Part shown: piece by piece, positions 1 through 40,783 of the stretch | Position numbering within the stretch: position 1 is the stretch's first letter | Layout: each line of letters opens with the position of its first letter | Source of the DNA: Alphaproteobacteria bacterium | GTDB lineage: Bacteria; Pseudomonadota; Alphaproteobacteria; Rickettsiales; SXRF01 | Assembly: GCA_025360605.1 (NCBI GenBank) | Contig: JANYBV010000006.1 | Location: 1-40,783, forward strand | DNA length: 40,783 nucleotides | Reading direction: 5' to 3' | Notes under the pieces: model-generated | Told to the model about the DNA's origin: nothing | The model's input: the letters and a program-made list of their open reading frames with translations, nothing else | The model's database searches: none | Position numbers and translations under genes: made by a program

Positions 1-376
1 TTGCATTCCCGCATAGCGCTTTGGCAGGAAGGAACCAAAGGGGGTATGGCAACATTGGCGGTGGCTGCGGCTTAGCGGGTGGTAGGCCCAGGCATTGCCG
101 AGCCGAACAACCGAAAGCCAAGGATATCCGCGGCTCGGCGCGGGATTCTGGCAAAAACGTGCAGTGTTTATGGCAAAAGGTGCACCGATTGTGGCAACCG
201 GTGCAAAGCGGGGAGGAAAGACCAGGTGGAAAGCGCTTCAAACCGCAGTACGGCCACAAGCGCAATTCACCGATTCTGTTAAAATGGATAACATGCAGGT
301 GCACCTAGTGTCGATATGAAATATTATGTTTATTCAGTTGGTTGATATGATATAAGGCTATTGAACCGATTGGTTG
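1..376. other. Intergenic or unresolved phage-side sequence
   Basis: No gene can be supported in these bases. Three overlapping plus-strand frames stay open through about 21-319, but none has a convincing ribosome binding site, recognisable domain or consistent coding character. The frame from base 1 ends at a TAG at 76-78 and could be the last 24 codons of a gene that starts outside the window. One GTG-started frame (79-282) encodes four closely spaced cysteines, which I could not tie to a family. The neighbouring gene to the right is on the minus strand and ends at 377. Confidence 0.4.
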
Positions 377-964
377 TCAGTGTGCGTCGCGGTTTGCCTT
401 GCCTAATGCCCTGAATGCATCGGTCAATTCGTCAAGCGCCTCACGCAACCGGATCATACCGTAACCTTTCCGCCAGCCGTGCGCCTGTTCGTAATCGATC
501 AGGCAGGCTTCCTTGCAGCAGATATCCTGAACCATATCCTGCGACATGCGGCTCAATTCCCGCATCACCCGCGTATGCGTGTGTATGGCGCTGATGATGC
601 TTTCCACAGGGTAGAGCGACATGTTGATGCTGGTCTGCACACGGATCGCATCCAGCGGCTTTGACATGCTCTGAAACGTCCGCTCGTAATTGCAGGCCAG
701 CCGGTCGGCGGCGCGGAACTGATCCTCGGTGATTCCGCGTCGGTAAGTTTCCGCGATGCCGCGATCCTCATCGATGCGGTACAGGCGGTGATATTTGTCG
801 ATAGGACGCTTATCGCGCACGCGCAGCGCATGGTTGCTCTGATCGGTCTTCACCCTCTCCAGGGCGTTCCTTGCAAGGAATTCAGGCGTCGGAGGGCAGC
901 CCACCGCCGCTGCCGCGTTCACCCCCTGCATGCCACTTTTTTGCTTCCGTTTGCGTTTGCTCAT
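377..964 (-). CDS. DUF6456-like phage protein
   Basis: A 195-aa protein with a very basic start (MSKRKRKQK). From about residue 70 it has the layout I associate with DUF6456, a domain of alphaproteobacterial regulators and phage proteins: a segment with EDQFRAADRLACNYERT, then a C-terminal part with a CC pair, YEQAHGWRKGYGMIRLREALDEL and a final helix. The biochemical role is unknown; DUF6456 is often found with helix-turn-helix regulators. It is the last gene of a leftward run, only two bases after the stop of the DUF1376 gene, whose end holds a GGAG ribosome binding site for it. No signal peptide or membrane segment is seen. The family call rests on remembered pattern only. Confidence 0.6.
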   Translation of the reverse strand: MSKRKRKQKSGMQGVNAAAAVGCPPTPEFLARNALERVKTDQSNHALRVRDKRPIDKYHRLYRIDEDRGIAETYRRGITEDQFRAADRLACNYERTFQSMSKPLDAIRVQTSINMSLYPVESIISAIHTHTRVMRELSRMSQDMVQDICCKEACLIDYEQAHGWRKGYGMIRLREALDELTDAFRALGKANRDAH

Positions 965-966
965 CG

Positions 967-1797
967 TTATTTCTCCTTTGTTGATTTTTTGCGTGCGTAA
1001 ACCTCGTGCGCGAAATAGCGCCAGCTTTTCGGCGGGTCGGTGGTGCTGTGCACGCGGCTCTTCAGCACGGCTTCGACGGTTGGCAGGATATGGGTGAAAA
1101 GGTCGCAGCCATTGTCAATCCAGCCCAGGACGATCTGGTAATCGCCGGGCGGATGCAGTTTGTGCTTTTCGAATACCGCGATGGCCTGGTTGACAAAACG
1201 CGCCGCACGCTCCTCGGATTCGGGTTTTGCACAGGAATTGCCGCCGCTATCCTCTAGAAGTCTAAAATTATTATTTTTATCTGATCTGGATTTAGATTGA
1301 TCTAAAGCGCGCGCGAGCGCATGCGCGACGCCGCCCTCCGGCACGTTGGCAAAATCATGAAATTCCTCGTTATTTTCTGCATCGCCATTTCCGTTTCCTG
1401 ATTTATCCACATAGGGGGTAGCCCCTGGGGTAGCTGGGTGGGTCACCAGGGGAGTAGCCCCTGGGGTTATCTGGGGGGCAACCCCAGGGGCGCCGGATTT
1501 CAATTCCCTCTTTTTCCCCGACGAAAAAGCGTACTCGACGCGCAGCTTATTCTGCGTGAGAAAGCCCGGCGAATCTTCGATCAGGTACGCCATGATCTGC
1601 GGCTTCACTTTCAGCCATTTGTTAAGATTGATCGGCATTGCCCTGGCGATATATTTGTCATCGCTGTTTATTTTCCCGCCGTGCTTCCACATGGTGCAGA
1701 GCAGCCGCATGTAAACGCCTTGCTCTTCCATCGTCAGGTTGAGCGTGTCCTTGCAGTACGAGTCCGGATAAAACCGCATATATGAGGGGGCTGGCAT
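967..1797 (-). CDS. DUF1376/YdaU-like phage replication protein
   Basis: A 276-aa protein whose first 100 residues match DUF1376 (YdaU): it opens MPAPSYMRFYPDSY and continues with DTLNLTMEEQGVYMRLLCTMW. These proteins sit in the replication module of many prophages and are thought to load or initiate replication, sometimes with a DnaT-like C-terminal part. Here residues about 101-135 form a low-complexity Gly/Ala/Thr/Pro linker encoded by a repeat-rich stretch (see 1418-1490). The C-terminal 80 residues look helical. It is the third gene of the leftward early operon, 10 bases after the TSCPD-like gene. The role in replication is inferred from family and position. Confidence 0.7.
   Translation of the reverse strand: MPAPSYMRFYPDSYCKDTLNLTMEEQGVYMRLLCTMWKHGGKINSDDKYIARAMPINLNKWLKVKPQIMAYLIEDSPGFLTQNKLRVEYAFSSGKKRELKSGAPGVAPQITPGATPLVTHPATPGATPYVDKSGNGNGDAENNEEFHDFANVPEGGVAHALARALDQSKSRSDKNNNFRLLEDSGGNSCAKPESEERAARFVNQAIAVFEKHKLHPPGDYQIVLGWIDNGCDLFTHILPTVEAVLKSRVHSTTDPPKSWRYFAHEVYARKKSTKEK
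1418..1490. repeat. GC-rich repeats inside the replication gene (possible origin)
   Basis: GTAGCCCCTGGGGT occurs exactly at 1418-1431 and 1454-1467, 36 bases apart. A related inverted copy containing ACCCCAGGGG lies at 1481-1490. The core CCCCTGGGG is palindromic. The repeats encode the PGATP-rich linker of the DUF1376-like protein. Lambda keeps its origin iterons in the same place, inside the linker region of gene O, so a phage origin is possible. Codon-level repeat expansion is the simpler alternative. Confidence 0.4.
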
Positions 1798-1807
1798 AAA
1801 GCTCGCT

Positions 1808-2119
1808 TCAGGAACTTTGTGCCAGTTGCAGGATAATCTCGCCGATGATGGATTCCGCGCCGCCGTCTGTTTTCCGCTGAATCAGTTCGGTTAATGTTTC
1901 AATGCTGACATACCGCTGCAGCAGTTCATTCACCAGAGCGCAGCCGTCGAGCGCGATAAAGGATAAAGCGCTGCCACTGCGGGGGCCGGTGAGAGTGACT
2001 TCCCTGTAGCGGCCATCCGGATGCATGCCCACTGTCAGCTGGTAACGGGAGTTCCAGTATACGAATTCCACGGTATTATTATGCCAGCGGGATTGAAAAG
2101 GTTGGTCGTCATCATTCAT
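1808..2119 (-). CDS. TSCPD-domain-like small phage protein
   Basis: A 103-aa protein with the pattern of a TSCPD-like domain, named after the C-terminal segment of some ribonucleotide reductases. Visible elements are TVGMHPDGRYREVTLTGP, then GSALSFIALDGCALVNELLQ, then a helix and a stretch ending GEIILQLAQ. Small stand-alone versions occur in alphaproteobacterial phages next to DUF1376 and DUF6456 genes. The classic reductase cysteines are not conserved here, so catalysis is unlikely and function is unknown. The start overlaps the stop of the Cro-like gene (bases 2116-2119, ATGA), so the two are probably translationally coupled. Confidence 0.55.
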   Translation of the reverse strand: MNDDDQPFQSRWHNNTVEFVYWNSRYQLTVGMHPDGRYREVTLTGPRSGSALSFIALDGCALVNELLQRYVSIETLTELIQRKTDGGAESIIGEIILQLAQSS

Positions 2120-2424
2120 ACGGGACTCCTTTCCTTCAGTTCATCAAGCGCCAGCGCGGCAATGCGCTTGATTGTCCTGCGGTGATCACGAGATTTGACG
2201 CCCTCGATGAATTGATTGATATCCGCCGGAACAGTCTCCAGATCGTAGAAGTCGTCAGGGCGCACAGCGCCCATCGTGATGAAGAAAATGCGCACGATGA
2301 CCTTGGGATCGAGCACGCGGCCATGTTTGAGATGCCGGTTGATGGTGGCGACCGAATAGCCGACCAGGGCGGAAAGCTCCGTCTGAGTCATGCCAGTGAG
2401 TTCTAACCATTGATCTAATTTCAT
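2116..2424 (-). CDS. Cro-like helix-turn-helix regulator
   Basis: A 102-aa protein with an N-terminal XRE/Cro helix-turn-helix: MTQTELSALVGYSVATINRHLKHG at about residues 12-35 gives helices 2 and 3. The rest is short and helical with no peptidase domain, as expected for Cro-type rather than cleavable CI-type regulators. It is the first gene of the leftward operon and is transcribed away from the repressor at 2519. The gap between them holds two palindromes. A TTGACA box for its own leftward promoter (plus-strand bases 2456-2461, read on the minus strand) lies in the loop of the first palindrome. By position it is the likely switch to early lytic expression. Confidence 0.7.
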   Translation of the reverse strand: MKLDQWLELTGMTQTELSALVGYSVATINRHLKHGRVLDPKVIVRIFFITMGAVRPDDFYDLETVPADINQFIEGVKSRDHRRTIKRIAALALDELKERSPV

Positions 2425-2445
2425 AGTGCGATAGTTCGCTCTTAA

Positions 2446-2474
2446 TGCAATTATTTGTCAATGGAATAATTGCA
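2446..2474. promoter_or_regulatory. Operator type A, copy 1
   Basis: A perfect 10-base inverted repeat TGCAATTATT / AATAATTGCA separated by 9 bases, between the divergent Cro-like and repressor genes. The 9-base loop contains the minus-strand TTGACA of the leftward promoter. A sister site with the same arm length and loop size is at 3167-3195. Confidence 0.65.
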
Positions 2475-2491
2475 ATTAAAAATTGACAGTG

Positions 2492-2510
2492 TTTTACCGT
2501 TGCGGTAAAA
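2492..2510. promoter_or_regulatory. Operator type B, copy 1
   Basis: A perfect 8-base inverted repeat TTTTACCG / CGGTAAAA separated by TTG, just upstream of the repressor start at 2519. It falls between a TTGACA (2483-2488) and the TAAAAA at 2506-2511, so binding would block the repressor promoter. A second copy of the core TTACCG-N3-CGGTAA is at 3115-3129. Confidence 0.65.
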
Positions 2511-2518
2511 AGGTGGGC

Positions 2519-3103
2519 ATGAGCACAAATAACATTGCATATCTCCGCAGACGGCGGAATTTCACGCAGAAGCGGCTGGCCGACATGATCGGCATTCCCG
2601 CCTCGACGCTGAACCGTATCGAATCAGGGGAAACCGAGGGCTTTGAAAAGTACCGCGCCAAGCTCACAAAGGCGCTGGGCTGTAAGCCGGAAGAGCTTGA
2701 CGCGCCTGACTTTCAGCTGCCGTCAACGCTTGTGACCGGCTTCATCAAATACAAGACTTTCATTAAAGACATAGAGCGCAATGACGCCGAGCATGTCGAG
2801 GCGATCGCAGGACTGCCCGCTACCACGGAAGCCTTGGTAATCCGGACTTCCGACCTCATCAATTACCACGGCAGCAATGATCTGCTGTATTTCGATAGTG
2901 TGCCGCAAAGCAATGAGCGCCTGTTTCTTGATCGTGAATGCGTTGTCCAGCTTGATACTAAAAAGCGCGGAGAGAAGCTGCTGGCCTGGGTTACAAAAGC
3001 CTCCGGCGAAGGGAAATATATCCTTCACGCGCATATGTCGCCCATGATGTCGGACGTCAAAATTCTGGCGGCGCATCCCATCCTCCATATTAAACGCTCC
3101 TAA
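2519..3103 (+). CDS. CI-like phage repressor
   Basis: A 194-aa repressor. Residues about 5-65 form an XRE helix-turn-helix (IAYLRRRRNFTQKRLADMIG then ASTLNRIESGE). The C-terminal half has the size of an S24/LexA-type dimerisation domain, but I do not see the usual GDSM motif or a clear Ser-Lys pair, so RecA-stimulated self-cleavage may be lost. The start at 2519 is chosen over 2483 because AAGGTGG lies just before it and the longer frame would run through the operator at 2492-2510. It is divergent from the Cro-like gene and heads the rightward lysogeny module. Operators on both sides suggest control of its own gene and of the genes after it. Confidence 0.75.
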   Translation: MSTNNIAYLRRRRNFTQKRLADMIGIPASTLNRIESGETEGFEKYRAKLTKALGCKPEELDAPDFQLPSTLVTGFIKYKTFIKDIERNDAEHVEAIAGLPATTEALVIRTSDLINYHGSNDLLYFDSVPQSNERLFLDRECVVQLDTKKRGEKLLAWVTKASGEGKYILHAHMSPMMSDVKILAAHPILHIKRS

Positions 3104-3114
3104 GCCCTTTCTTT

Positions 3115-3129
3115 TTACCGGAACGGTAA
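3115..3129. promoter_or_regulatory. Operator type B, copy 2
   Basis: TTACCG-GAA-CGGTAA, a perfect 6-base inverted repeat with a 3-base spacer, 12 bases after the repressor stop. It matches the core of the operator at 2492-2510. It probably controls the small membrane protein and the genes that follow. Confidence 0.6.
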
Positions 3130-3166
3130 TAAACCGCTGATAAAGCGCAAAATATTTTTCCTTAAC

Positions 3167-3195
3167 TGCAATTTTTCTATGGACAAAAAATTGCA
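3167..3195. promoter_or_regulatory. Operator type A, copy 2
   Basis: A perfect 10-base inverted repeat TGCAATTTTT / AAAAATTGCA with a 9-base loop, about 54 bases before the start at 3249. Arm length, loop length and outer sequence are the same as the site at 2446-2474. The order of type A and type B sites is reversed relative to the first pair. Confidence 0.6.
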
Positions 3196-3248
3196 TTAGG
3201 TGTTACCAACTACAACCCATGAGCAACAATATGGGAGGAATAACACCA

Positions 3249-3464
3249 ATGCGTATCATCGAAAAGTTGCAGAATTGGCTTGCCAGGCTGACATGGAGGC
3301 AGGCCTTCCATCTCATAATAGCCATTACCTTATGCATGCTGTTCGCCTGTTTTATTGACTGGCTCATCATCAATCTCCTGAGCGGCTGCTGCGAGGGCGG
3401 CATATGCATTCCGGAGTGGCTGTATCCCCAATGCCGCAATGATGGAGGCTTCCATGCTGAATGA
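3249..3464 (+). CDS. Small single-pass membrane protein in the lysogeny module
   Basis: A 71-aa protein opening MRIIEKLQNWLARLTWRQ. One hydrophobic segment at about residues 20-44 (HLIIAITLCMLFACFIDWLIINLL) is followed by a cysteine-rich tail (GCCEGG, QCRN). The start at 3249 is preferred to the ATG at 3219 because GGAGG lies at 3234-3238 with good spacing. It lies between the repressor and a second XRE regulator and overlaps the latter by 11 bases. I do not recognise the family. Superinfection exclusion is a possible role for a small membrane protein expressed in a lysogen, but that is only positional inference. Confidence 0.55.
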   Translation: MRIIEKLQNWLARLTWRQAFHLIIAITLCMLFACFIDWLIINLLSGCCEGGICIPEWLYPQCRNDGGFHAE

Positions 3465-3816
3465 AGCCGATGTGAATGAATATATCGCGCGCCAGCTGCG
3501 GGCGCTTCGCACCACCAGCGGCTTGAGCCAGACCAGGCTCGGACGCAAAATGAACATGTCGCCGCAGCAGGTGCAGAAATACGAGTGGGGCATCAATCGC
3601 GTGTCGATTGTCAGGCTCATGCAATACGCCGAAGCGTTCGATGTGCCGGTGACGCTTTTTTTTCCTAACGGAGACAAGCATTCTTCTTATGAGCCGGTGC
3701 CGCCACTGACGATACGCTTTATCCGCCTGATCAATAAAATCGACCCGAAGCATTATGATCAGGTTTATGCGGCGCTGAAAGCGATCGCCAGGCTTTCCGA
3801 TAGAGGCGGCATATGA
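3454..3816 (+). CDS. XRE-family transcriptional regulator
   Basis: A 120-aa DNA-binding protein with a clear XRE helix-turn-helix: LRALRTTSGLSQTRLGRKM followed by MSPQQVQKYEWGINRVS at about residues 12-50. The remainder is a short helical tail. The start at 3454 is supported by GGAGG at 3443-3447; an upstream ATG at 3439 is less well placed. This layout resembles small stand-alone alphaproteobacterial regulators. It overlaps the membrane protein gene before it and the excisionase-like gene after it (ATGA at 3813-3816), so all three are probably one transcript. It could be the second ligand of the paired operators. Confidence 0.75.
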   Translation: MLNEADVNEYIARQLRALRTTSGLSQTRLGRKMNMSPQQVQKYEWGINRVSIVRLMQYAEAFDVPVTLFFPNGDKHSSYEPVPPLTIRFIRLINKIDPKHYDQVYAALKAIARLSDRGGI

Positions 3817-4136
3817 AAACGGTCAACCTGGAGGCGCTCTCGCCGAAAGATATCACCGCCATCATCGATGCCGTGCATCGCTATCTGACGCAGAACGGGC
3901 TGGCGATTATTACCGAGAATATATTTCTGAAGCCCGAAGCGCTGGCGCGCCGCTGGGAACTTTCGATCAGCTGCCTCAATCACTGGCGCTTCACCGGCGG
4001 CGGCCCGCATTACATCAAAACCGGGCCTGGCCCCAGAGCGCAGGTGCGTTATCCGCTTATGGGCAGCCACGGCGTCATGCAGTTTGAGGAGAGCAGATTA
4101 TATCATTCCACCACCCACGAATACGGACAGAGCTAA
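3813..4136 (+). CDS. Excisionase-like helix-turn-helix protein
   Basis: A 107-aa protein with a winged-helix segment of the MerR/AlpA/Xis type near residues 40-85: LKPEALARRWELSISCLNHW, then a wing with GGGPHYIKTG and QVRYPL. Such proteins bend DNA and direct excision, or activate the integrase, in P4-like and tRNA-integrated elements. It lies directly upstream of the integrase and overlaps the XRE gene by four bases. The assignment as recombination directionality factor is inferred from fold and position; a transcriptional regulator is the alternative. Confidence 0.6.
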   Translation: MKTVNLEALSPKDITAIIDAVHRYLTQNGLAIITENIFLKPEALARRWELSISCLNHWRFTGGGPHYIKTGPGPRAQVRYPLMGSHGVMQFEESRLYHSTTHEYGQS

Positions 4137-4236
4137 CGCTGTAATCGCCTGCTTTACTTGAAAAATATAGATGATTGAGTTGATTAAAAGAGTGTTTCGA
4201 GCGGTCATGTCAGTAGCCTAACCAACGGAGGTAACT

Positions 4237-5475
4237 ATGGCGGAAAAAATAACCAAGCGCGTGGTGGATGCGCATGAGCCGACCGGAAAGCTGGATTTTA
4301 TCTGGGATACGGAAGTGAAAGGCTTCGGGCTGGTCATAACGCCCGCAGGTTCAAAATCGTTCATTCTGAATTACCGAAACCAGGATAACAGGTCGCGGCG
4401 CAAGACCATCGGTAAATACGGCCACCTTACAGTTGAGCAGGCGCGTGAAATCGCAAAGGAATTATGTTACCGGATTGCCAGGGGCGAAGATCCGGTCGGA
4501 CAAGATGAACTGCAGCGCAAGCAGCCCACGTTCAAAGAGGTCGCGGAGAAATTCATGGAGGAACACAGCGCGGTGCGCAATCGGCCTGCGACGCATGAGA
4601 GCAACCGCCAGGTACTCAATAATATGCTGCTGCCGCATTTCGGGCGCATGAAGGTACGTTCTATCGAGCGGAAAGATATCGCAGATTTTCTTTCGCGGAA
4701 TAAAGCGCGGCCAATCGGTGCCAACCGTTCGCTTGCAACCATGTCGTCCATTATGAGCAAATCGGAATTATGGGGATACCGCGACCGCAACACTAATCCG
4801 TGCTTCAAAGCGGAACGCTATCCGGAGAATCGGCGCGAGCGGTTTCTGAGTTCTGAAGAATTCGCCGCGCTCGATGCCGCTATGCAGAGGGCGGAAAGGA
4901 ATTTATCTGAAAGCCCTCATATCATGGCGATGATACGGATCATGATGCATACCGGTTGCCGTCCCGGCGAGGCGCGGTTTCTCAAATGGGAATATGTCGA
5001 TCTTGAAAATAAAGTTTTCCGGTTGCCGAAAGAAGCGACGAAGGAAAAGCGCCCGAAGACGCTATTCATTACACCATATCTTGAGAATGTGTTGCGCGGC
5101 CTGAAGCGGATGGAAGGCAACCCGTATGTGATAGTGAGCGAACGTAACGATGGCAGGGCTATCGCTGACGTGAAAAAGCCGTGGGACAGAATCAAGCGCG
5201 CCGCAGGCATTACCAGTGAGCTTCATCTACATGATTTGCGCCACAGTCACGCCAGCATGGCTAATGCGCTCGGTTACTCGCTGCCGATGATCGGTGCCTT
5301 ACTCGGCCATACTCAGGCGCAGACAACTTTACGGTATGCGCATCTAGCGACAGACCATCTGCGCAAGGCGGCGCACGACATCAGCAATGCCATCGCCGCC
5401 TCTACGCCGAAGCTGCCGGAACCACCCGCACCGGATACGCAAAATATTCCAAGAATACGAATCGTGAAACACTGA
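4237..5475 (+). CDS. int: P4-type tyrosine integrase
   Basis: A 412-aa site-specific recombinase. The N-terminal 90 residues form the DUF4102 arm-DNA-binding domain (FIWDTEVKGFGLVITPAGSK). A SAM-like core-binding domain spans about 95-195. The catalytic domain shows Arg242 (GCRPGEA), His332 and Arg335 (HDLRHSHA), His358 (GHTQ) and nucleophile Tyr367 (LRYAH), so the active site looks complete. Family members integrate into tRNA genes, which fits the tRNA-Thr 3' fragment 5.7 kb downstream. A GGAGG (4228-4232) lies before the ATG. The cargo genes lie between it and the right junction, as in many prophages with lysogenic-conversion genes. Confidence 0.92.
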   Translation: MAEKITKRVVDAHEPTGKLDFIWDTEVKGFGLVITPAGSKSFILNYRNQDNRSRRKTIGKYGHLTVEQAREIAKELCYRIARGEDPVGQDELQRKQPTFKEVAEKFMEEHSAVRNRPATHESNRQVLNNMLLPHFGRMKVRSIERKDIADFLSRNKARPIGANRSLATMSSIMSKSELWGYRDRNTNPCFKAERYPENRRERFLSSEEFAALDAAMQRAERNLSESPHIMAMIRIMMHTGCRPGEARFLKWEYVDLENKVFRLPKEATKEKRPKTLFITPYLENVLRGLKRMEGNPYVIVSERNDGRAIADVKKPWDRIKRAAGITSELHLHDLRHSHASMANALGYSLPMIGALLGHTQAQTTLRYAHLATDHLRKAAHDISNAIAASTPKLPEPPAPDTQNIPRIRIVKH

Positions 5476-5482
5476 TAAATTC

Positions 5483-5653
5483 TCAATCCCTGATCTTGTC
5501 GCCTTCCATCAGCGGCTCAAAATCATCACACCCTTTTTCTGAAGTGGGGGAAAAGCTGCCATAGGTCTGCAGGGGATCGGGTATTGCCATAAAGCGGTAA
5601 CAAATTCGTTTAACCGGACATTCCTCGCGGTCACACATAGAGATATCGGGCAT
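5483..5653 (-). CDS. Small four-cysteine phage protein (56 aa)
   Basis: A 56-aa frame opening MPDISMCDREECPVKRIC. Cysteines are at residues 7, 12, 18 and 42, the last in GCDDFEP, and there is a conserved-looking middle CYRFMAIPDPLQTYGSF. I recognise the general pattern of small phage or island proteins that open MPDISMC, continue with CP and CYR and end with a Cys/Asp/Phe segment. They probably bind a metal, but function is unknown. It is convergent with the integrase, with 7 bases between the two stops. A purine-rich AGGCAGG lies before the ATG. Confidence 0.6.
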   Translation of the reverse strand: MPDISMCDREECPVKRICYRFMAIPDPLQTYGSFSPTSEKGCDDFEPLMEGDKIRD

Positions 5654-5746
5654 TTTTACCTGCCTTTCCTATTGAAGCAAAAGGATTTTTTACTTGATAT
5701 GAACCTAGGCGTCAGCCATTAACATACTGTTCTTGCTAAATCAACT

Positions 5747-5791
5747 AGAATGTCGTATATTTGTAACTATAGGATGTCGTGTATTTACAAG
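5747..5791. promoter_or_regulatory. Direct repeats in the AbiE promoter
   Basis: Two imperfect 21-base direct repeats start at 5747 and 5771, 24 bases apart, with 16 of 21 positions identical (core ATGTCGTRTATTT). They lie 19 bases before the antitoxin start. AbiEi antitoxins autoregulate by binding repeats in their promoter, so these are the likely operators. Confidence 0.5.
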
Positions 5792-5809
5792 TTAAGGGAT
5801 TTATAAAAT

Positions 5810-6226
5810 ATGCCAAAATACAATACATTGGAACGAAAAATAGCCACCCGTATTTCCCGCCAGAAATCCGCTGTTGTTATGCGCGAGGATTTTGACGATT
5901 TGGGCGGCTACGATCAGGTAGGACGGACGTTACGCCAGCTTGCGGCCAAGGGTGTGATCGTGAAGATCGGGTACGGATTGTATGCTAGGGCGAAGCCTTC
6001 TTATTTTTCGGGAAAACTTATTCCGGAAAAACCCATGCCGGAAATAGCAAGAGAAGCACTGGGACGTCTCGGCGTAGAAATATTTCCCTCCACTCTGGAA
6101 AGAGCATACATTGAAAAAAGAACCAATCAGGTACTGACAGGTCGCGTAATCGGCGTTAAAGACCGCATCAGCCGTAAAATCGGATATAATGGAACCTATG
6201 TCAGCTATGAACGCCTCTCCAGATAA
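5810..6226 (+). CDS. AbiEi-family antitoxin (DUF6088-like)
   Basis: A 138-aa protein with an N-terminal winged-helix (YNTLERKIATRISRQKSAVV, then GGYDQVGRTLRQLAAKGVIVKIGYGLYAR), the layout of AbiEi/DUF6088 antitoxins. The C-terminal part has a beta-rich stretch. It would repress its own promoter and neutralise the AbiEii toxin of the type IV AbiE system. It overlaps the toxin gene by 38 bases, which is typical of this pair. Direct repeats upstream at 5747-5791 look like its operators. Confidence is high because of the partner gene. Confidence 0.8.
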   Translation: MPKYNTLERKIATRISRQKSAVVMREDFDDLGGYDQVGRTLRQLAAKGVIVKIGYGLYARAKPSYFSGKLIPEKPMPEIAREALGRLGVEIFPSTLERAYIEKRTNQVLTGRVIGVKDRISRKIGYNGTYVSYERLSR

Positions 6227-7139
6227 AACATCATTTGAGAATGCGGCAGAAGAATTAGGAATCCCTCCTTTCATGCTGGAAAAGGATTGGCATGTCACGC
6301 AGGTACTGGCGTTTCTTTCTCGTCTCGATCATCCTGGCTTTGAGATTGTTTTTTCCGGCGGCACGGCGCTTTCAAAAGCGCACAGGCTGATCCAGCGGTT
6401 CTCGGAAGACATCGATTTTCGCGTGATCGCTGCCGGAGATTCACCCAGCCGCAATGTGCTTTCCGGCTTCAAGAACGCGGTAGTGGATGCGTTGCGCCAC
6501 GCCGGGTTCAATATCGGTGAGGAAGCGGTGCGCGCCAGGGACGCCAACAGGTTCTTCGCCGTTGATATCGATTATGCCACGCATTTTACACCTACAGACG
6601 GATTGCGGCCGCATATCCAAGTAGAGGTGACCGTGCATAGCCCCCAGCTTCCGGTGGTATATCTGCCGGTACAATCGTTTCTGGCAGAGCTTATGCAAAA
6701 GCCGCCGGAGGTGGAGCGTATTGCTTGCATGATGCCGGTTGAGAATGCTGCCGATAAATTAAGCGCGCTCGCCTGGCGCATACCCGATCGCGTGCGCGGC
6801 GACCAATATGATGATCCGGCGATCGTGAGGCATATCCACGACCTGGCCGCGCTCGAAACCATTGCGACTCACGATGCGCGCTTCCCCGGCATGGTTCTCG
6901 CTGCCATGCAGCGCGACAGCACGCGCCCGAAAAACCATGCTACCTTCACCGCGTTGTCGAATGCGGAAAAATTCTCATTGCTGTTTGATACCCTTACCGG
7001 AGATGCAGATTACGCCAAGGAGTTTGATTTGTTTGTCTACGATGTTTCCTACGCGCCGGAAGGAACGGAGCCGAATTTCGCTGCGGCGATGGAAGCCTTG
7101 AAACGGTTGGCAAAACGCGTCTTAGATGCGGAGAATTGA
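6189..7139 (+). CDS. AbiEii-family nucleotidyltransferase toxin
   Basis: A 316-aa protein of the AbiEii/COG2253 nucleotidyltransferase family. The N-terminal half shows a signature FSGGTALSKAH (about residues 55-65) and SEDIDFRV (72-79), giving the metal-binding Asp pair. A conserved middle segment PVENAADKLSALAWR (about 180-194) is the usual third motif. AbiEii toxins transfer nucleotides to tRNA or other targets and arrest growth, often as phage defence. ATG codons at 6189, 6198 and 6207 are all possible starts; all overlap the antitoxin gene. All key motifs are present, so the toxin looks intact. Confidence 0.85.
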   Translation: MEPMSAMNASPDKTSFENAAEELGIPPFMLEKDWHVTQVLAFLSRLDHPGFEIVFSGGTALSKAHRLIQRFSEDIDFRVIAAGDSPSRNVLSGFKNAVVDALRHAGFNIGEEAVRARDANRFFAVDIDYATHFTPTDGLRPHIQVEVTVHSPQLPVVYLPVQSFLAELMQKPPEVERIACMMPVENAADKLSALAWRIPDRVRGDQYDDPAIVRHIHDLAALETIATHDARFPGMVLAAMQRDSTRPKNHATFTALSNAEKFSLLFDTLTGDADYAKEFDLFVYDVSYAPEGTEPNFAAAMEALKRLAKRVLDAEN

Positions 7140-7152
7140 GCCTGCCGCCGTG

Positions 7153-7314
7153 TCAGCAAAACAGCGGCGCTGATATGCCCCTATGGTTCGTCTTGGTGCA
7201 CTGACCGCTGGTGAAGGGGCATTGCTTGCTGGCCCACGCGGCGACAGCCGCGGGACTGATGTCGTCCGGGCGGTAACCAAAAAGCTCTACGATGTCTCTG
7301 CCGTTTGCGCGCAT
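7153..7314 (-). pseudogene. Truncated NotI-family restriction endonuclease N-terminus
   Basis: A 53-codon frame that is not an independent small gene. It opens with a block (DIVELFGYRPDDIS, then CPFTSGQCTKTNH at about residues 32-44) that I recognise as the N-terminal hallmark of NotI-family restriction endonucleases: a FGY segment followed by CPF-x-x-x-x-C-x-K. Family proteins are several hundred residues long. After KTNH the sequence turns unrelated and stops. The break coincides with a 15-base repeat (7147-7161) also found near the island end. It looks like a deletion or recombination scar. Confidence 0.5.
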
Positions 7315-7482
7315 GCGCCAAGAATACCTGAATTATTGAATCTGACTAGTGGGATAATCGCCTCATTGTCAGGACAATTTTTGAATGAGAACCCATATTA
7401 TAGCGCTTAACGATAAGTTTGGCGTTATCTCTCCCAATGGGTGAGTGCGCTCCGTGCCAAAAATGCTACGACCAATATTTCG

Positions 7483-9225
7483 TTACGCGCTATAGATTTG
7501 TTCAATTCTAAAAAGCTTATCTGCCTGCGATAATTCAAGTATCTTATTATCATTAAGATAACTACCGGAAAGCTGTAGTTCGGAGAATTTTCCACTTAAT
7601 ACCGATGCTATATACTGGCCATTAAATTCGTTTGAATTAACTATATCGAAAAGTGACTTTAATTGATTTCCATGTATGCCTTCGATGCGGTCATGCATTA
7701 CAAAATGAGGCACTTTAATTCCTTCGCTATTAGCATAAGATACGTAGGCAAGATCGAATGCAGCAATTAATCCCTTTTTCTTTCCATCACCCAAGTTTCC
7801 ATCTACATTAGAAATATTGAATTTATACACATTGGCATCATGGTCGAAATCTGCCGAAAGAACAAATTTTTCATCGTAAAATTTTTCGGAATAAGCTGAG
7901 AAAAATTGATTAAACTTTGTGATGTTCTGTTCAAGTGCCTGCGTTGCACTATCAGAATTTAGTATACCGTTTATCTCGGAAATTCGCATATTGCATCTCT
8001 CAACTATATTTTCGAGATTTTGCAATTTTTCTAACTCTTCCTCTAGGCGGCCTTTTTGTTCATATTTTTTGTTCGCGCTAGATACGATTAATTCATAATC
8101 AGCTAAAGATCCTGTTGCAACTAGCCGCCGACCTAACTCGCTCTCACTATTAAGCAAGTGGACAAGTTTTCCCTTTAGGTCTTGCATTTCTTTTTCGAGA
8201 CCGGGAACGTCTTCAGATAAATAGGCCAGCTTATTGGCAATCAATTTGTTGTGAAATGCCAGCGCGTCATCAAAGGTTTTTTGCAATTTAGGAATGTAAT
8301 GCTTTGCTTCCTCATAAACCATCTTGAGTGATTCAACGTCTATTTCGGATGTTTGTTTCTTTAGTTCTTCAATGCTCTCTTTTAGTAACTCCAACCGGAA
8401 CTGTGTTTTTGATAAATTAGAAGAAGTGCGATTAATATCGTTTTTGATGCTCTGTAATTCTAAATATTCTTTTTCATATTGAGGGTTTACGTTGAAACTG
8501 CGCTTTTGTATCTCGAGCTTTTCTATGTCGGAAATTATAAGAGACAGATGTTGTTTAATTGCTGCAACAGTGCGTTTCTGAAAAGCTTCGTCAATAACAC
8601 GCTTATTGAACTGTAGCTTTTTGGCTAAATCGTTTTTTTCAGCGGAAAGCGAAGTAGTGCCGGACCTTCCAAATAAGAAAAAATAAATCCCTTCGTAAGT
8701 ATGGTCTGTTGTGGTGCTGTGCAAGTATCGTATTACCTTGTCCATTTTGGAAGCGTCGCTACGAATAAATCTTGCGATTAACTCTCTAAATGTGGGTTTG
8801 GGAGGCGATAACCTAAACAATAGTTGTCCCAGCTTTTCGCAATATTCTTTGATATTAAGATTCTCACCATTAATTTCGGCGAGCTTTTGGCTACGTTGAA
8901 GAAAATTTCTTCTCAAAAGTATGTCGCAATTCTCATTTTCTAACGATAACCCGAGACAAAGAGTTATTATAACATTATTGCCTTCTAAAAAATCTTTTAC
9001 TGTTGAGTTTGTTGTCTTGAATTCGGGATCTTGGTAGATCGTTTTTGCACCACTTCCTAGACAGTAATCAACCAATCGCAGTACCGTTGTTTTTCCAACG
9101 TTGTTACCCGATTCTTTTTGACTATCCGGGGGTGTTGTATCGACAATAAGATTTACGCCCATCTTGAAGGGTATATGGCGTACCAACACTCCATTTTTTT
9201 CTATTTTGAGATATTTGATCAGCAT
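7483..9225 (-). CDS. ABC-3C ATPase (DUF2326/SMC-like)
   Basis: A 580-aa ABC/SMC-like ATPase. Walker A is GNNVGKTT at residues 40-47. A long coiled coil spans roughly 190-420. The C-terminal DUF2326 part carries a signature-like GDGKKKGLIAAFDLA and a Walker B/D-loop region VPHFVMHDRIEGI. In ABC-three-component conflict systems such an ATPase is the sensor or motor that switches on an effector when it detects invading nucleic acid or replication intermediates. It is the last gene of a leftward operon, overlapping the middle component by 7 bases. The operon is visibly richer in A and T than its neighbours, which suggests recent transfer. Confidence 0.8.
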   Translation of the reverse strand: MLIKYLKIEKNGVLVRHIPFKMGVNLIVDTTPPDSQKESGNNVGKTTVLRLVDYCLGSGAKTIYQDPEFKTTNSTVKDFLEGNNVIITLCLGLSLENENCDILLRRNFLQRSQKLAEINGENLNIKEYCEKLGQLLFRLSPPKPTFRELIARFIRSDASKMDKVIRYLHSTTTDHTYEGIYFFLFGRSGTTSLSAEKNDLAKKLQFNKRVIDEAFQKRTVAAIKQHLSLIISDIEKLEIQKRSFNVNPQYEKEYLELQSIKNDINRTSSNLSKTQFRLELLKESIEELKKQTSEIDVESLKMVYEEAKHYIPKLQKTFDDALAFHNKLIANKLAYLSEDVPGLEKEMQDLKGKLVHLLNSESELGRRLVATGSLADYELIVSSANKKYEQKGRLEEELEKLQNLENIVERCNMRISEINGILNSDSATQALEQNITKFNQFFSAYSEKFYDEKFVLSADFDHDANVYKFNISNVDGNLGDGKKKGLIAAFDLAYVSYANSEGIKVPHFVMHDRIEGIHGNQLKSLFDIVNSNEFNGQYIASVLSGKFSELQLSGSYLNDNKILELSQADKLFRIEQIYSA

Positions 9226-9449
9226 AGCCTTAACCTGCCTTCCGGCGTAAGACTTACCGTGCCTAGCAGATAAAGCCAGTTTAGTGCCATTAAATGCTGG
9301 TTGAGCGAGTAGTTTGCATCTACTTGCTTGATATTTTCGAACAACTCGAATGCATCACGCTCAGAGTCGATTTTACGCATTCTATCCAGCACTTTCGCGC
9401 CGATATAGTAAAGGCTGAATTCCGGCCTGGTTCCCTTTGGTATAATCAT
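9219..9449 (-). CDS. ABC-3C middle component (MC6-like)
   Basis: A 76-aa protein opening MIIPKGTRPEFSLYYIGAKV, then a helical middle and ALNWLYLLGTVSLTPEGRL at about residues 54-72. This size and pattern fit the small middle component of ABC-3C systems, a winged-helix-like adaptor between ATPase and effector; MC6 is the closest subtype I recall. Its start overlaps the stop of the upstream gene by four bases and its end overlaps the ATPase start, so all are co-translated. Subtype is uncertain. Confidence 0.7.
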   Translation of the reverse strand: MIIPKGTRPEFSLYYIGAKVLDRMRKIDSERDAFELFENIKQVDANYSLNQHLMALNWLYLLGTVSLTPEGRLRLC

Positions 9450-10027
9450 ATTGCTGCCTCAGGATTCTCTAGAACAAGACATTCAATAAAAGCATCGGCA
9501 ACAATCAGATTGACCGCGATTTCTACATCCTCATTTTCGGCATTCAAATTTGAAGATTCGAGAACCTTTGTGCGGAGGGTTGTTGTTATGTTTTCGAGTA
9601 TGGAATCAGAATGCTCTTGGATTATAGCGATATCGACAGTTCCATCCTTGCTTAATATACCAAGCTGCTGCTTGTAACAATTATGAATAATATGTAGCAA
9701 CTTCTGTTTACGTCCCGGTCTTTCCTGCTCGAGGATATTATATATATTGTTTAGATCTATGGTGTTGCTCTTGTACGTATCAATAATATACCGACAACGC
9801 TTTACATTGTTATACTGAATCTTTGACACTACTTCTGCCGGAAGCGCTGTAGAATTATCGGCAATGATTTCCGGTGGCGGAAAAGCAGCAATAATGTTTA
9901 CGACTTCCGCAATTGTTGATTTATTCTTAGCTATGTCATTGTGCATATGAGTTTCATTATGCACGGTCATGCGATCGGCCTGATAACCCGTACCCCCATT
10001 TTTATTTTGTTGTTTTCTGGTGGTCAT
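9446..10027 (-). CDS. ABC-3C third component with N-terminal amyloid-like motif
   Basis: A 193-aa protein. Residues about 60-115 (KIQYNNVKRCRYIIDTY, then ERPGRKQKLLHIIHNCYKQQ) match the pattern of the C-terminal domain found on effectors of ABC-three-component systems, which docks to the middle component. Normally a toxic domain is fused N-terminally. Here the first 30 residues hold only a polar segment with TGYQADRMTVHN at residues 13-24. The same motif ends the small membrane protein encoded just upstream. No nuclease, peptidase or membrane segment is seen. I infer that it recruits that membrane protein as its effector. Start and stop overlap both neighbours by four bases. Confidence 0.65.
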   Translation of the reverse strand: MTTRKQQNKNGGTGYQADRMTVHNETHMHNDIAKNKSTIAEVVNIIAAFPPPEIIADNSTALPAEVVSKIQYNNVKRCRYIIDTYKSNTIDLNNIYNILEQERPGRKQKLLHIIHNCYKQQLGILSKDGTVDIAIIQEHSDSILENITTTLRTKVLESSNLNAENEDVEIAVNLIVADAFIECLVLENPEAAI

Positions 10028-10203
10028 TTTTTATTGTTTACCGTCATGTTCTCAGCCTGGTAGCCAGTAGAACTATGGTCATTATTTTGTTCCATTTTTA
10101 GTTTCTTGCGGTATTTTTCCTTTTGCAGGCACTGTGAAATAGCGATTACCATGGAAATCAAGCCAAATATCCACCCTGAAATTGTAATGAAATCATAGTT
10201 CAT
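10024..10203 (-). CDS. 59-aa membrane protein with cytoplasmic amyloid-like motif, first gene of ABC-3C operon
   Basis: A 59-aa protein. GGAGG lies 7 bases before its ATG, and its stop overlaps the next start as ATGA, both strong signs of a real gene. Residues about 5-25 are hydrophobic (FITISGWIFGLISMVIAIS). A basic stretch KEKYRKKLK follows, predicting an outside N-terminus and a cytoplasmic tail. The tail carries TGYQAENMTVNN at residues 46-57, nearly the same as residues 13-24 of the next protein. The DNA of the two copies differs at most silent positions. I infer a membrane-damaging effector activated by homotypic motif contacts; a membrane anchor is the alternative. Confidence 0.75.
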   Translation of the reverse strand: MNYDFITISGWIFGLISMVIAISQCLQKEKYRKKLKMEQNNDHSSTGYQAENMTVNNKK

Positions 10204-10358
10204 ATAGCCTCCATTAATCGGGAGCTATTCTAACAATCAAGTTCGAAAACACCAGAACAATGACTGGTTTGATTCCAAGTTATTATTAGGTTGCCGTTGA
10301 CTGTTCGGGATACCGATTGCAAGCTGCAAGTAATTTTGATTCAAAGGGAGAAGTATAA

Positions 10359-11006
10359 ATGGGTAAGGTCAAGGTCGCGGGATTTTCGCTATCGGTCGAT
10401 GGCTTCGGTGCCGGGCCGGAACAGAGTTTGCAGGATCCGCTCGGCAAGCGCGGCAAAGAACTTCATCAATGGTTCTTCGAAACCCGCTTTTTTCAGGAAA
10501 TGATTGGACGCCAAGGCGGCGCCAGCGATAGCATAGACCAGAGCTATGCGCAGCGCGCGATGACAGGCTTCGGCGCGTTTATCCTAGGCCGCAACATGTA
10601 TGGCCCGATCCGCGGCGACTGGAATGGTGCTGATTGGAAGGGCTGGTGGGGCGACAATCCCCCTTATCATGCGCCGACTTACATCCTCACGCATCACGCG
10701 CACCCGCCCATCAATATGGAGGGCGGCACCACCTTCTTCTTTGTCACCGACGGTATTGAAAGCGCGCTTAACCAGGCGAAGGCCGCAGCGGGCGACCTCA
10801 ACGTTAAGATCGGGGGTGGCGTGTCGACGGTGCGGCAATATCTAAAGGCGGGATTGATCGACGAACTGCATTATGCGGTAAGCCTGGTTGTGCTGGGACA
10901 GGGCGAAGCGATGTTCGCGGGCCTTGACCTGCCGGGCTTAGGCTATGCGCCAGCCGAGCAAATCATGGGTGAGAAGGCATTGCATCTCGTTCTGGCCAAG
11001 AAATGA
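10359..11006 (+). CDS. RibD C-terminal/DHFR-like reductase
   Basis: A 215-aa protein of the dihydrofolate-reductase-like family related to the RibD C-terminal domain. It opens with a strand KVKVAGFSLSVDGF, has a middle GFGAFILGRNMYG (about residues 67-79) and a nucleotide-binding-type segment VKIGGGVSTVRQYLKAGLIDELHYAV (about 149-174). Such proteins are NADPH-dependent reductases; stand-alone forms have unknown substrates and are common as single cargo genes. AAAGGGAGAAG lies before the ATG. It is the last gene before the tRNA-Thr junction and the first rightward one after the ABC-3C operon. Confidence 0.85.
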   Translation: MGKVKVAGFSLSVDGFGAGPEQSLQDPLGKRGKELHQWFFETRFFQEMIGRQGGASDSIDQSYAQRAMTGFGAFILGRNMYGPIRGDWNGADWKGWWGDNPPYHAPTYILTHHAHPPINMEGGTTFFFVTDGIESALNQAKAAAGDLNVKIGGGVSTVRQYLKAGLIDELHYAVSLVVLGQGEAMFAGLDLPGLGYAPAEQIMGEKALHLVLAKK

Positions 11007-11028
11007 TGAGGAAGACATTGCATTGGTA

Positions 11029-11084
11029 GCCGTGTCAGCAAAAAGCATATGCGGATATGTTCGTGTCAGCAGTATGTCAGCAAA
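11029..11084. repeat. TGTCAGCA repeats near the island end
   Basis: TGTCAGCA occurs at 11033-11040, 11064-11071 and 11075-11082, with a longer copy GCCGTGTCAGCAAAA at 11029-11043 that is also present at 7147-7161. They lie 120-175 bases inside the tRNA-Thr junction, where integrase arm-type binding sites are expected. Further AT-rich repeats (GGTATTG, GCAATTGTTTG) fill 11090-11197. Confidence 0.45.
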
Positions 11085-11202
11085 TAGTTTGCAATTGTTT
11101 GGTATTGTTTGGTAATCAAATCAGGATAAAGCTCTTGCTAACTGCCGGATTTTGCAAGAGTATGCAAAAGTATGGTATTGTTAGCAATTGTTTGAGCTGG
11201 CT

Positions 11203-11247
11203 TTCGTAATGCGTAGGTCGTAGGTTCGATTCCTATAGACGGCACCA
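11203..11247 (+). other. attR: displaced 3' half of tRNA-Thr(CGT)
   Basis: Bases 11203-11209 read as an anticodon loop TTCGTAA, followed by stem TGCGT, variable loop AGGTC, T-arm GTAGG-TTCGATT-CCTAT, acceptor strand AGACGGC, A and CCA. The 5' partner of the anticodon stem (ACGCA) is missing; GGCTGGCT is found instead, so this is not a working tRNA. It is the piece left when an element integrates at the anticodon loop and restores the gene at its other end. The intact tRNA should lie upstream of the window. Confidence 0.8.
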
Positions 11248-11332
11248 CTTTCCCCGCACAAACAATAGTTGCATAACGCCCATAATCCATTATGGGTAGT
11301 GGGTGTTCATACTTTTGTGATGGAGTTTTTTC

Positions 11333-11770
11333 ATGCGCCGCTTATTTGCCTCTATTGCCCTGTTGATGGGGCTCATCGGAATTAATCCTGCCTTTGCCGC
11401 TTCTTCTATCCCTGCCCCGTCGGATGTGGCAGCCCCACCCAAAGATGCACAGACCACACATTCCGGCCTTGCCAGCAAAATATTGCAAAAAGGCACCGGC
11501 ACCGTACACCCTAACTCCAATAGCACCGTGAAAGTTCACTACACTGGCTGGACCACGGATGGCAAAATGTTCGACAGCTCCGTAGTTCGCGGTCAGCCCA
11601 TTTCCTTTGGTTTGAAGCAGGTGATTGCCGGCTGGACCGAAGGCGTGCAGCTCATGGTGATCGGCGAAAAACGCCGCCTGTGGATTCCTGAAAATCTTGC
11701 CTATCAGGGACAGCCAGGGATGCCAGCGGGAATGCTGGTGTTTGATGTTGAATTACTGAACATTCAGTAA
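11333..11770 (+). CDS. Secreted FKBP-type peptidyl-prolyl isomerase
   Basis: A 145-aa periplasmic FKBP. Residues 1-22 are a signal peptide (MRRLFASIALLMGLIG to AFA). A single FKBP domain spans about 43-145, with VKVHYTGWTTDGKMFDSS, then VIAGWTEGVQLM, RRLWIPENLAYQ and a closing VFDVELLNI. It catalyses proline cis/trans isomerisation and helps fold exported proteins. It is the first chromosomal gene after the island junction and is transcribed alone, with GGAG before the start. Confidence 0.9.
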   Translation: MRRLFASIALLMGLIGINPAFAASSIPAPSDVAAPPKDAQTTHSGLASKILQKGTGTVHPNSNSTVKVHYTGWTTDGKMFDSSVVRGQPISFGLKQVIAGWTEGVQLMVIGEKRRLWIPENLAYQGQPGMPAGMLVFDVELLNIQ

Positions 11771-11777
11771 TTCGAGT

Positions 11778-12164
11778 CTATTTCTTTTCGAAATCGGCGC
11801 GCTTTTTCTGCACCTTCGGCCCGTATTTTTCTGCCCAGCTGGATAATGCATCAATCGGCTCGAATAATGACGATCCGAGATCGGTGAGCGTGTATTCCAC
11901 GCGCGGCGGAACCTGCGGGTAAACCTTGCGGTTTACAATCCCTGACTTTTCAAATTCACGCAAATGCTTGCTCAATTCGCGCTGGCTGATGCCGGTGAGC
12001 GCTTTTTGCAGCTGGCTGAAACGCAGCGTCTTCTTATCCGCATGCAGCAGGTTATATAAAAGCTGGATCGCCCATTTATTGGCAATCAGGCCAAGTGTAA
12101 GAAAAATGGGGCAGGTCTTGTGCGAACCGCCTGCTTCAGAACATTCTTTTTTAGGCGTTGCCAT
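11778..12164 (-). CDS. HxlR-family transcriptional regulator
   Basis: A 128-aa winged-helix regulator with the HxlR pattern: CPIFLTLGLIANKWAIQLLY, then LRFSQLQKALTGISQRELSKHLREFEKSGIVNRK and a wing VPPRVEYTLTDLG. HxlR proteins sense electrophiles, often through an N-terminal cysteine; Cys8 and Cys18 are candidates. It is divergent from the flavodoxin-like quinone reductase and GST genes, so it probably represses them until quinone or electrophile stress. A palindrome in the gap (12198-12209) is a likely operator. Confidence 0.88.
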   Translation of the reverse strand: MATPKKECSEAGGSHKTCPIFLTLGLIANKWAIQLLYNLLHADKKTLRFSQLQKALTGISQRELSKHLREFEKSGIVNRKVYPQVPPRVEYTLTDLGSSLFEPIDALSSWAEKYGPKVQKKRADFEKK

Positions 12165-12197
12165 ATATTTTACCGTAAGACCTGTGGTCGGTGTTGT

Positions 12198-12209
12198 ATA
12201 GTATACTAT
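12198..12209. promoter_or_regulatory. Palindromic operator between hxlR and the quinone reductase gene
   Basis: ATAGTATACTAT is a perfect 12-base palindrome in the divergent gap. A related half site (CTATAC) lies near 12239. This is the type of site HxlR-family dimers bind. Confidence 0.45.
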
Positions 12210-12303
12210 TTGTTACTATGTAAATAAAAAATCCCTACTATACAATCGATATGTAAGTGATTATAACATACCTCATTCATCATCACAAGCCCAAGGAGTT
12301 CCC

Positions 12304-12885
12304 ATGACCAAGACCGTTTCTATCGCCTACCACAGTGGCTACGGCCACACCGCCAAAGTTGCCGAGGCTGTTGCCGAAGGCGCCAAAGCCGTAGCGGGTA
12401 CAACTGTAACCGTCATTAAAGTCGATGGCATTACCGATGCCGACTGGAGCAAGCTGGACGCGTCCGATGCCATTATTTTCGGCGCACCCACCTATATGGG
12501 CGGGCCTTCCGCACAGTTCAAAACCTTCGCCGATGCCACCTCCAAACGCTGGTTTACACTCGCGTGGAAAGATAAAATCGCCGCCGGATTCACCAACTCC
12601 GGTTCGTACAGCGGTGACAGGCTGGCATCATTGCAGCAGCTTTCCATCCTTGCCATGCAGCATGGCATGATCTGGGTAGGCCAGACCGAATCCGCGCCGC
12701 AACTCGCCGGAACGGATGTTCCAAAAATCGAAGACATCAACCGTGTGGGCAGCTTCTCAGGCCTGATGACGCAGTCCAATTCAAAATCCGGCCCCGACAT
12801 CGCTCCTCCTTCCGGCGATCTGGAAACCGCCCGCCGCTTCGGTAAGCGTATTGCTGAAATTACAAATCGTTTTTCTAAAGCCTAA
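12304..12885 (+). CDS. Flavodoxin-like NAD(P)H:quinone oxidoreductase (WrbA-like)
   Basis: A 193-aa flavoprotein with an FMN phosphate-binding loop YHSGYGHTAKVAEAV at residues 8-22 and a second FMN loop IIFGAPTYMGGPS (about 59-71). A third segment FTNSGSYSGDRLASLQQ binds the isoalloxazine ring. The family performs two-electron reduction of quinones and avoids semiquinone radicals. CAAGGAG lies just before the ATG. The gene is followed by a GST gene and divergent from an HxlR regulator, suggesting an electrophile-response unit. Confidence 0.85.
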   Translation: MTKTVSIAYHSGYGHTAKVAEAVAEGAKAVAGTTVTVIKVDGITDADWSKLDASDAIIFGAPTYMGGPSAQFKTFADATSKRWFTLAWKDKIAAGFTNSGSYSGDRLASLQQLSILAMQHGMIWVGQTESAPQLAGTDVPKIEDINRVGSFSGLMTQSNSKSGPDIAPPSGDLETARRFGKRIAEITNRFSKA

Positions 12886-12918
12886 ATTATTTTAACCCAC
12901 TCTTTGAAAGGACGTTTT

Positions 12919-13554
12919 ATGTACACACTTTATTATCTACCTGGTGCCTGCTCCATGGCGGTGCATGTGCTGCTCAACGAACTCGGCCAGAAAGTAACGC
13001 TTGAAAATGTCAGCGTTCCCGATGGTCAGCCACGCAGTGCGGCGTTCCTGAAAGTCAACCCGCGCGGCAGTGTACCGGTGCTGGTCGATAACGGCGAAGC
13101 CATCCGTGAAGGCGGTGCGATCATGAGCTACCTTCTCGACAAACATAACAGCCCAATGCTGCCCAAAGCAGGCAAGGAACGTGCCCTCGCCCTTGAATGG
13201 CTGATGTTTGGCAACGCCACCATGCACCCTGCCTATGCCAAGGTATTTTTTTCCATGCGCAATATTACCGACCCAGCCGCCAAGGATCAGGCTATCAAAG
13301 CAGCCATCGGACAAATCGAAAAGCTCTGGGATGAAGTGGATGCACGCCTTGCGCAGAATCCTTACGTCTGCGGCAAACAGATTACCGCGGCAGATATCCT
13401 GCTGACCGTTATTGCCAACTGGTCCAGCTATTTCCCTCAATATCCGGTGAAGCTTGGTGCCAACGTGAAACGCCTTTTAAAAGAAATCACGGCACGCCCC
13501 ACGTACCAGCAGGCATTGAAACTCGAACAGGTTGAATACAAAGCAGCAGCATAG
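12919..13554 (+). CDS. Glutathione S-transferase
   Basis: A 211-aa GST. The thioredoxin-like N-terminal domain opens MYTLYYLPGACSMAVHVLL with a bacterial beta-class type active-site region (Cys11/Ser12). It includes the cis-Pro segment GSVPVLV and the glutathione-binding GEAIREGGAIMSYL (Glu/Gly). The C-terminal helical domain runs from about 85 to 205. It conjugates glutathione to electrophiles. The start at 12919 is chosen for AAAGGA at 12907-12912; a TTG at 12904 is less likely. It follows the quinone reductase gene by 33 bases and is probably co-transcribed. Confidence 0.9.
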   Translation: MYTLYYLPGACSMAVHVLLNELGQKVTLENVSVPDGQPRSAAFLKVNPRGSVPVLVDNGEAIREGGAIMSYLLDKHNSPMLPKAGKERALALEWLMFGNATMHPAYAKVFFSMRNITDPAAKDQAIKAAIGQIEKLWDEVDARLAQNPYVCGKQITAADILLTVIANWSSYFPQYPVKLGANVKRLLKEITARPTYQQALKLEQVEYKAAA

Positions 13555-13577
13555 TTCTCTCCCTCGCTGCAACCTCA

Positions 13578-13607
13578 GGGGCGTGCCTTGCGGCATGCCC
13601 CTTTTTT
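13578..13607. terminator. Rho-independent terminator after GST gene
   Basis: GGGGCGTGCC (13578-13587), loop TTGC, GGCATGCCCC (13592-13601), then six T. The 10-base stem includes two G-T pairs. It ends the plus-strand GST transcript, and the T-run touches the stop of the convergent msrB gene. Confidence 0.8.
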
Positions 13608-14121
13608 ATGACGCGGGAATGAAGGTGAGTACCGCGCCGTTATTGCAGTAACGAAGCCCTGTCGGCTTCGGGCCATCATTGAACACATGGCCGTGATGGC
13701 CACCGCAACGCGCACAGTGATATTCCGTCCGTGGGACAATCATTCCATAATCCGTCTTGGTCGCAATATGGCCTTTGATGCTATCGAAAAAACTCGGCCA
13801 GCCAGTGCCGCTGTCGAATTTGAACTTGGACGGGAATAACGGAAGGGCACATCCCGCACAGGCGAACACGCCCTCGCGGTGTTCATCATTCAGCGGACTG
13901 GTGAACGGGCGTTCGGTCCCCTCCTCGCGTAAAATATTATATTGCTGGGAGGTGAGGCTTTTTTTCCATTCCCCATCGCTTTTAACCAGCGGTTCAAAGG
14001 CTTCGCCGTGAACCGTATTGGGGCCGGTGGCTGCCAGCGCCGTACTCATACGGCTCCATTTACACAACAACGCCGCTGCCGTCCCCACCAACGCCATCCT
14101 TACAAATATACGTCTGTCCAT
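13606..14121 (-). CDS. msrB: Exported methionine-R-sulfoxide reductase B
   Basis: A 171-aa MsrB with an N-terminal export signal carrying an Arg pair (DRRIFVRMALVGTAAALL), possibly Tat-type. The MsrB domain spans about 48-170, with zinc cysteines C88/C91 (CAGC) and C136/C139 (CARC), substrate-binding SGTGWPSFF and the catalytic Cys159 in GLRYCNN. It reduces methionine-R-sulfoxide in the periplasm. The promoter at 14158-14185 matches the proposed SigF consensus. It is divergent from sigF and related to the second, cytosolic msrB at 16173. Confidence 0.92.
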   Translation of the reverse strand: MDRRIFVRMALVGTAAALLCKWSRMSTALAATGPNTVHGEAFEPLVKSDGEWKKSLTSQQYNILREEGTERPFTSPLNDEHREGVFACAGCALPLFPSKFKFDSGTGWPSFFDSIKGHIATKTDYGMIVPRTEYHCARCGGHHGHVFNDGPKPTGLRYCNNGAVLTFIPAS

Positions 14122-14157
14122 ACGCCAACTCCTTGTTTTTCTTGTTTTCTAATGGTA

Positions 14158-14185
14158 GATTCGCCCCCGCAACCAGAAAAGTTAC
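14158..14185 (-). promoter_or_regulatory. SigF-type promoter for msrB
   Basis: On the minus strand GTAACT (14185-14180), a 16-base spacer and CGAATC (14163-14158). The spacing and flanking T and G are the same in four other promoters in this window. The start codon of msrB is 37 bases downstream. Confidence 0.8.
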
Positions 14186-14193
14186 ATCATAGC

Positions 14194-14748
14194 ATGAACG
14201 ATCAGGATACCGATTTCAGCGCCCTGATGCGCCAGTCCCTCGCGGGGGACAAGCGTGCGTATGCCACGTTGCTGTCGGAAACTTCGCGCCTGCTGAGGCC
14301 ATTTTTGTCCAAACGCCTGAACCATATGAACGAAGTGGACGATGTGCTGCAGGAAATCCTGCTGTCCATCCACAAAGCCCGCCACACCTATGATGGCCAG
14401 CGCCCCTACAAACCGTGGGCCTTCGCCATCGCCAAATTCCGCCTTCAGGACCATCTGCGCAAGCATTATGCCGACCAGCTGCGCCATAGTTCGGAACTGT
14501 CTGAGGCGGATGATTTTTCCCTGCAAAATAGTGCTGCGGGCGATGTAACCTTTTCGGGCATCAGCTTCGAATCCATTAAGAAGGAGATCGACCAGCTACC
14601 CACCAAGCAGGCGCAGATCCTGACATTAATGCACCATGAGGGATACACATCGAAGGAAGTGGCAGATAAAATTGGCATGAAGGAATCGGCCGTGAAAGTC
14701 GCCGCCCACCGTGCCTACAAATTGCTAAAGAAAAGGTTATCAGACTAA
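14194..14748 (+). CDS. sigF: ECF sigma factor, SigF-like
   Basis: A 184-aa ECF sigma factor. Region 2 spans about 25-90 (YATLLSETSRLLRPFL, then VDDVLQEILLSIHKARHTYD and PWAFAIAKFRLQDHLRK). Region 4 spans about 130-182 (IDQLPTKQAQILTLMHHEGYTSKEVADKIGMKESAVKVAAHRA). It is followed one base later by an NrsF-like membrane anti-sigma factor, the arrangement known for SigF of Caulobacter, which responds to metal and oxidative stress. The start at 14194 is chosen because the frame upstream runs through the msrB promoter. Five promoters with one motif in this window are its likely targets. No such motif lies before sigF itself. Confidence 0.85.
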   Translation: MNDQDTDFSALMRQSLAGDKRAYATLLSETSRLLRPFLSKRLNHMNEVDDVLQEILLSIHKARHTYDGQRPYKPWAFAIAKFRLQDHLRKHYADQLRHSSELSEADDFSLQNSAAGDVTFSGISFESIKKEIDQLPTKQAQILTLMHHEGYTSKEVADKIGMKESAVKVAAHRAYKLLKKRLSD

Positions 14749-15383
14749 TGGCGAACGTGGACGCACTGATTGAACAACTCTCTGCTAAGGCCGCTCCGGT
14801 GGCGCAGGCACGCCATCCCTATGTTCAGTGCCTGAAATGGGTGACGGGGTTTGCTGTCTATCTCGCCTTTCTGGTGTGGGTGTTCCCAATGCGCCCCGAC
14901 CTTGCACAAAAACTGCAATCCCCCCTGTTTGTGGCCGAGCTTGCTGCCCTCGCCCTTGTCAATGTCACCGCCGCCCTCAGCTGTGCGCTGTTGGGTTTCC
15001 CTGACCTGATGCAGAAAAAAGCATTAACTTTTGCACCACTGGTGGCGTTTATCGCGTTTGTCGTAATCATGCTGCTGGCGTACCACGCAGATTCACCGCC
15101 CGCTCCCGCACCCGAACATGAAATGCTGTGTACGCTGTGTATTACACTGTTTTCTCTGATGCCGGCGGCATGGTTGTTTGCCAGCATGCGTAAAGCCGCC
15201 AGCACCCATGCCGGACTCTCCGGTTATATCGCCACGCTCTGCGCCTTCAGCATTGGCGGGCTGGTGCTGCGCCTGTCGGAACAAACCGACTCCATCAGTC
15301 ACCTGCTGCAATGGCACTATATCCCGATGCTGCTGATGAGCATGGCGGGTATCGCGCTGGGTAAGCTCCTGCTGAAATGGTAG
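14748..15383 (+). CDS. nrsF: NrsF-family membrane anti-sigma factor (DUF1109)
   Basis: A 211-aa integral membrane protein with six predicted helices (for example VTGFAVYLAFLVWVFPM, FAPLVAFIAFVVIMLLAY, HYIPMLLMSMAGIALGKLLL). The layout and length fit DUF1109/NrsF, which holds SigF at the membrane and releases it under stress. A Cys pair in MLCTLC (about residues 126-129), just before the fourth helix, is a candidate metal or redox sensor; NrsF is thought to act through conserved cysteines. The ATG overlaps the sigF stop by one base, so the pair is co-translated. Confidence 0.85.
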   Translation: MANVDALIEQLSAKAAPVAQARHPYVQCLKWVTGFAVYLAFLVWVFPMRPDLAQKLQSPLFVAELAALALVNVTAALSCALLGFPDLMQKKALTFAPLVAFIAFVVIMLLAYHADSPPAPAPEHEMLCTLCITLFSLMPAAWLFASMRKAASTHAGLSGYIATLCAFSIGGLVLRLSEQTDSISHLLQWHYIPMLLMSMAGIALGKLLLKW

Positions 15384-15392
15384 CCTGCGGGT

Positions 15393-15420
15393 GTAACTAT
15401 CCGTCCCACCGCTGCGAATC
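15393..15420 (+). promoter_or_regulatory. SigF-type promoter for the DUF1223-msrB operon
   Basis: GTAACT (15393-15398), a 16-base spacer and CGAATC (15415-15420), 28 bases before the DUF1223 start. Both boxes are the same as in the msrB promoter at 14158-14185. Confidence 0.8.
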
Positions 15421-15447
15421 ATAGGGTAGAACCTATGGAGTTATGGT

Positions 15448-16158
15448 ATGACGCTACGCACCCCTGCCCTGTTGACCTTACTGGCGACCCTTGCACCCAC
15501 ATCCGTTGCCTATGCACGCCCTGTGGTTCTGGAACTCTACACGTCGCAAGGCTGCTCGTCCTGCCCGCCAGCCGATGCGTTGCTTAGGGAACTGGCGAAA
15601 TCCCCCGATGTTCTTGCCCTGTCATTCCATGTGCATTACTGGGATTATCTCGGCTGGCACGATCCGTTTGCCGCTGAACAAAATACTAAACGGCAATACC
15701 AATATGCCCATAGCCTGCACCAGAATTCGGTATTCACGCCGCAGATGGTCGTCGACGGCAGCTTTTCGGCTGTAGGCAGTGAACGGGGCGAGGTCGGTGA
15801 TGCGATCGCACGCGCCCACAAGGATATGACCGATATACCCATCACTTTCACCACCGATACAACACGCCGGATGTTGAATATCCACATTGCTGCCGGAAAA
15901 AATACCGGAAAGGATGCCGGTGTCTATGCTGTGCGTTACCGTAAACACACCAGTACGGACGTAACCAGCGGTGAGAACAGTGGCCATACGCTCAATACCG
16001 TGAACAGTGTACTCGAAATGACCCGACTGGGCACTCTTGAACCGCACGAGAGCGATTTTCATTTTCCGCTACCCGAATCACATAGCGATGGAATCGCTAT
16101 TCTCGTGCAAAATGATAATGCCGGCCCTATCCTGAGCGCCGGCTCCTATGCTAATTAA
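15448..16158 (+). CDS. DUF1223 thioredoxin-like periplasmic protein
   Basis: A 236-aa secreted protein. Residues 1-23 are a signal peptide ending AYA. The DUF1223 domain follows with VVLELYTSQGCSSCPPADAL, so C36 and C39 form a CSSC redox pair in a thioredoxin-like fold. A second conserved block is VHYWDYLGWHDPFA and VFTPQMVVDG. The family is of unknown function, but a thiol-disulfide role beside an MsrB is plausible. GGAG lies before the start. The second msrB begins 14 bases after its stop, and both depend on the promoter at 15393-15420. Confidence 0.85.
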   Translation: MTLRTPALLTLLATLAPTSVAYARPVVLELYTSQGCSSCPPADALLRELAKSPDVLALSFHVHYWDYLGWHDPFAAEQNTKRQYQYAHSLHQNSVFTPQMVVDGSFSAVGSERGEVGDAIARAHKDMTDIPITFTTDTTRRMLNIHIAAGKNTGKDAGVYAVRYRKHTSTDVTSGENSGHTLNTVNSVLEMTRLGTLEPHESDFHFPLPESHSDGIAILVQNDNAGPILSAGSYAN

Positions 16159-16172
16159 CCATGGAGGATGCA

Positions 16173-16562
16173 ATGGCTGACACGAACAAAAAAGAATGGC
16201 AAACCTGCCTGACGCCTCAGGAATATGAGGTATTACGCAAAGAAGGCACCGAACGTCCGTTTTCCAGCCCGCTAAACGACCTAAAGGCAAGCGGCACCTT
16301 TGTTTGCGCCGGATGCGGCCTACCCTTGTTTACCTCGAAACAAAAATATAACAGTGGCACCGGATGGCCAAGTTTCTTTGACACGGTCGCCAGCAATATC
16401 GCTACTAAAACCGATACTAAAATCGGTATGGCCCGCACGGAATACCACTGCGCAGGCTGTGGCGGCCATCAGGGCCACGTCTTCGAAGACGGACCGGAAC
16501 CCACCGGCCTGCGCTACTGTAACAACGGCGTGGCGCTTAAATTTATTCCCGATGAATCCTGA
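16173..16562 (+). CDS. msrB: Cytosolic methionine-R-sulfoxide reductase B
   Basis: A 129-aa MsrB without a signal peptide. Zinc cysteines are C45/C48 (CAGC) and C93/C96 (CAGC); catalytic Cys116 is in GLRYCNN; substrate-binding SGTGWPSFF is at about 61-69. It repairs methionine-R-sulfoxide in proteins, using thioredoxin. The start at 16173 is set by GGAGG at 16163-16167; the ATG at 16161 overlaps that site. It is the second gene of the DUF1223 operon. Its exported relative is encoded at 13606-14121, so both compartments have an MsrB under one regulon. Confidence 0.93.
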   Translation: MADTNKKEWQTCLTPQEYEVLRKEGTERPFSSPLNDLKASGTFVCAGCGLPLFTSKQKYNSGTGWPSFFDTVASNIATKTDTKIGMARTEYHCAGCGGHQGHVFEDGPEPTGLRYCNNGVALKFIPDES

Positions 16563-16604
16563 TATCTTTTACTAGCGTCAGCTGATTTCAATTGCTAGAT
16601 TGGA

Positions 16605-16624
16605 AATGCCTTTTGCAAGGCATT
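16605..16624. other. Perfect hairpin after msrB
   Basis: AATGCCTT, loop TTGC, AAGGCATT: an 8-base perfect stem with a 4-base loop. No T-run follows, so it is not a standard terminator. It could stabilise the msrB transcript end. Confidence 0.35.
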
Positions 16625-16654
16625 GGTTGACAAATATTTTTAATGGATGGGCAC

Positions 16655-16996
16655 ATGGGTGGTATTTTCAAATATCTGTTAGCAGGATTGTTTGCGTTTG
16701 CATCCTATAACGAATTCGTGATGATGCACCGTGACTCTGCTTTCGGTGAGCTGGCTTCCCACTCAGATAAAGCTGCGGTTGAAAATGCTGTTGGCGAGAG
16801 CCAGTTCAGCTTTCACTGCGGTGCGAACGAACAGCCGCTTACGTTCCTGCCTTATATCGACAGCCTGTGCAAAGATAAAGTTGAAGAAGTGGGTGCTTAT
16901 GCACTGTGTCGTATCCCGATGCGTTGCCATGGCTGGTATTATGTCGGCTTCGATCACAACGGTAAGCTTATGAACAAATATAAACTCAACAATTAA
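16655..16996 (+). CDS. Small exported protein of unknown function
   Basis: A 113-aa protein whose first 20 residues look like a signal peptide or membrane anchor (GGIFKYLLAGLFAFASY). The mature part has four cysteines (FHCG, SLCK, ALCR, MRCHG), which could form two disulfides, and ends with an aromatic WYYVGFDHNGK segment. I do not recognise the family. ATG codons at 16643 and 16655 are both possible; the later one has the purine-rich GGATGGG before it. It lies between msrB and the glycosyltransferase cluster, with no clear operon link. Confidence 0.55.
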   Translation: MGGIFKYLLAGLFAFASYNEFVMMHRDSAFGELASHSDKAAVENAVGESQFSFHCGANEQPLTFLPYIDSLCKDKVEEVGAYALCRIPMRCHGWYYVGFDHNGKLMNKYKLNN

Positions 16997-17030
16997 TATA
17001 TGGCGTTTAGTATCTCTCAATCATGACGCT

Positions 17031-18890
17031 ATGAATGTAAAATCAACCTCACAGCACCTGATTAAACATAGTTTCGTTTATGCGCTATTGTGTGCATTTA
17101 TTTTTTTCTGGTCACTGCATTTCCTCGCGCTGCCAAAAATCATCGACAAAACGGTCGAACGCATCTCCAAAGAAAAACCGCATGCCATCCTGTTCCCGCA
17201 CGCAATGCCTGATTTCTGGAATCCATGGAATGTTCCTGACAACATGCCCGCAGATTACCTGTATACCATCACCATTGACTATCAGGCACTCCAACAGACG
17301 CGTTTTTATCTCTATCCCACCGGATGTGTTGATCAGATAACACTCAACGGCACCCCAATAAACTACGACCATAAACCGAGCTGCAGCCGTGACGGAGGAT
17401 TTGCGATTGATCTGGCCCCCGCCCTGAAGACGGGTCAAAACACACTCAAAATCACCCTGTCAAATGCACGTGTATTCCATCACTCCCGCGGATGGGATGC
17501 CGCCACCTATGGGCTGGATTTCGGCTCACTATTATATACGCCGCAAAATTTTGGATTATCCAGTATTCTGAGCTTATTGCTCATTGCCTCTATCTGTGCC
17601 GCAATCATCTCACTTCTTAAACACTTCACCGGCGAATATATCAGCGGGGCACTGGTCTCCGGCGGGCTTTTAATGTACCTGCGGCAGGTAAAACTGACGA
17701 GTTATATGAACTACGTCATCGATATGCCAAGCCACCTGCATTACATCTGCTACATAGCTACGCATGGATTCCCCCCCAAACCCATGGAAGGCTGGGAATA
17801 TTACCATCCACCGCTCTATTATGAGATTGGCGCAAAAATTATGCTATGGTGCAACTGGCTGGGCAGTTTCGACGCGCTGAACATGATACGGCTTTTCAGC
17901 GTGGCATGTTTCATGGTGTGTATTATTTTCTGTACGCTGATACTCAGGCGCATAATCAGTAATCCCCTCGCCTACTATCCGGTGCTCATCATGCTGCTGT
18001 TTTATCCCAGCAGCGTATATTACGCGCCACGCATTGACTCGCACATGCTGCTATATTGTTTCTATGCCGGATGCCTGTATTTCCTGATGCGCTGGATACT
18101 GGAAAGCCGCCCGCTATTTCTCTGGCTAGCGCTGGTGTGTTTTGGTTTAGGAATCGCCGCCCGCTCCAACGCGCTGGTGCTGGCTCCCCTGATTGGTCTC
18201 GCCGGTCTATATCAGCTTGCAACCAGACGGTTTGTTTTTTCCCAGATTCTGTCATTCGGCATGACCATTAGCCTGTGCGTCATCGCGTTTGGATTATTAC
18301 ACAATTTTGGCAGAACAGCCCATTTTCACGAAGTGGATCACAACGCTACGCCGTATGTGGTGGGCAATATATCCAACATCGACCAACGGCAATATATTCC
18401 CAATAACATTGAAAATTTTCTATTTCTCAATACACAGCTATTATTCAACCCTCCTTTTCTTGATTGGTGGCATGATAATACCGGCCGTCAATATTTCTGG
18501 AACACCGTCTTAAAAACATCCCTTTTCGAACATTTTGGGTGGCGCTCTCTCTTGTTCGCCAAAAGGGTGCTGGCACTACTTCTGGCCTCCATCGCCTATA
18601 TCTTTACCAGCCTGTGCTGGATGCGGATCGCCAAACGTAAGGAATGGAATATGTGTAGCGTAACACTGCTTGTTTCCCTGATTATGCTGATGGCCAACCG
18701 CTATAACAATCCTTACGCGCCATCGCAGGATTTCCGTTACATATTCCCGTCTATCACCGGATTTTTAGGCATGATCGGATTGGTCATCGAACAGCATCTG
18801 GCGCGCCGGCAATATAAAAGCGGGCTTTTGGGTATCATTATCGTACTTTGGTTTTCCTTGTCATCCATAGGTTTGATCCTCGCCGGATAA
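17031..18890 (+). CDS. Multi-pass membrane glycosyltransferase (GT39/PMT-like)
   Basis: A 619-aa protein. After one N-terminal helix (about 15-33), residues 45-165 form a soluble insertion with a beta-sandwich look. Ten or so further membrane helices follow. The segment DMPSHLHYICYIATHG, then WEYYHPPLYYEI, has the acidic/His motif before a periplasmic loop expected for GT-C enzymes that use polyprenyl-phosphate sugars. The acceptor is unknown. It starts a cluster of four glycosyltransferase genes on the same strand and is likely to act on cell-surface glycans. Confidence 0.65.
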   Translation: MNVKSTSQHLIKHSFVYALLCAFIFFWSLHFLALPKIIDKTVERISKEKPHAILFPHAMPDFWNPWNVPDNMPADYLYTITIDYQALQQTRFYLYPTGCVDQITLNGTPINYDHKPSCSRDGGFAIDLAPALKTGQNTLKITLSNARVFHHSRGWDAATYGLDFGSLLYTPQNFGLSSILSLLLIASICAAIISLLKHFTGEYISGALVSGGLLMYLRQVKLTSYMNYVIDMPSHLHYICYIATHGFPPKPMEGWEYYHPPLYYEIGAKIMLWCNWLGSFDALNMIRLFSVACFMVCIIFCTLILRRIISNPLAYYPVLIMLLFYPSSVYYAPRIDSHMLLYCFYAGCLYFLMRWILESRPLFLWLALVCFGLGIAARSNALVLAPLIGLAGLYQLATRRFVFSQILSFGMTISLCVIAFGLLHNFGRTAHFHEVDHNATPYVVGNISNIDQRQYIPNNIENFLFLNTQLLFNPPFLDWWHDNTGRQYFWNTVLKTSLFEHFGWRSLLFAKRVLALLLASIAYIFTSLCWMRIAKRKEWNMCSVTLLVSLIMLMANRYNNPYAPSQDFRYIFPSITGFLGMIGLVIEQHLARRQYKSGLLGIIIVLWFSLSSIGLILAG

Positions 18891-18968
18891 CTATTCGTAT
18901 TGTAATTGCGCCCTTGCGCTATTAACGTAAGCTGCTGACTTTTTTGAACCCGCCTGTACGTTAACCCT

Positions 18969-19880
18969 ATGACACAGCTTGCCCAAGGACTCTCTGTTAT
19001 CATACCCGTATACAATCAGGATGCCTGCCTTCCCGATCTGGTCAGCCGACTCCTCGCCTTCCTGCCCAACATCCAACCCGTTTTCGAAATTATTCCGGTG
19101 GACGATGCCAGCAGCGACCGCAGCGGTGCAATCATCGAATCATTCAGCAACAGCTATCCGCAAGTGCGCGGTATCCGGCTACCTGTACATAGTGGGAAAG
19201 AAGCCGCTATTATGATAGGTCTACGTGCCGCACGCTACACCAGCACCGTCACCTTACATGCGAATGGTAGCGATGACATGGGCGCGCTTACCCCTATGCT
19301 GGTTGCGCTGGCTGATGGCGCTGATGTTTGCTATGGCTACGACCCCAAACCGGTACTGCACACACCGTCAGATTGGTTTTTTGTTGTGGCCAAGCGTCTC
19401 ATGCACCTGCTAAGGCTTTTTCCCAATGCCCACAAAACAAGCAGGTTCCGTGCTTTTCATACCCGATTGCGCGAACGCTTTGATGCCACGGACAATCCTT
19501 CTATTCCACTCGATACGCTTCTGTACCGAAGCACCCAACACCTGCATTTTATGCCCATCGCAACGCAACCACCTATAGCCTTTTCCCCTTCACCTCACTG
19601 GAGCACACAATTTATGGATCTCACCAATCTTATGACCTCCCATTCCCTCAAACCTATCCGCCTTTTATGGGCTCTCAGCGCCATTTGTATGGTCGCAGGG
19701 CTGACTCTGGCCATACTGAATAACAACGGGCCATGGTGGGTTATCGGTGTCTTGTCATTCCTAACCGGCATCGTATTATTTGCCGTCAGCATCGTGGGGG
19801 AATATGCCGCCCGTCACTATTTGCTAGCACTATATAAAAATACTCCCCCGCCAGCGCAGGAGGCAGGAAAGGCTAAATGA
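18969..19880 (+). CDS. GT2-family glycosyltransferase, polyprenyl-phosphate type
   Basis: A 303-aa protein. The N-terminal GT-A domain opens LSVIIPVYNQDACLPDL, with VDDASSDRS (about residues 40-48) binding the nucleotide sugar and a later GSDDMGAL in the region of the metal site. Two C-terminal helices (about 234-252 and 258-280, ending SIVGEYAARHYL) match polyprenyl-phosphate glycosyltransferases such as ArnC/DPMS types. These load a sugar onto undecaprenyl phosphate for GT-C enzymes. Its stop overlaps the next start (ATGA), so it likely supplies the GT-C enzyme encoded at 19877. Confidence 0.8.
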   Translation: MTQLAQGLSVIIPVYNQDACLPDLVSRLLAFLPNIQPVFEIIPVDDASSDRSGAIIESFSNSYPQVRGIRLPVHSGKEAAIMIGLRAARYTSTVTLHANGSDDMGALTPMLVALADGADVCYGYDPKPVLHTPSDWFFVVAKRLMHLLRLFPNAHKTSRFRAFHTRLRERFDATDNPSIPLDTLLYRSTQHLHFMPIATQPPIAFSPSPHWSTQFMDLTNLMTSHSLKPIRLLWALSAICMVAGLTLAILNNNGPWWVIGVLSFLTGIVLFAVSIVGEYAARHYLLALYKNTPPPAQEAGKAK

Positions 19881-21553
19881 ACGTCAACCGCCGTATATTG
19901 CCTTCCATTGTAGGCCCCCAGAGTATACGGCTGCTTATCCTGTTAGCATTTTTTGGCTTTACCTACGTGGCTGACCTCAACAGCGCTTCGTGGATGGCCC
20001 TTCAAACTGGCAAGATGGTTGCGCTGTTTGTGGTAGCATTTGGCTTGATACAGTGGCACAGAACACGCAAGCTGCTGAGTATTGTAGGCCAACAGTGCCA
20101 ACGCTTCGCTACCTTGCCGGACTATCTAGTGGTGGGAGCATTAGCGGTAATTTACGTGATACTCACCGCCAGCCTGTCGCAAATACTGTTTGAAGGACTG
20201 CCGCATGTGGCAGACACGCACTCACAATATGTACATGCCAAGATTTTCGCCAGCGGCCATCTCTATCTCGCCAGCCACCCTCTCGCACGTTTTTTCGATT
20301 TTCAAACGATGGTCAATGACGGGCGCTATTACAGCGTCTATGCCCCCGGGCATATTGCCCTGCTAGCGCTGGGATATGCGCTTGGTTTTGCATGGATGGT
20401 CAACCCGATTTCAGGTGGCCTGACGTTGATAGGCGTCTATTTTCTGGCACGCGAGATCGGCGGCAAATCCACCGGATATGCCGCCAGCATACTGATGCTC
20501 ACCTCGCCGTTCTTGGTGTTCATGTCCTCAGAATTCATGAACAACGTCACCTGCGAATTATTCCTGACATTTTTTTTATTCGCCTACATCCGCCAGCATA
20601 AAACACAGAATTTACGCTACGCACTTATGGCAGGCTGCTGCGTGGGCTATGCGTTCATCACCCGCCCGCAATCAACACTCCCCTTCGCCCTTCCGGTAGC
20701 CGCCCATGCCATTTATTCCTTCATCAAATCCCCAAAAACACGCTGGAAAAACACACTCTGCCTTGCGGCAGGCTTCGTGCTCTGGATGGGTTTATTGCTG
20801 TATTACAATGCGCTGATGAATGACAATCCCTTCGTCCAGTCACGCACTGACCCGTTGAACTTTCTCCGTCCGTTCATGTCGTGGAGCGCCATTGCACCCC
20901 ATCTTGCCAACGACATAGACCGGTTGCGCAGAACCGTCTCCGCATTGCACCAGCAGCTTTTCGGATGGCCATCCTCATCGCTGATTTTTGTGCTGCTGCT
21001 ATTTGCCCTGCGCGGCCAGAAACGCTACAGCGGCCTGCTCATCGCCTGCTGCCTCGGGCAACTTGCCTCGCTCATCGTCAATCCGTTTTATTCCGGCATT
21101 TTTGGCCCGCGCTACCTGTATGAAACGTCCACCAGCCTGATCGTACTCACAGCATTATGTTGGGTACGCCTTCCGGCCTTGCTGCGTAAACGCCTGCACT
21201 GGCATTGCCGTTTATCCGTAGTACAAGGCTCAGTGGTATTACTGTGGGGTATATTTTTTACCCTTGCTTTTTCTTATCACATTATCCCTTTATACAAGGT
21301 CTACAAAAATAATTACCATGAAGGTAATATGACCTTCGTCCATAAGCTCATGAACAGCGTACAACCACCCGCACTTGTATTTTTTAATCAGTATGAAACT
21401 TTCCGCTGGTTGTATTTCACCATGCCACCGGCCCCTGAAAATCCGGTGATCGCAGCACAGAACCGTGGCAAAGAGAATCAAAAACTCATCGATTTCTATC
21501 CCGATCGTTCGATCTATAGTGTCGATAAAGGTGTGATTACAAAAATCAAATAA
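19877..21553 (+). CDS. Membrane GT-C glycosyltransferase
   Basis: A 558-aa protein with about ten membrane helices. After two N-terminal helices the segment GLPHVADTHSQYVHAKIFASGH gives the acidic motif at the first periplasmic loop typical of ArnT/PMT-like GT-C enzymes. A later SVYAPGHIALLALG and many hydrophobic helices follow; the C-terminal 70 residues are soluble. It probably transfers a sugar from a polyprenyl-phosphate carrier made by the upstream GT2 enzyme. It is translationally coupled to that gene and abuts the GT4 gene. Confidence 0.7.
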   Translation: MNVNRRILPSIVGPQSIRLLILLAFFGFTYVADLNSASWMALQTGKMVALFVVAFGLIQWHRTRKLLSIVGQQCQRFATLPDYLVVGALAVIYVILTASLSQILFEGLPHVADTHSQYVHAKIFASGHLYLASHPLARFFDFQTMVNDGRYYSVYAPGHIALLALGYALGFAWMVNPISGGLTLIGVYFLAREIGGKSTGYAASILMLTSPFLVFMSSEFMNNVTCELFLTFFLFAYIRQHKTQNLRYALMAGCCVGYAFITRPQSTLPFALPVAAHAIYSFIKSPKTRWKNTLCLAAGFVLWMGLLLYYNALMNDNPFVQSRTDPLNFLRPFMSWSAIAPHLANDIDRLRRTVSALHQQLFGWPSSSLIFVLLLFALRGQKRYSGLLIACCLGQLASLIVNPFYSGIFGPRYLYETSTSLIVLTALCWVRLPALLRKRLHWHCRLSVVQGSVVLLWGIFFTLAFSYHIIPLYKVYKNNYHEGNMTFVHKLMNSVQPPALVFFNQYETFRWLYFTMPPAPENPVIAAQNRGKENQKLIDFYPDRSIYSVDKGVITKIK

Positions 21554-22747
21554 ATGAACCCTCTCCGCCTTACCCTCGTTACCCATTATTTTTCGACCCA
21601 CCGTGGCGGCGTGGAACAGGCCGCCGGACATCTGGCCGCACGTCTGGTTCAAACGGGACGTTTTGAGATTGAGTGGTTTGCCAGCGACTGCGACGTACCA
21701 CCCGTTATGGATGAACGTGTCATAACGCGTCCGATGCGGTCGTGGAACAAACTGGAACGTCTTAGCCTGCCGTGGCCGCTATGGGGATTTAGCGCGCTGA
21801 AATCACTGCGTCGGTCCATCTGTACCTGTGATATAGTACATATTCATGACTTCATTTATTTCGGTAATATTGTCGCATTTGTGTTGGCACGCTGGTATCA
21901 AAAACCCCTCGTCATTACCCAGCATATTGGCGACGCAAGCTACCTAACCCGCCGAAAAGCCCTGTTTCTGAACGCGTTAAACCGCACGCTGGGGCGCTTC
22001 ATCCTTGCGCGTGCCCAGCAGGTCATTTTTATCAGCGACGAGGTGCGCCGCCAATTCAGCAACCATATCCGCTTCATAAACCCACCGCTGCTATGGCCTA
22101 ACGCACTCGATATCGATATTTTCTACCCAGCAACGCAACAGCAGCGCCAGACGATACGCAAGCAACATAACGTTGTTGAATCCAAGCCAGTGTTATTGTT
22201 TGTAGGGCGTTTCATTGAACGCAAAGGACTGGGTATACTGCACCAGCTGGCTGAAGCCATGCCCAATGCCGACTGGTGGTTCGCAGGCTGGGGGCAACGC
22301 CAGTCGCCACTACACCCCACCAACTGGGGTTTGCCCAATGTGCGGCTGTTTGAAGATTTGCACGGGGAGCAACTCGCCGATTTATACCGCGCCACCGACT
22401 TACTCGTATTGCCCAGCCACAGCGAGGGTTTCCCGCTGGTTGTACAGGAAGCCATGGCCTGCGGCACCTCGGCTCTCGTTAGCACGGAAACGGCGATCGG
22501 CGCACCGTCAGCTACACAATGGCTGTATACCTGCAAGCTCTCCCCGCTTCATTCCGCCTGCGAACGCTGGAAAGCTGCATTGTTGGAAATACTCGGCAAC
22601 AGTGCATTGTCAGCCCGCCGCGATGCAGTGGCTCAATTCGCGCAGGCGGAATGGACATGGGAACATTGTGTTGCGCGTTACGCCGAATTATTCGAGCGCC
22701 TCACGCTACCTGCTGATCAATCGTCAACGCCTGCGCTGCCGCATTAA
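21554..22747 (+). CDS. GT4-family glycosyltransferase
   Basis: A 397-aa GT-B enzyme. The N-terminal domain has VTHYFSTHRGGVEQAAGHLA (about 9-28). The C-terminal nucleotide-sugar domain has LLFVGRFIERKGLGILHQL, then LPNVRLFEDLHGEQLADLYRAT, and the family Glu motif SEGFPLVVQEAMACG (about 296-310). The product is a cytoplasmic glycosyltransferase for surface polysaccharide or glycolipid synthesis. It starts at the base after the previous stop. Its last 47 bases overlap the convergent ahpD gene. Confidence 0.85.
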   Translation: MNPLRLTLVTHYFSTHRGGVEQAAGHLAARLVQTGRFEIEWFASDCDVPPVMDERVITRPMRSWNKLERLSLPWPLWGFSALKSLRRSICTCDIVHIHDFIYFGNIVAFVLARWYQKPLVITQHIGDASYLTRRKALFLNALNRTLGRFILARAQQVIFISDEVRRQFSNHIRFINPPLLWPNALDIDIFYPATQQQRQTIRKQHNVVESKPVLLFVGRFIERKGLGILHQLAEAMPNADWWFAGWGQRQSPLHPTNWGLPNVRLFEDLHGEQLADLYRATDLLVLPSHSEGFPLVVQEAMACGTSALVSTETAIGAPSATQWLYTCKLSPLHSACERWKAALLEILGNSALSARRDAVAQFAQAEWTWEHCVARYAELFERLTLPADQSSTPALPH

Positions 22748-23240
22748 TCACCGATGCGATGCGGATCACGGATTGCACACCAGTTTTACTGATACCACCC
22801 TTCGTCACTTCATGTACATGTGCTTCCATGCACATGCCGCAACCATTAATGGACGACACTGCCAGTGAATACAGCTCGAAATCTACTTTTGGAATCCCCG
22901 GACTGCCAATCACATTCATGCGTAGCTTAGCGGGTAGTTTGCTGTAGTCTTTATCTCCCATCAAATGGGTAAAGCGATAATAGACGTTGTTCATCGCCAT
23001 AATAGTAGCGGCAGATTTTGCTGCCTGCAATTCCGCCTCCGACAGCGCAACAATGGCTTCCGATTTCACCGCATCAATCACCAGCGCATTGCGGGTGCTA
23101 TAAGCGCAGGCAAGAGCAATTCCATAAATCTGGTTGAGTAATAAATCCGGCGCGCCTTCGGTAGTCAGCACGCTGCCGAGATTCAGGCGAATATCCTTGG
23201 CATAATCGCCGAGTGAGTCTTTAAGTTGTTCGATGGTCAT
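22701..23240 (-). CDS. ahpD: Alkylhydroperoxidase AhpD
   Basis: A 179-aa carboxymuconolactone-decarboxylase-family protein. The redox motif is C134-G-M-C137 followed by EAHVHE, the AhpD active site (Cys pair, Glu and His). It acts as the disulfide reductase or peroxidase partner of AhpC. The start at 23240 is set by AAGGA; the frame extends upstream without a better site. It lies 69 bases downstream of ahpC on the same strand and is divergent from oxyR as a unit. The end overlaps the convergent GT4 gene by 47 bases. Confidence 0.9.
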   Translation of the reverse strand: MTIEQLKDSLGDYAKDIRLNLGSVLTTEGAPDLLLNQIYGIALACAYSTRNALVIDAVKSEAIVALSEAELQAAKSAATIMAMNNVYYRFTHLMGDKDYSKLPAKLRMNVIGSPGIPKVDFELYSLAVSSINGCGMCMEAHVHEVTKGGISKTGVQSVIRIASVINAAAQALTIDQQVA

Positions 23241-23309
23241 AAAAAAATCCTTGCTAAAAATTCCTGCGGGCAGACGCGCCACCCGCAGGAGAGTGGGAGA
23301 GAGTTCTAA

Positions 23310-23849
23310 TTACGCTACTTTCAGTGTATCCTGCCCCTTCTGCCAGTTGCATGGGCAAAGCTCATCGGTCTGCAATGCATCCAGTACACGTAGCACTTCC
23401 TTCACGTTGCGGCCGACGTTCAGGTCGGTCACCATCGTAAAGCGAATGATGCCTTCGGGGTCGACGATAAAGGTCGCACGCTGCGCTACGCCTTCGACGG
23501 GATCCAGAATTCCCAGCGCTTGGCTTAGCTCACGTTTAATGTCGGCAAGCATAGGAAATGGCAGGCCATTAAGTTCTTCTTTATGCTGCCTCCATGCCAG
23601 ATGGACAAATTCCGAATCCGTGCTGGCTCCCAGCACCTGCGCATCACGGTCGGTAAAATCTTTATTCATCTTGCCAAATTCGGCAATCTCGGTCGGGCAG
23701 ACAAAAGTAAAGTCTTTGGGCCAGAAAAATACGACCAGCCACTTGCCTTTGTAGCTGGCGTTGCTGACATCTTGAAAAGCAGTGTTGATGTCGCTGGACA
23801 CCGCCGCTTTGAGAGCAAAGGATGGAAAGGAATGGCCTACACTTAACAT
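23310..23849 (-). CDS. ahpC: Peroxiredoxin AhpC
   Basis: A 179-aa 2-Cys peroxiredoxin. The peroxidatic Cys51 is in DFTFVCPTEIAEF and the resolving Cys165 or Cys167 in DELCPCNWQKG. It reduces hydrogen peroxide and organic peroxides, with AhpD as electron donor. The start at 23849 follows GGAGAA; the upstream ATG at 23897 has no such site. It is divergent from oxyR, and the gap of about 120 bases holds an OxyR-like site at 23953-23967, so peroxide induction by OxyR is likely. Confidence 0.93.
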   Translation of the reverse strand: MLSVGHSFPSFALKAAVSSDINTAFQDVSNASYKGKWLVVFFWPKDFTFVCPTEIAEFGKMNKDFTDRDAQVLGASTDSEFVHLAWRQHKEELNGLPFPMLADIKRELSQALGILDPVEGVAQRATFIVDPEGIIRFTMVTDLNVGRNVKEVLRVLDALQTDELCPCNWQKGQDTLKVA

Positions 23850-23952
23850 AGAAATTCTCCTGTAATGATGGTTGTTGTGGTTTGCGTGTTTAAGCAAATT
23901 AACATTAACCCAAAGCCATATATCGGTATAATCTATTGTTTTTATGCTAATG

Positions 23953-23967
23953 ATAGATTATATCTAT
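23953..23967. promoter_or_regulatory. OxyR-type binding site
   Basis: ATAGATTATATCTAT fits the OxyR half-operator ATAG-N-T-N3-A-N-CTAT exactly. It lies 5 bases before the oxyR ATG and about 100 bases before ahpC, so binding could repress oxyR and activate ahpC. A further CTAT half site is at 23933-23936. Confidence 0.65.
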
Positions 23968-23971
23968 TGAT

Positions 23972-24859
23972 ATGAATCTGCGCGATCTTGAATATTTAAC
24001 CGCCGTAGCCCAGCATTTGCATTTTGGTAAAGCAGCGCTGGCGTGTAACGTCAGCCAACCCACCCTATCCATGCAGCTTAAAAAACTGGAGGAGACGCTT
24101 GGGGTGCAACTGTTCGAACGCACCAATAAAACGGTGATGTTGACCTCCATCGGCCACGACATCGTGACGCGCGCCAAACGCATCGTCGAAGAATCCAAAG
24201 AACTGCGCGCCGTCGCCAAAGCCGCGATCAACCCACTGGCGGGGGAATTGCGGCTGGGTATCTTTCCCACACTTGCCCCCTACCTTCTTCCCAGCCTCAT
24301 GCCCCAGTTAAAAAAACTATTTCCACTGCTAACGGTGCTGCTGGTGGAAGAAAAAACACCTGAATTAACCGCACAACTGGAAGATGGCTCACTCGATGCG
24401 GCATTGTTGGCAATGCCCGTAGCTAATCAAACCTTTGAATCGAATCAATTATTCACTGAAGATTTTGTACTGGCCGTTCCAGCCGGACACACGCTGGCTA
24501 AACGTAAAAGCATTACACACTCGGATTTAAGAAACGAAACCATGCTGCTGCTGGAAGATGGCCATTGCCTGCGCGATCAGGCGCTTGAAGTCTGCAGCAC
24601 ACTTGGCATTGGCGAGTCCAAAAGCTTCCGCGCTACCAGTCTTGAAACATTACGGCATATGGTAGCCGCAGGCAATGCTGTAACTCTCATGCCCAAGCTT
24701 GCTGTGCGTAAAGAGGACACATTAATACGCTACATACCGTTCAAAAAGCCTGCTCCAGCACGTAACATTGGTTTATTCTGGCGTACCACAAGCCCCAGAA
24801 CGATATTATTTCAGCAGATCATCGGCCTAACACAGCACAGCTACCGTGGGCATCTATAA
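23972..24859 (+). CDS. oxyR: Peroxide-sensing LysR regulator OxyR
   Basis: A 295-aa LysR-type regulator. The winged-helix domain is at about 1-60 (LEYLTAVAQHLHFGKAALAC, VSQPTLSMQLKKLEETLG). The redox cysteines are Cys199 and Cys208 in GHCLRDQALEVC, the same numbering as E. coli OxyR, so the sensor is intact. It activates peroxide defence genes on disulfide formation. It is divergent from ahpC-ahpD. No clear ribosome binding site precedes the ATG, because the OxyR-like operator fills that place. Confidence 0.93.
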   Translation: MNLRDLEYLTAVAQHLHFGKAALACNVSQPTLSMQLKKLEETLGVQLFERTNKTVMLTSIGHDIVTRAKRIVEESKELRAVAKAAINPLAGELRLGIFPTLAPYLLPSLMPQLKKLFPLLTVLLVEEKTPELTAQLEDGSLDAALLAMPVANQTFESNQLFTEDFVLAVPAGHTLAKRKSITHSDLRNETMLLLEDGHCLRDQALEVCSTLGIGESKSFRATSLETLRHMVAAGNAVTLMPKLAVRKEDTLIRYIPFKKPAPARNIGLFWRTTSPRTILFQQIIGLTQHSYRGHL

Positions 24860-24866
24860 TGGTTAG

Positions 24867-26447
24867 CTAGGAAGCCACGCCTGCACCAGCTTCAAGAGCC
24901 TTACGGGCTTTATTAATAGTGCTTTGAGTGTATCTTATTTCGTTAAATACCAGCATATCGGCCCCAGATTCTGGTGTGGCCTTATCGAATAATTTTCTGT
25001 CCAGCGCCAGCCGGTACAGCTCACGCATATCTTCAACAATCGTATCTTTTTCAGCAATCACTGCTGGTTGCGGATAAAAATTATCTACCTCAATCATCAC
25101 CCGAAGCAATTTATTGCGCAAGAGAATCAGCTTCTCCTGCTCATCTGTTTCCAAATTTGCATTGGTAGGGTTGTGCAGGCGTTTGACCACATTAAAGCGG
25201 AGTATAGGTCGGTTCACCACGGTAAACTCACCTTTAGCGAGCGCTTTGTCATGTTCCTGCTGAAGAAGCGGCAGGTAATGGATATCAGAGAAATCAGAAA
25301 GGGATTTGCATAATAGCTTGCACAAGCGGCGCGAACCACTTTGCGGATTCAGCGGCTCGGTATTGTTGATACGTGCGGCTTCTTCAAAAATGGGAAGAAA
25401 TTCGTGGAGCCGCGCCTGCTCGTTGGGATACACAGTGCTATCCAGATGGATCATCGTTTTAAGCGATGCAACATATCGCGCCATGGCCGCCTGACCAAAA
25501 AACGGATCGTCCGGTTTGCGATTATCCGGATTCAGCAACAGCTGATCGTCAAGCGGTAAGGAGGAAATCGTTTCCTGCCATTGCCGGACCATCTCTCTCT
25601 GCTGCGGATCGAGTGGTACATGCGCGCCCCAGTTATTCATCAACGATTCGGCGAAGGAAATTTCATCTATCACATGTTGCTCCATCGAACGGTCCATGTG
25701 TTCATGTGTAATGAGGTTTCGCATATCAAATGCATGCACCAGCTCATGAATAGTCGTGGCTCCCCATTCAAACTTATCTTGCGTGTGCGAAGCAACTACC
25801 GTGCTGGAAGTGAGAAACATGATACCACTGGAATCAACATGCGGTGAACCCGCGCTTTGGGCATTACCTTCAGGACAAATCACGAAACGTAATCGCTGCG
25901 TGTCCGACACCAGCACGGCTTTAGGCAATCCATCCACATAATCTGCGGGCGCTATTTCTTCCGGTACCAGAAGCGTTTCTATCATGTCCTTTGAGGGAAA
26001 GACATCGCGCTGATTGCGATAGAGCGCTACCGTTTCCGGCTGGCGCGCAGCAATCTCGGCCGCCGCCCGAAGCATATTACGTTCGCTACGGTCATAGTGG
26101 CAGTGGTAATCATCGTGGCGCTCTTGTGCGGCCGTGTACTTAAGCTCGGCAATGGATTTACTGGCCTGAATTTTGGTCCAGCCAAAAGATTGCATCACTT
26201 TGCGTAGTGCGTCGTCACCGTCACGAAAAATAGTGAGGGGCACAATCGTCGCAATTGGCTTATTCAGCACCACCCCAAAACTGGCCGTCTGGTCTGCGTA
26301 TAAAAAAACCGACTGACGGTGAAAGACCGAATCCTCCAGCAGCAAATCGACCAGATTTTTTTTCGGCACGGCAACTACCGCCTCGGGCTTTGCCGAGGCT
26401 TTGAGTCTTCCTACATGCGAGGGCTTATCTGAAGAAACGTATTTCAT
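24867..26447 (-). CDS. Unknown protein with HELVH zinc-metallopeptidase motif
   Basis: A 526-aa protein that I cannot place in a family. It has ATTIHELVHAFDMRN, so His234, Glu235 and His238 form an HExxH zinc site; Glu263 or Glu267 in DEISFAES, about 25 residues on, could be the third ligand as in gluzincins. Upstream is a beta-rich segment (VDSSGIMFLTSST); downstream is about 250 residues of helical sequence. There is no signal peptide or membrane helix, so it acts in the cytoplasm or leaves by another route. It is transcribed alone, 7 bases after the convergent oxyR stop. Confidence 0.6.
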   Translation of the reverse strand: MKYVSSDKPSHVGRLKASAKPEAVVAVPKKNLVDLLLEDSVFHRQSVFLYADQTASFGVVLNKPIATIVPLTIFRDGDDALRKVMQSFGWTKIQASKSIAELKYTAAQERHDDYHCHYDRSERNMLRAAAEIAARQPETVALYRNQRDVFPSKDMIETLLVPEEIAPADYVDGLPKAVLVSDTQRLRFVICPEGNAQSAGSPHVDSSGIMFLTSSTVVASHTQDKFEWGATTIHELVHAFDMRNLITHEHMDRSMEQHVIDEISFAESLMNNWGAHVPLDPQQREMVRQWQETISSLPLDDQLLLNPDNRKPDDPFFGQAAMARYVASLKTMIHLDSTVYPNEQARLHEFLPIFEEAARINNTEPLNPQSGSRRLCKLLCKSLSDFSDIHYLPLLQQEHDKALAKGEFTVVNRPILRFNVVKRLHNPTNANLETDEQEKLILLRNKLLRVMIEVDNFYPQPAVIAEKDTIVEDMRELYRLALDRKLFDKATPESGADMLVFNEIRYTQSTINKARKALEAGAGVAS

Positions 26448-26508
26448 GCTTTAATTATAGCAAAAAATAGTTACGGCCTTATTACATCTAATTATTTATA
26501 TTTTATAG

Positions 26509-27264
26509 CTATTTACGCCGCCATACGCTGGCTTGGGTGATGATATATTCGTATTTCCGGCGATGCTCACGGATCATAAAGGGCAGCTCCTGCTGGTGCA
26601 GAAGTTCAAAGCCTGTGAGTATACGGGCAATGTCATCCAAACCCGACAGCCATTGGGAAGGCTCGGTATATTCCGGCAACCAGCTCAGCGGCGTCGTCAT
26701 CACCAATACCCCGCCGGAATTCAACAATGATCCCATACGTTGCAAACAACGTTCCGGATAGGGAAGACGACATAACACATTCGCCAGCAACACCGCATCA
26801 AAACCACCCAATGAAGGCGGCAAATTACATACATCCCCTTGCATAAAGTCTAATCGGTTGTGGTCAATGGAAGGGTCCACCTGCGCCGTGAGTGCAGCAT
26901 TCTCGCTGCCGGAAATTTTACACTGGTAATCATATTCACCGCTGTGCTTCAGCTGTTGCGCAACGGCAATAAATTCATGGCTGAAATCAATGCCCGTTAC
27001 GTGATCGAAATGGCGCGCCATTTCAAAGCTGGAACGCGCCACCGCACACCCAAGATCAAGCGCTTTGCTGCGCCCATTCGCGTAACGCAACACCAACTCG
27101 GCGCAGGTTATAGGCAGATTCACCACGTCAGGAAACGATACGCCTTTAGCCAGCGTCGCATCATACTGCTCTGCCGCCTGCCCCCAATGCATCAGCATAT
27201 AGCGGCCCAGCATCTCCTGCGATTCGTAAAGCGCAGGACCTTTAAGCACAGCGGCGGTACTCAT
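26509..27264 (-). CDS. OvoA C-terminal-type 4-mercaptohistidine N-methyltransferase
   Basis: A 251-aa SAM methyltransferase. Motif I is ALDLGCAVARSSFEMARHF (68-86), followed by VTGIDFSHEFIAVAQQL and FDAVLLANVLCRL. The end has SWLPEYTEPSQWLSGLD and PFMIREHRRKYEYIITQASVW. This matches the C-terminal domain of OvoA, which N-methylates 5-thiohistidine to give ovothiol. EgtD is unrelated in pattern. In most bacteria this domain is fused to the sulfoxide synthase; here it is a separate gene overlapping the synthase stop (ATGA). It is the second gene of a SigF-type operon. Confidence 0.8.
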   Translation of the reverse strand: MSTAAVLKGPALYESQEMLGRYMLMHWGQAAEQYDATLAKGVSFPDVVNLPITCAELVLRYANGRSKALDLGCAVARSSFEMARHFDHVTGIDFSHEFIAVAQQLKHSGEYDYQCKISGSENAALTAQVDPSIDHNRLDFMQGDVCNLPPSLGGFDAVLLANVLCRLPYPERCLQRMGSLLNSGGVLVMTTPLSWLPEYTEPSQWLSGLDDIARILTGFELLHQQELPFMIREHRRKYEYIITQASVWRRK

Positions 27265-28685
27265 ATTGCCTTCGGGCTTTCGCTAAGCGCCATACGGAAC
27301 CCTGCATGCTGGAAAAAATGGGGCCGAAAATGAAAACGCGCCCACTCGCTGGCCATATCGCCAGTGCTGATAAATGATCCGCCCATAATCATCTGATGCT
27401 CGCCGTCAAAACACGGCAGGCTGAAATCATCATAATAGGGATGCACCTCAAACCCCGCCAGCGGATGGAAATAATCCTCGCACCACTGCCATACATTCCC
27501 AAATACATCATGGAATCCTTTGCCATTCGGTGCAAACGCATCCACCGCGCATTCGCTGCCGCTGGAGAGATTCCAGTTAGCCAAAGGCGGCTGGCCGTCA
27601 CGCAGCGCAAGGTGTTCAGCCTCACTTAGCAAACGGTACGGCTGTTCGCTTTTTTCCTGTTCGGTTTTCCATGCACAATAGGCTTTAGCTTCATGAAAAT
27701 TGACGCACACGGGCCAGTGCATTGGAAGGTCTATCACTTCAAAAACAGTATGCAAACTATACTGGTGTAATCCGGCAGGCCCCTGCGGTATCCAGAAACT
27801 CGGCCATTTGCTGTTACGGAACCCGCGCCATGCCCAGCCTTCCTTGCTCCAGAATCGCGGGTTGGAGTAGCCACCCGCTTTCACAAAAGCAAGATAGTCT
27901 TTATTGCAGATCAGACGGCGTGAAGCGGAAAAAGCTTGCACACGGCGCACTTCATGGCCGTATTCATTATCCCATCCGAAGGTAGTAACATCGCTTGGTT
28001 TTCCTACCACCACATCACATTCCGTCATAGAAACCATGGTGTTTTCGGGCAACACATGCTGCGGCAACGTGACGTTCAGTGCCGGCCACTGGCTTGGCTT
28101 ATGCACCAATTCCAACGGCAACTCACGCATCAACACGCTGGAGGTTTCCAGATGGATACGCTCATGTTCGAACGCCATCACTAGCGCCCACATCGGGCTT
28201 TTGGGGGTGATTGGCATATGCTCATCATCAAGCAACGGATGGGTTTTAATCAGCTTGCGTAATAGCTGGTACACTTGCTTGCGATAGCCAACAACAGCTT
28301 CCACCGTCGGCCATATATCCTGACGTCCATCATACAGATCATCCCAGCGCATCTCGTCGACACCGGTTTCAAATAGCTTTTCAAATTCCGCATTCACCGG
28401 CGCGTCGAGAATACCGGCGACCCGTAGCTTGTTGACATATAGCGCCACCGGATGCCCATAGTAAAAAATCATCGGATGGCGGAGCTGGTGGTAAGGACGA
28501 CGGTAAAATGCCTCATCATTGGCAAGGCCGCCGAATAACATCTCGGTCAATGCCCAGCTATTCTCAAAATAATCAAGTATCGCATTGCGGCCTGCATTCA
28601 GGCGCACCTGCGGTTGGGAATGCAGAGTCATTTCGTCCACTATCGATGCGGCGGACTGATTCAATACAAGTGCGAGAGTAGTCAT
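27261..28685 (-). CDS. ovoA: 5-histidylcysteine sulfoxide synthase (OvoA N-terminal type)
   Basis: A 474-aa nonheme iron enzyme. An N-terminal DinB-like domain has LRHPMIFYYGH (His70) and EHERIHLETSS (His174, His178), the three iron ligands expected for OvoA. A formylglycine-generating-enzyme-like C-terminal domain has TFGWDNEYGHEV, GNVWQWCEDYF and GGSFIST, ending FFQHAGFRMAL. The enzyme joins cysteine to C5 of histidine with oxygen, the first step of ovothiol synthesis. Segments such as GVDEMRWDDL favour OvoA over EgtB. The methyltransferase part is encoded by the next gene. The promoter at 28728-28755 is SigF-type. Confidence 0.85.
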   Translation of the reverse strand: MTTLALVLNQSAASIVDEMTLHSQPQVRLNAGRNAILDYFENSWALTEMLFGGLANDEAFYRRPYHQLRHPMIFYYGHPVALYVNKLRVAGILDAPVNAEFEKLFETGVDEMRWDDLYDGRQDIWPTVEAVVGYRKQVYQLLRKLIKTHPLLDDEHMPITPKSPMWALVMAFEHERIHLETSSVLMRELPLELVHKPSQWPALNVTLPQHVLPENTMVSMTECDVVVGKPSDVTTFGWDNEYGHEVRRVQAFSASRRLICNKDYLAFVKAGGYSNPRFWSKEGWAWRGFRNSKWPSFWIPQGPAGLHQYSLHTVFEVIDLPMHWPVCVNFHEAKAYCAWKTEQEKSEQPYRLLSEAEHLALRDGQPPLANWNLSSGSECAVDAFAPNGKGFHDVFGNVWQWCEDYFHPLAGFEVHPYYDDFSLPCFDGEHQMIMGGSFISTGDMASEWARFHFRPHFFQHAGFRMALSESPKAI

Positions 28686-28727
28686 ACACGGCTCTTTGGG
28701 TTGAGGACGTTTGTTTTACACTACATT

Positions 28728-28755
28728 GATTCGCATGAAAACCATGTAACGTTAC
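28728..28755 (-). promoter_or_regulatory. SigF-type promoter for the ovothiol operon
   Basis: On the minus strand GTAACG (28755-28750), a 16-base spacer and CGAATC (28733-28728), 42 bases before the ovoA start. The -35 box is part of the palindrome GTAACGTTAC. Confidence 0.78.
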
Positions 28756-28852
28756 AAAAACACATAAACCGCCATCCCTTTGCTGAAATTAATTATTTTC
28801 AATCATTAGCGATAGTTTAAGGCGAATTTCTCGTAGGCACCAAAATCCATTT

Positions 28853-30211
28853 CTAATGTACAGACGCTGCACCCATTGCTTTTTGTAAACGTATAAAGGC
28901 AATGGCCGTAGCCGCTTTCTGGCTGATGAGTGCCAGCGTCGCCTGATCGAGTTCCGCCTGCGCGGTGGTCAGGTCGGTCATGTCCGTCAATCCGCGTACA
29001 AACCGTTTTTTAGCCAGCTTCACCGCATCACGGCGGTGGTTCAGCGCTTCACTCTGGCGGGTGACAGCATTAATACCATTGAGGTAATCCGATAACGCCG
29101 TCTTCACTTCCTGCAATGCCCCGAGTGTTGCATTCTCATACGTCAAAGCCGCCTGCTGCGCCCGCGCATCAGCTGAATCTACTGCACCATGCAACCGCCC
29201 AAAATTAAGCAGCGGCGCGCTCACACCCGATGCCAGCGACCAGATAGGGTTATCCGCCGCCAGCACCGCCCCCGAGGTTGCCTGTGCGCCGAAAAATCCA
29301 CGGATGGTCAGGCGCGGCCACAAATCCGCCTCAGCTGCATCCAGATTGGATTCCGCCGCCAGCATCTGCGCCTTGGCCGCGCGGATATCGGGACGGCTCC
29401 TGATCGTATCAATCGTCACATCGAGTGTTTTATCTGCCGGAGGAACGCTGAGTTCTTTCGATGGCTGCGTGGTTAGGAAGATATGCAGTTCACCGGACGA
29501 TTTGCCGAGCAGCTTTTCAATTTTGTATTCCGCCGCATCAAGCGAAGCCTGAGCCAGTGGCAATTGTGTGGCCGTCTGTGCGTATTCTGCCTGTGCGCGT
29601 TCCATGAAACTTGCATCAATCAGTCCAGCCTTGGCACGACTATGCAACAACTTCACCTGATCTTGCTGCGAGACCAGCAGGTCATTGGTTTCCTTGATCG
29701 TCTGGCGCGCCTGATGCCATTCAATGACCGCTTTCACCAATTCGGCAATCACGAAATTCTGCACATCCTGCACCGAGGCTTGGGCTGCGACTTCCTGATT
29801 TTCAGCACTATTGAAACGCGAACGCGTACGCCCGAACACATCAATTTCCCATGAGGCATCAAGCCCACCTTTGACAATGGATGATGCTTTGGATTGCCCT
29901 AACTGGTCATCACCGCGATTGGCTAACCCGCTGCCAAAAACATCAGGAAACCAGCCAGAGCGTGCCACGCGCACCTGACCACGCGCTTCATCCACGCGTG
30001 CCTGCGCAATTTTAATATCGATATTCTGTGCTAACAACTGATCGGTTAGTTGTTCCATCATCGGATCGTTAAACGGCTTCCACCAGCGGTTGGCACCCGC
30101 CACTGCCGGTGCCACCTGCGCAACCGTATGACGCATGGGCATGAAATCTTTGACCGTCTCGCAACCGGCAAGCAACAACGGCAGCGTCAGCAACAATACA
30201 TTACGGCGCAT
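28853..30211 (-). CDS. Outer-membrane efflux lipoprotein (NodT/TolC family)
   Basis: A 452-aa outer membrane factor. It opens MRRNVLLLTLPLLLAGCETV, a lipoprotein signal with lipobox LLAGC (lipidated Cys17). Two OEP repeats follow, with typical segments LLAQNIDIKIAQARVDEARGQ and LDASWEIDVFGRTRSRFNSAENQ, then VTIDTIRSRPDIRAAKAQ and a last AQAELDQATLALISQKA. It is the exit duct for the exporter encoded just upstream. The start at 30211 overlaps the adaptor gene by 11 bases; earlier ATGs would add a non-signal extension. Confidence 0.88.
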   Translation of the reverse strand: MRRNVLLLTLPLLLAGCETVKDFMPMRHTVAQVAPAVAGANRWWKPFNDPMMEQLTDQLLAQNIDIKIAQARVDEARGQVRVARSGWFPDVFGSGLANRGDDQLGQSKASSIVKGGLDASWEIDVFGRTRSRFNSAENQEVAAQASVQDVQNFVIAELVKAVIEWHQARQTIKETNDLLVSQQDQVKLLHSRAKAGLIDASFMERAQAEYAQTATQLPLAQASLDAAEYKIEKLLGKSSGELHIFLTTQPSKELSVPPADKTLDVTIDTIRSRPDIRAAKAQMLAAESNLDAAEADLWPRLTIRGFFGAQATSGAVLAADNPIWSLASGVSAPLLNFGRLHGAVDSADARAQQAALTYENATLGALQEVKTALSDYLNGINAVTRQSEALNHRRDAVKLAKKRFVRGLTDMTDLTTAQAELDQATLALISQKAATAIAFIRLQKAMGAASVH

Positions 30212-31124
30212 GGGCGGTTTCCTTTTTGCTGTCATCAACAAATACATCCATCTGTTGCCCAACGAAAATATCCTTTTCATCGTCCGGCAAGGCATAAATC
30301 ACCTGCAGCACATGCGTATCGACCCGTTGTCCCGCCACCGCCAGATTTTGCTTCGGACGCACATACGGTTCGAAACGGACAAAGCTGAGAGTGATCGCAC
30401 GTTTGGTATCGCCACGCGTATAACCCTTAGCTTCGGACGCAGGAAGGACGAGCTGTGCATTCTGCTCATCAATTTCCACACGCACATGCAACCGCGAGAC
30501 ATCCCCCATGCGAATCAAAGGCACGGCCTGCGCACCTGCCTGTGCATATTCACCCGGACGCACTTCCACTTCCAGAATGCGCCCATCAATCGGTGCTTTC
30601 ACCGTTAAGCGTTCCTTGGTGGTGCGTGCCTGATCAAGCTGTGCCTTGATTTCCTCAATGCGTGTCTGCGCCAGTGCTTTGCCATATTTGCGACGGTTGT
30701 AATCGTCTTTGGCAACGGCTCTTTTGTCATCGATGGCCGTCACAATCGCAAACTGTGCATCGGCATCCGCCGCCTGCACCTGAGCAGCAGAGAGGTTTGC
30801 TTCAAGAATGTGGATATGTGCATCAATATCGCGCTGGTCAATTGAAAAAAGTGGCGTTCCTGCTGCCACCCTATCCCCAACCTTGACATGCACTTGACGC
30901 ACCACACCGGGTAATTCCACGCCAATGGAAATCAGCTCGCTTTTTGGCTCGACAATACCGATGCCCGCTACACTACTTCCAAACTCCGCCTGCGGCGGAT
31001 TAGTAAGGGGTTCACGAGCAGGCGCTTCCTTGTGCGACAACACGCTGGTTAGTGCAAATAATACGCCGACTATTGCGAGTGCCGGCAGTTTCCAGCCTTT
31101 GGATTTTTTGAGAAACGTAAACAT
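30201..31124 (-). CDS. HlyD/DevB-type periplasmic adaptor
   Basis: A 307-aa membrane-fusion protein. One N-terminal helix (KLPALAIVGVLFALTSVL, about 12-29) anchors it. Then come a barrel-sandwich segment VVRQVHVKVGDRVAAGTPLFSID, a short helical hairpin (about 95-175) and TVKAPIDGRILEVEVRPGEYAQAG. It links the inner-membrane ABC transporter to the outer-membrane duct. GGGAG lies before the ATG at 31124, one base after the ATPase stop. The order permease, ATPase, adaptor, outer-membrane factor is that of DevBCA-type exporters. Confidence 0.88.
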   Translation of the reverse strand: MFTFLKKSKGWKLPALAIVGVLFALTSVLSHKEAPAREPLTNPPQAEFGSSVAGIGIVEPKSELISIGVELPGVVRQVHVKVGDRVAAGTPLFSIDQRDIDAHIHILEANLSAAQVQAADADAQFAIVTAIDDKRAVAKDDYNRRKYGKALAQTRIEEIKAQLDQARTTKERLTVKAPIDGRILEVEVRPGEYAQAGAQAVPLIRMGDVSRLHVRVEIDEQNAQLVLPASEAKGYTRGDTKRAITLSFVRFEPYVRPKQNLAVAGQRVDTHVLQVIYALPDDEKDIFVGQQMDVFVDDSKKETAHAP

Positions 31125-31125
31125 A

Positions 31126-31833
31126 TTACTCCCTATGTATAAAATCCTGAGGTTTAAAATCACCCATCATGCGGCCATCGCTCATCTCAAGGATGCGGTC
31201 GGCAAAATGGTAAATACGGTTATCATGCGTAACGATCAGCACCGCGCGTTGGCTATCATTGGCAATATCGCGCAAAATATGCATCACGGATTGTCCGGTT
31301 TTAGCATCGAGCGCGGCGGTCGGCTCATCGCACACAATCAGCTTCGGTTCATGCACCAGCGCACGCGCAATCGCCACACGTTGCTGCTGGCCACCCGAAA
31401 GCTGGTTGGGTAATTTTTCGGTGTGACCTTCCATGCCGATGCGATTAAGGATTCCGCGTGCTTTATTCACCGCCACCGCATCGGCCACACCTGCGGCAAT
31501 AAGCGGAAGCGCAGCATTCTCCGCTGCCGTAAGTGCTGGCAACAAATTATATTGCTGGAAAATGAAGCCTATATTTTCACGTCGTAAGATCACACGATCG
31601 CGGTCGTGCATGTGGGTAATATTTTTTCCCATCACCGTCACCTCACCGGAGGTCGTTGATAAAATTCCTGACAGAATAGAAATCAGCGTGGTCTTTCCAC
31701 ATCCTGAAGGACCAACGATCATGGTCAGTTCGCCCAAGCGAATGTCGGCAGAAATATCGTGCAACACGCGCACGAATTCATCCCCAACAGGAAAATCTTT
31801 ATTCACATTACGAACGGTCACTGCATCAGTCAT
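31126..31833 (-). CDS. ABC exporter ATPase (DevA/LolD-like)
   Basis: A 235-aa ABC ATPase. Walker A is GPSGCGKTT (41-49), Q-loop [12 protein letters not shown] (91-102), signature LSGGQQQR (145-152), Walker [13 protein letters not shown] (165-176), then H-loop VTHD. All motifs are intact. It powers the FtsX-type permease encoded before it. GGGGATG precedes the ATG at 31833, one base after the permease stop, so the start 42 bases upstream is unlikely. Confidence 0.92.
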
Positions 31834-31834
31834 A

Positions 31835-32974
31835 TCATCCCCTGAACACAATCGCCGGATCAAGCGTGAATACACGCCTTAAGCTGAAGATAATAGATAC
31901 AAGGATAATAAGACTGATCACAATGAACGTTCCCGCCATAACCTGCCATTGCAACACAAACCCTTTAAGTGCGGGCGCGTTGGCAGTGGCCTTGAAGAAA
32001 AATGCCGTCAAGCCAATACCCAAACTATAACCAATGCCGCCCACTACCGCCGCCTGCAACAACACCATGCGTAGCAATTGCCGGTTGGTCACGCCAATGG
32101 CTTTCATGGCGGCAAACTGTTTCAGGTTTTCAATCACGAAAATGTAAAACGTCTGCGCGGTGATCGCACCGCCAATGAGGATGCCGAGAAATACGGTGAT
32201 GCCAAAATTGATTGGGATACCGGTACGCTCCAGAATGTAATGGATGCTGCGCCATGCGAATTCATCTTGCGTCAGCGCCTGAAGATGCGTCTGGTCGGCA
32301 ATGCGTTTTTTGAGTTCATCAATATTCTGTCCCTTACGCGCTTTCACCAGCACGAACGGCATTTTGTTGCGCGTGGGCGGGGTGATGTCCATCGCGGTGT
32401 TGTAGGACACATACATGATCGGAAAGGTAAAAAACGTCGGCATCACATCGCAGACGGCATTCACCACAAGGCGGTTGTCGTTTAGCTCAATCTGGCGGCC
32501 CAGTTTAAATTCCTGTTTCGGCCATGTAAAAATATAGCCGTTCTTGTCGATCATTACTGACTCCGGTTTTTTGATCGTCAGCGGATCCCCCATGATCATC
32601 TTCGGGCAAATACCAACCATGCTCACATCATCAACCCCGATCAGTTGCACCTGCTGCGTTAGCCCGTCCGGCATACGGATAGTGGCAAGCCCCTTATAAA
32701 ACGGAACCGCCCATGCCACACCTTCCACCGAACGTACATTCGTCAGCTCGACATCGCGCATCGGCTCCACTTCCTCAATGTAACGCACACGCGTGTCCAT
32801 CACCCAGATATCGGCTTCGGACACGGTATAAATAGCACTCGCCGTGCGCGCCATCAGCCCGATGAAAATGGAGACCTGCTGTGCCATAAGCAACGTGGCA
32901 AACGTCACGCCGAAGATCAGCCCTACATATTTAGCGCGGTCACCCAGCAGCATTTTCAATGCAATCATTCGCAT
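31835..32974 (-). CDS. ABC exporter permease (DevC/FtsX-like)
   Basis: A 379-aa permease with one N-terminal helix (about 16-42), a periplasmic MacB-type domain (about 45-260) and three C-terminal helices (about 265-295, 310-340, 348-370), the last with FtsX-like SLRRVFTLDPAIVFRG. This is the DevC layout used by lipid or small-molecule exporters. It is the first gene of the four-gene export operon and is divergent from a TetR regulator. Substrate is unknown. Confidence 0.85.
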   Translation of the reverse strand: MRMIALKMLLGDRAKYVGLIFGVTFATLLMAQQVSIFIGLMARTASAIYTVSEADIWVMDTRVRYIEEVEPMRDVELTNVRSVEGVAWAVPFYKGLATIRMPDGLTQQVQLIGVDDVSMVGICPKMIMGDPLTIKKPESVMIDKNGYIFTWPKQEFKLGRQIELNDNRLVVNAVCDVMPTFFTFPIMYVSYNTAMDITPPTRNKMPFVLVKARKGQNIDELKKRIADQTHLQALTQDEFAWRSIHYILERTGIPINFGITVFLGILIGGAITAQTFYIFVIENLKQFAAMKAIGVTNRQLLRMVLLQAAVVGGIGYSLGIGLTAFFFKATANAPALKGFVLQWQVMAGTFIVISLIILVSIIFSLRRVFTLDPAIVFRG

Positions 32975-33040
32975 GGCAAAACAATCATTTCCTTAATTAT
33001 ATTATTTTGGATTCACGTGTTGCGTGATGGTGCATAATAT

Positions 33041-33086
33041 TGTACTATTGGGTACATTATCATCAAGATACTATACTGTACAGTAT
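33041..33086. promoter_or_regulatory. TetR-type palindromes before the exporter
   Basis: ATACTGTACAGTAT (33073-33086) is a perfect 14-base palindrome, 6 bases before the TetR start. TGTAC-N6-GTACA (33041-33056) is a second inverted repeat in the same divergent gap. Both are probably operators for the TetR protein, one near each promoter. Confidence 0.5.
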
Positions 33087-33092
33087 TATTTC

Positions 33093-33734
33093 ATGACAGC
33101 GAAAAAACCTATCTCCACCTCACGCAATCCAGCCGGAAGGCCCAAGGATTCCAATAAAAAACGAGCCATTTTAGATGCGGCTGAACCGTTATTTATCCAG
33201 CAGGGATACGAGCTTACCAGCATGGATGCCATTTCCAAGCTGGCGGGGGTATCCAAGCTGACACTCTACAGCCACTTTGCCCACAAAGATGACCTCTTCA
33301 AAGCGGTGATACAGCGCAAATGCGAGCAGTACAATATGCCGAGTACTTTCATGCAGTTGGCGGGGGTTCCTCTCGAAAAAGCCCTGACGCTTATTGCCAC
33401 TAATTTCCTGAACCTGATATACAGCAACGAAGCCATCCACATGCACCGCATCATTGAAGCCGAAGCCGTGCGTCATCCCAAACTGGCGGAATTATTTTAT
33501 CAAGCGGGGCCACAGCAGGTAAAAGCCGCGTTTCAGGAATTGCTCGCCGCATGGGTTAAACAAAAAAAATTACATATTCCCGAAATCCACCGCGCCTGCG
33601 ACCATTTCTTTTCACTGCTCAAAGGCGAGTGCCATTTCCATATGTTGCTGGGATTGCAAAAAGCCCCAAGTAAAAAGGAAAAAGATCTGCACATCGCCTC
33701 ATGCCTATGCGTATTTTTGAAAGCCTACACCTAA
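33093..33734 (+). CDS. TetR-family regulator of the export operon
   Basis: A 213-aa TetR regulator. The N-terminal helix-turn-helix is at about 22-70: AILDAAEPLFIQQGYELTSMD, then ISKLAGVSKLTLYSHFAHKDDLFKAV. The C-terminal ligand domain (80-213) resembles the AefR-type C-terminal family. The start at 33093 opens MTAKKPIST and lies just after the palindrome at 33073-33086. It is divergent from the permease and is likely to repress the exporter until a substrate is bound. Confidence 0.88.
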   Translation: MTAKKPISTSRNPAGRPKDSNKKRAILDAAEPLFIQQGYELTSMDAISKLAGVSKLTLYSHFAHKDDLFKAVIQRKCEQYNMPSTFMQLAGVPLEKALTLIATNFLNLIYSNEAIHMHRIIEAEAVRHPKLAELFYQAGPQQVKAAFQELLAAWVKQKKLHIPEIHRACDHFFSLLKGECHFHMLLGLQKAPSKKEKDLHIASCLCVFLKAYT

Positions 33735-33752
33735 GCAGAAAGGCCACCGACT

Positions 33753-34316
33753 ATGCAATGGCATGATGCCCTCTCCTTGTTCCATCACCTGCCGCACTCC
33801 TATCGCGACCTGCTTCATCATGAAGATAAGGCGCTGGTGAAAGCCGGAGCCAGTGGGCTGGTACGCACAAGCGATGCAGCACCGCTCATCGGTATTGAAA
33901 AATCTATCGACGCATCTATCGACCGCAACCAGCAGAATTTTGAACTACTGGTGAACGATTATCTGCGACAGCTACCGCACTATGTGCCTGAAACCGAACA
34001 GGCCGAACAGCTCCTGAAACATTGGCGCACCATTTTGCAGGAACAGCCAAGACGTTTGGCCGAAGCCCATCTCGATTCGCTCAATTCAGAGCATGCACGG
34101 AAATTTTGGCATGAACATCTGAGCCATTACCACACCGACCTCGGCGTTACCGCCGATCACTTTCCCGAAGCCATGATCGACTGGGAACGCGCCGCCGGAA
34201 ACCCGATGCCGCCGGTGAAGGTGCAGGGATTGATCAAAAGCAAGCAGTGGCAGGAGCTGGTATTACGCCAGCGCCTGCACAATCTTGACCTCGATAACAT
34301 GGGTATCAAGCGTTAG
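33753..34316 (+). CDS. Unknown cytoplasmic protein
   Basis: A 187-aa soluble protein opening MQWHDALSLFHHLPHSYRDLL. Helices dominate, with a notable number of His and Trp residues (for example HARKFWHEHLSHYHTDLG). No signal peptide, membrane segment or known motif is seen. It begins 18 bases after the tetR stop and may share its transcript, with AGAAAGG as the ribosome binding site. I do not recognise the family. Confidence 0.55.
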   Translation: MQWHDALSLFHHLPHSYRDLLHHEDKALVKAGASGLVRTSDAAPLIGIEKSIDASIDRNQQNFELLVNDYLRQLPHYVPETEQAEQLLKHWRTILQEQPRRLAEAHLDSLNSEHARKFWHEHLSHYHTDLGVTADHFPEAMIDWERAAGNPMPPVKVQGLIKSKQWQELVLRQRLHNLDLDNMGIKR

Positions 34317-34324
34317 GAATGATC

Positions 34325-34864
34325 CTAATCGTCCTGATTTTTACCATTGTCGCCATCAGCGGGACCATGATCTCCATGCGGGCCACCATCACGCGGAGGA
34401 TGCTCCGGACGTGCGAACAATCCCTTCGGTGAAGATTCGCAGGTAGCAGGCACCGAATCATGCCCTGGTGGATGAATCGTCACGGCATCGCCCTCTTTTT
34501 TGCCTTTGCAATCGTCATAGGCCTGCGGGGGCGGCTCATGCGGGGGGCGGCCTTCTGGTCCACCTTCTTCTGGTGGATGCTCTGGACGCGCAAACAATCC
34601 CTTTGGAGATTGTTCACAGGTTGCAGGCACCGAATCATGCCCTGGTGGATGGATCGTCACGGCATCGCCCTCTTTTTTGCCTTTGCAATCGTCATAGGCC
34701 TGCGGGGGCGGCTCATGCGGGGGGCGGCCTTCCGGCCCACCCTCGCTTTTGTGAGATGGCTTGTCATCCTGCGCTGCGCCTTGCGCATACGCTGTGGAGA
34801 AAGTAACGCCGACGGCCGTAGCCAGTAATGCGCCCGCCAGATATTTCAATCCTGCTCTTGCCAT
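34325..34864 (-). CDS. Secreted protein with two near-identical 59-aa repeats
   Basis: A 179-aa protein. Residues 1-27 are a signal peptide ending TAYA. Residues 41-99 and 100-158 are two 59-residue repeats, each opening EGGPEGRPPHEPPPQAYDDC, then GKKEGDAVTIHPPGHDSVP, ATCE and PKGLFARPEHPP. Each repeat has two cysteines and many Pro and His, so metal binding is possible. A Gly/His/Asp-rich tail follows (GGPHGDHGPADGD). Related AYxxC-KGKKxGD segments occur singly in other small secreted proteins I recall. A purine-rich ACAGGGAG lies before the start. Confidence 0.7.
   Translation of the reverse strand: MARAGLKYLAGALLATAVGVTFSTAYAQGAAQDDKPSHKSEGGPEGRPPHEPPPQAYDDCKGKKEGDAVTIHPPGHDSVPATCEQSPKGLFARPEHPPEEGGPEGRPPHEPPPQAYDDCKGKKEGDAVTIHPPGHDSVPATCESSPKGLFARPEHPPRDGGPHGDHGPADGDNGKNQDD
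34454..34732. repeat. 177-base tandem duplication
   Basis: Bases about 34454-34555 recur at 34631-34732, 177 bases apart, with one or two differences. They encode the 59-aa repeats of the secreted protein. The near-identity means the duplication is recent or is kept homogeneous by conversion. Confidence 0.85.
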
Positions 34865-34976
34865 ACAAACTCCCTGTGGTTAATTGCTCAAACGCGCTTC
34901 AATTTAAGAAGCGCATTATAAAACAACTAGCGTGTTTTTGGAAGAAAATAGAGCGTACAGCGACAATGAAAAACCG

Positions 34977-35330
34977 CTATATCGCCGCTTCGATCATGAT
35001 TTCCACATCGTATCCGGCGGCAGCAAGCTTCGCTTCCACCGTGGCGCGCGCCGGTGTTTTACCGGACACTACCCACACATCCCACGCCTGATTCATCTGG
35101 GCGAAGTTTTTGATGTCAGTGAGCCAGATGTTAGCTTTAATGATGCGCGTTTTATCGCTGCCTGCCTTGGCAAGAATGGCATCTATCTGCTGCAACACTT
35201 CTGTGGTTTGTTCCAGCACGGATTTACCCACCATGGCATCGGCAACGATACCGGCGGTATATACTTTCCCTGCATGAATAACGGCTTCGCTCATACGCGA
35301 GCCTGCTTCAATACGTTGTAATTCGCTCAT
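34977..35330 (-). CDS. ridA: RidA-family enamine/imine deaminase
   Basis: A 117-aa Rid/YjgF protein. The catalytic-type Arg is in PARATVEAKLA (about residues 93-103), with ANIWLTDIKNFAQMNQAWDVWV before it and a short C-terminal IMIEAAI. RidA proteins hydrolyse reactive enamines from PLP enzymes; some act as redox-activated chaperones. Length and motif are standard. AGGAG lies before the start. It lies downstream of msrA on the same strand, 64 bases after its stop, and may be co-transcribed. Confidence 0.9.
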   Translation of the reverse strand: MSELQRIEAGSRMSEAVIHAGKVYTAGIVADAMVGKSVLEQTTEVLQQIDAILAKAGSDKTRIIKANIWLTDIKNFAQMNQAWDVWVVSGKTPARATVEAKLAAAGYDVEIMIEAAI

Positions 35331-35394
35331 ATGATTCTCCTTGTGGTGATGTATGCGACAGCTACCTTACACCATCACATTCACTACACAAGCA

Positions 35395-35898
35395 CTAGCC
35401 AAGTTTCCAGTTGGGGCGGATGAAATGACAGGTATAGCCGTCAGGAATCCGCTTCAGATAATCCTGATGGTAATTTTCGGCAGGGTAGAACTGCGACGCG
35501 GGAGTCACCTCGGTCACAATTTTTGCCGGCCATTTACGCGAGGCCGTCATTTCCGTAATCAAAGTTTGTGCGGTTTCCTTCTGCAAATCATCAAGATAGA
35601 AAATCGCCGAACGATACGACGGGCCGATGTCATTGCCCTGACGGTTTTTGGTGCAGGGATCGTGGATCTGGAAAAAAAATTCCAGTAGCTTGCGGTAGGA
35701 AAGCCTCTCGTTATCGAAGATCACTTCAATGGCCTCGGCATGGCCGGTAACGCTTGACTTTATGATATCATAGGTGGGATTGGGTACGGTGCCCCCCGTG
35801 TAGCCAACGGTGGTATACTGAACACCGGTTAACTTTCGGATTAAATCTTCCATCCCCCAAAAACAGCCTCCGGCTAATAGTGCGCGCTCTGTTGTCAT
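35395..35898 (-). CDS. msrA: Methionine-S-sulfoxide reductase A
   Basis: A 167-aa MsrA. The catalytic Cys12 is in the family signature GGCFWG, followed by VGYTGG and later [22 protein letters not shown] and [18 protein letters not shown]. It reduces methionine-S-sulfoxide and complements the two MsrB enzymes in this window. The start at 35898 is set by the GGAG before it; the longer frame to 35955 would overlap the SigF-type promoter at 35937-35964. Confidence 0.93.
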
Positions 35899-35936
35899 TA
35901 TACGACTCCGTTCAGTAACTATTATGGTCATAGCAT

Positions 35937-35964
35937 CATTCGCATAGGCCGCCATAAAGGTTAC
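35937..35964 (-). promoter_or_regulatory. SigF-type promoter for msrA
   Basis: On the minus strand GTAACC (35964-35959), a 16-base spacer and CGAATG (35942-35937), 38 bases before the msrA start. It shares the divergent gap with the bufferin promoter at 36040-36067. Confidence 0.8.
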
Positions 35965-36039
35965 AGATGCTATACCGCCATTGTGTCAAACGTTAATTAT
36001 TACAGTTTTATACTCAATTATTTATTTTTGGTAATGGAT

Positions 36040-36067
36040 GTAACCAAAATCATAGCGTATGCGAATA
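36040..36067 (+). promoter_or_regulatory. SigF-type promoter for the bufferin operon
   Basis: GTAACC (36040-36045), a 16-base spacer and CGAATA (36062-36067). The start codon of the bufferin precursor is 140 bases downstream, so the mRNA has a long leader. Bufferin operons of Caulobacter are, as I recall, SigF-controlled. Confidence 0.72.
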
Positions 36068-36207
36068 CCGTGACAGAGTTTGTTTTTGGACGGGTCATAT
36101 TAATTTTTATTCATTTGACCCAAGTCAAAGGCAAATTTATAAGATTACCAACCGAATGTTAAATAACCTCGGTTTATGTGTTCAACTAATTCAAAGGAGA
36201 TTACACT

Positions 36208-36465
36208 ATGTCGACCAATAAAAAACTTGCTGTTGCTGCTCTTGCTGGCCTTCTCGCTACCAGCGTAATGACCGCTAGCGTAGCTTACGCTGCTGATGCA
36301 AGCGCTCCTGCTGCTAAAGCTGATGCCAAAGATGCAAAAGCTACCGAAACCGCAAAAGAAAAGCATGCTTGCAAAGGCCTGAACTCCTGCAAAGGTAACA
36401 GCCCAGATGGCAAAAATGACTGCAAAGGCAAAAGCTCCTGCGCTACCGATGGCAGCAAGAAATAA
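36208..36465 (+). CDS. bufA: Bufferin-like copper-binding RiPP precursor (BufA)
   Basis: An 85-aa exported peptide. Residues 1-28 are a signal peptide (KKLAVAALAGLLATSVMTAS to AYA). A Lys/Ala-rich linker follows, then a C-terminal core with four cysteines: ACKGLNSCKG, then GKNDCKGKSSC (about 54-76). Such Cys-rich bufferin precursors are modified to thiooxazoles by the BufB/BufC enzymes and sequester copper in the periplasm. The CKG spacing looks closer to BufA2 than to DUF2282-type BufA1. AAAGGAGA lies before the start. It is the first gene of a two-gene operon. Confidence 0.75.
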   Translation: MSTNKKLAVAALAGLLATSVMTASVAYAADASAPAAKADAKDAKATETAKEKHACKGLNSCKGNSPDGKNDCKGKSSCATDGSKK

Positions 36466-36490
36466 TTAATTTCTTTCTGAAATCAGACAA

Positions 36491-36520
36491 AGCGGGGGTG
36501 GCAACATCCCCGCTTTTCTT
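36491..36520. terminator. Intra-operon hairpin after bufA
   Basis: AGCGGGG (36491-36497), a 10-base loop and CCCCGCT (36508-36514), then TTTCTT. It lies between the precursor gene and the enzyme gene. A leaky terminator here would make more precursor than enzyme. Confidence 0.65.
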
Positions 36521-36548
36521 CTCTTAGGCATCTTTTTGAGTACGCCAT

Positions 36549-38252
36549 ATGAAACCTAATAATACAGCATTGCCTGAATTAGGATTTGGCCTTGGGCTCC
36601 GCCCGCCACACTACAAACATATATTTGAACATTGGCCAGTCGTTGACTGGTTTGAAGTCATTTCTGAAAATTTCATGGACACCGATGGCCGTCCCAAGCG
36701 CAATCTGGCACGCATCAGGGAACGCTATCCGGTGGTCATGCACGGTGTAGCCATGTCGATTGGCACCGTAGACCCGATTAATTCCGAATACCTGCACAAG
36801 CTGAAAGCACTGATTGAATGGCTGGAACCAGCGTGGATTTCCGATCATCTGTGCTGGACCGGCGTTGCCCATAAAAATTCGCATGATTTGCTGCCAGTTC
36901 CCTACACCGAAGAAGCACTGAAACATATCATCGTACGTATTAAGCAGGTTCAGGATTTTCTGGGGCGGCCACTGGCGCTCGAAAATCCCTCCACCTACCT
37001 TGAATTCAAAACCTCCCACATTCCGGAAGCCGAATTTATTGCGGCGATGGCGAATGAGTCCGGCTGCAACCTGTTGCTGGATGTCAACAACGTGTATGTC
37101 AGCTGCTACAACCACCGCCTCGATGCCAAAGCCTATATCGATGCGCTGCCGCTGAATCGGGTGACGCAGATTCATCTCTCCGGCCACACCAATAAGGGCA
37201 ACCATATCATCGACACCCATGACGATCATGTCGTGGACGAAGTGTGGTCACTGTATAAATACGTATTACATAAAGCCGGACGCGTCCCCAACACCATGGT
37301 CGAATGGGACGACAACATCCCTGAATGGGATGTGCTGTATAATGAGCTTGGCAAGGCAAAAACCGCAGCAAAAGATGCCGCGAATTATGCGCCGTTGCCT
37401 GACCTTGCCAAAAAAGAACCGCCCTACGTCGCCAACCTGATTACGCCACTGGCAGAAGCCCAGAGAGTGATGCAGGATGCTATTTTAGAAGGCAGCCGCA
37501 AGGACAGCCATCCTGATGCATGGATCCGCGCCAAAGCCGGATTCGCCCCTGCTGACCAGTTGGGCGTATATGTCAACGCCTACCGTTTTCGTCTGTATGA
37601 TGTCACCGCCGAAGATTATGCGGTGCTGAAATACTATCTCGGCAAGGAGATGTTTGAAAAGCTTGTCACCGATTTCGTCAACACCGCTCATTCCACACAT
37701 TTTAACGTCGGTCGCTACGCCATGAAGCTTCCGGCATTCGTAAAAGAACATCGGCCAGACGATACCTTTGCGTCTGAGCTGTGCGAACTGGAAACCACCA
37801 TTTCACAACTAAGTGACCCGCCCGAAACCACCGCGCTGGAACCTGCGCATCTGGAAGGCATGAGCGCGGAAGGGCTGATGGAAGCGGTATTGCATCCGCG
37901 CAAAGCGCTACGGTTGTTGGTATTCACCTATCCGGTCAATGACTATTACTGCGCCATGAAAGAGGATGAAAACCCTCAGCCCCCTGAAGCCAAAGCGTCG
38001 TTTGTGGCGGTATTCCGCCATGACGATATTGTCTGGCGCATGGATCTCGGTGAAAATGAATACCACCTGCTCAGCCTGCTGTTTAGCGGTGTACCCGTTG
38101 GCGAGGCACTCGATACCTTGCAAGCGCAGCGTCAGCTGCCGGAGGATGAACTTATCGGCAACCTGTCGGACTGGTTCTCGCGCTGGATGCGCAACGGCCT
38201 GCTGGCCTATCACAACCCCGCTAGTATGCAGCACAAAAAGACCGCTGCCTAA
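36549..38252 (+). CDS. BufB-BufC fusion: DUF692 (MNIO) oxidase with DUF2063 partner
   Basis: A 567-aa protein joining two domains normally encoded separately. Residues about 8-280 are DUF692, a multinuclear nonheme iron oxidase with candidate metal ligands His65 (VVMHGVAMS), His100 (ISDHLCW), Glu145 (LENPSTY), Asp178 (LLLDVNNVY), His209 (QIHLSGH), Asp226/His227 and Glu252 (VEWDD). Residues about 300-555 are DUF2063 (BufC-like), which binds and presents the peptide. The enzyme modifies cysteines of the precursor encoded 83 bases upstream. There is no stop or frameshift at the junction near 285-300, so the fusion is genuine in this sequence. Confidence 0.88.
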
Positions 38253-38340
38253 GCTTACGATACGACTTTACTTTCATATCGCGTAGGTTTTATGATGCAC
38301 TGCATAAGCACGTGTCCCTTCTTGCTATAAGGAATTTCCC

Positions 38341-39105
38341 ATGAAAGTCGCCGACATCCTACAACTTCCCTCCATGCCGCTGGCCAGCCCCAGCTATCCG
38401 CGTGGCCCCTACCGCTTCGTCAACCGCGAATATTTTATCGTGACCTATGAGTCCGATCCCGATGCCATCCGCGCAGCACTTCCAGAGCCGCTGGAACCCG
38501 ATGGCAGCAACACCGTGCTATACGAATTTATCCGCATGCCTGACAGCTCCGGCTTCGGCGACTACACCGAAACCGGCATCGTCATTCCCTGCCTGTATAA
38601 CGGCGAGCATGTGAATTTCACCTCGCAAATGTACCTCGACTGCGAACCGCCGATTTCATGCGGACGCGAGGTGTGGGGCTTCCCCAAAAAATTCGGCAAC
38701 CCCAAGCTCGGCGTGGTTCATGACACGCTCACCGGCAGTATTGAATATGCCGGACAGCAAGTGGCCGTTGGCACCATGACCTATAAGCACAAAGACCTGA
38801 CCCTCGACCCGCAGACCGGCGCGCACAGCACCGCGCAGATCGAGCAGAAACTTGCTAAAACCACTGTGTTGCTGAAACTCATCCCGCATGTGGACGGCAC
38901 ACTCGCCATCGCCCAGCTGGTAGGCTATAACCTCGTTGATATCACCGTCAAAGGGGCATGGACGGGGCCGGCACGCCTGCATCTGATCCCGCACGTCAAC
39001 GCACCGGTTGCCGACCTTCCCGTATGCAAAACCATCGGCGGCTCACACTTCATCGCCGATCTTACGCTGCCCTATGGCCGCGTGTTGCATGATTACCTGA
39101 AATAG
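38341..39105 (+). CDS. adc: Acetoacetate decarboxylase family protein
   Basis: A 254-aa protein with the acetoacetate decarboxylase fold. The active-site block is GREVWGFPKKFGNPKL, with Lys116 the likely Schiff-base lysine and Lys117 its neighbour, and Glu residues at FIRMPDSSGFGDYTETG. It decarboxylates acetoacetate to acetone, or acts on a related beta-keto acid. ATAAGGA lies before the start. It is transcribed alone, 88 bases after the bufferin operon. Confidence 0.88.
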   Translation: MKVADILQLPSMPLASPSYPRGPYRFVNREYFIVTYESDPDAIRAALPEPLEPDGSNTVLYEFIRMPDSSGFGDYTETGIVIPCLYNGEHVNFTSQMYLDCEPPISCGREVWGFPKKFGNPKLGVVHDTLTGSIEYAGQQVAVGTMTYKHKDLTLDPQTGAHSTAQIEQKLAKTTVLLKLIPHVDGTLAIAQLVGYNLVDITVKGAWTGPARLHLIPHVNAPVADLPVCKTIGGSHFIADLTLPYGRVLHDYLK

Positions 39106-39153
39106 ATTGAAAAAATTATTTTGGACAAGTCTGGACTTAGAAAAACCAGTAAA

Positions 39154-39243
39154 TGGCGGAGGGGAGAGGATTCGAACCTCCGGTACGGTTGCCCGCACAA
39201 CAGTTTTCGAGACTGCCGCAATCGACCACTCTGCCACCCCTCC
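39154..39243 (-). tRNA. tRNA-Ser(CGA)
   Basis: On the minus strand a complete class II tRNA: acceptor GGAGGGG paired with CCCCTCC, then G73 and an encoded CCA; anticodon loop CTCGAAA gives CGA; a long variable arm with TGCGGGCAACCGTA; T-arm GGAGG-TTCGAAT-CCTCT. It reads UCG serine codons. All stems close. Confidence 0.93.
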
Positions 39244-39438
39244 GCATGTCAAACCATGGAACTAAACCTACCCACGCTATACACTAACGGCACCGGCGGC
39301 GTTTATAGCAGACCCGATGCCATTGTCTAGCCTGCCGTTGGCAGAGCATACGGAGTCATTTTTACACCAAGTTTAATCAATCACAAATATTTAGCATGGT
39401 AAACTGGGTACATGTATCGCCCCTGTCAACGAGGTTCA

Positions 39439-39861
39439 ATGATGGCTTTTCGTACATTTTTATTTCTATTATCATTGTATTTTATCATGTTAGCGCCAAA
39501 CGTTATGGCGCAAACCGCTAATGAGGCTAATCCTTGCGCCGAATCAGAGCACCAATCCGATCTGCGAACCGAACTGGCAAAGGTGTATGGTCTAAAACGT
39601 CATATTGCCCCCGTACCGCCCGCCATATGGGCGCTGGAGACGATGGACACACCTAAGCACTGCGAAGTATCCTGCCGCAACAACACGCCCTACGATACCC
39701 TCTATCTCACCTATAAGGGGTTTGAAGCCAGCGGCAAGGCCTGCGAGGGCGAAACAGGGGTGGTCATGAGCGCTCAGGGGCTGGTTAAACTGATCGCAAG
39801 CTGCATGGCGGGCTGCGGCGCATCAGTGCCTGCGCCTGCCACCACGCTCCCTGAGCATTAA
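39439..39861 (+). CDS. Small secreted cysteine-containing protein of unknown function
   Basis: A 140-aa exported protein. Residues 1-24 are a signal peptide (FRTFLFLLSLYFIMLAP to VMA). The mature part has six cysteines (NPCAE, KHCEVSCRN, KACEG, ASCMAGCG), enough for three disulfides. I do not recognise the family. The start at 39439 has GAGG five bases before it; the ATG at 39412 lacks one. It lies alone between tRNA-Ser and the next gene. Confidence 0.6.
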   Translation: MMAFRTFLFLLSLYFIMLAPNVMAQTANEANPCAESEHQSDLRTELAKVYGLKRHIAPVPPAIWALETMDTPKHCEVSCRNNTPYDTLYLTYKGFEASGKACEGETGVVMSAQGLVKLIASCMAGCGASVPAPATTLPEH

Positions 39862-40104
39862 ATAAATTTAAATTCATACTTATAGGTATATTTTGTTACT
39901 TTATATAATATATTGATATATATACATATTATACAGAACCCATAAGTATGAAATATTAAATAATTATTTGCCACGAACAAAAAACTACGCTATAGTGGGC
40001 GTGTTCAGTTTCTTTGAAACTTATCTGGAACCTGGCGGGTTTCCAGTTGTCGTACCCATAATGTGTCCTTGTGTGCACTGTCGCCCATTCTCAAGAGGTG
40101 TGTC

Positions 40105-40518
40105 ATGCTTCGCAAAGCCATTTACGTCGTCATCGCGACCATCGCCCTGTTCGGTGCCTACAGCCTGTTTAGCTGGCTCAACGCGCCCGTCAACATCGGG
40201 TCGGACGTGTCGGTGTCCTCGGACATCGTCTGCCGCAGTTACAAAGAGGAAGGTGCCACCGTCCTCAAGCTGATCGGCTCCACGGACGGCAAGAGTAAGG
40301 TCAAGAACAACGGCTCCCAGCCCGTCATGGTCCTCTACGCCAGCGCGTTCAACCACAACGGCAAGAGCCTCATCGGCCGCAGCGATCACTTCCCCCTCGC
40401 CACCGGCGAAACGAAGGAAGTCAAGCTCAAGGCCAAGGGCATGCAGAACTACTTCAAGGTCATCACGAACGAAGAGTTCGAGGCCATGAAGAAGGAGACG
40501 GAAAACAACAAGAAGTAA
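40105..40518 (+). CDS. Membrane-anchored protein with distinct codon use
   Basis: A 137-aa protein with one N-terminal helix (AIYVVIATIALFGAYSLFSWL, about 5-25) and a soluble beta-rich domain containing SDVSVSSDIVCRSYKE. I do not recognise the family. Codons end in C or G far more often than in neighbours, and nearly all lysines are AAG, which suggests very high expression or acquisition. AAGAGG lies before the start at 40105. Its own terminator follows at 40533-40571. Confidence 0.6.
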   Translation: MLRKAIYVVIATIALFGAYSLFSWLNAPVNIGSDVSVSSDIVCRSYKEEGATVLKLIGSTDGKSKVKNNGSQPVMVLYASAFNHNGKSLIGRSDHFPLATGETKEVKLKAKGMQNYFKVITNEEFEAMKKETENNKK

Positions 40519-40532
40519 CGAACTGACCTATG

Positions 40533-40571
40533 AAAAAAGAGCCCCCACCCGCCGGTGCGGCTCTTTTTTTT
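40533..40571. terminator. Terminator after the membrane-anchored protein gene
   Basis: AAAAAAGAGCC (40533-40543) pairs with GGCTCTTTTTT (40559-40569), followed by more T. The loop is 15 bases. It can work in both directions. Confidence 0.8.
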
Positions 40572-40590
40572 CGTGCATGACGCAAGACAT

Positions 40591-40627
40591 AAAAAAAAGC
40601 CCTCCGGTTTCCCAGAGGGCTTTTTTT
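40591..40627. terminator. Terminator of tuf
   Basis: Plus-strand A8-GCCCTC (40591-40604) and GAGGGC-T7 (40615-40627) make a perfect stem with A and T runs. It lies 18 bases beyond the tuf stop on the minus strand and may be bidirectional. Confidence 0.85.
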
Positions 40628-40644
40628 GAAAAGGTAGTGAAGAA

Positions 40645-40783
40645 CTACTCTAAAATTTTCGCAACAACGCCGGAGCCGATGGTACGGCCACCTTCGCGGA
40701 TAGCGAAGCGGAGGCCTTCTTCCATAGCGATTGGCGAGATCAGCGTCGCTTCGATCGACACGTTGTCACCTGGCATAATCATT
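40645..40783 (-). CDS. tuf: Elongation factor Tu, C-terminal end (partial)
   Basis: The last 45 codons of EF-Tu; the 5' part lies beyond the window. The sequence has the domain-3 end [33 protein letters not shown] and [12 protein letters not shown]-Tu delivers aminoacyl-tRNA to the ribosome. The 3' end is followed by a strong terminator. Confidence 0.97.

Follow-up and report, generated by a model that had tools for sequence, protein, structure and literature searches.

The prototype of the ECF16 sigma factors is SigF of Caulobacter crescentus, which is paired with NrsF, recognises the motif GTAACC-N16-CGAA, has its own SigF promoter, controls bufferin-type operons (DUF2282/DUF692/DUF2063/DoxX) and reacts to chromate and cadmium, with no response to peroxides, paraquat or diamide; the msrA genes of this species were unresponsive to sigF in microarrays (PMC3511200). 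According to the available part of the respective report, EcfF-OsrA of Bradyrhizobium japonicum controls three of five MetSO reductases as well as DsbD- and thioredoxin-like proteins, from promoters that resemble the ECF16 consensus but with a reported spacing of GTAAC(g,a)-N14-15 (PMC3420878), while BcrS-AbcS of Brucella melitensis acts on 5′-RACE-mapped promoters with a -35 sequence TGTAAC and a -10 sequence GCGAAT or GCGAAA at N16 spacing, with MsrPQ and a methionine-rich peptide among its targets (PMC8315932). Both systems are autoregulated, and in these parts of the reports no ovothiol target is described for either, nor a bufferin target for BcrS-AbcS. The ECF16 target consensus is given as (T/C)GTAAC-N17-CGAA in the same portion of the Brucella report (PMC8315932). 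Finally, a survey of bufferin clusters reported sigma factor and NrsF genes in Buf1 but not in Buf2 clusters (PMC12452194).

We analysed a 40,783 nt stretch (the window) of the genome of an alphaproteobacterium of the Rickettsiales lineage SXRF01, together with the remainder of this genome and its relatives. With respect to motif, Msr targets (shared with BcrS-AbcS) and bufferin targets, the circuit is of an already known kind, and its target promoters in the window and the genome fit the ECF16 consensus. It differs from the Caulobacter regulon in that all Msr genes found carry sites, and in the addition of ovoA as a putative target.

A sigF-nrsF locus and five identically spaced putative promoter sites

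Gene identities in the window were based on strong profile matches, which upheld the names given in the initial annotation (msrB, DUF1223-msrB, ovothiol, msrA, bufferin and sigF-nrsF). The sigF gene (14194..14748, + strand) encodes a 184 aa protein with Sigma70_r2 and Sigma70_r4_2 matches, thus with regions 2 and 4 only, as in ECF sigma factors; no other match to the ECF region-4 model Sigma70_r4_2 was found in the genome. By sequence similarity only, SigF is 31–35% identical to sigma factors encoded beside DUF1109 in Sphingomonas, Paraburkholderia and Rhizobium. The adjoining nrsF gene (14748..15383, + strand) encodes a predicted anti-sigma factor of 211 aa (NrsF (DUF1109), 128 bits), with about six hydrophobic segments in a simple hydropathy scan.

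The sequence TGTAAC-N16-GCGAAT has five exact matches in the window versus none in 100 dinucleotide shuffles, each just upstream of the named gene or genes and in the same orientation. This confirms all five of the identically spaced copies listed in the initial annotation, as well as its view that they are unlikely to arise by chance, with each of its site coordinates shifted by one base; the Caulobacter SigF motif that it named agrees with the published one (PMC3511200). The site at 14159..14186 (− strand; -35 TGTAAC at 14186-14181, -10 GCGAAT at 14164-14159) precedes msrB1 (13606..14121, − strand; SelR, 153 bits), the product of which has an N-terminal signal-like sequence with an RR motif by eye, and the site at 15392..15419 (+ strand) precedes a gene for a DUF1223 protein (15448..16158, + strand; 207 bits; signal-like N-terminus by eye) and msrB2 (16161..16562, + strand; 162 bits; no signal-like N-terminus by eye). 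The ovothiol genes are preceded by the site at 28729..28756 (− strand), and msrA1 (35395..35931, − strand; 208 bits) by that at 35938..35965 (− strand). Since the first ATG of the msrA1 frame (35955) lies inside this site, use of the promoter would place the translation start at 35931 or 35898. The fifth site (36039..36066, + strand) is located 141 nt upstream of bufA (36208..36465, + strand), a putative BufA2-like bufferin precursor gene with a weak match only (25 bits, below the cut-off of 60), which is followed by a gene (36549..38252, + strand) for a 567 aa protein in which BufB, the MNIO maturase, is fused to a DUF2063/BufC-type partner (MNIO_BufB, 370 bits, cut-off 310). The association of NrsF, sigma factor, DUF692, DUF2063 and DoxX resembles that in the surveyed bufferin clusters, but here the precursor is only weakly BufA2-like and the SigF-type promoter is about 20 kb away from sigF (PMC12452194).

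A pattern with two mismatches occurred in the window at chance level (35 matches versus 34.5 in the control), and a TGTAAC-N18-CGAAT sequence inside sigF (14544-14572) was rejected on spacing and position. Two short conserved blocks at fixed spacing would also suit a dimeric regulator, in which case the repeated element would be the operator of a classical transcription factor and not a sigma factor promoter. We consider this extremely improbable, as the two blocks are not mutually symmetric, their sequence and spacing equal those of mapped ECF16 promoters, and no site precedes a regulon-type gene in any of the four genomes of the family without an NrsF match (G001, which is only 55% complete, G003, G014 and G015).

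The predicted regulon extends beyond the window

Pattern searches of the 2.68 Mb genome identified six exact TGTAAC-N16-GCGAAT sites, the sixth of which precedes a second msrA gene (msrA2). Permitting a T at the first -10 base (TCGAAT) added two sites, before genes encoding a YceI protein and a thioredoxin-NHL protein, and both promoters were found again in relatives. All eight sites, corresponding to the genome-wide matches to TGTAAC-N17-CGAAT, have a gene start in the same orientation within about 145 nt, and they cover all four Msr genes found in the genome (two PMSR, two SelR), with msrB2 covered as the second gene behind DUF1223. When the spacing was varied (TGTAAC-N{8..24}-CGAAT), 8 of the 21 matches were at N17, versus an average of 0.81 for each of the other 16 spacings (Poisson P about 2e-6). 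Pooled over all spacings the count was not above chance (21 versus 19 in the control), and neither were the genome counts for the pattern with one mismatch (13 versus 12 for the reversed pattern) or for YGTAAC-N17-CGAA (14 versus 13); the motif signal resides in near-exact sites with fixed spacing. Because the counts for looser patterns equal those of the controls, 5 of the 13 one-mismatch matches (the two TCGAAT sites were kept) and 6 CGTAAC variants among the 14 YGTAAC matches were not counted as regulon members, and a few weaker targets may have been missed among them. The initial annotation had described a local regulon of five promoters, which is an undercount: with three further targets outside the window, the predicted regulon is genomic in extent and comprises about eight promoters.

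Among relatives, the motif is found upstream of DoxX(-msrB), BufA-BufB, DUF1223, msrB, YceI, Trx-NHL and DsbD genes, although family-wide raw counts are only moderately above those of the reversed-pattern control (31 versus 22, and 21 versus 8) and 19 of the 52 sites in the family are not followed by a clear regulon gene. The sites, as observed in their sequence, spacing, position, orientation and recurrence in relatives, and with SigF as the only matching ECF sigma factor found, are very probably SigF (ECF16-type) promoters of a genome-wide stress regulon that is under the control of NrsF and includes ovoA.

Ovothiol genes as probable regulon members

The ovothiol genes are split, with the N-terminal part of OvoA, a predicted 5-histidylcysteine sulfoxide synthase of 474 aa (27261..28685, − strand; TIGR04344, 595 bits, cut-off 400; best solved relative 8khq), and the C-terminal part, a putative 4-mercaptohistidine N1-methyltransferase (26509..27264, − strand; TIGR04345, 206 bits, cut-off 170), encoded by separate genes with an ATGA overlap. 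Both models are of the equivalog_domain type and both matches are above cut-off; a scan of 20 window proteins revealed no recognisable OvoB lyase.

We considered whether SigF acts only on the Msr, DUF1223 and bufferin promoters, with the ovoA site being a look-alike, either degenerate or due to chance, and ovoA using another promoter. The -35 sequence of this site falls within a palindrome of 12 bases, TGTAACGTTACA, that could have arisen in another way. Moreover, four genomes with both ovoA and NrsF (G031, G061, G035 and G526) have no site in at least 400 nt before ovoA, and none was seen in a fifth (G055), where only 98 nt are readable. Against this, the window site matches exactly in sequence and spacing at 43 nt before the ATG, did not arise in 100 shuffles of the window, and a simple consensus scan of 28600-28950 detected no σ70-like promoter. 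Both family genomes with ovoA have a SigF-type site upstream, and the second (G008, another genus) is independent evidence, having TGTAAC-N16-TCGAAT at a similar position before an ovoA that is unlinked to sigF, with nrsF on a different contig. The G008 site scored 25.6 bits, versus at most 6.8 bits for ovoA upstream regions outside the family, with a position matrix not trained on it. We therefore regard a look-alike as improbable and retain ovoA as a predicted SigF target.

The matrix was built from 31 of the 52 family sites, selected according to the genes that follow them, with the two ovoA sites held out and the remaining 19 left out; by construction all training sites have exact TGTAAC and CGAA, so that it mostly tests blocks and spacing. 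The comparison covered 86 upstream regions, taken from the tblastn match and not from a proven start codon, and included duplicates (L014 = L125; L048 = L124), regions of <400 nt at contig ends (L023, L029, L084 and L128), a partial match (L091) and a weak match, probably to a gene other than ovoA (L092). Outside the family, no site was present in any ovoA upstream region examined, a few of which were shortened. In a Hyphomonadaceae MAG (L085), a GTAAC-N16-CGAA sequence upstream of ovoA was rejected, its spacing being one base short and its score of 6.5 bits lying within background. The link between ovothiol and the ECF16/SigF regulon appears to be new, as the initial annotation had suggested from this locus; the exact site and one independent genome favour it, but in the data examined it is confined to one family.

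Control of SigF and signal sensing

The initial proposal of SigF as the regulator is favoured by the ECF16 motif, the single ECF-type sigma factor and the relatives, but does not extend to its own control. Unlike in Caulobacter (PMC3511200) and, in the available part of the report, Bradyrhizobium (PMC3420878), sigF here has no autoregulatory site at the window locus; the divergent msrB1 promoter ends 7 nt from the sigF ATG. None of the 15 sigF loci of the family and order has an exactly spaced site on the same strand within 330 nt, and the sigF locus of G526 likewise has none on the same strand, while among four named species only Rhizobium lacked one.

NrsF shows a further difference, as Caulobacter NrsF has C131 and C181 (PMC3511200), whereas the window protein has CTLC (CxxC) at the C131 site and no Cys at the C181 site. 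The first conserved Cys (C129/C131) is present in 13 of 15 NrsF proteins of the family and order, 10 of these 13 aligned relatives having CxxC there, and the second (C179/C181) in none, one protein having a Cys one residue off; both were present in all four aligned comparison proteins (Cupriavidus NrsF was left out). In OsrA, the second cysteine (C179) is the sensor and is needed for the response to H2O2, as far as the available part of that report describes (PMC3420878). Since this cysteine is missing here, Caulobacter-like sensing cannot be assumed, and details of the signal step are probably not the same as in Caulobacter and Bradyrhizobium.

The presence of bufferin genes in the regulon, the CxxC at the C131 site and the metal response of Caulobacter SigF (PMC3511200) would also fit functional SigF promoters in a system that serves mainly in metal (copper) stress, with ovothiol as a metal ligand and not an oxidant scavenger. 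This is possible but rather unlikely, with all four Msr genes found in the regulon and, in the parts of the reports available, homologous systems responding to HOCl (PMC8315932) or H2O2.

A predicted envelope stress response that includes ovothiol

In the SigF regulon that we favour, the membrane anti-sigma factor NrsF would keep SigF inactive until an envelope signal, possibly an oxidant such as hypochlorite, or copper or chromate, causes its release. SigF-RNA polymerase would then recognise the sites as promoters of about eight operons, encompassing the two msrA and the two msrB genes, DUF1223, bufferin, YceI, thioredoxin-NHL and the split ovoA. Such a response would bring together the repair of oxidised methionine, the buffering of metals in the envelope and a low-molecular-weight thiol in the cytoplasm, from which the cell may benefit.

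More tentatively, and with somewhat less than even expectation, we propose that ECF16 was rewired in one alphaproteobacterial family by loss of the sigF autoregulatory promoter, a move of NrsF sensing to CxxC and recruitment of ovothiol. The divergent target promoter 7 nt from the sigF start could dampen SigF synthesis while the target fires, NrsF would have lost the known sensor cysteine, its role passing to the CxxC at the site of the other conserved one, and the synthesis of ovothiol would extend an envelope response to oxidants or copper into the cytoplasm.

To our knowledge, the role of bacterial ovothiol is poorly settled. Its placement in one predicted regulon with a copper-binding peptide and all Msr genes found yields a prediction of when ovothiol is made, and the NrsF variants that lack the second of the conserved cysteines provide natural sequences for studying signal sensing in this family of anti-sigma factors. 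If the rewiring holds, it would give the first defined case of an ECF sigma factor controlling the transcription of ovothiol genes in bacteria.

SigF-type promoter sites in the genome

The sequence TGTAAC-N16-GCGAAT was found five times in the window, compared with no occurrence in 100 dinucleotide-preserving shuffles. The five exact sites of the initial annotation were all recovered by pattern search, with its coordinates shifted by one base, and precede msrB1 (14159-14186, - strand, 37 nt from -10 block to start codon), the DUF1223 gene (15392-15419, + strand, 28 nt), ovoA (28729-28756, - strand, 43 nt), msrA1 (35938-35965, - strand, 6 or 39 nt) and bufA (36039-36066, + strand, 141 nt), with gene identities checked against Pfam and NCBIfam. 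Two starts are possible for msrA1, since the first in-frame ATG (35955) is inside the promoter, and translation would start at 35931 or 35898 if this promoter is used. The ovoA -35 block is within a perfect 12-base palindrome (28745-28756, - strand, TGTAACGTTACA), and an inverted TGTAAC/GTTACA pair occurs at one site in another genome, G005, too.

The window is contig C39 of a 2.68 Mb genome in 57 contigs, and the genome-wide motif search proposed earlier gave only six exact sites, and eight with TGTAAC-N17-CGAAT. The sixth exact site (contig C13, 168587-168614) is upstream of a second msrA gene, whose product begins with a signal-like sequence, while the two additional N17 sites have TCGAAT as -10 block and are upstream of genes for a YceI protein (C8:48166) and a thioredoxin-NHL (Trx-NHL) protein (C13:291509). 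YceI with an upstream site was also detected in G009 (53% identity) and G010 (66%), and Trx-NHL in G010 (60%) and G005 (56%). With variable spacing (TGTAAC-N{8..24}-CGAAT) there were 21 matches versus 19 for the reversed-pattern control; eight of the 21 had the N17 spacing, against a mean of 0.81 over the 16 other spacings. Neither allowing one mismatch (13 versus 12 in the control) nor searching for YGTAAC-N17-CGAA (14 versus 13) gave an excess genome-wide. Three of the four Msr genes (two PMSR, two SelR) have a site directly upstream, and the fourth, msrB2, is the second gene after the DUF1223 site. The only Sigma70_r4_2 match in the genome is the sigF of the window. Recognition of these sites by SigF is suggested by motif identity with promoters mapped by 5′ RACE in Caulobacter (PMC3511200) and Brucella (PMC8315932), and by likeness to one Bradyrhizobium promoter mapped by primer extension (PMC3420878).

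Downstream of the bufA site, the bufferin maturase (MNIO) is fused to its DUF2063 partner in a single 567-aa protein (36549-38252, + strand), and in genome G007 a SigF-type site and a bufferin precursor are followed by a stretch with 78% identity to it. On a Sphingomonas paeninsulae plasmid (locus L189, 965-5612), DoxX, DUF2282, sigma factor, DUF1109, DUF692, DNA-binding-domain and DUF1223 proteins are encoded in one cluster, supporting DUF1223 as a probable ECF16-associated protein.

Conservation in the family and order

The 16 family genomes contained 31 TGTAAC-N16-GCGAA sites versus 22 in the reversed-pattern control, and 21 TGTAAC-N16-HCGAAT sites versus 8; these raw counts are only modestly above control, and the family case is carried by site placement. 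By our judgement, 33 of the 52 sites precede a regulon-type gene (DoxX, BufA/BufB, DUF1223, MsrB, MsrA, YceI, Trx-NHL, DsbD, FMN reductase or OvoA) and 19 do not, with eight of the 33 being the window genome's own. The 25 assignments in relatives were made by tblastn with a protein of the window or one typed by Pfam as reference (23), or by Pfam alone (DsbD and FMN reductase). Of the 16 genomes, 12 have an NrsF match, which in one of them (G002) is below cut-off; of the four without, G001 (55% complete) and G015 lacked any site, and G003 and G014 each had a single site, not upstream of a regulon-type gene.

The promoter next to sigF precedes doxX and then an msrB1 homologue (approximately 60-65% identity) in six relatives, while in G010 it precedes msrB alone, as in the window. 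G010 also has TGTAAC-N16-CCGAAT upstream of a gene for a Met/Cys-rich, signal-bearing protein (locus L148, 1030-1404, - strand), weakly CopL-like with a match below cut-off, and approximately 200 nt upstream of a sigma factor gene (L143, 371-1300, - strand) whose product has regions 1.2, 2 and 4 and by eye resembles RpoH.

Apparent absence of sigF autoregulation, and the NrsF cysteines

A divergent SigF-type promoter near the sigF start was present in 12 of 15 sigF loci of the family and order, at most a few tens of nt away; in the window (14159-14194), 7 nt lie between the end of the divergent msrB promoter and the sigF ATG. None of these 15 loci has a same-strand site before sigF, whereas such a site is present in three of the four named ECF16 loci examined: those of Sphingomonas, Paraburkholderia and Cupriavidus have both divergent and same-strand sites, and no site was found at the sigF-type locus of the Rhizobium record. 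The comparison genome G526 has only a distant divergent site. SigF autoregulation thus appears to be absent in this lineage, which would leave sigF on basal expression from another promoter.

Two cysteines are conserved among the NrsF proteins characterised so far, C131/C181 in Caulobacter (PMC3511200) and C129/C179 in Bradyrhizobium (PMC3420878) and Brucella (PMC8315932), with C179 required for the Bradyrhizobium response to H2O2 (PMC3420878). Aligned to NrsF of G526, with cysteines exactly at 131 and 181, 13 of 15 NrsF proteins of the family and order have the first cysteine, ten of these as CxxC, but none has the second, with G011 having a cysteine one residue off. The window NrsF (14748-15383, + strand) has CTLC at the first site and lacks the second, sensor cysteine, while both were present in all four NrsF proteins aligned for comparison (from G526, Sphingomonas, Rhizobium and Paraburkholderia).

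Ovothiol genes

With E up to 1e-60, six of 174 genomes of the order and three of 385 in a class sample had an OvoA relative, two of the three being already among the six, and 79 loci were taken from a genome-contig collection. With a matrix trained without ovoA sites, the ovoA sites of the window and of G008, from another genus of the family (record CANHDY010000021.1, labelled Rickettsiales bacterium), scored 24.6 and 25.6 bits, and all others among the 86 upstream regions, which include duplicates, four shortened regions and two partial or weak matches, scored ≤6.8 bits. In G008, ovoA is on contig 21 and nrsF on contig 47, so neighbourhood does not account for the shared promoter. No site precedes ovoA in G031, G061, G035 and G526, which have both ovoA and NrsF, nor in the 98 nt readable upstream of ovoA in G055, which also has both. 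The link is therefore seen in two of two ovoA genomes within the family and in none of the four others examined that have both genes, with G055 counted on neither side, which speaks against a general rule.

The window OvoA (26509-28685, - strand) is encoded by two genes in different frames with an ATGA overlap, while in three order relatives (G061, G008 and G031) the two parts are fused in a single stop-to-stop frame of 744-762 aa. As both halves are complete domains, this represents either a true gene fission or one frameshift within the linker. The 526-aa protein encoded downstream of the ovothiol genes (24867-26447, - strand) has no Pfam or NCBIfam match and contains HELVHA, a possible zinc-metallopeptidase motif.

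A model for the SigF response

The motif, the NrsF partner, and the Msr and bufferin targets are of an already known kind (PMC3511200, PMC8315932, PMC3420878; bufferin clusters, PMC12452194). ECF control of ovothiol genes was not found in the titles and abstract openings of the best matches listed, mostly outside subscription journals. Judging from homologues, the inducing signal may resemble chromate and cadmium, as in Caulobacter (PMC3511200), H2O2, as in Bradyrhizobium (PMC3420878), or HOCl, as in Brucella (PMC8315932). Most likely, NrsF would hold SigF at the membrane until an envelope signal frees it, and the freed SigF would then transcribe the regulon. Ovothiol chemistry suggests that ovothiol may have a role in this response.
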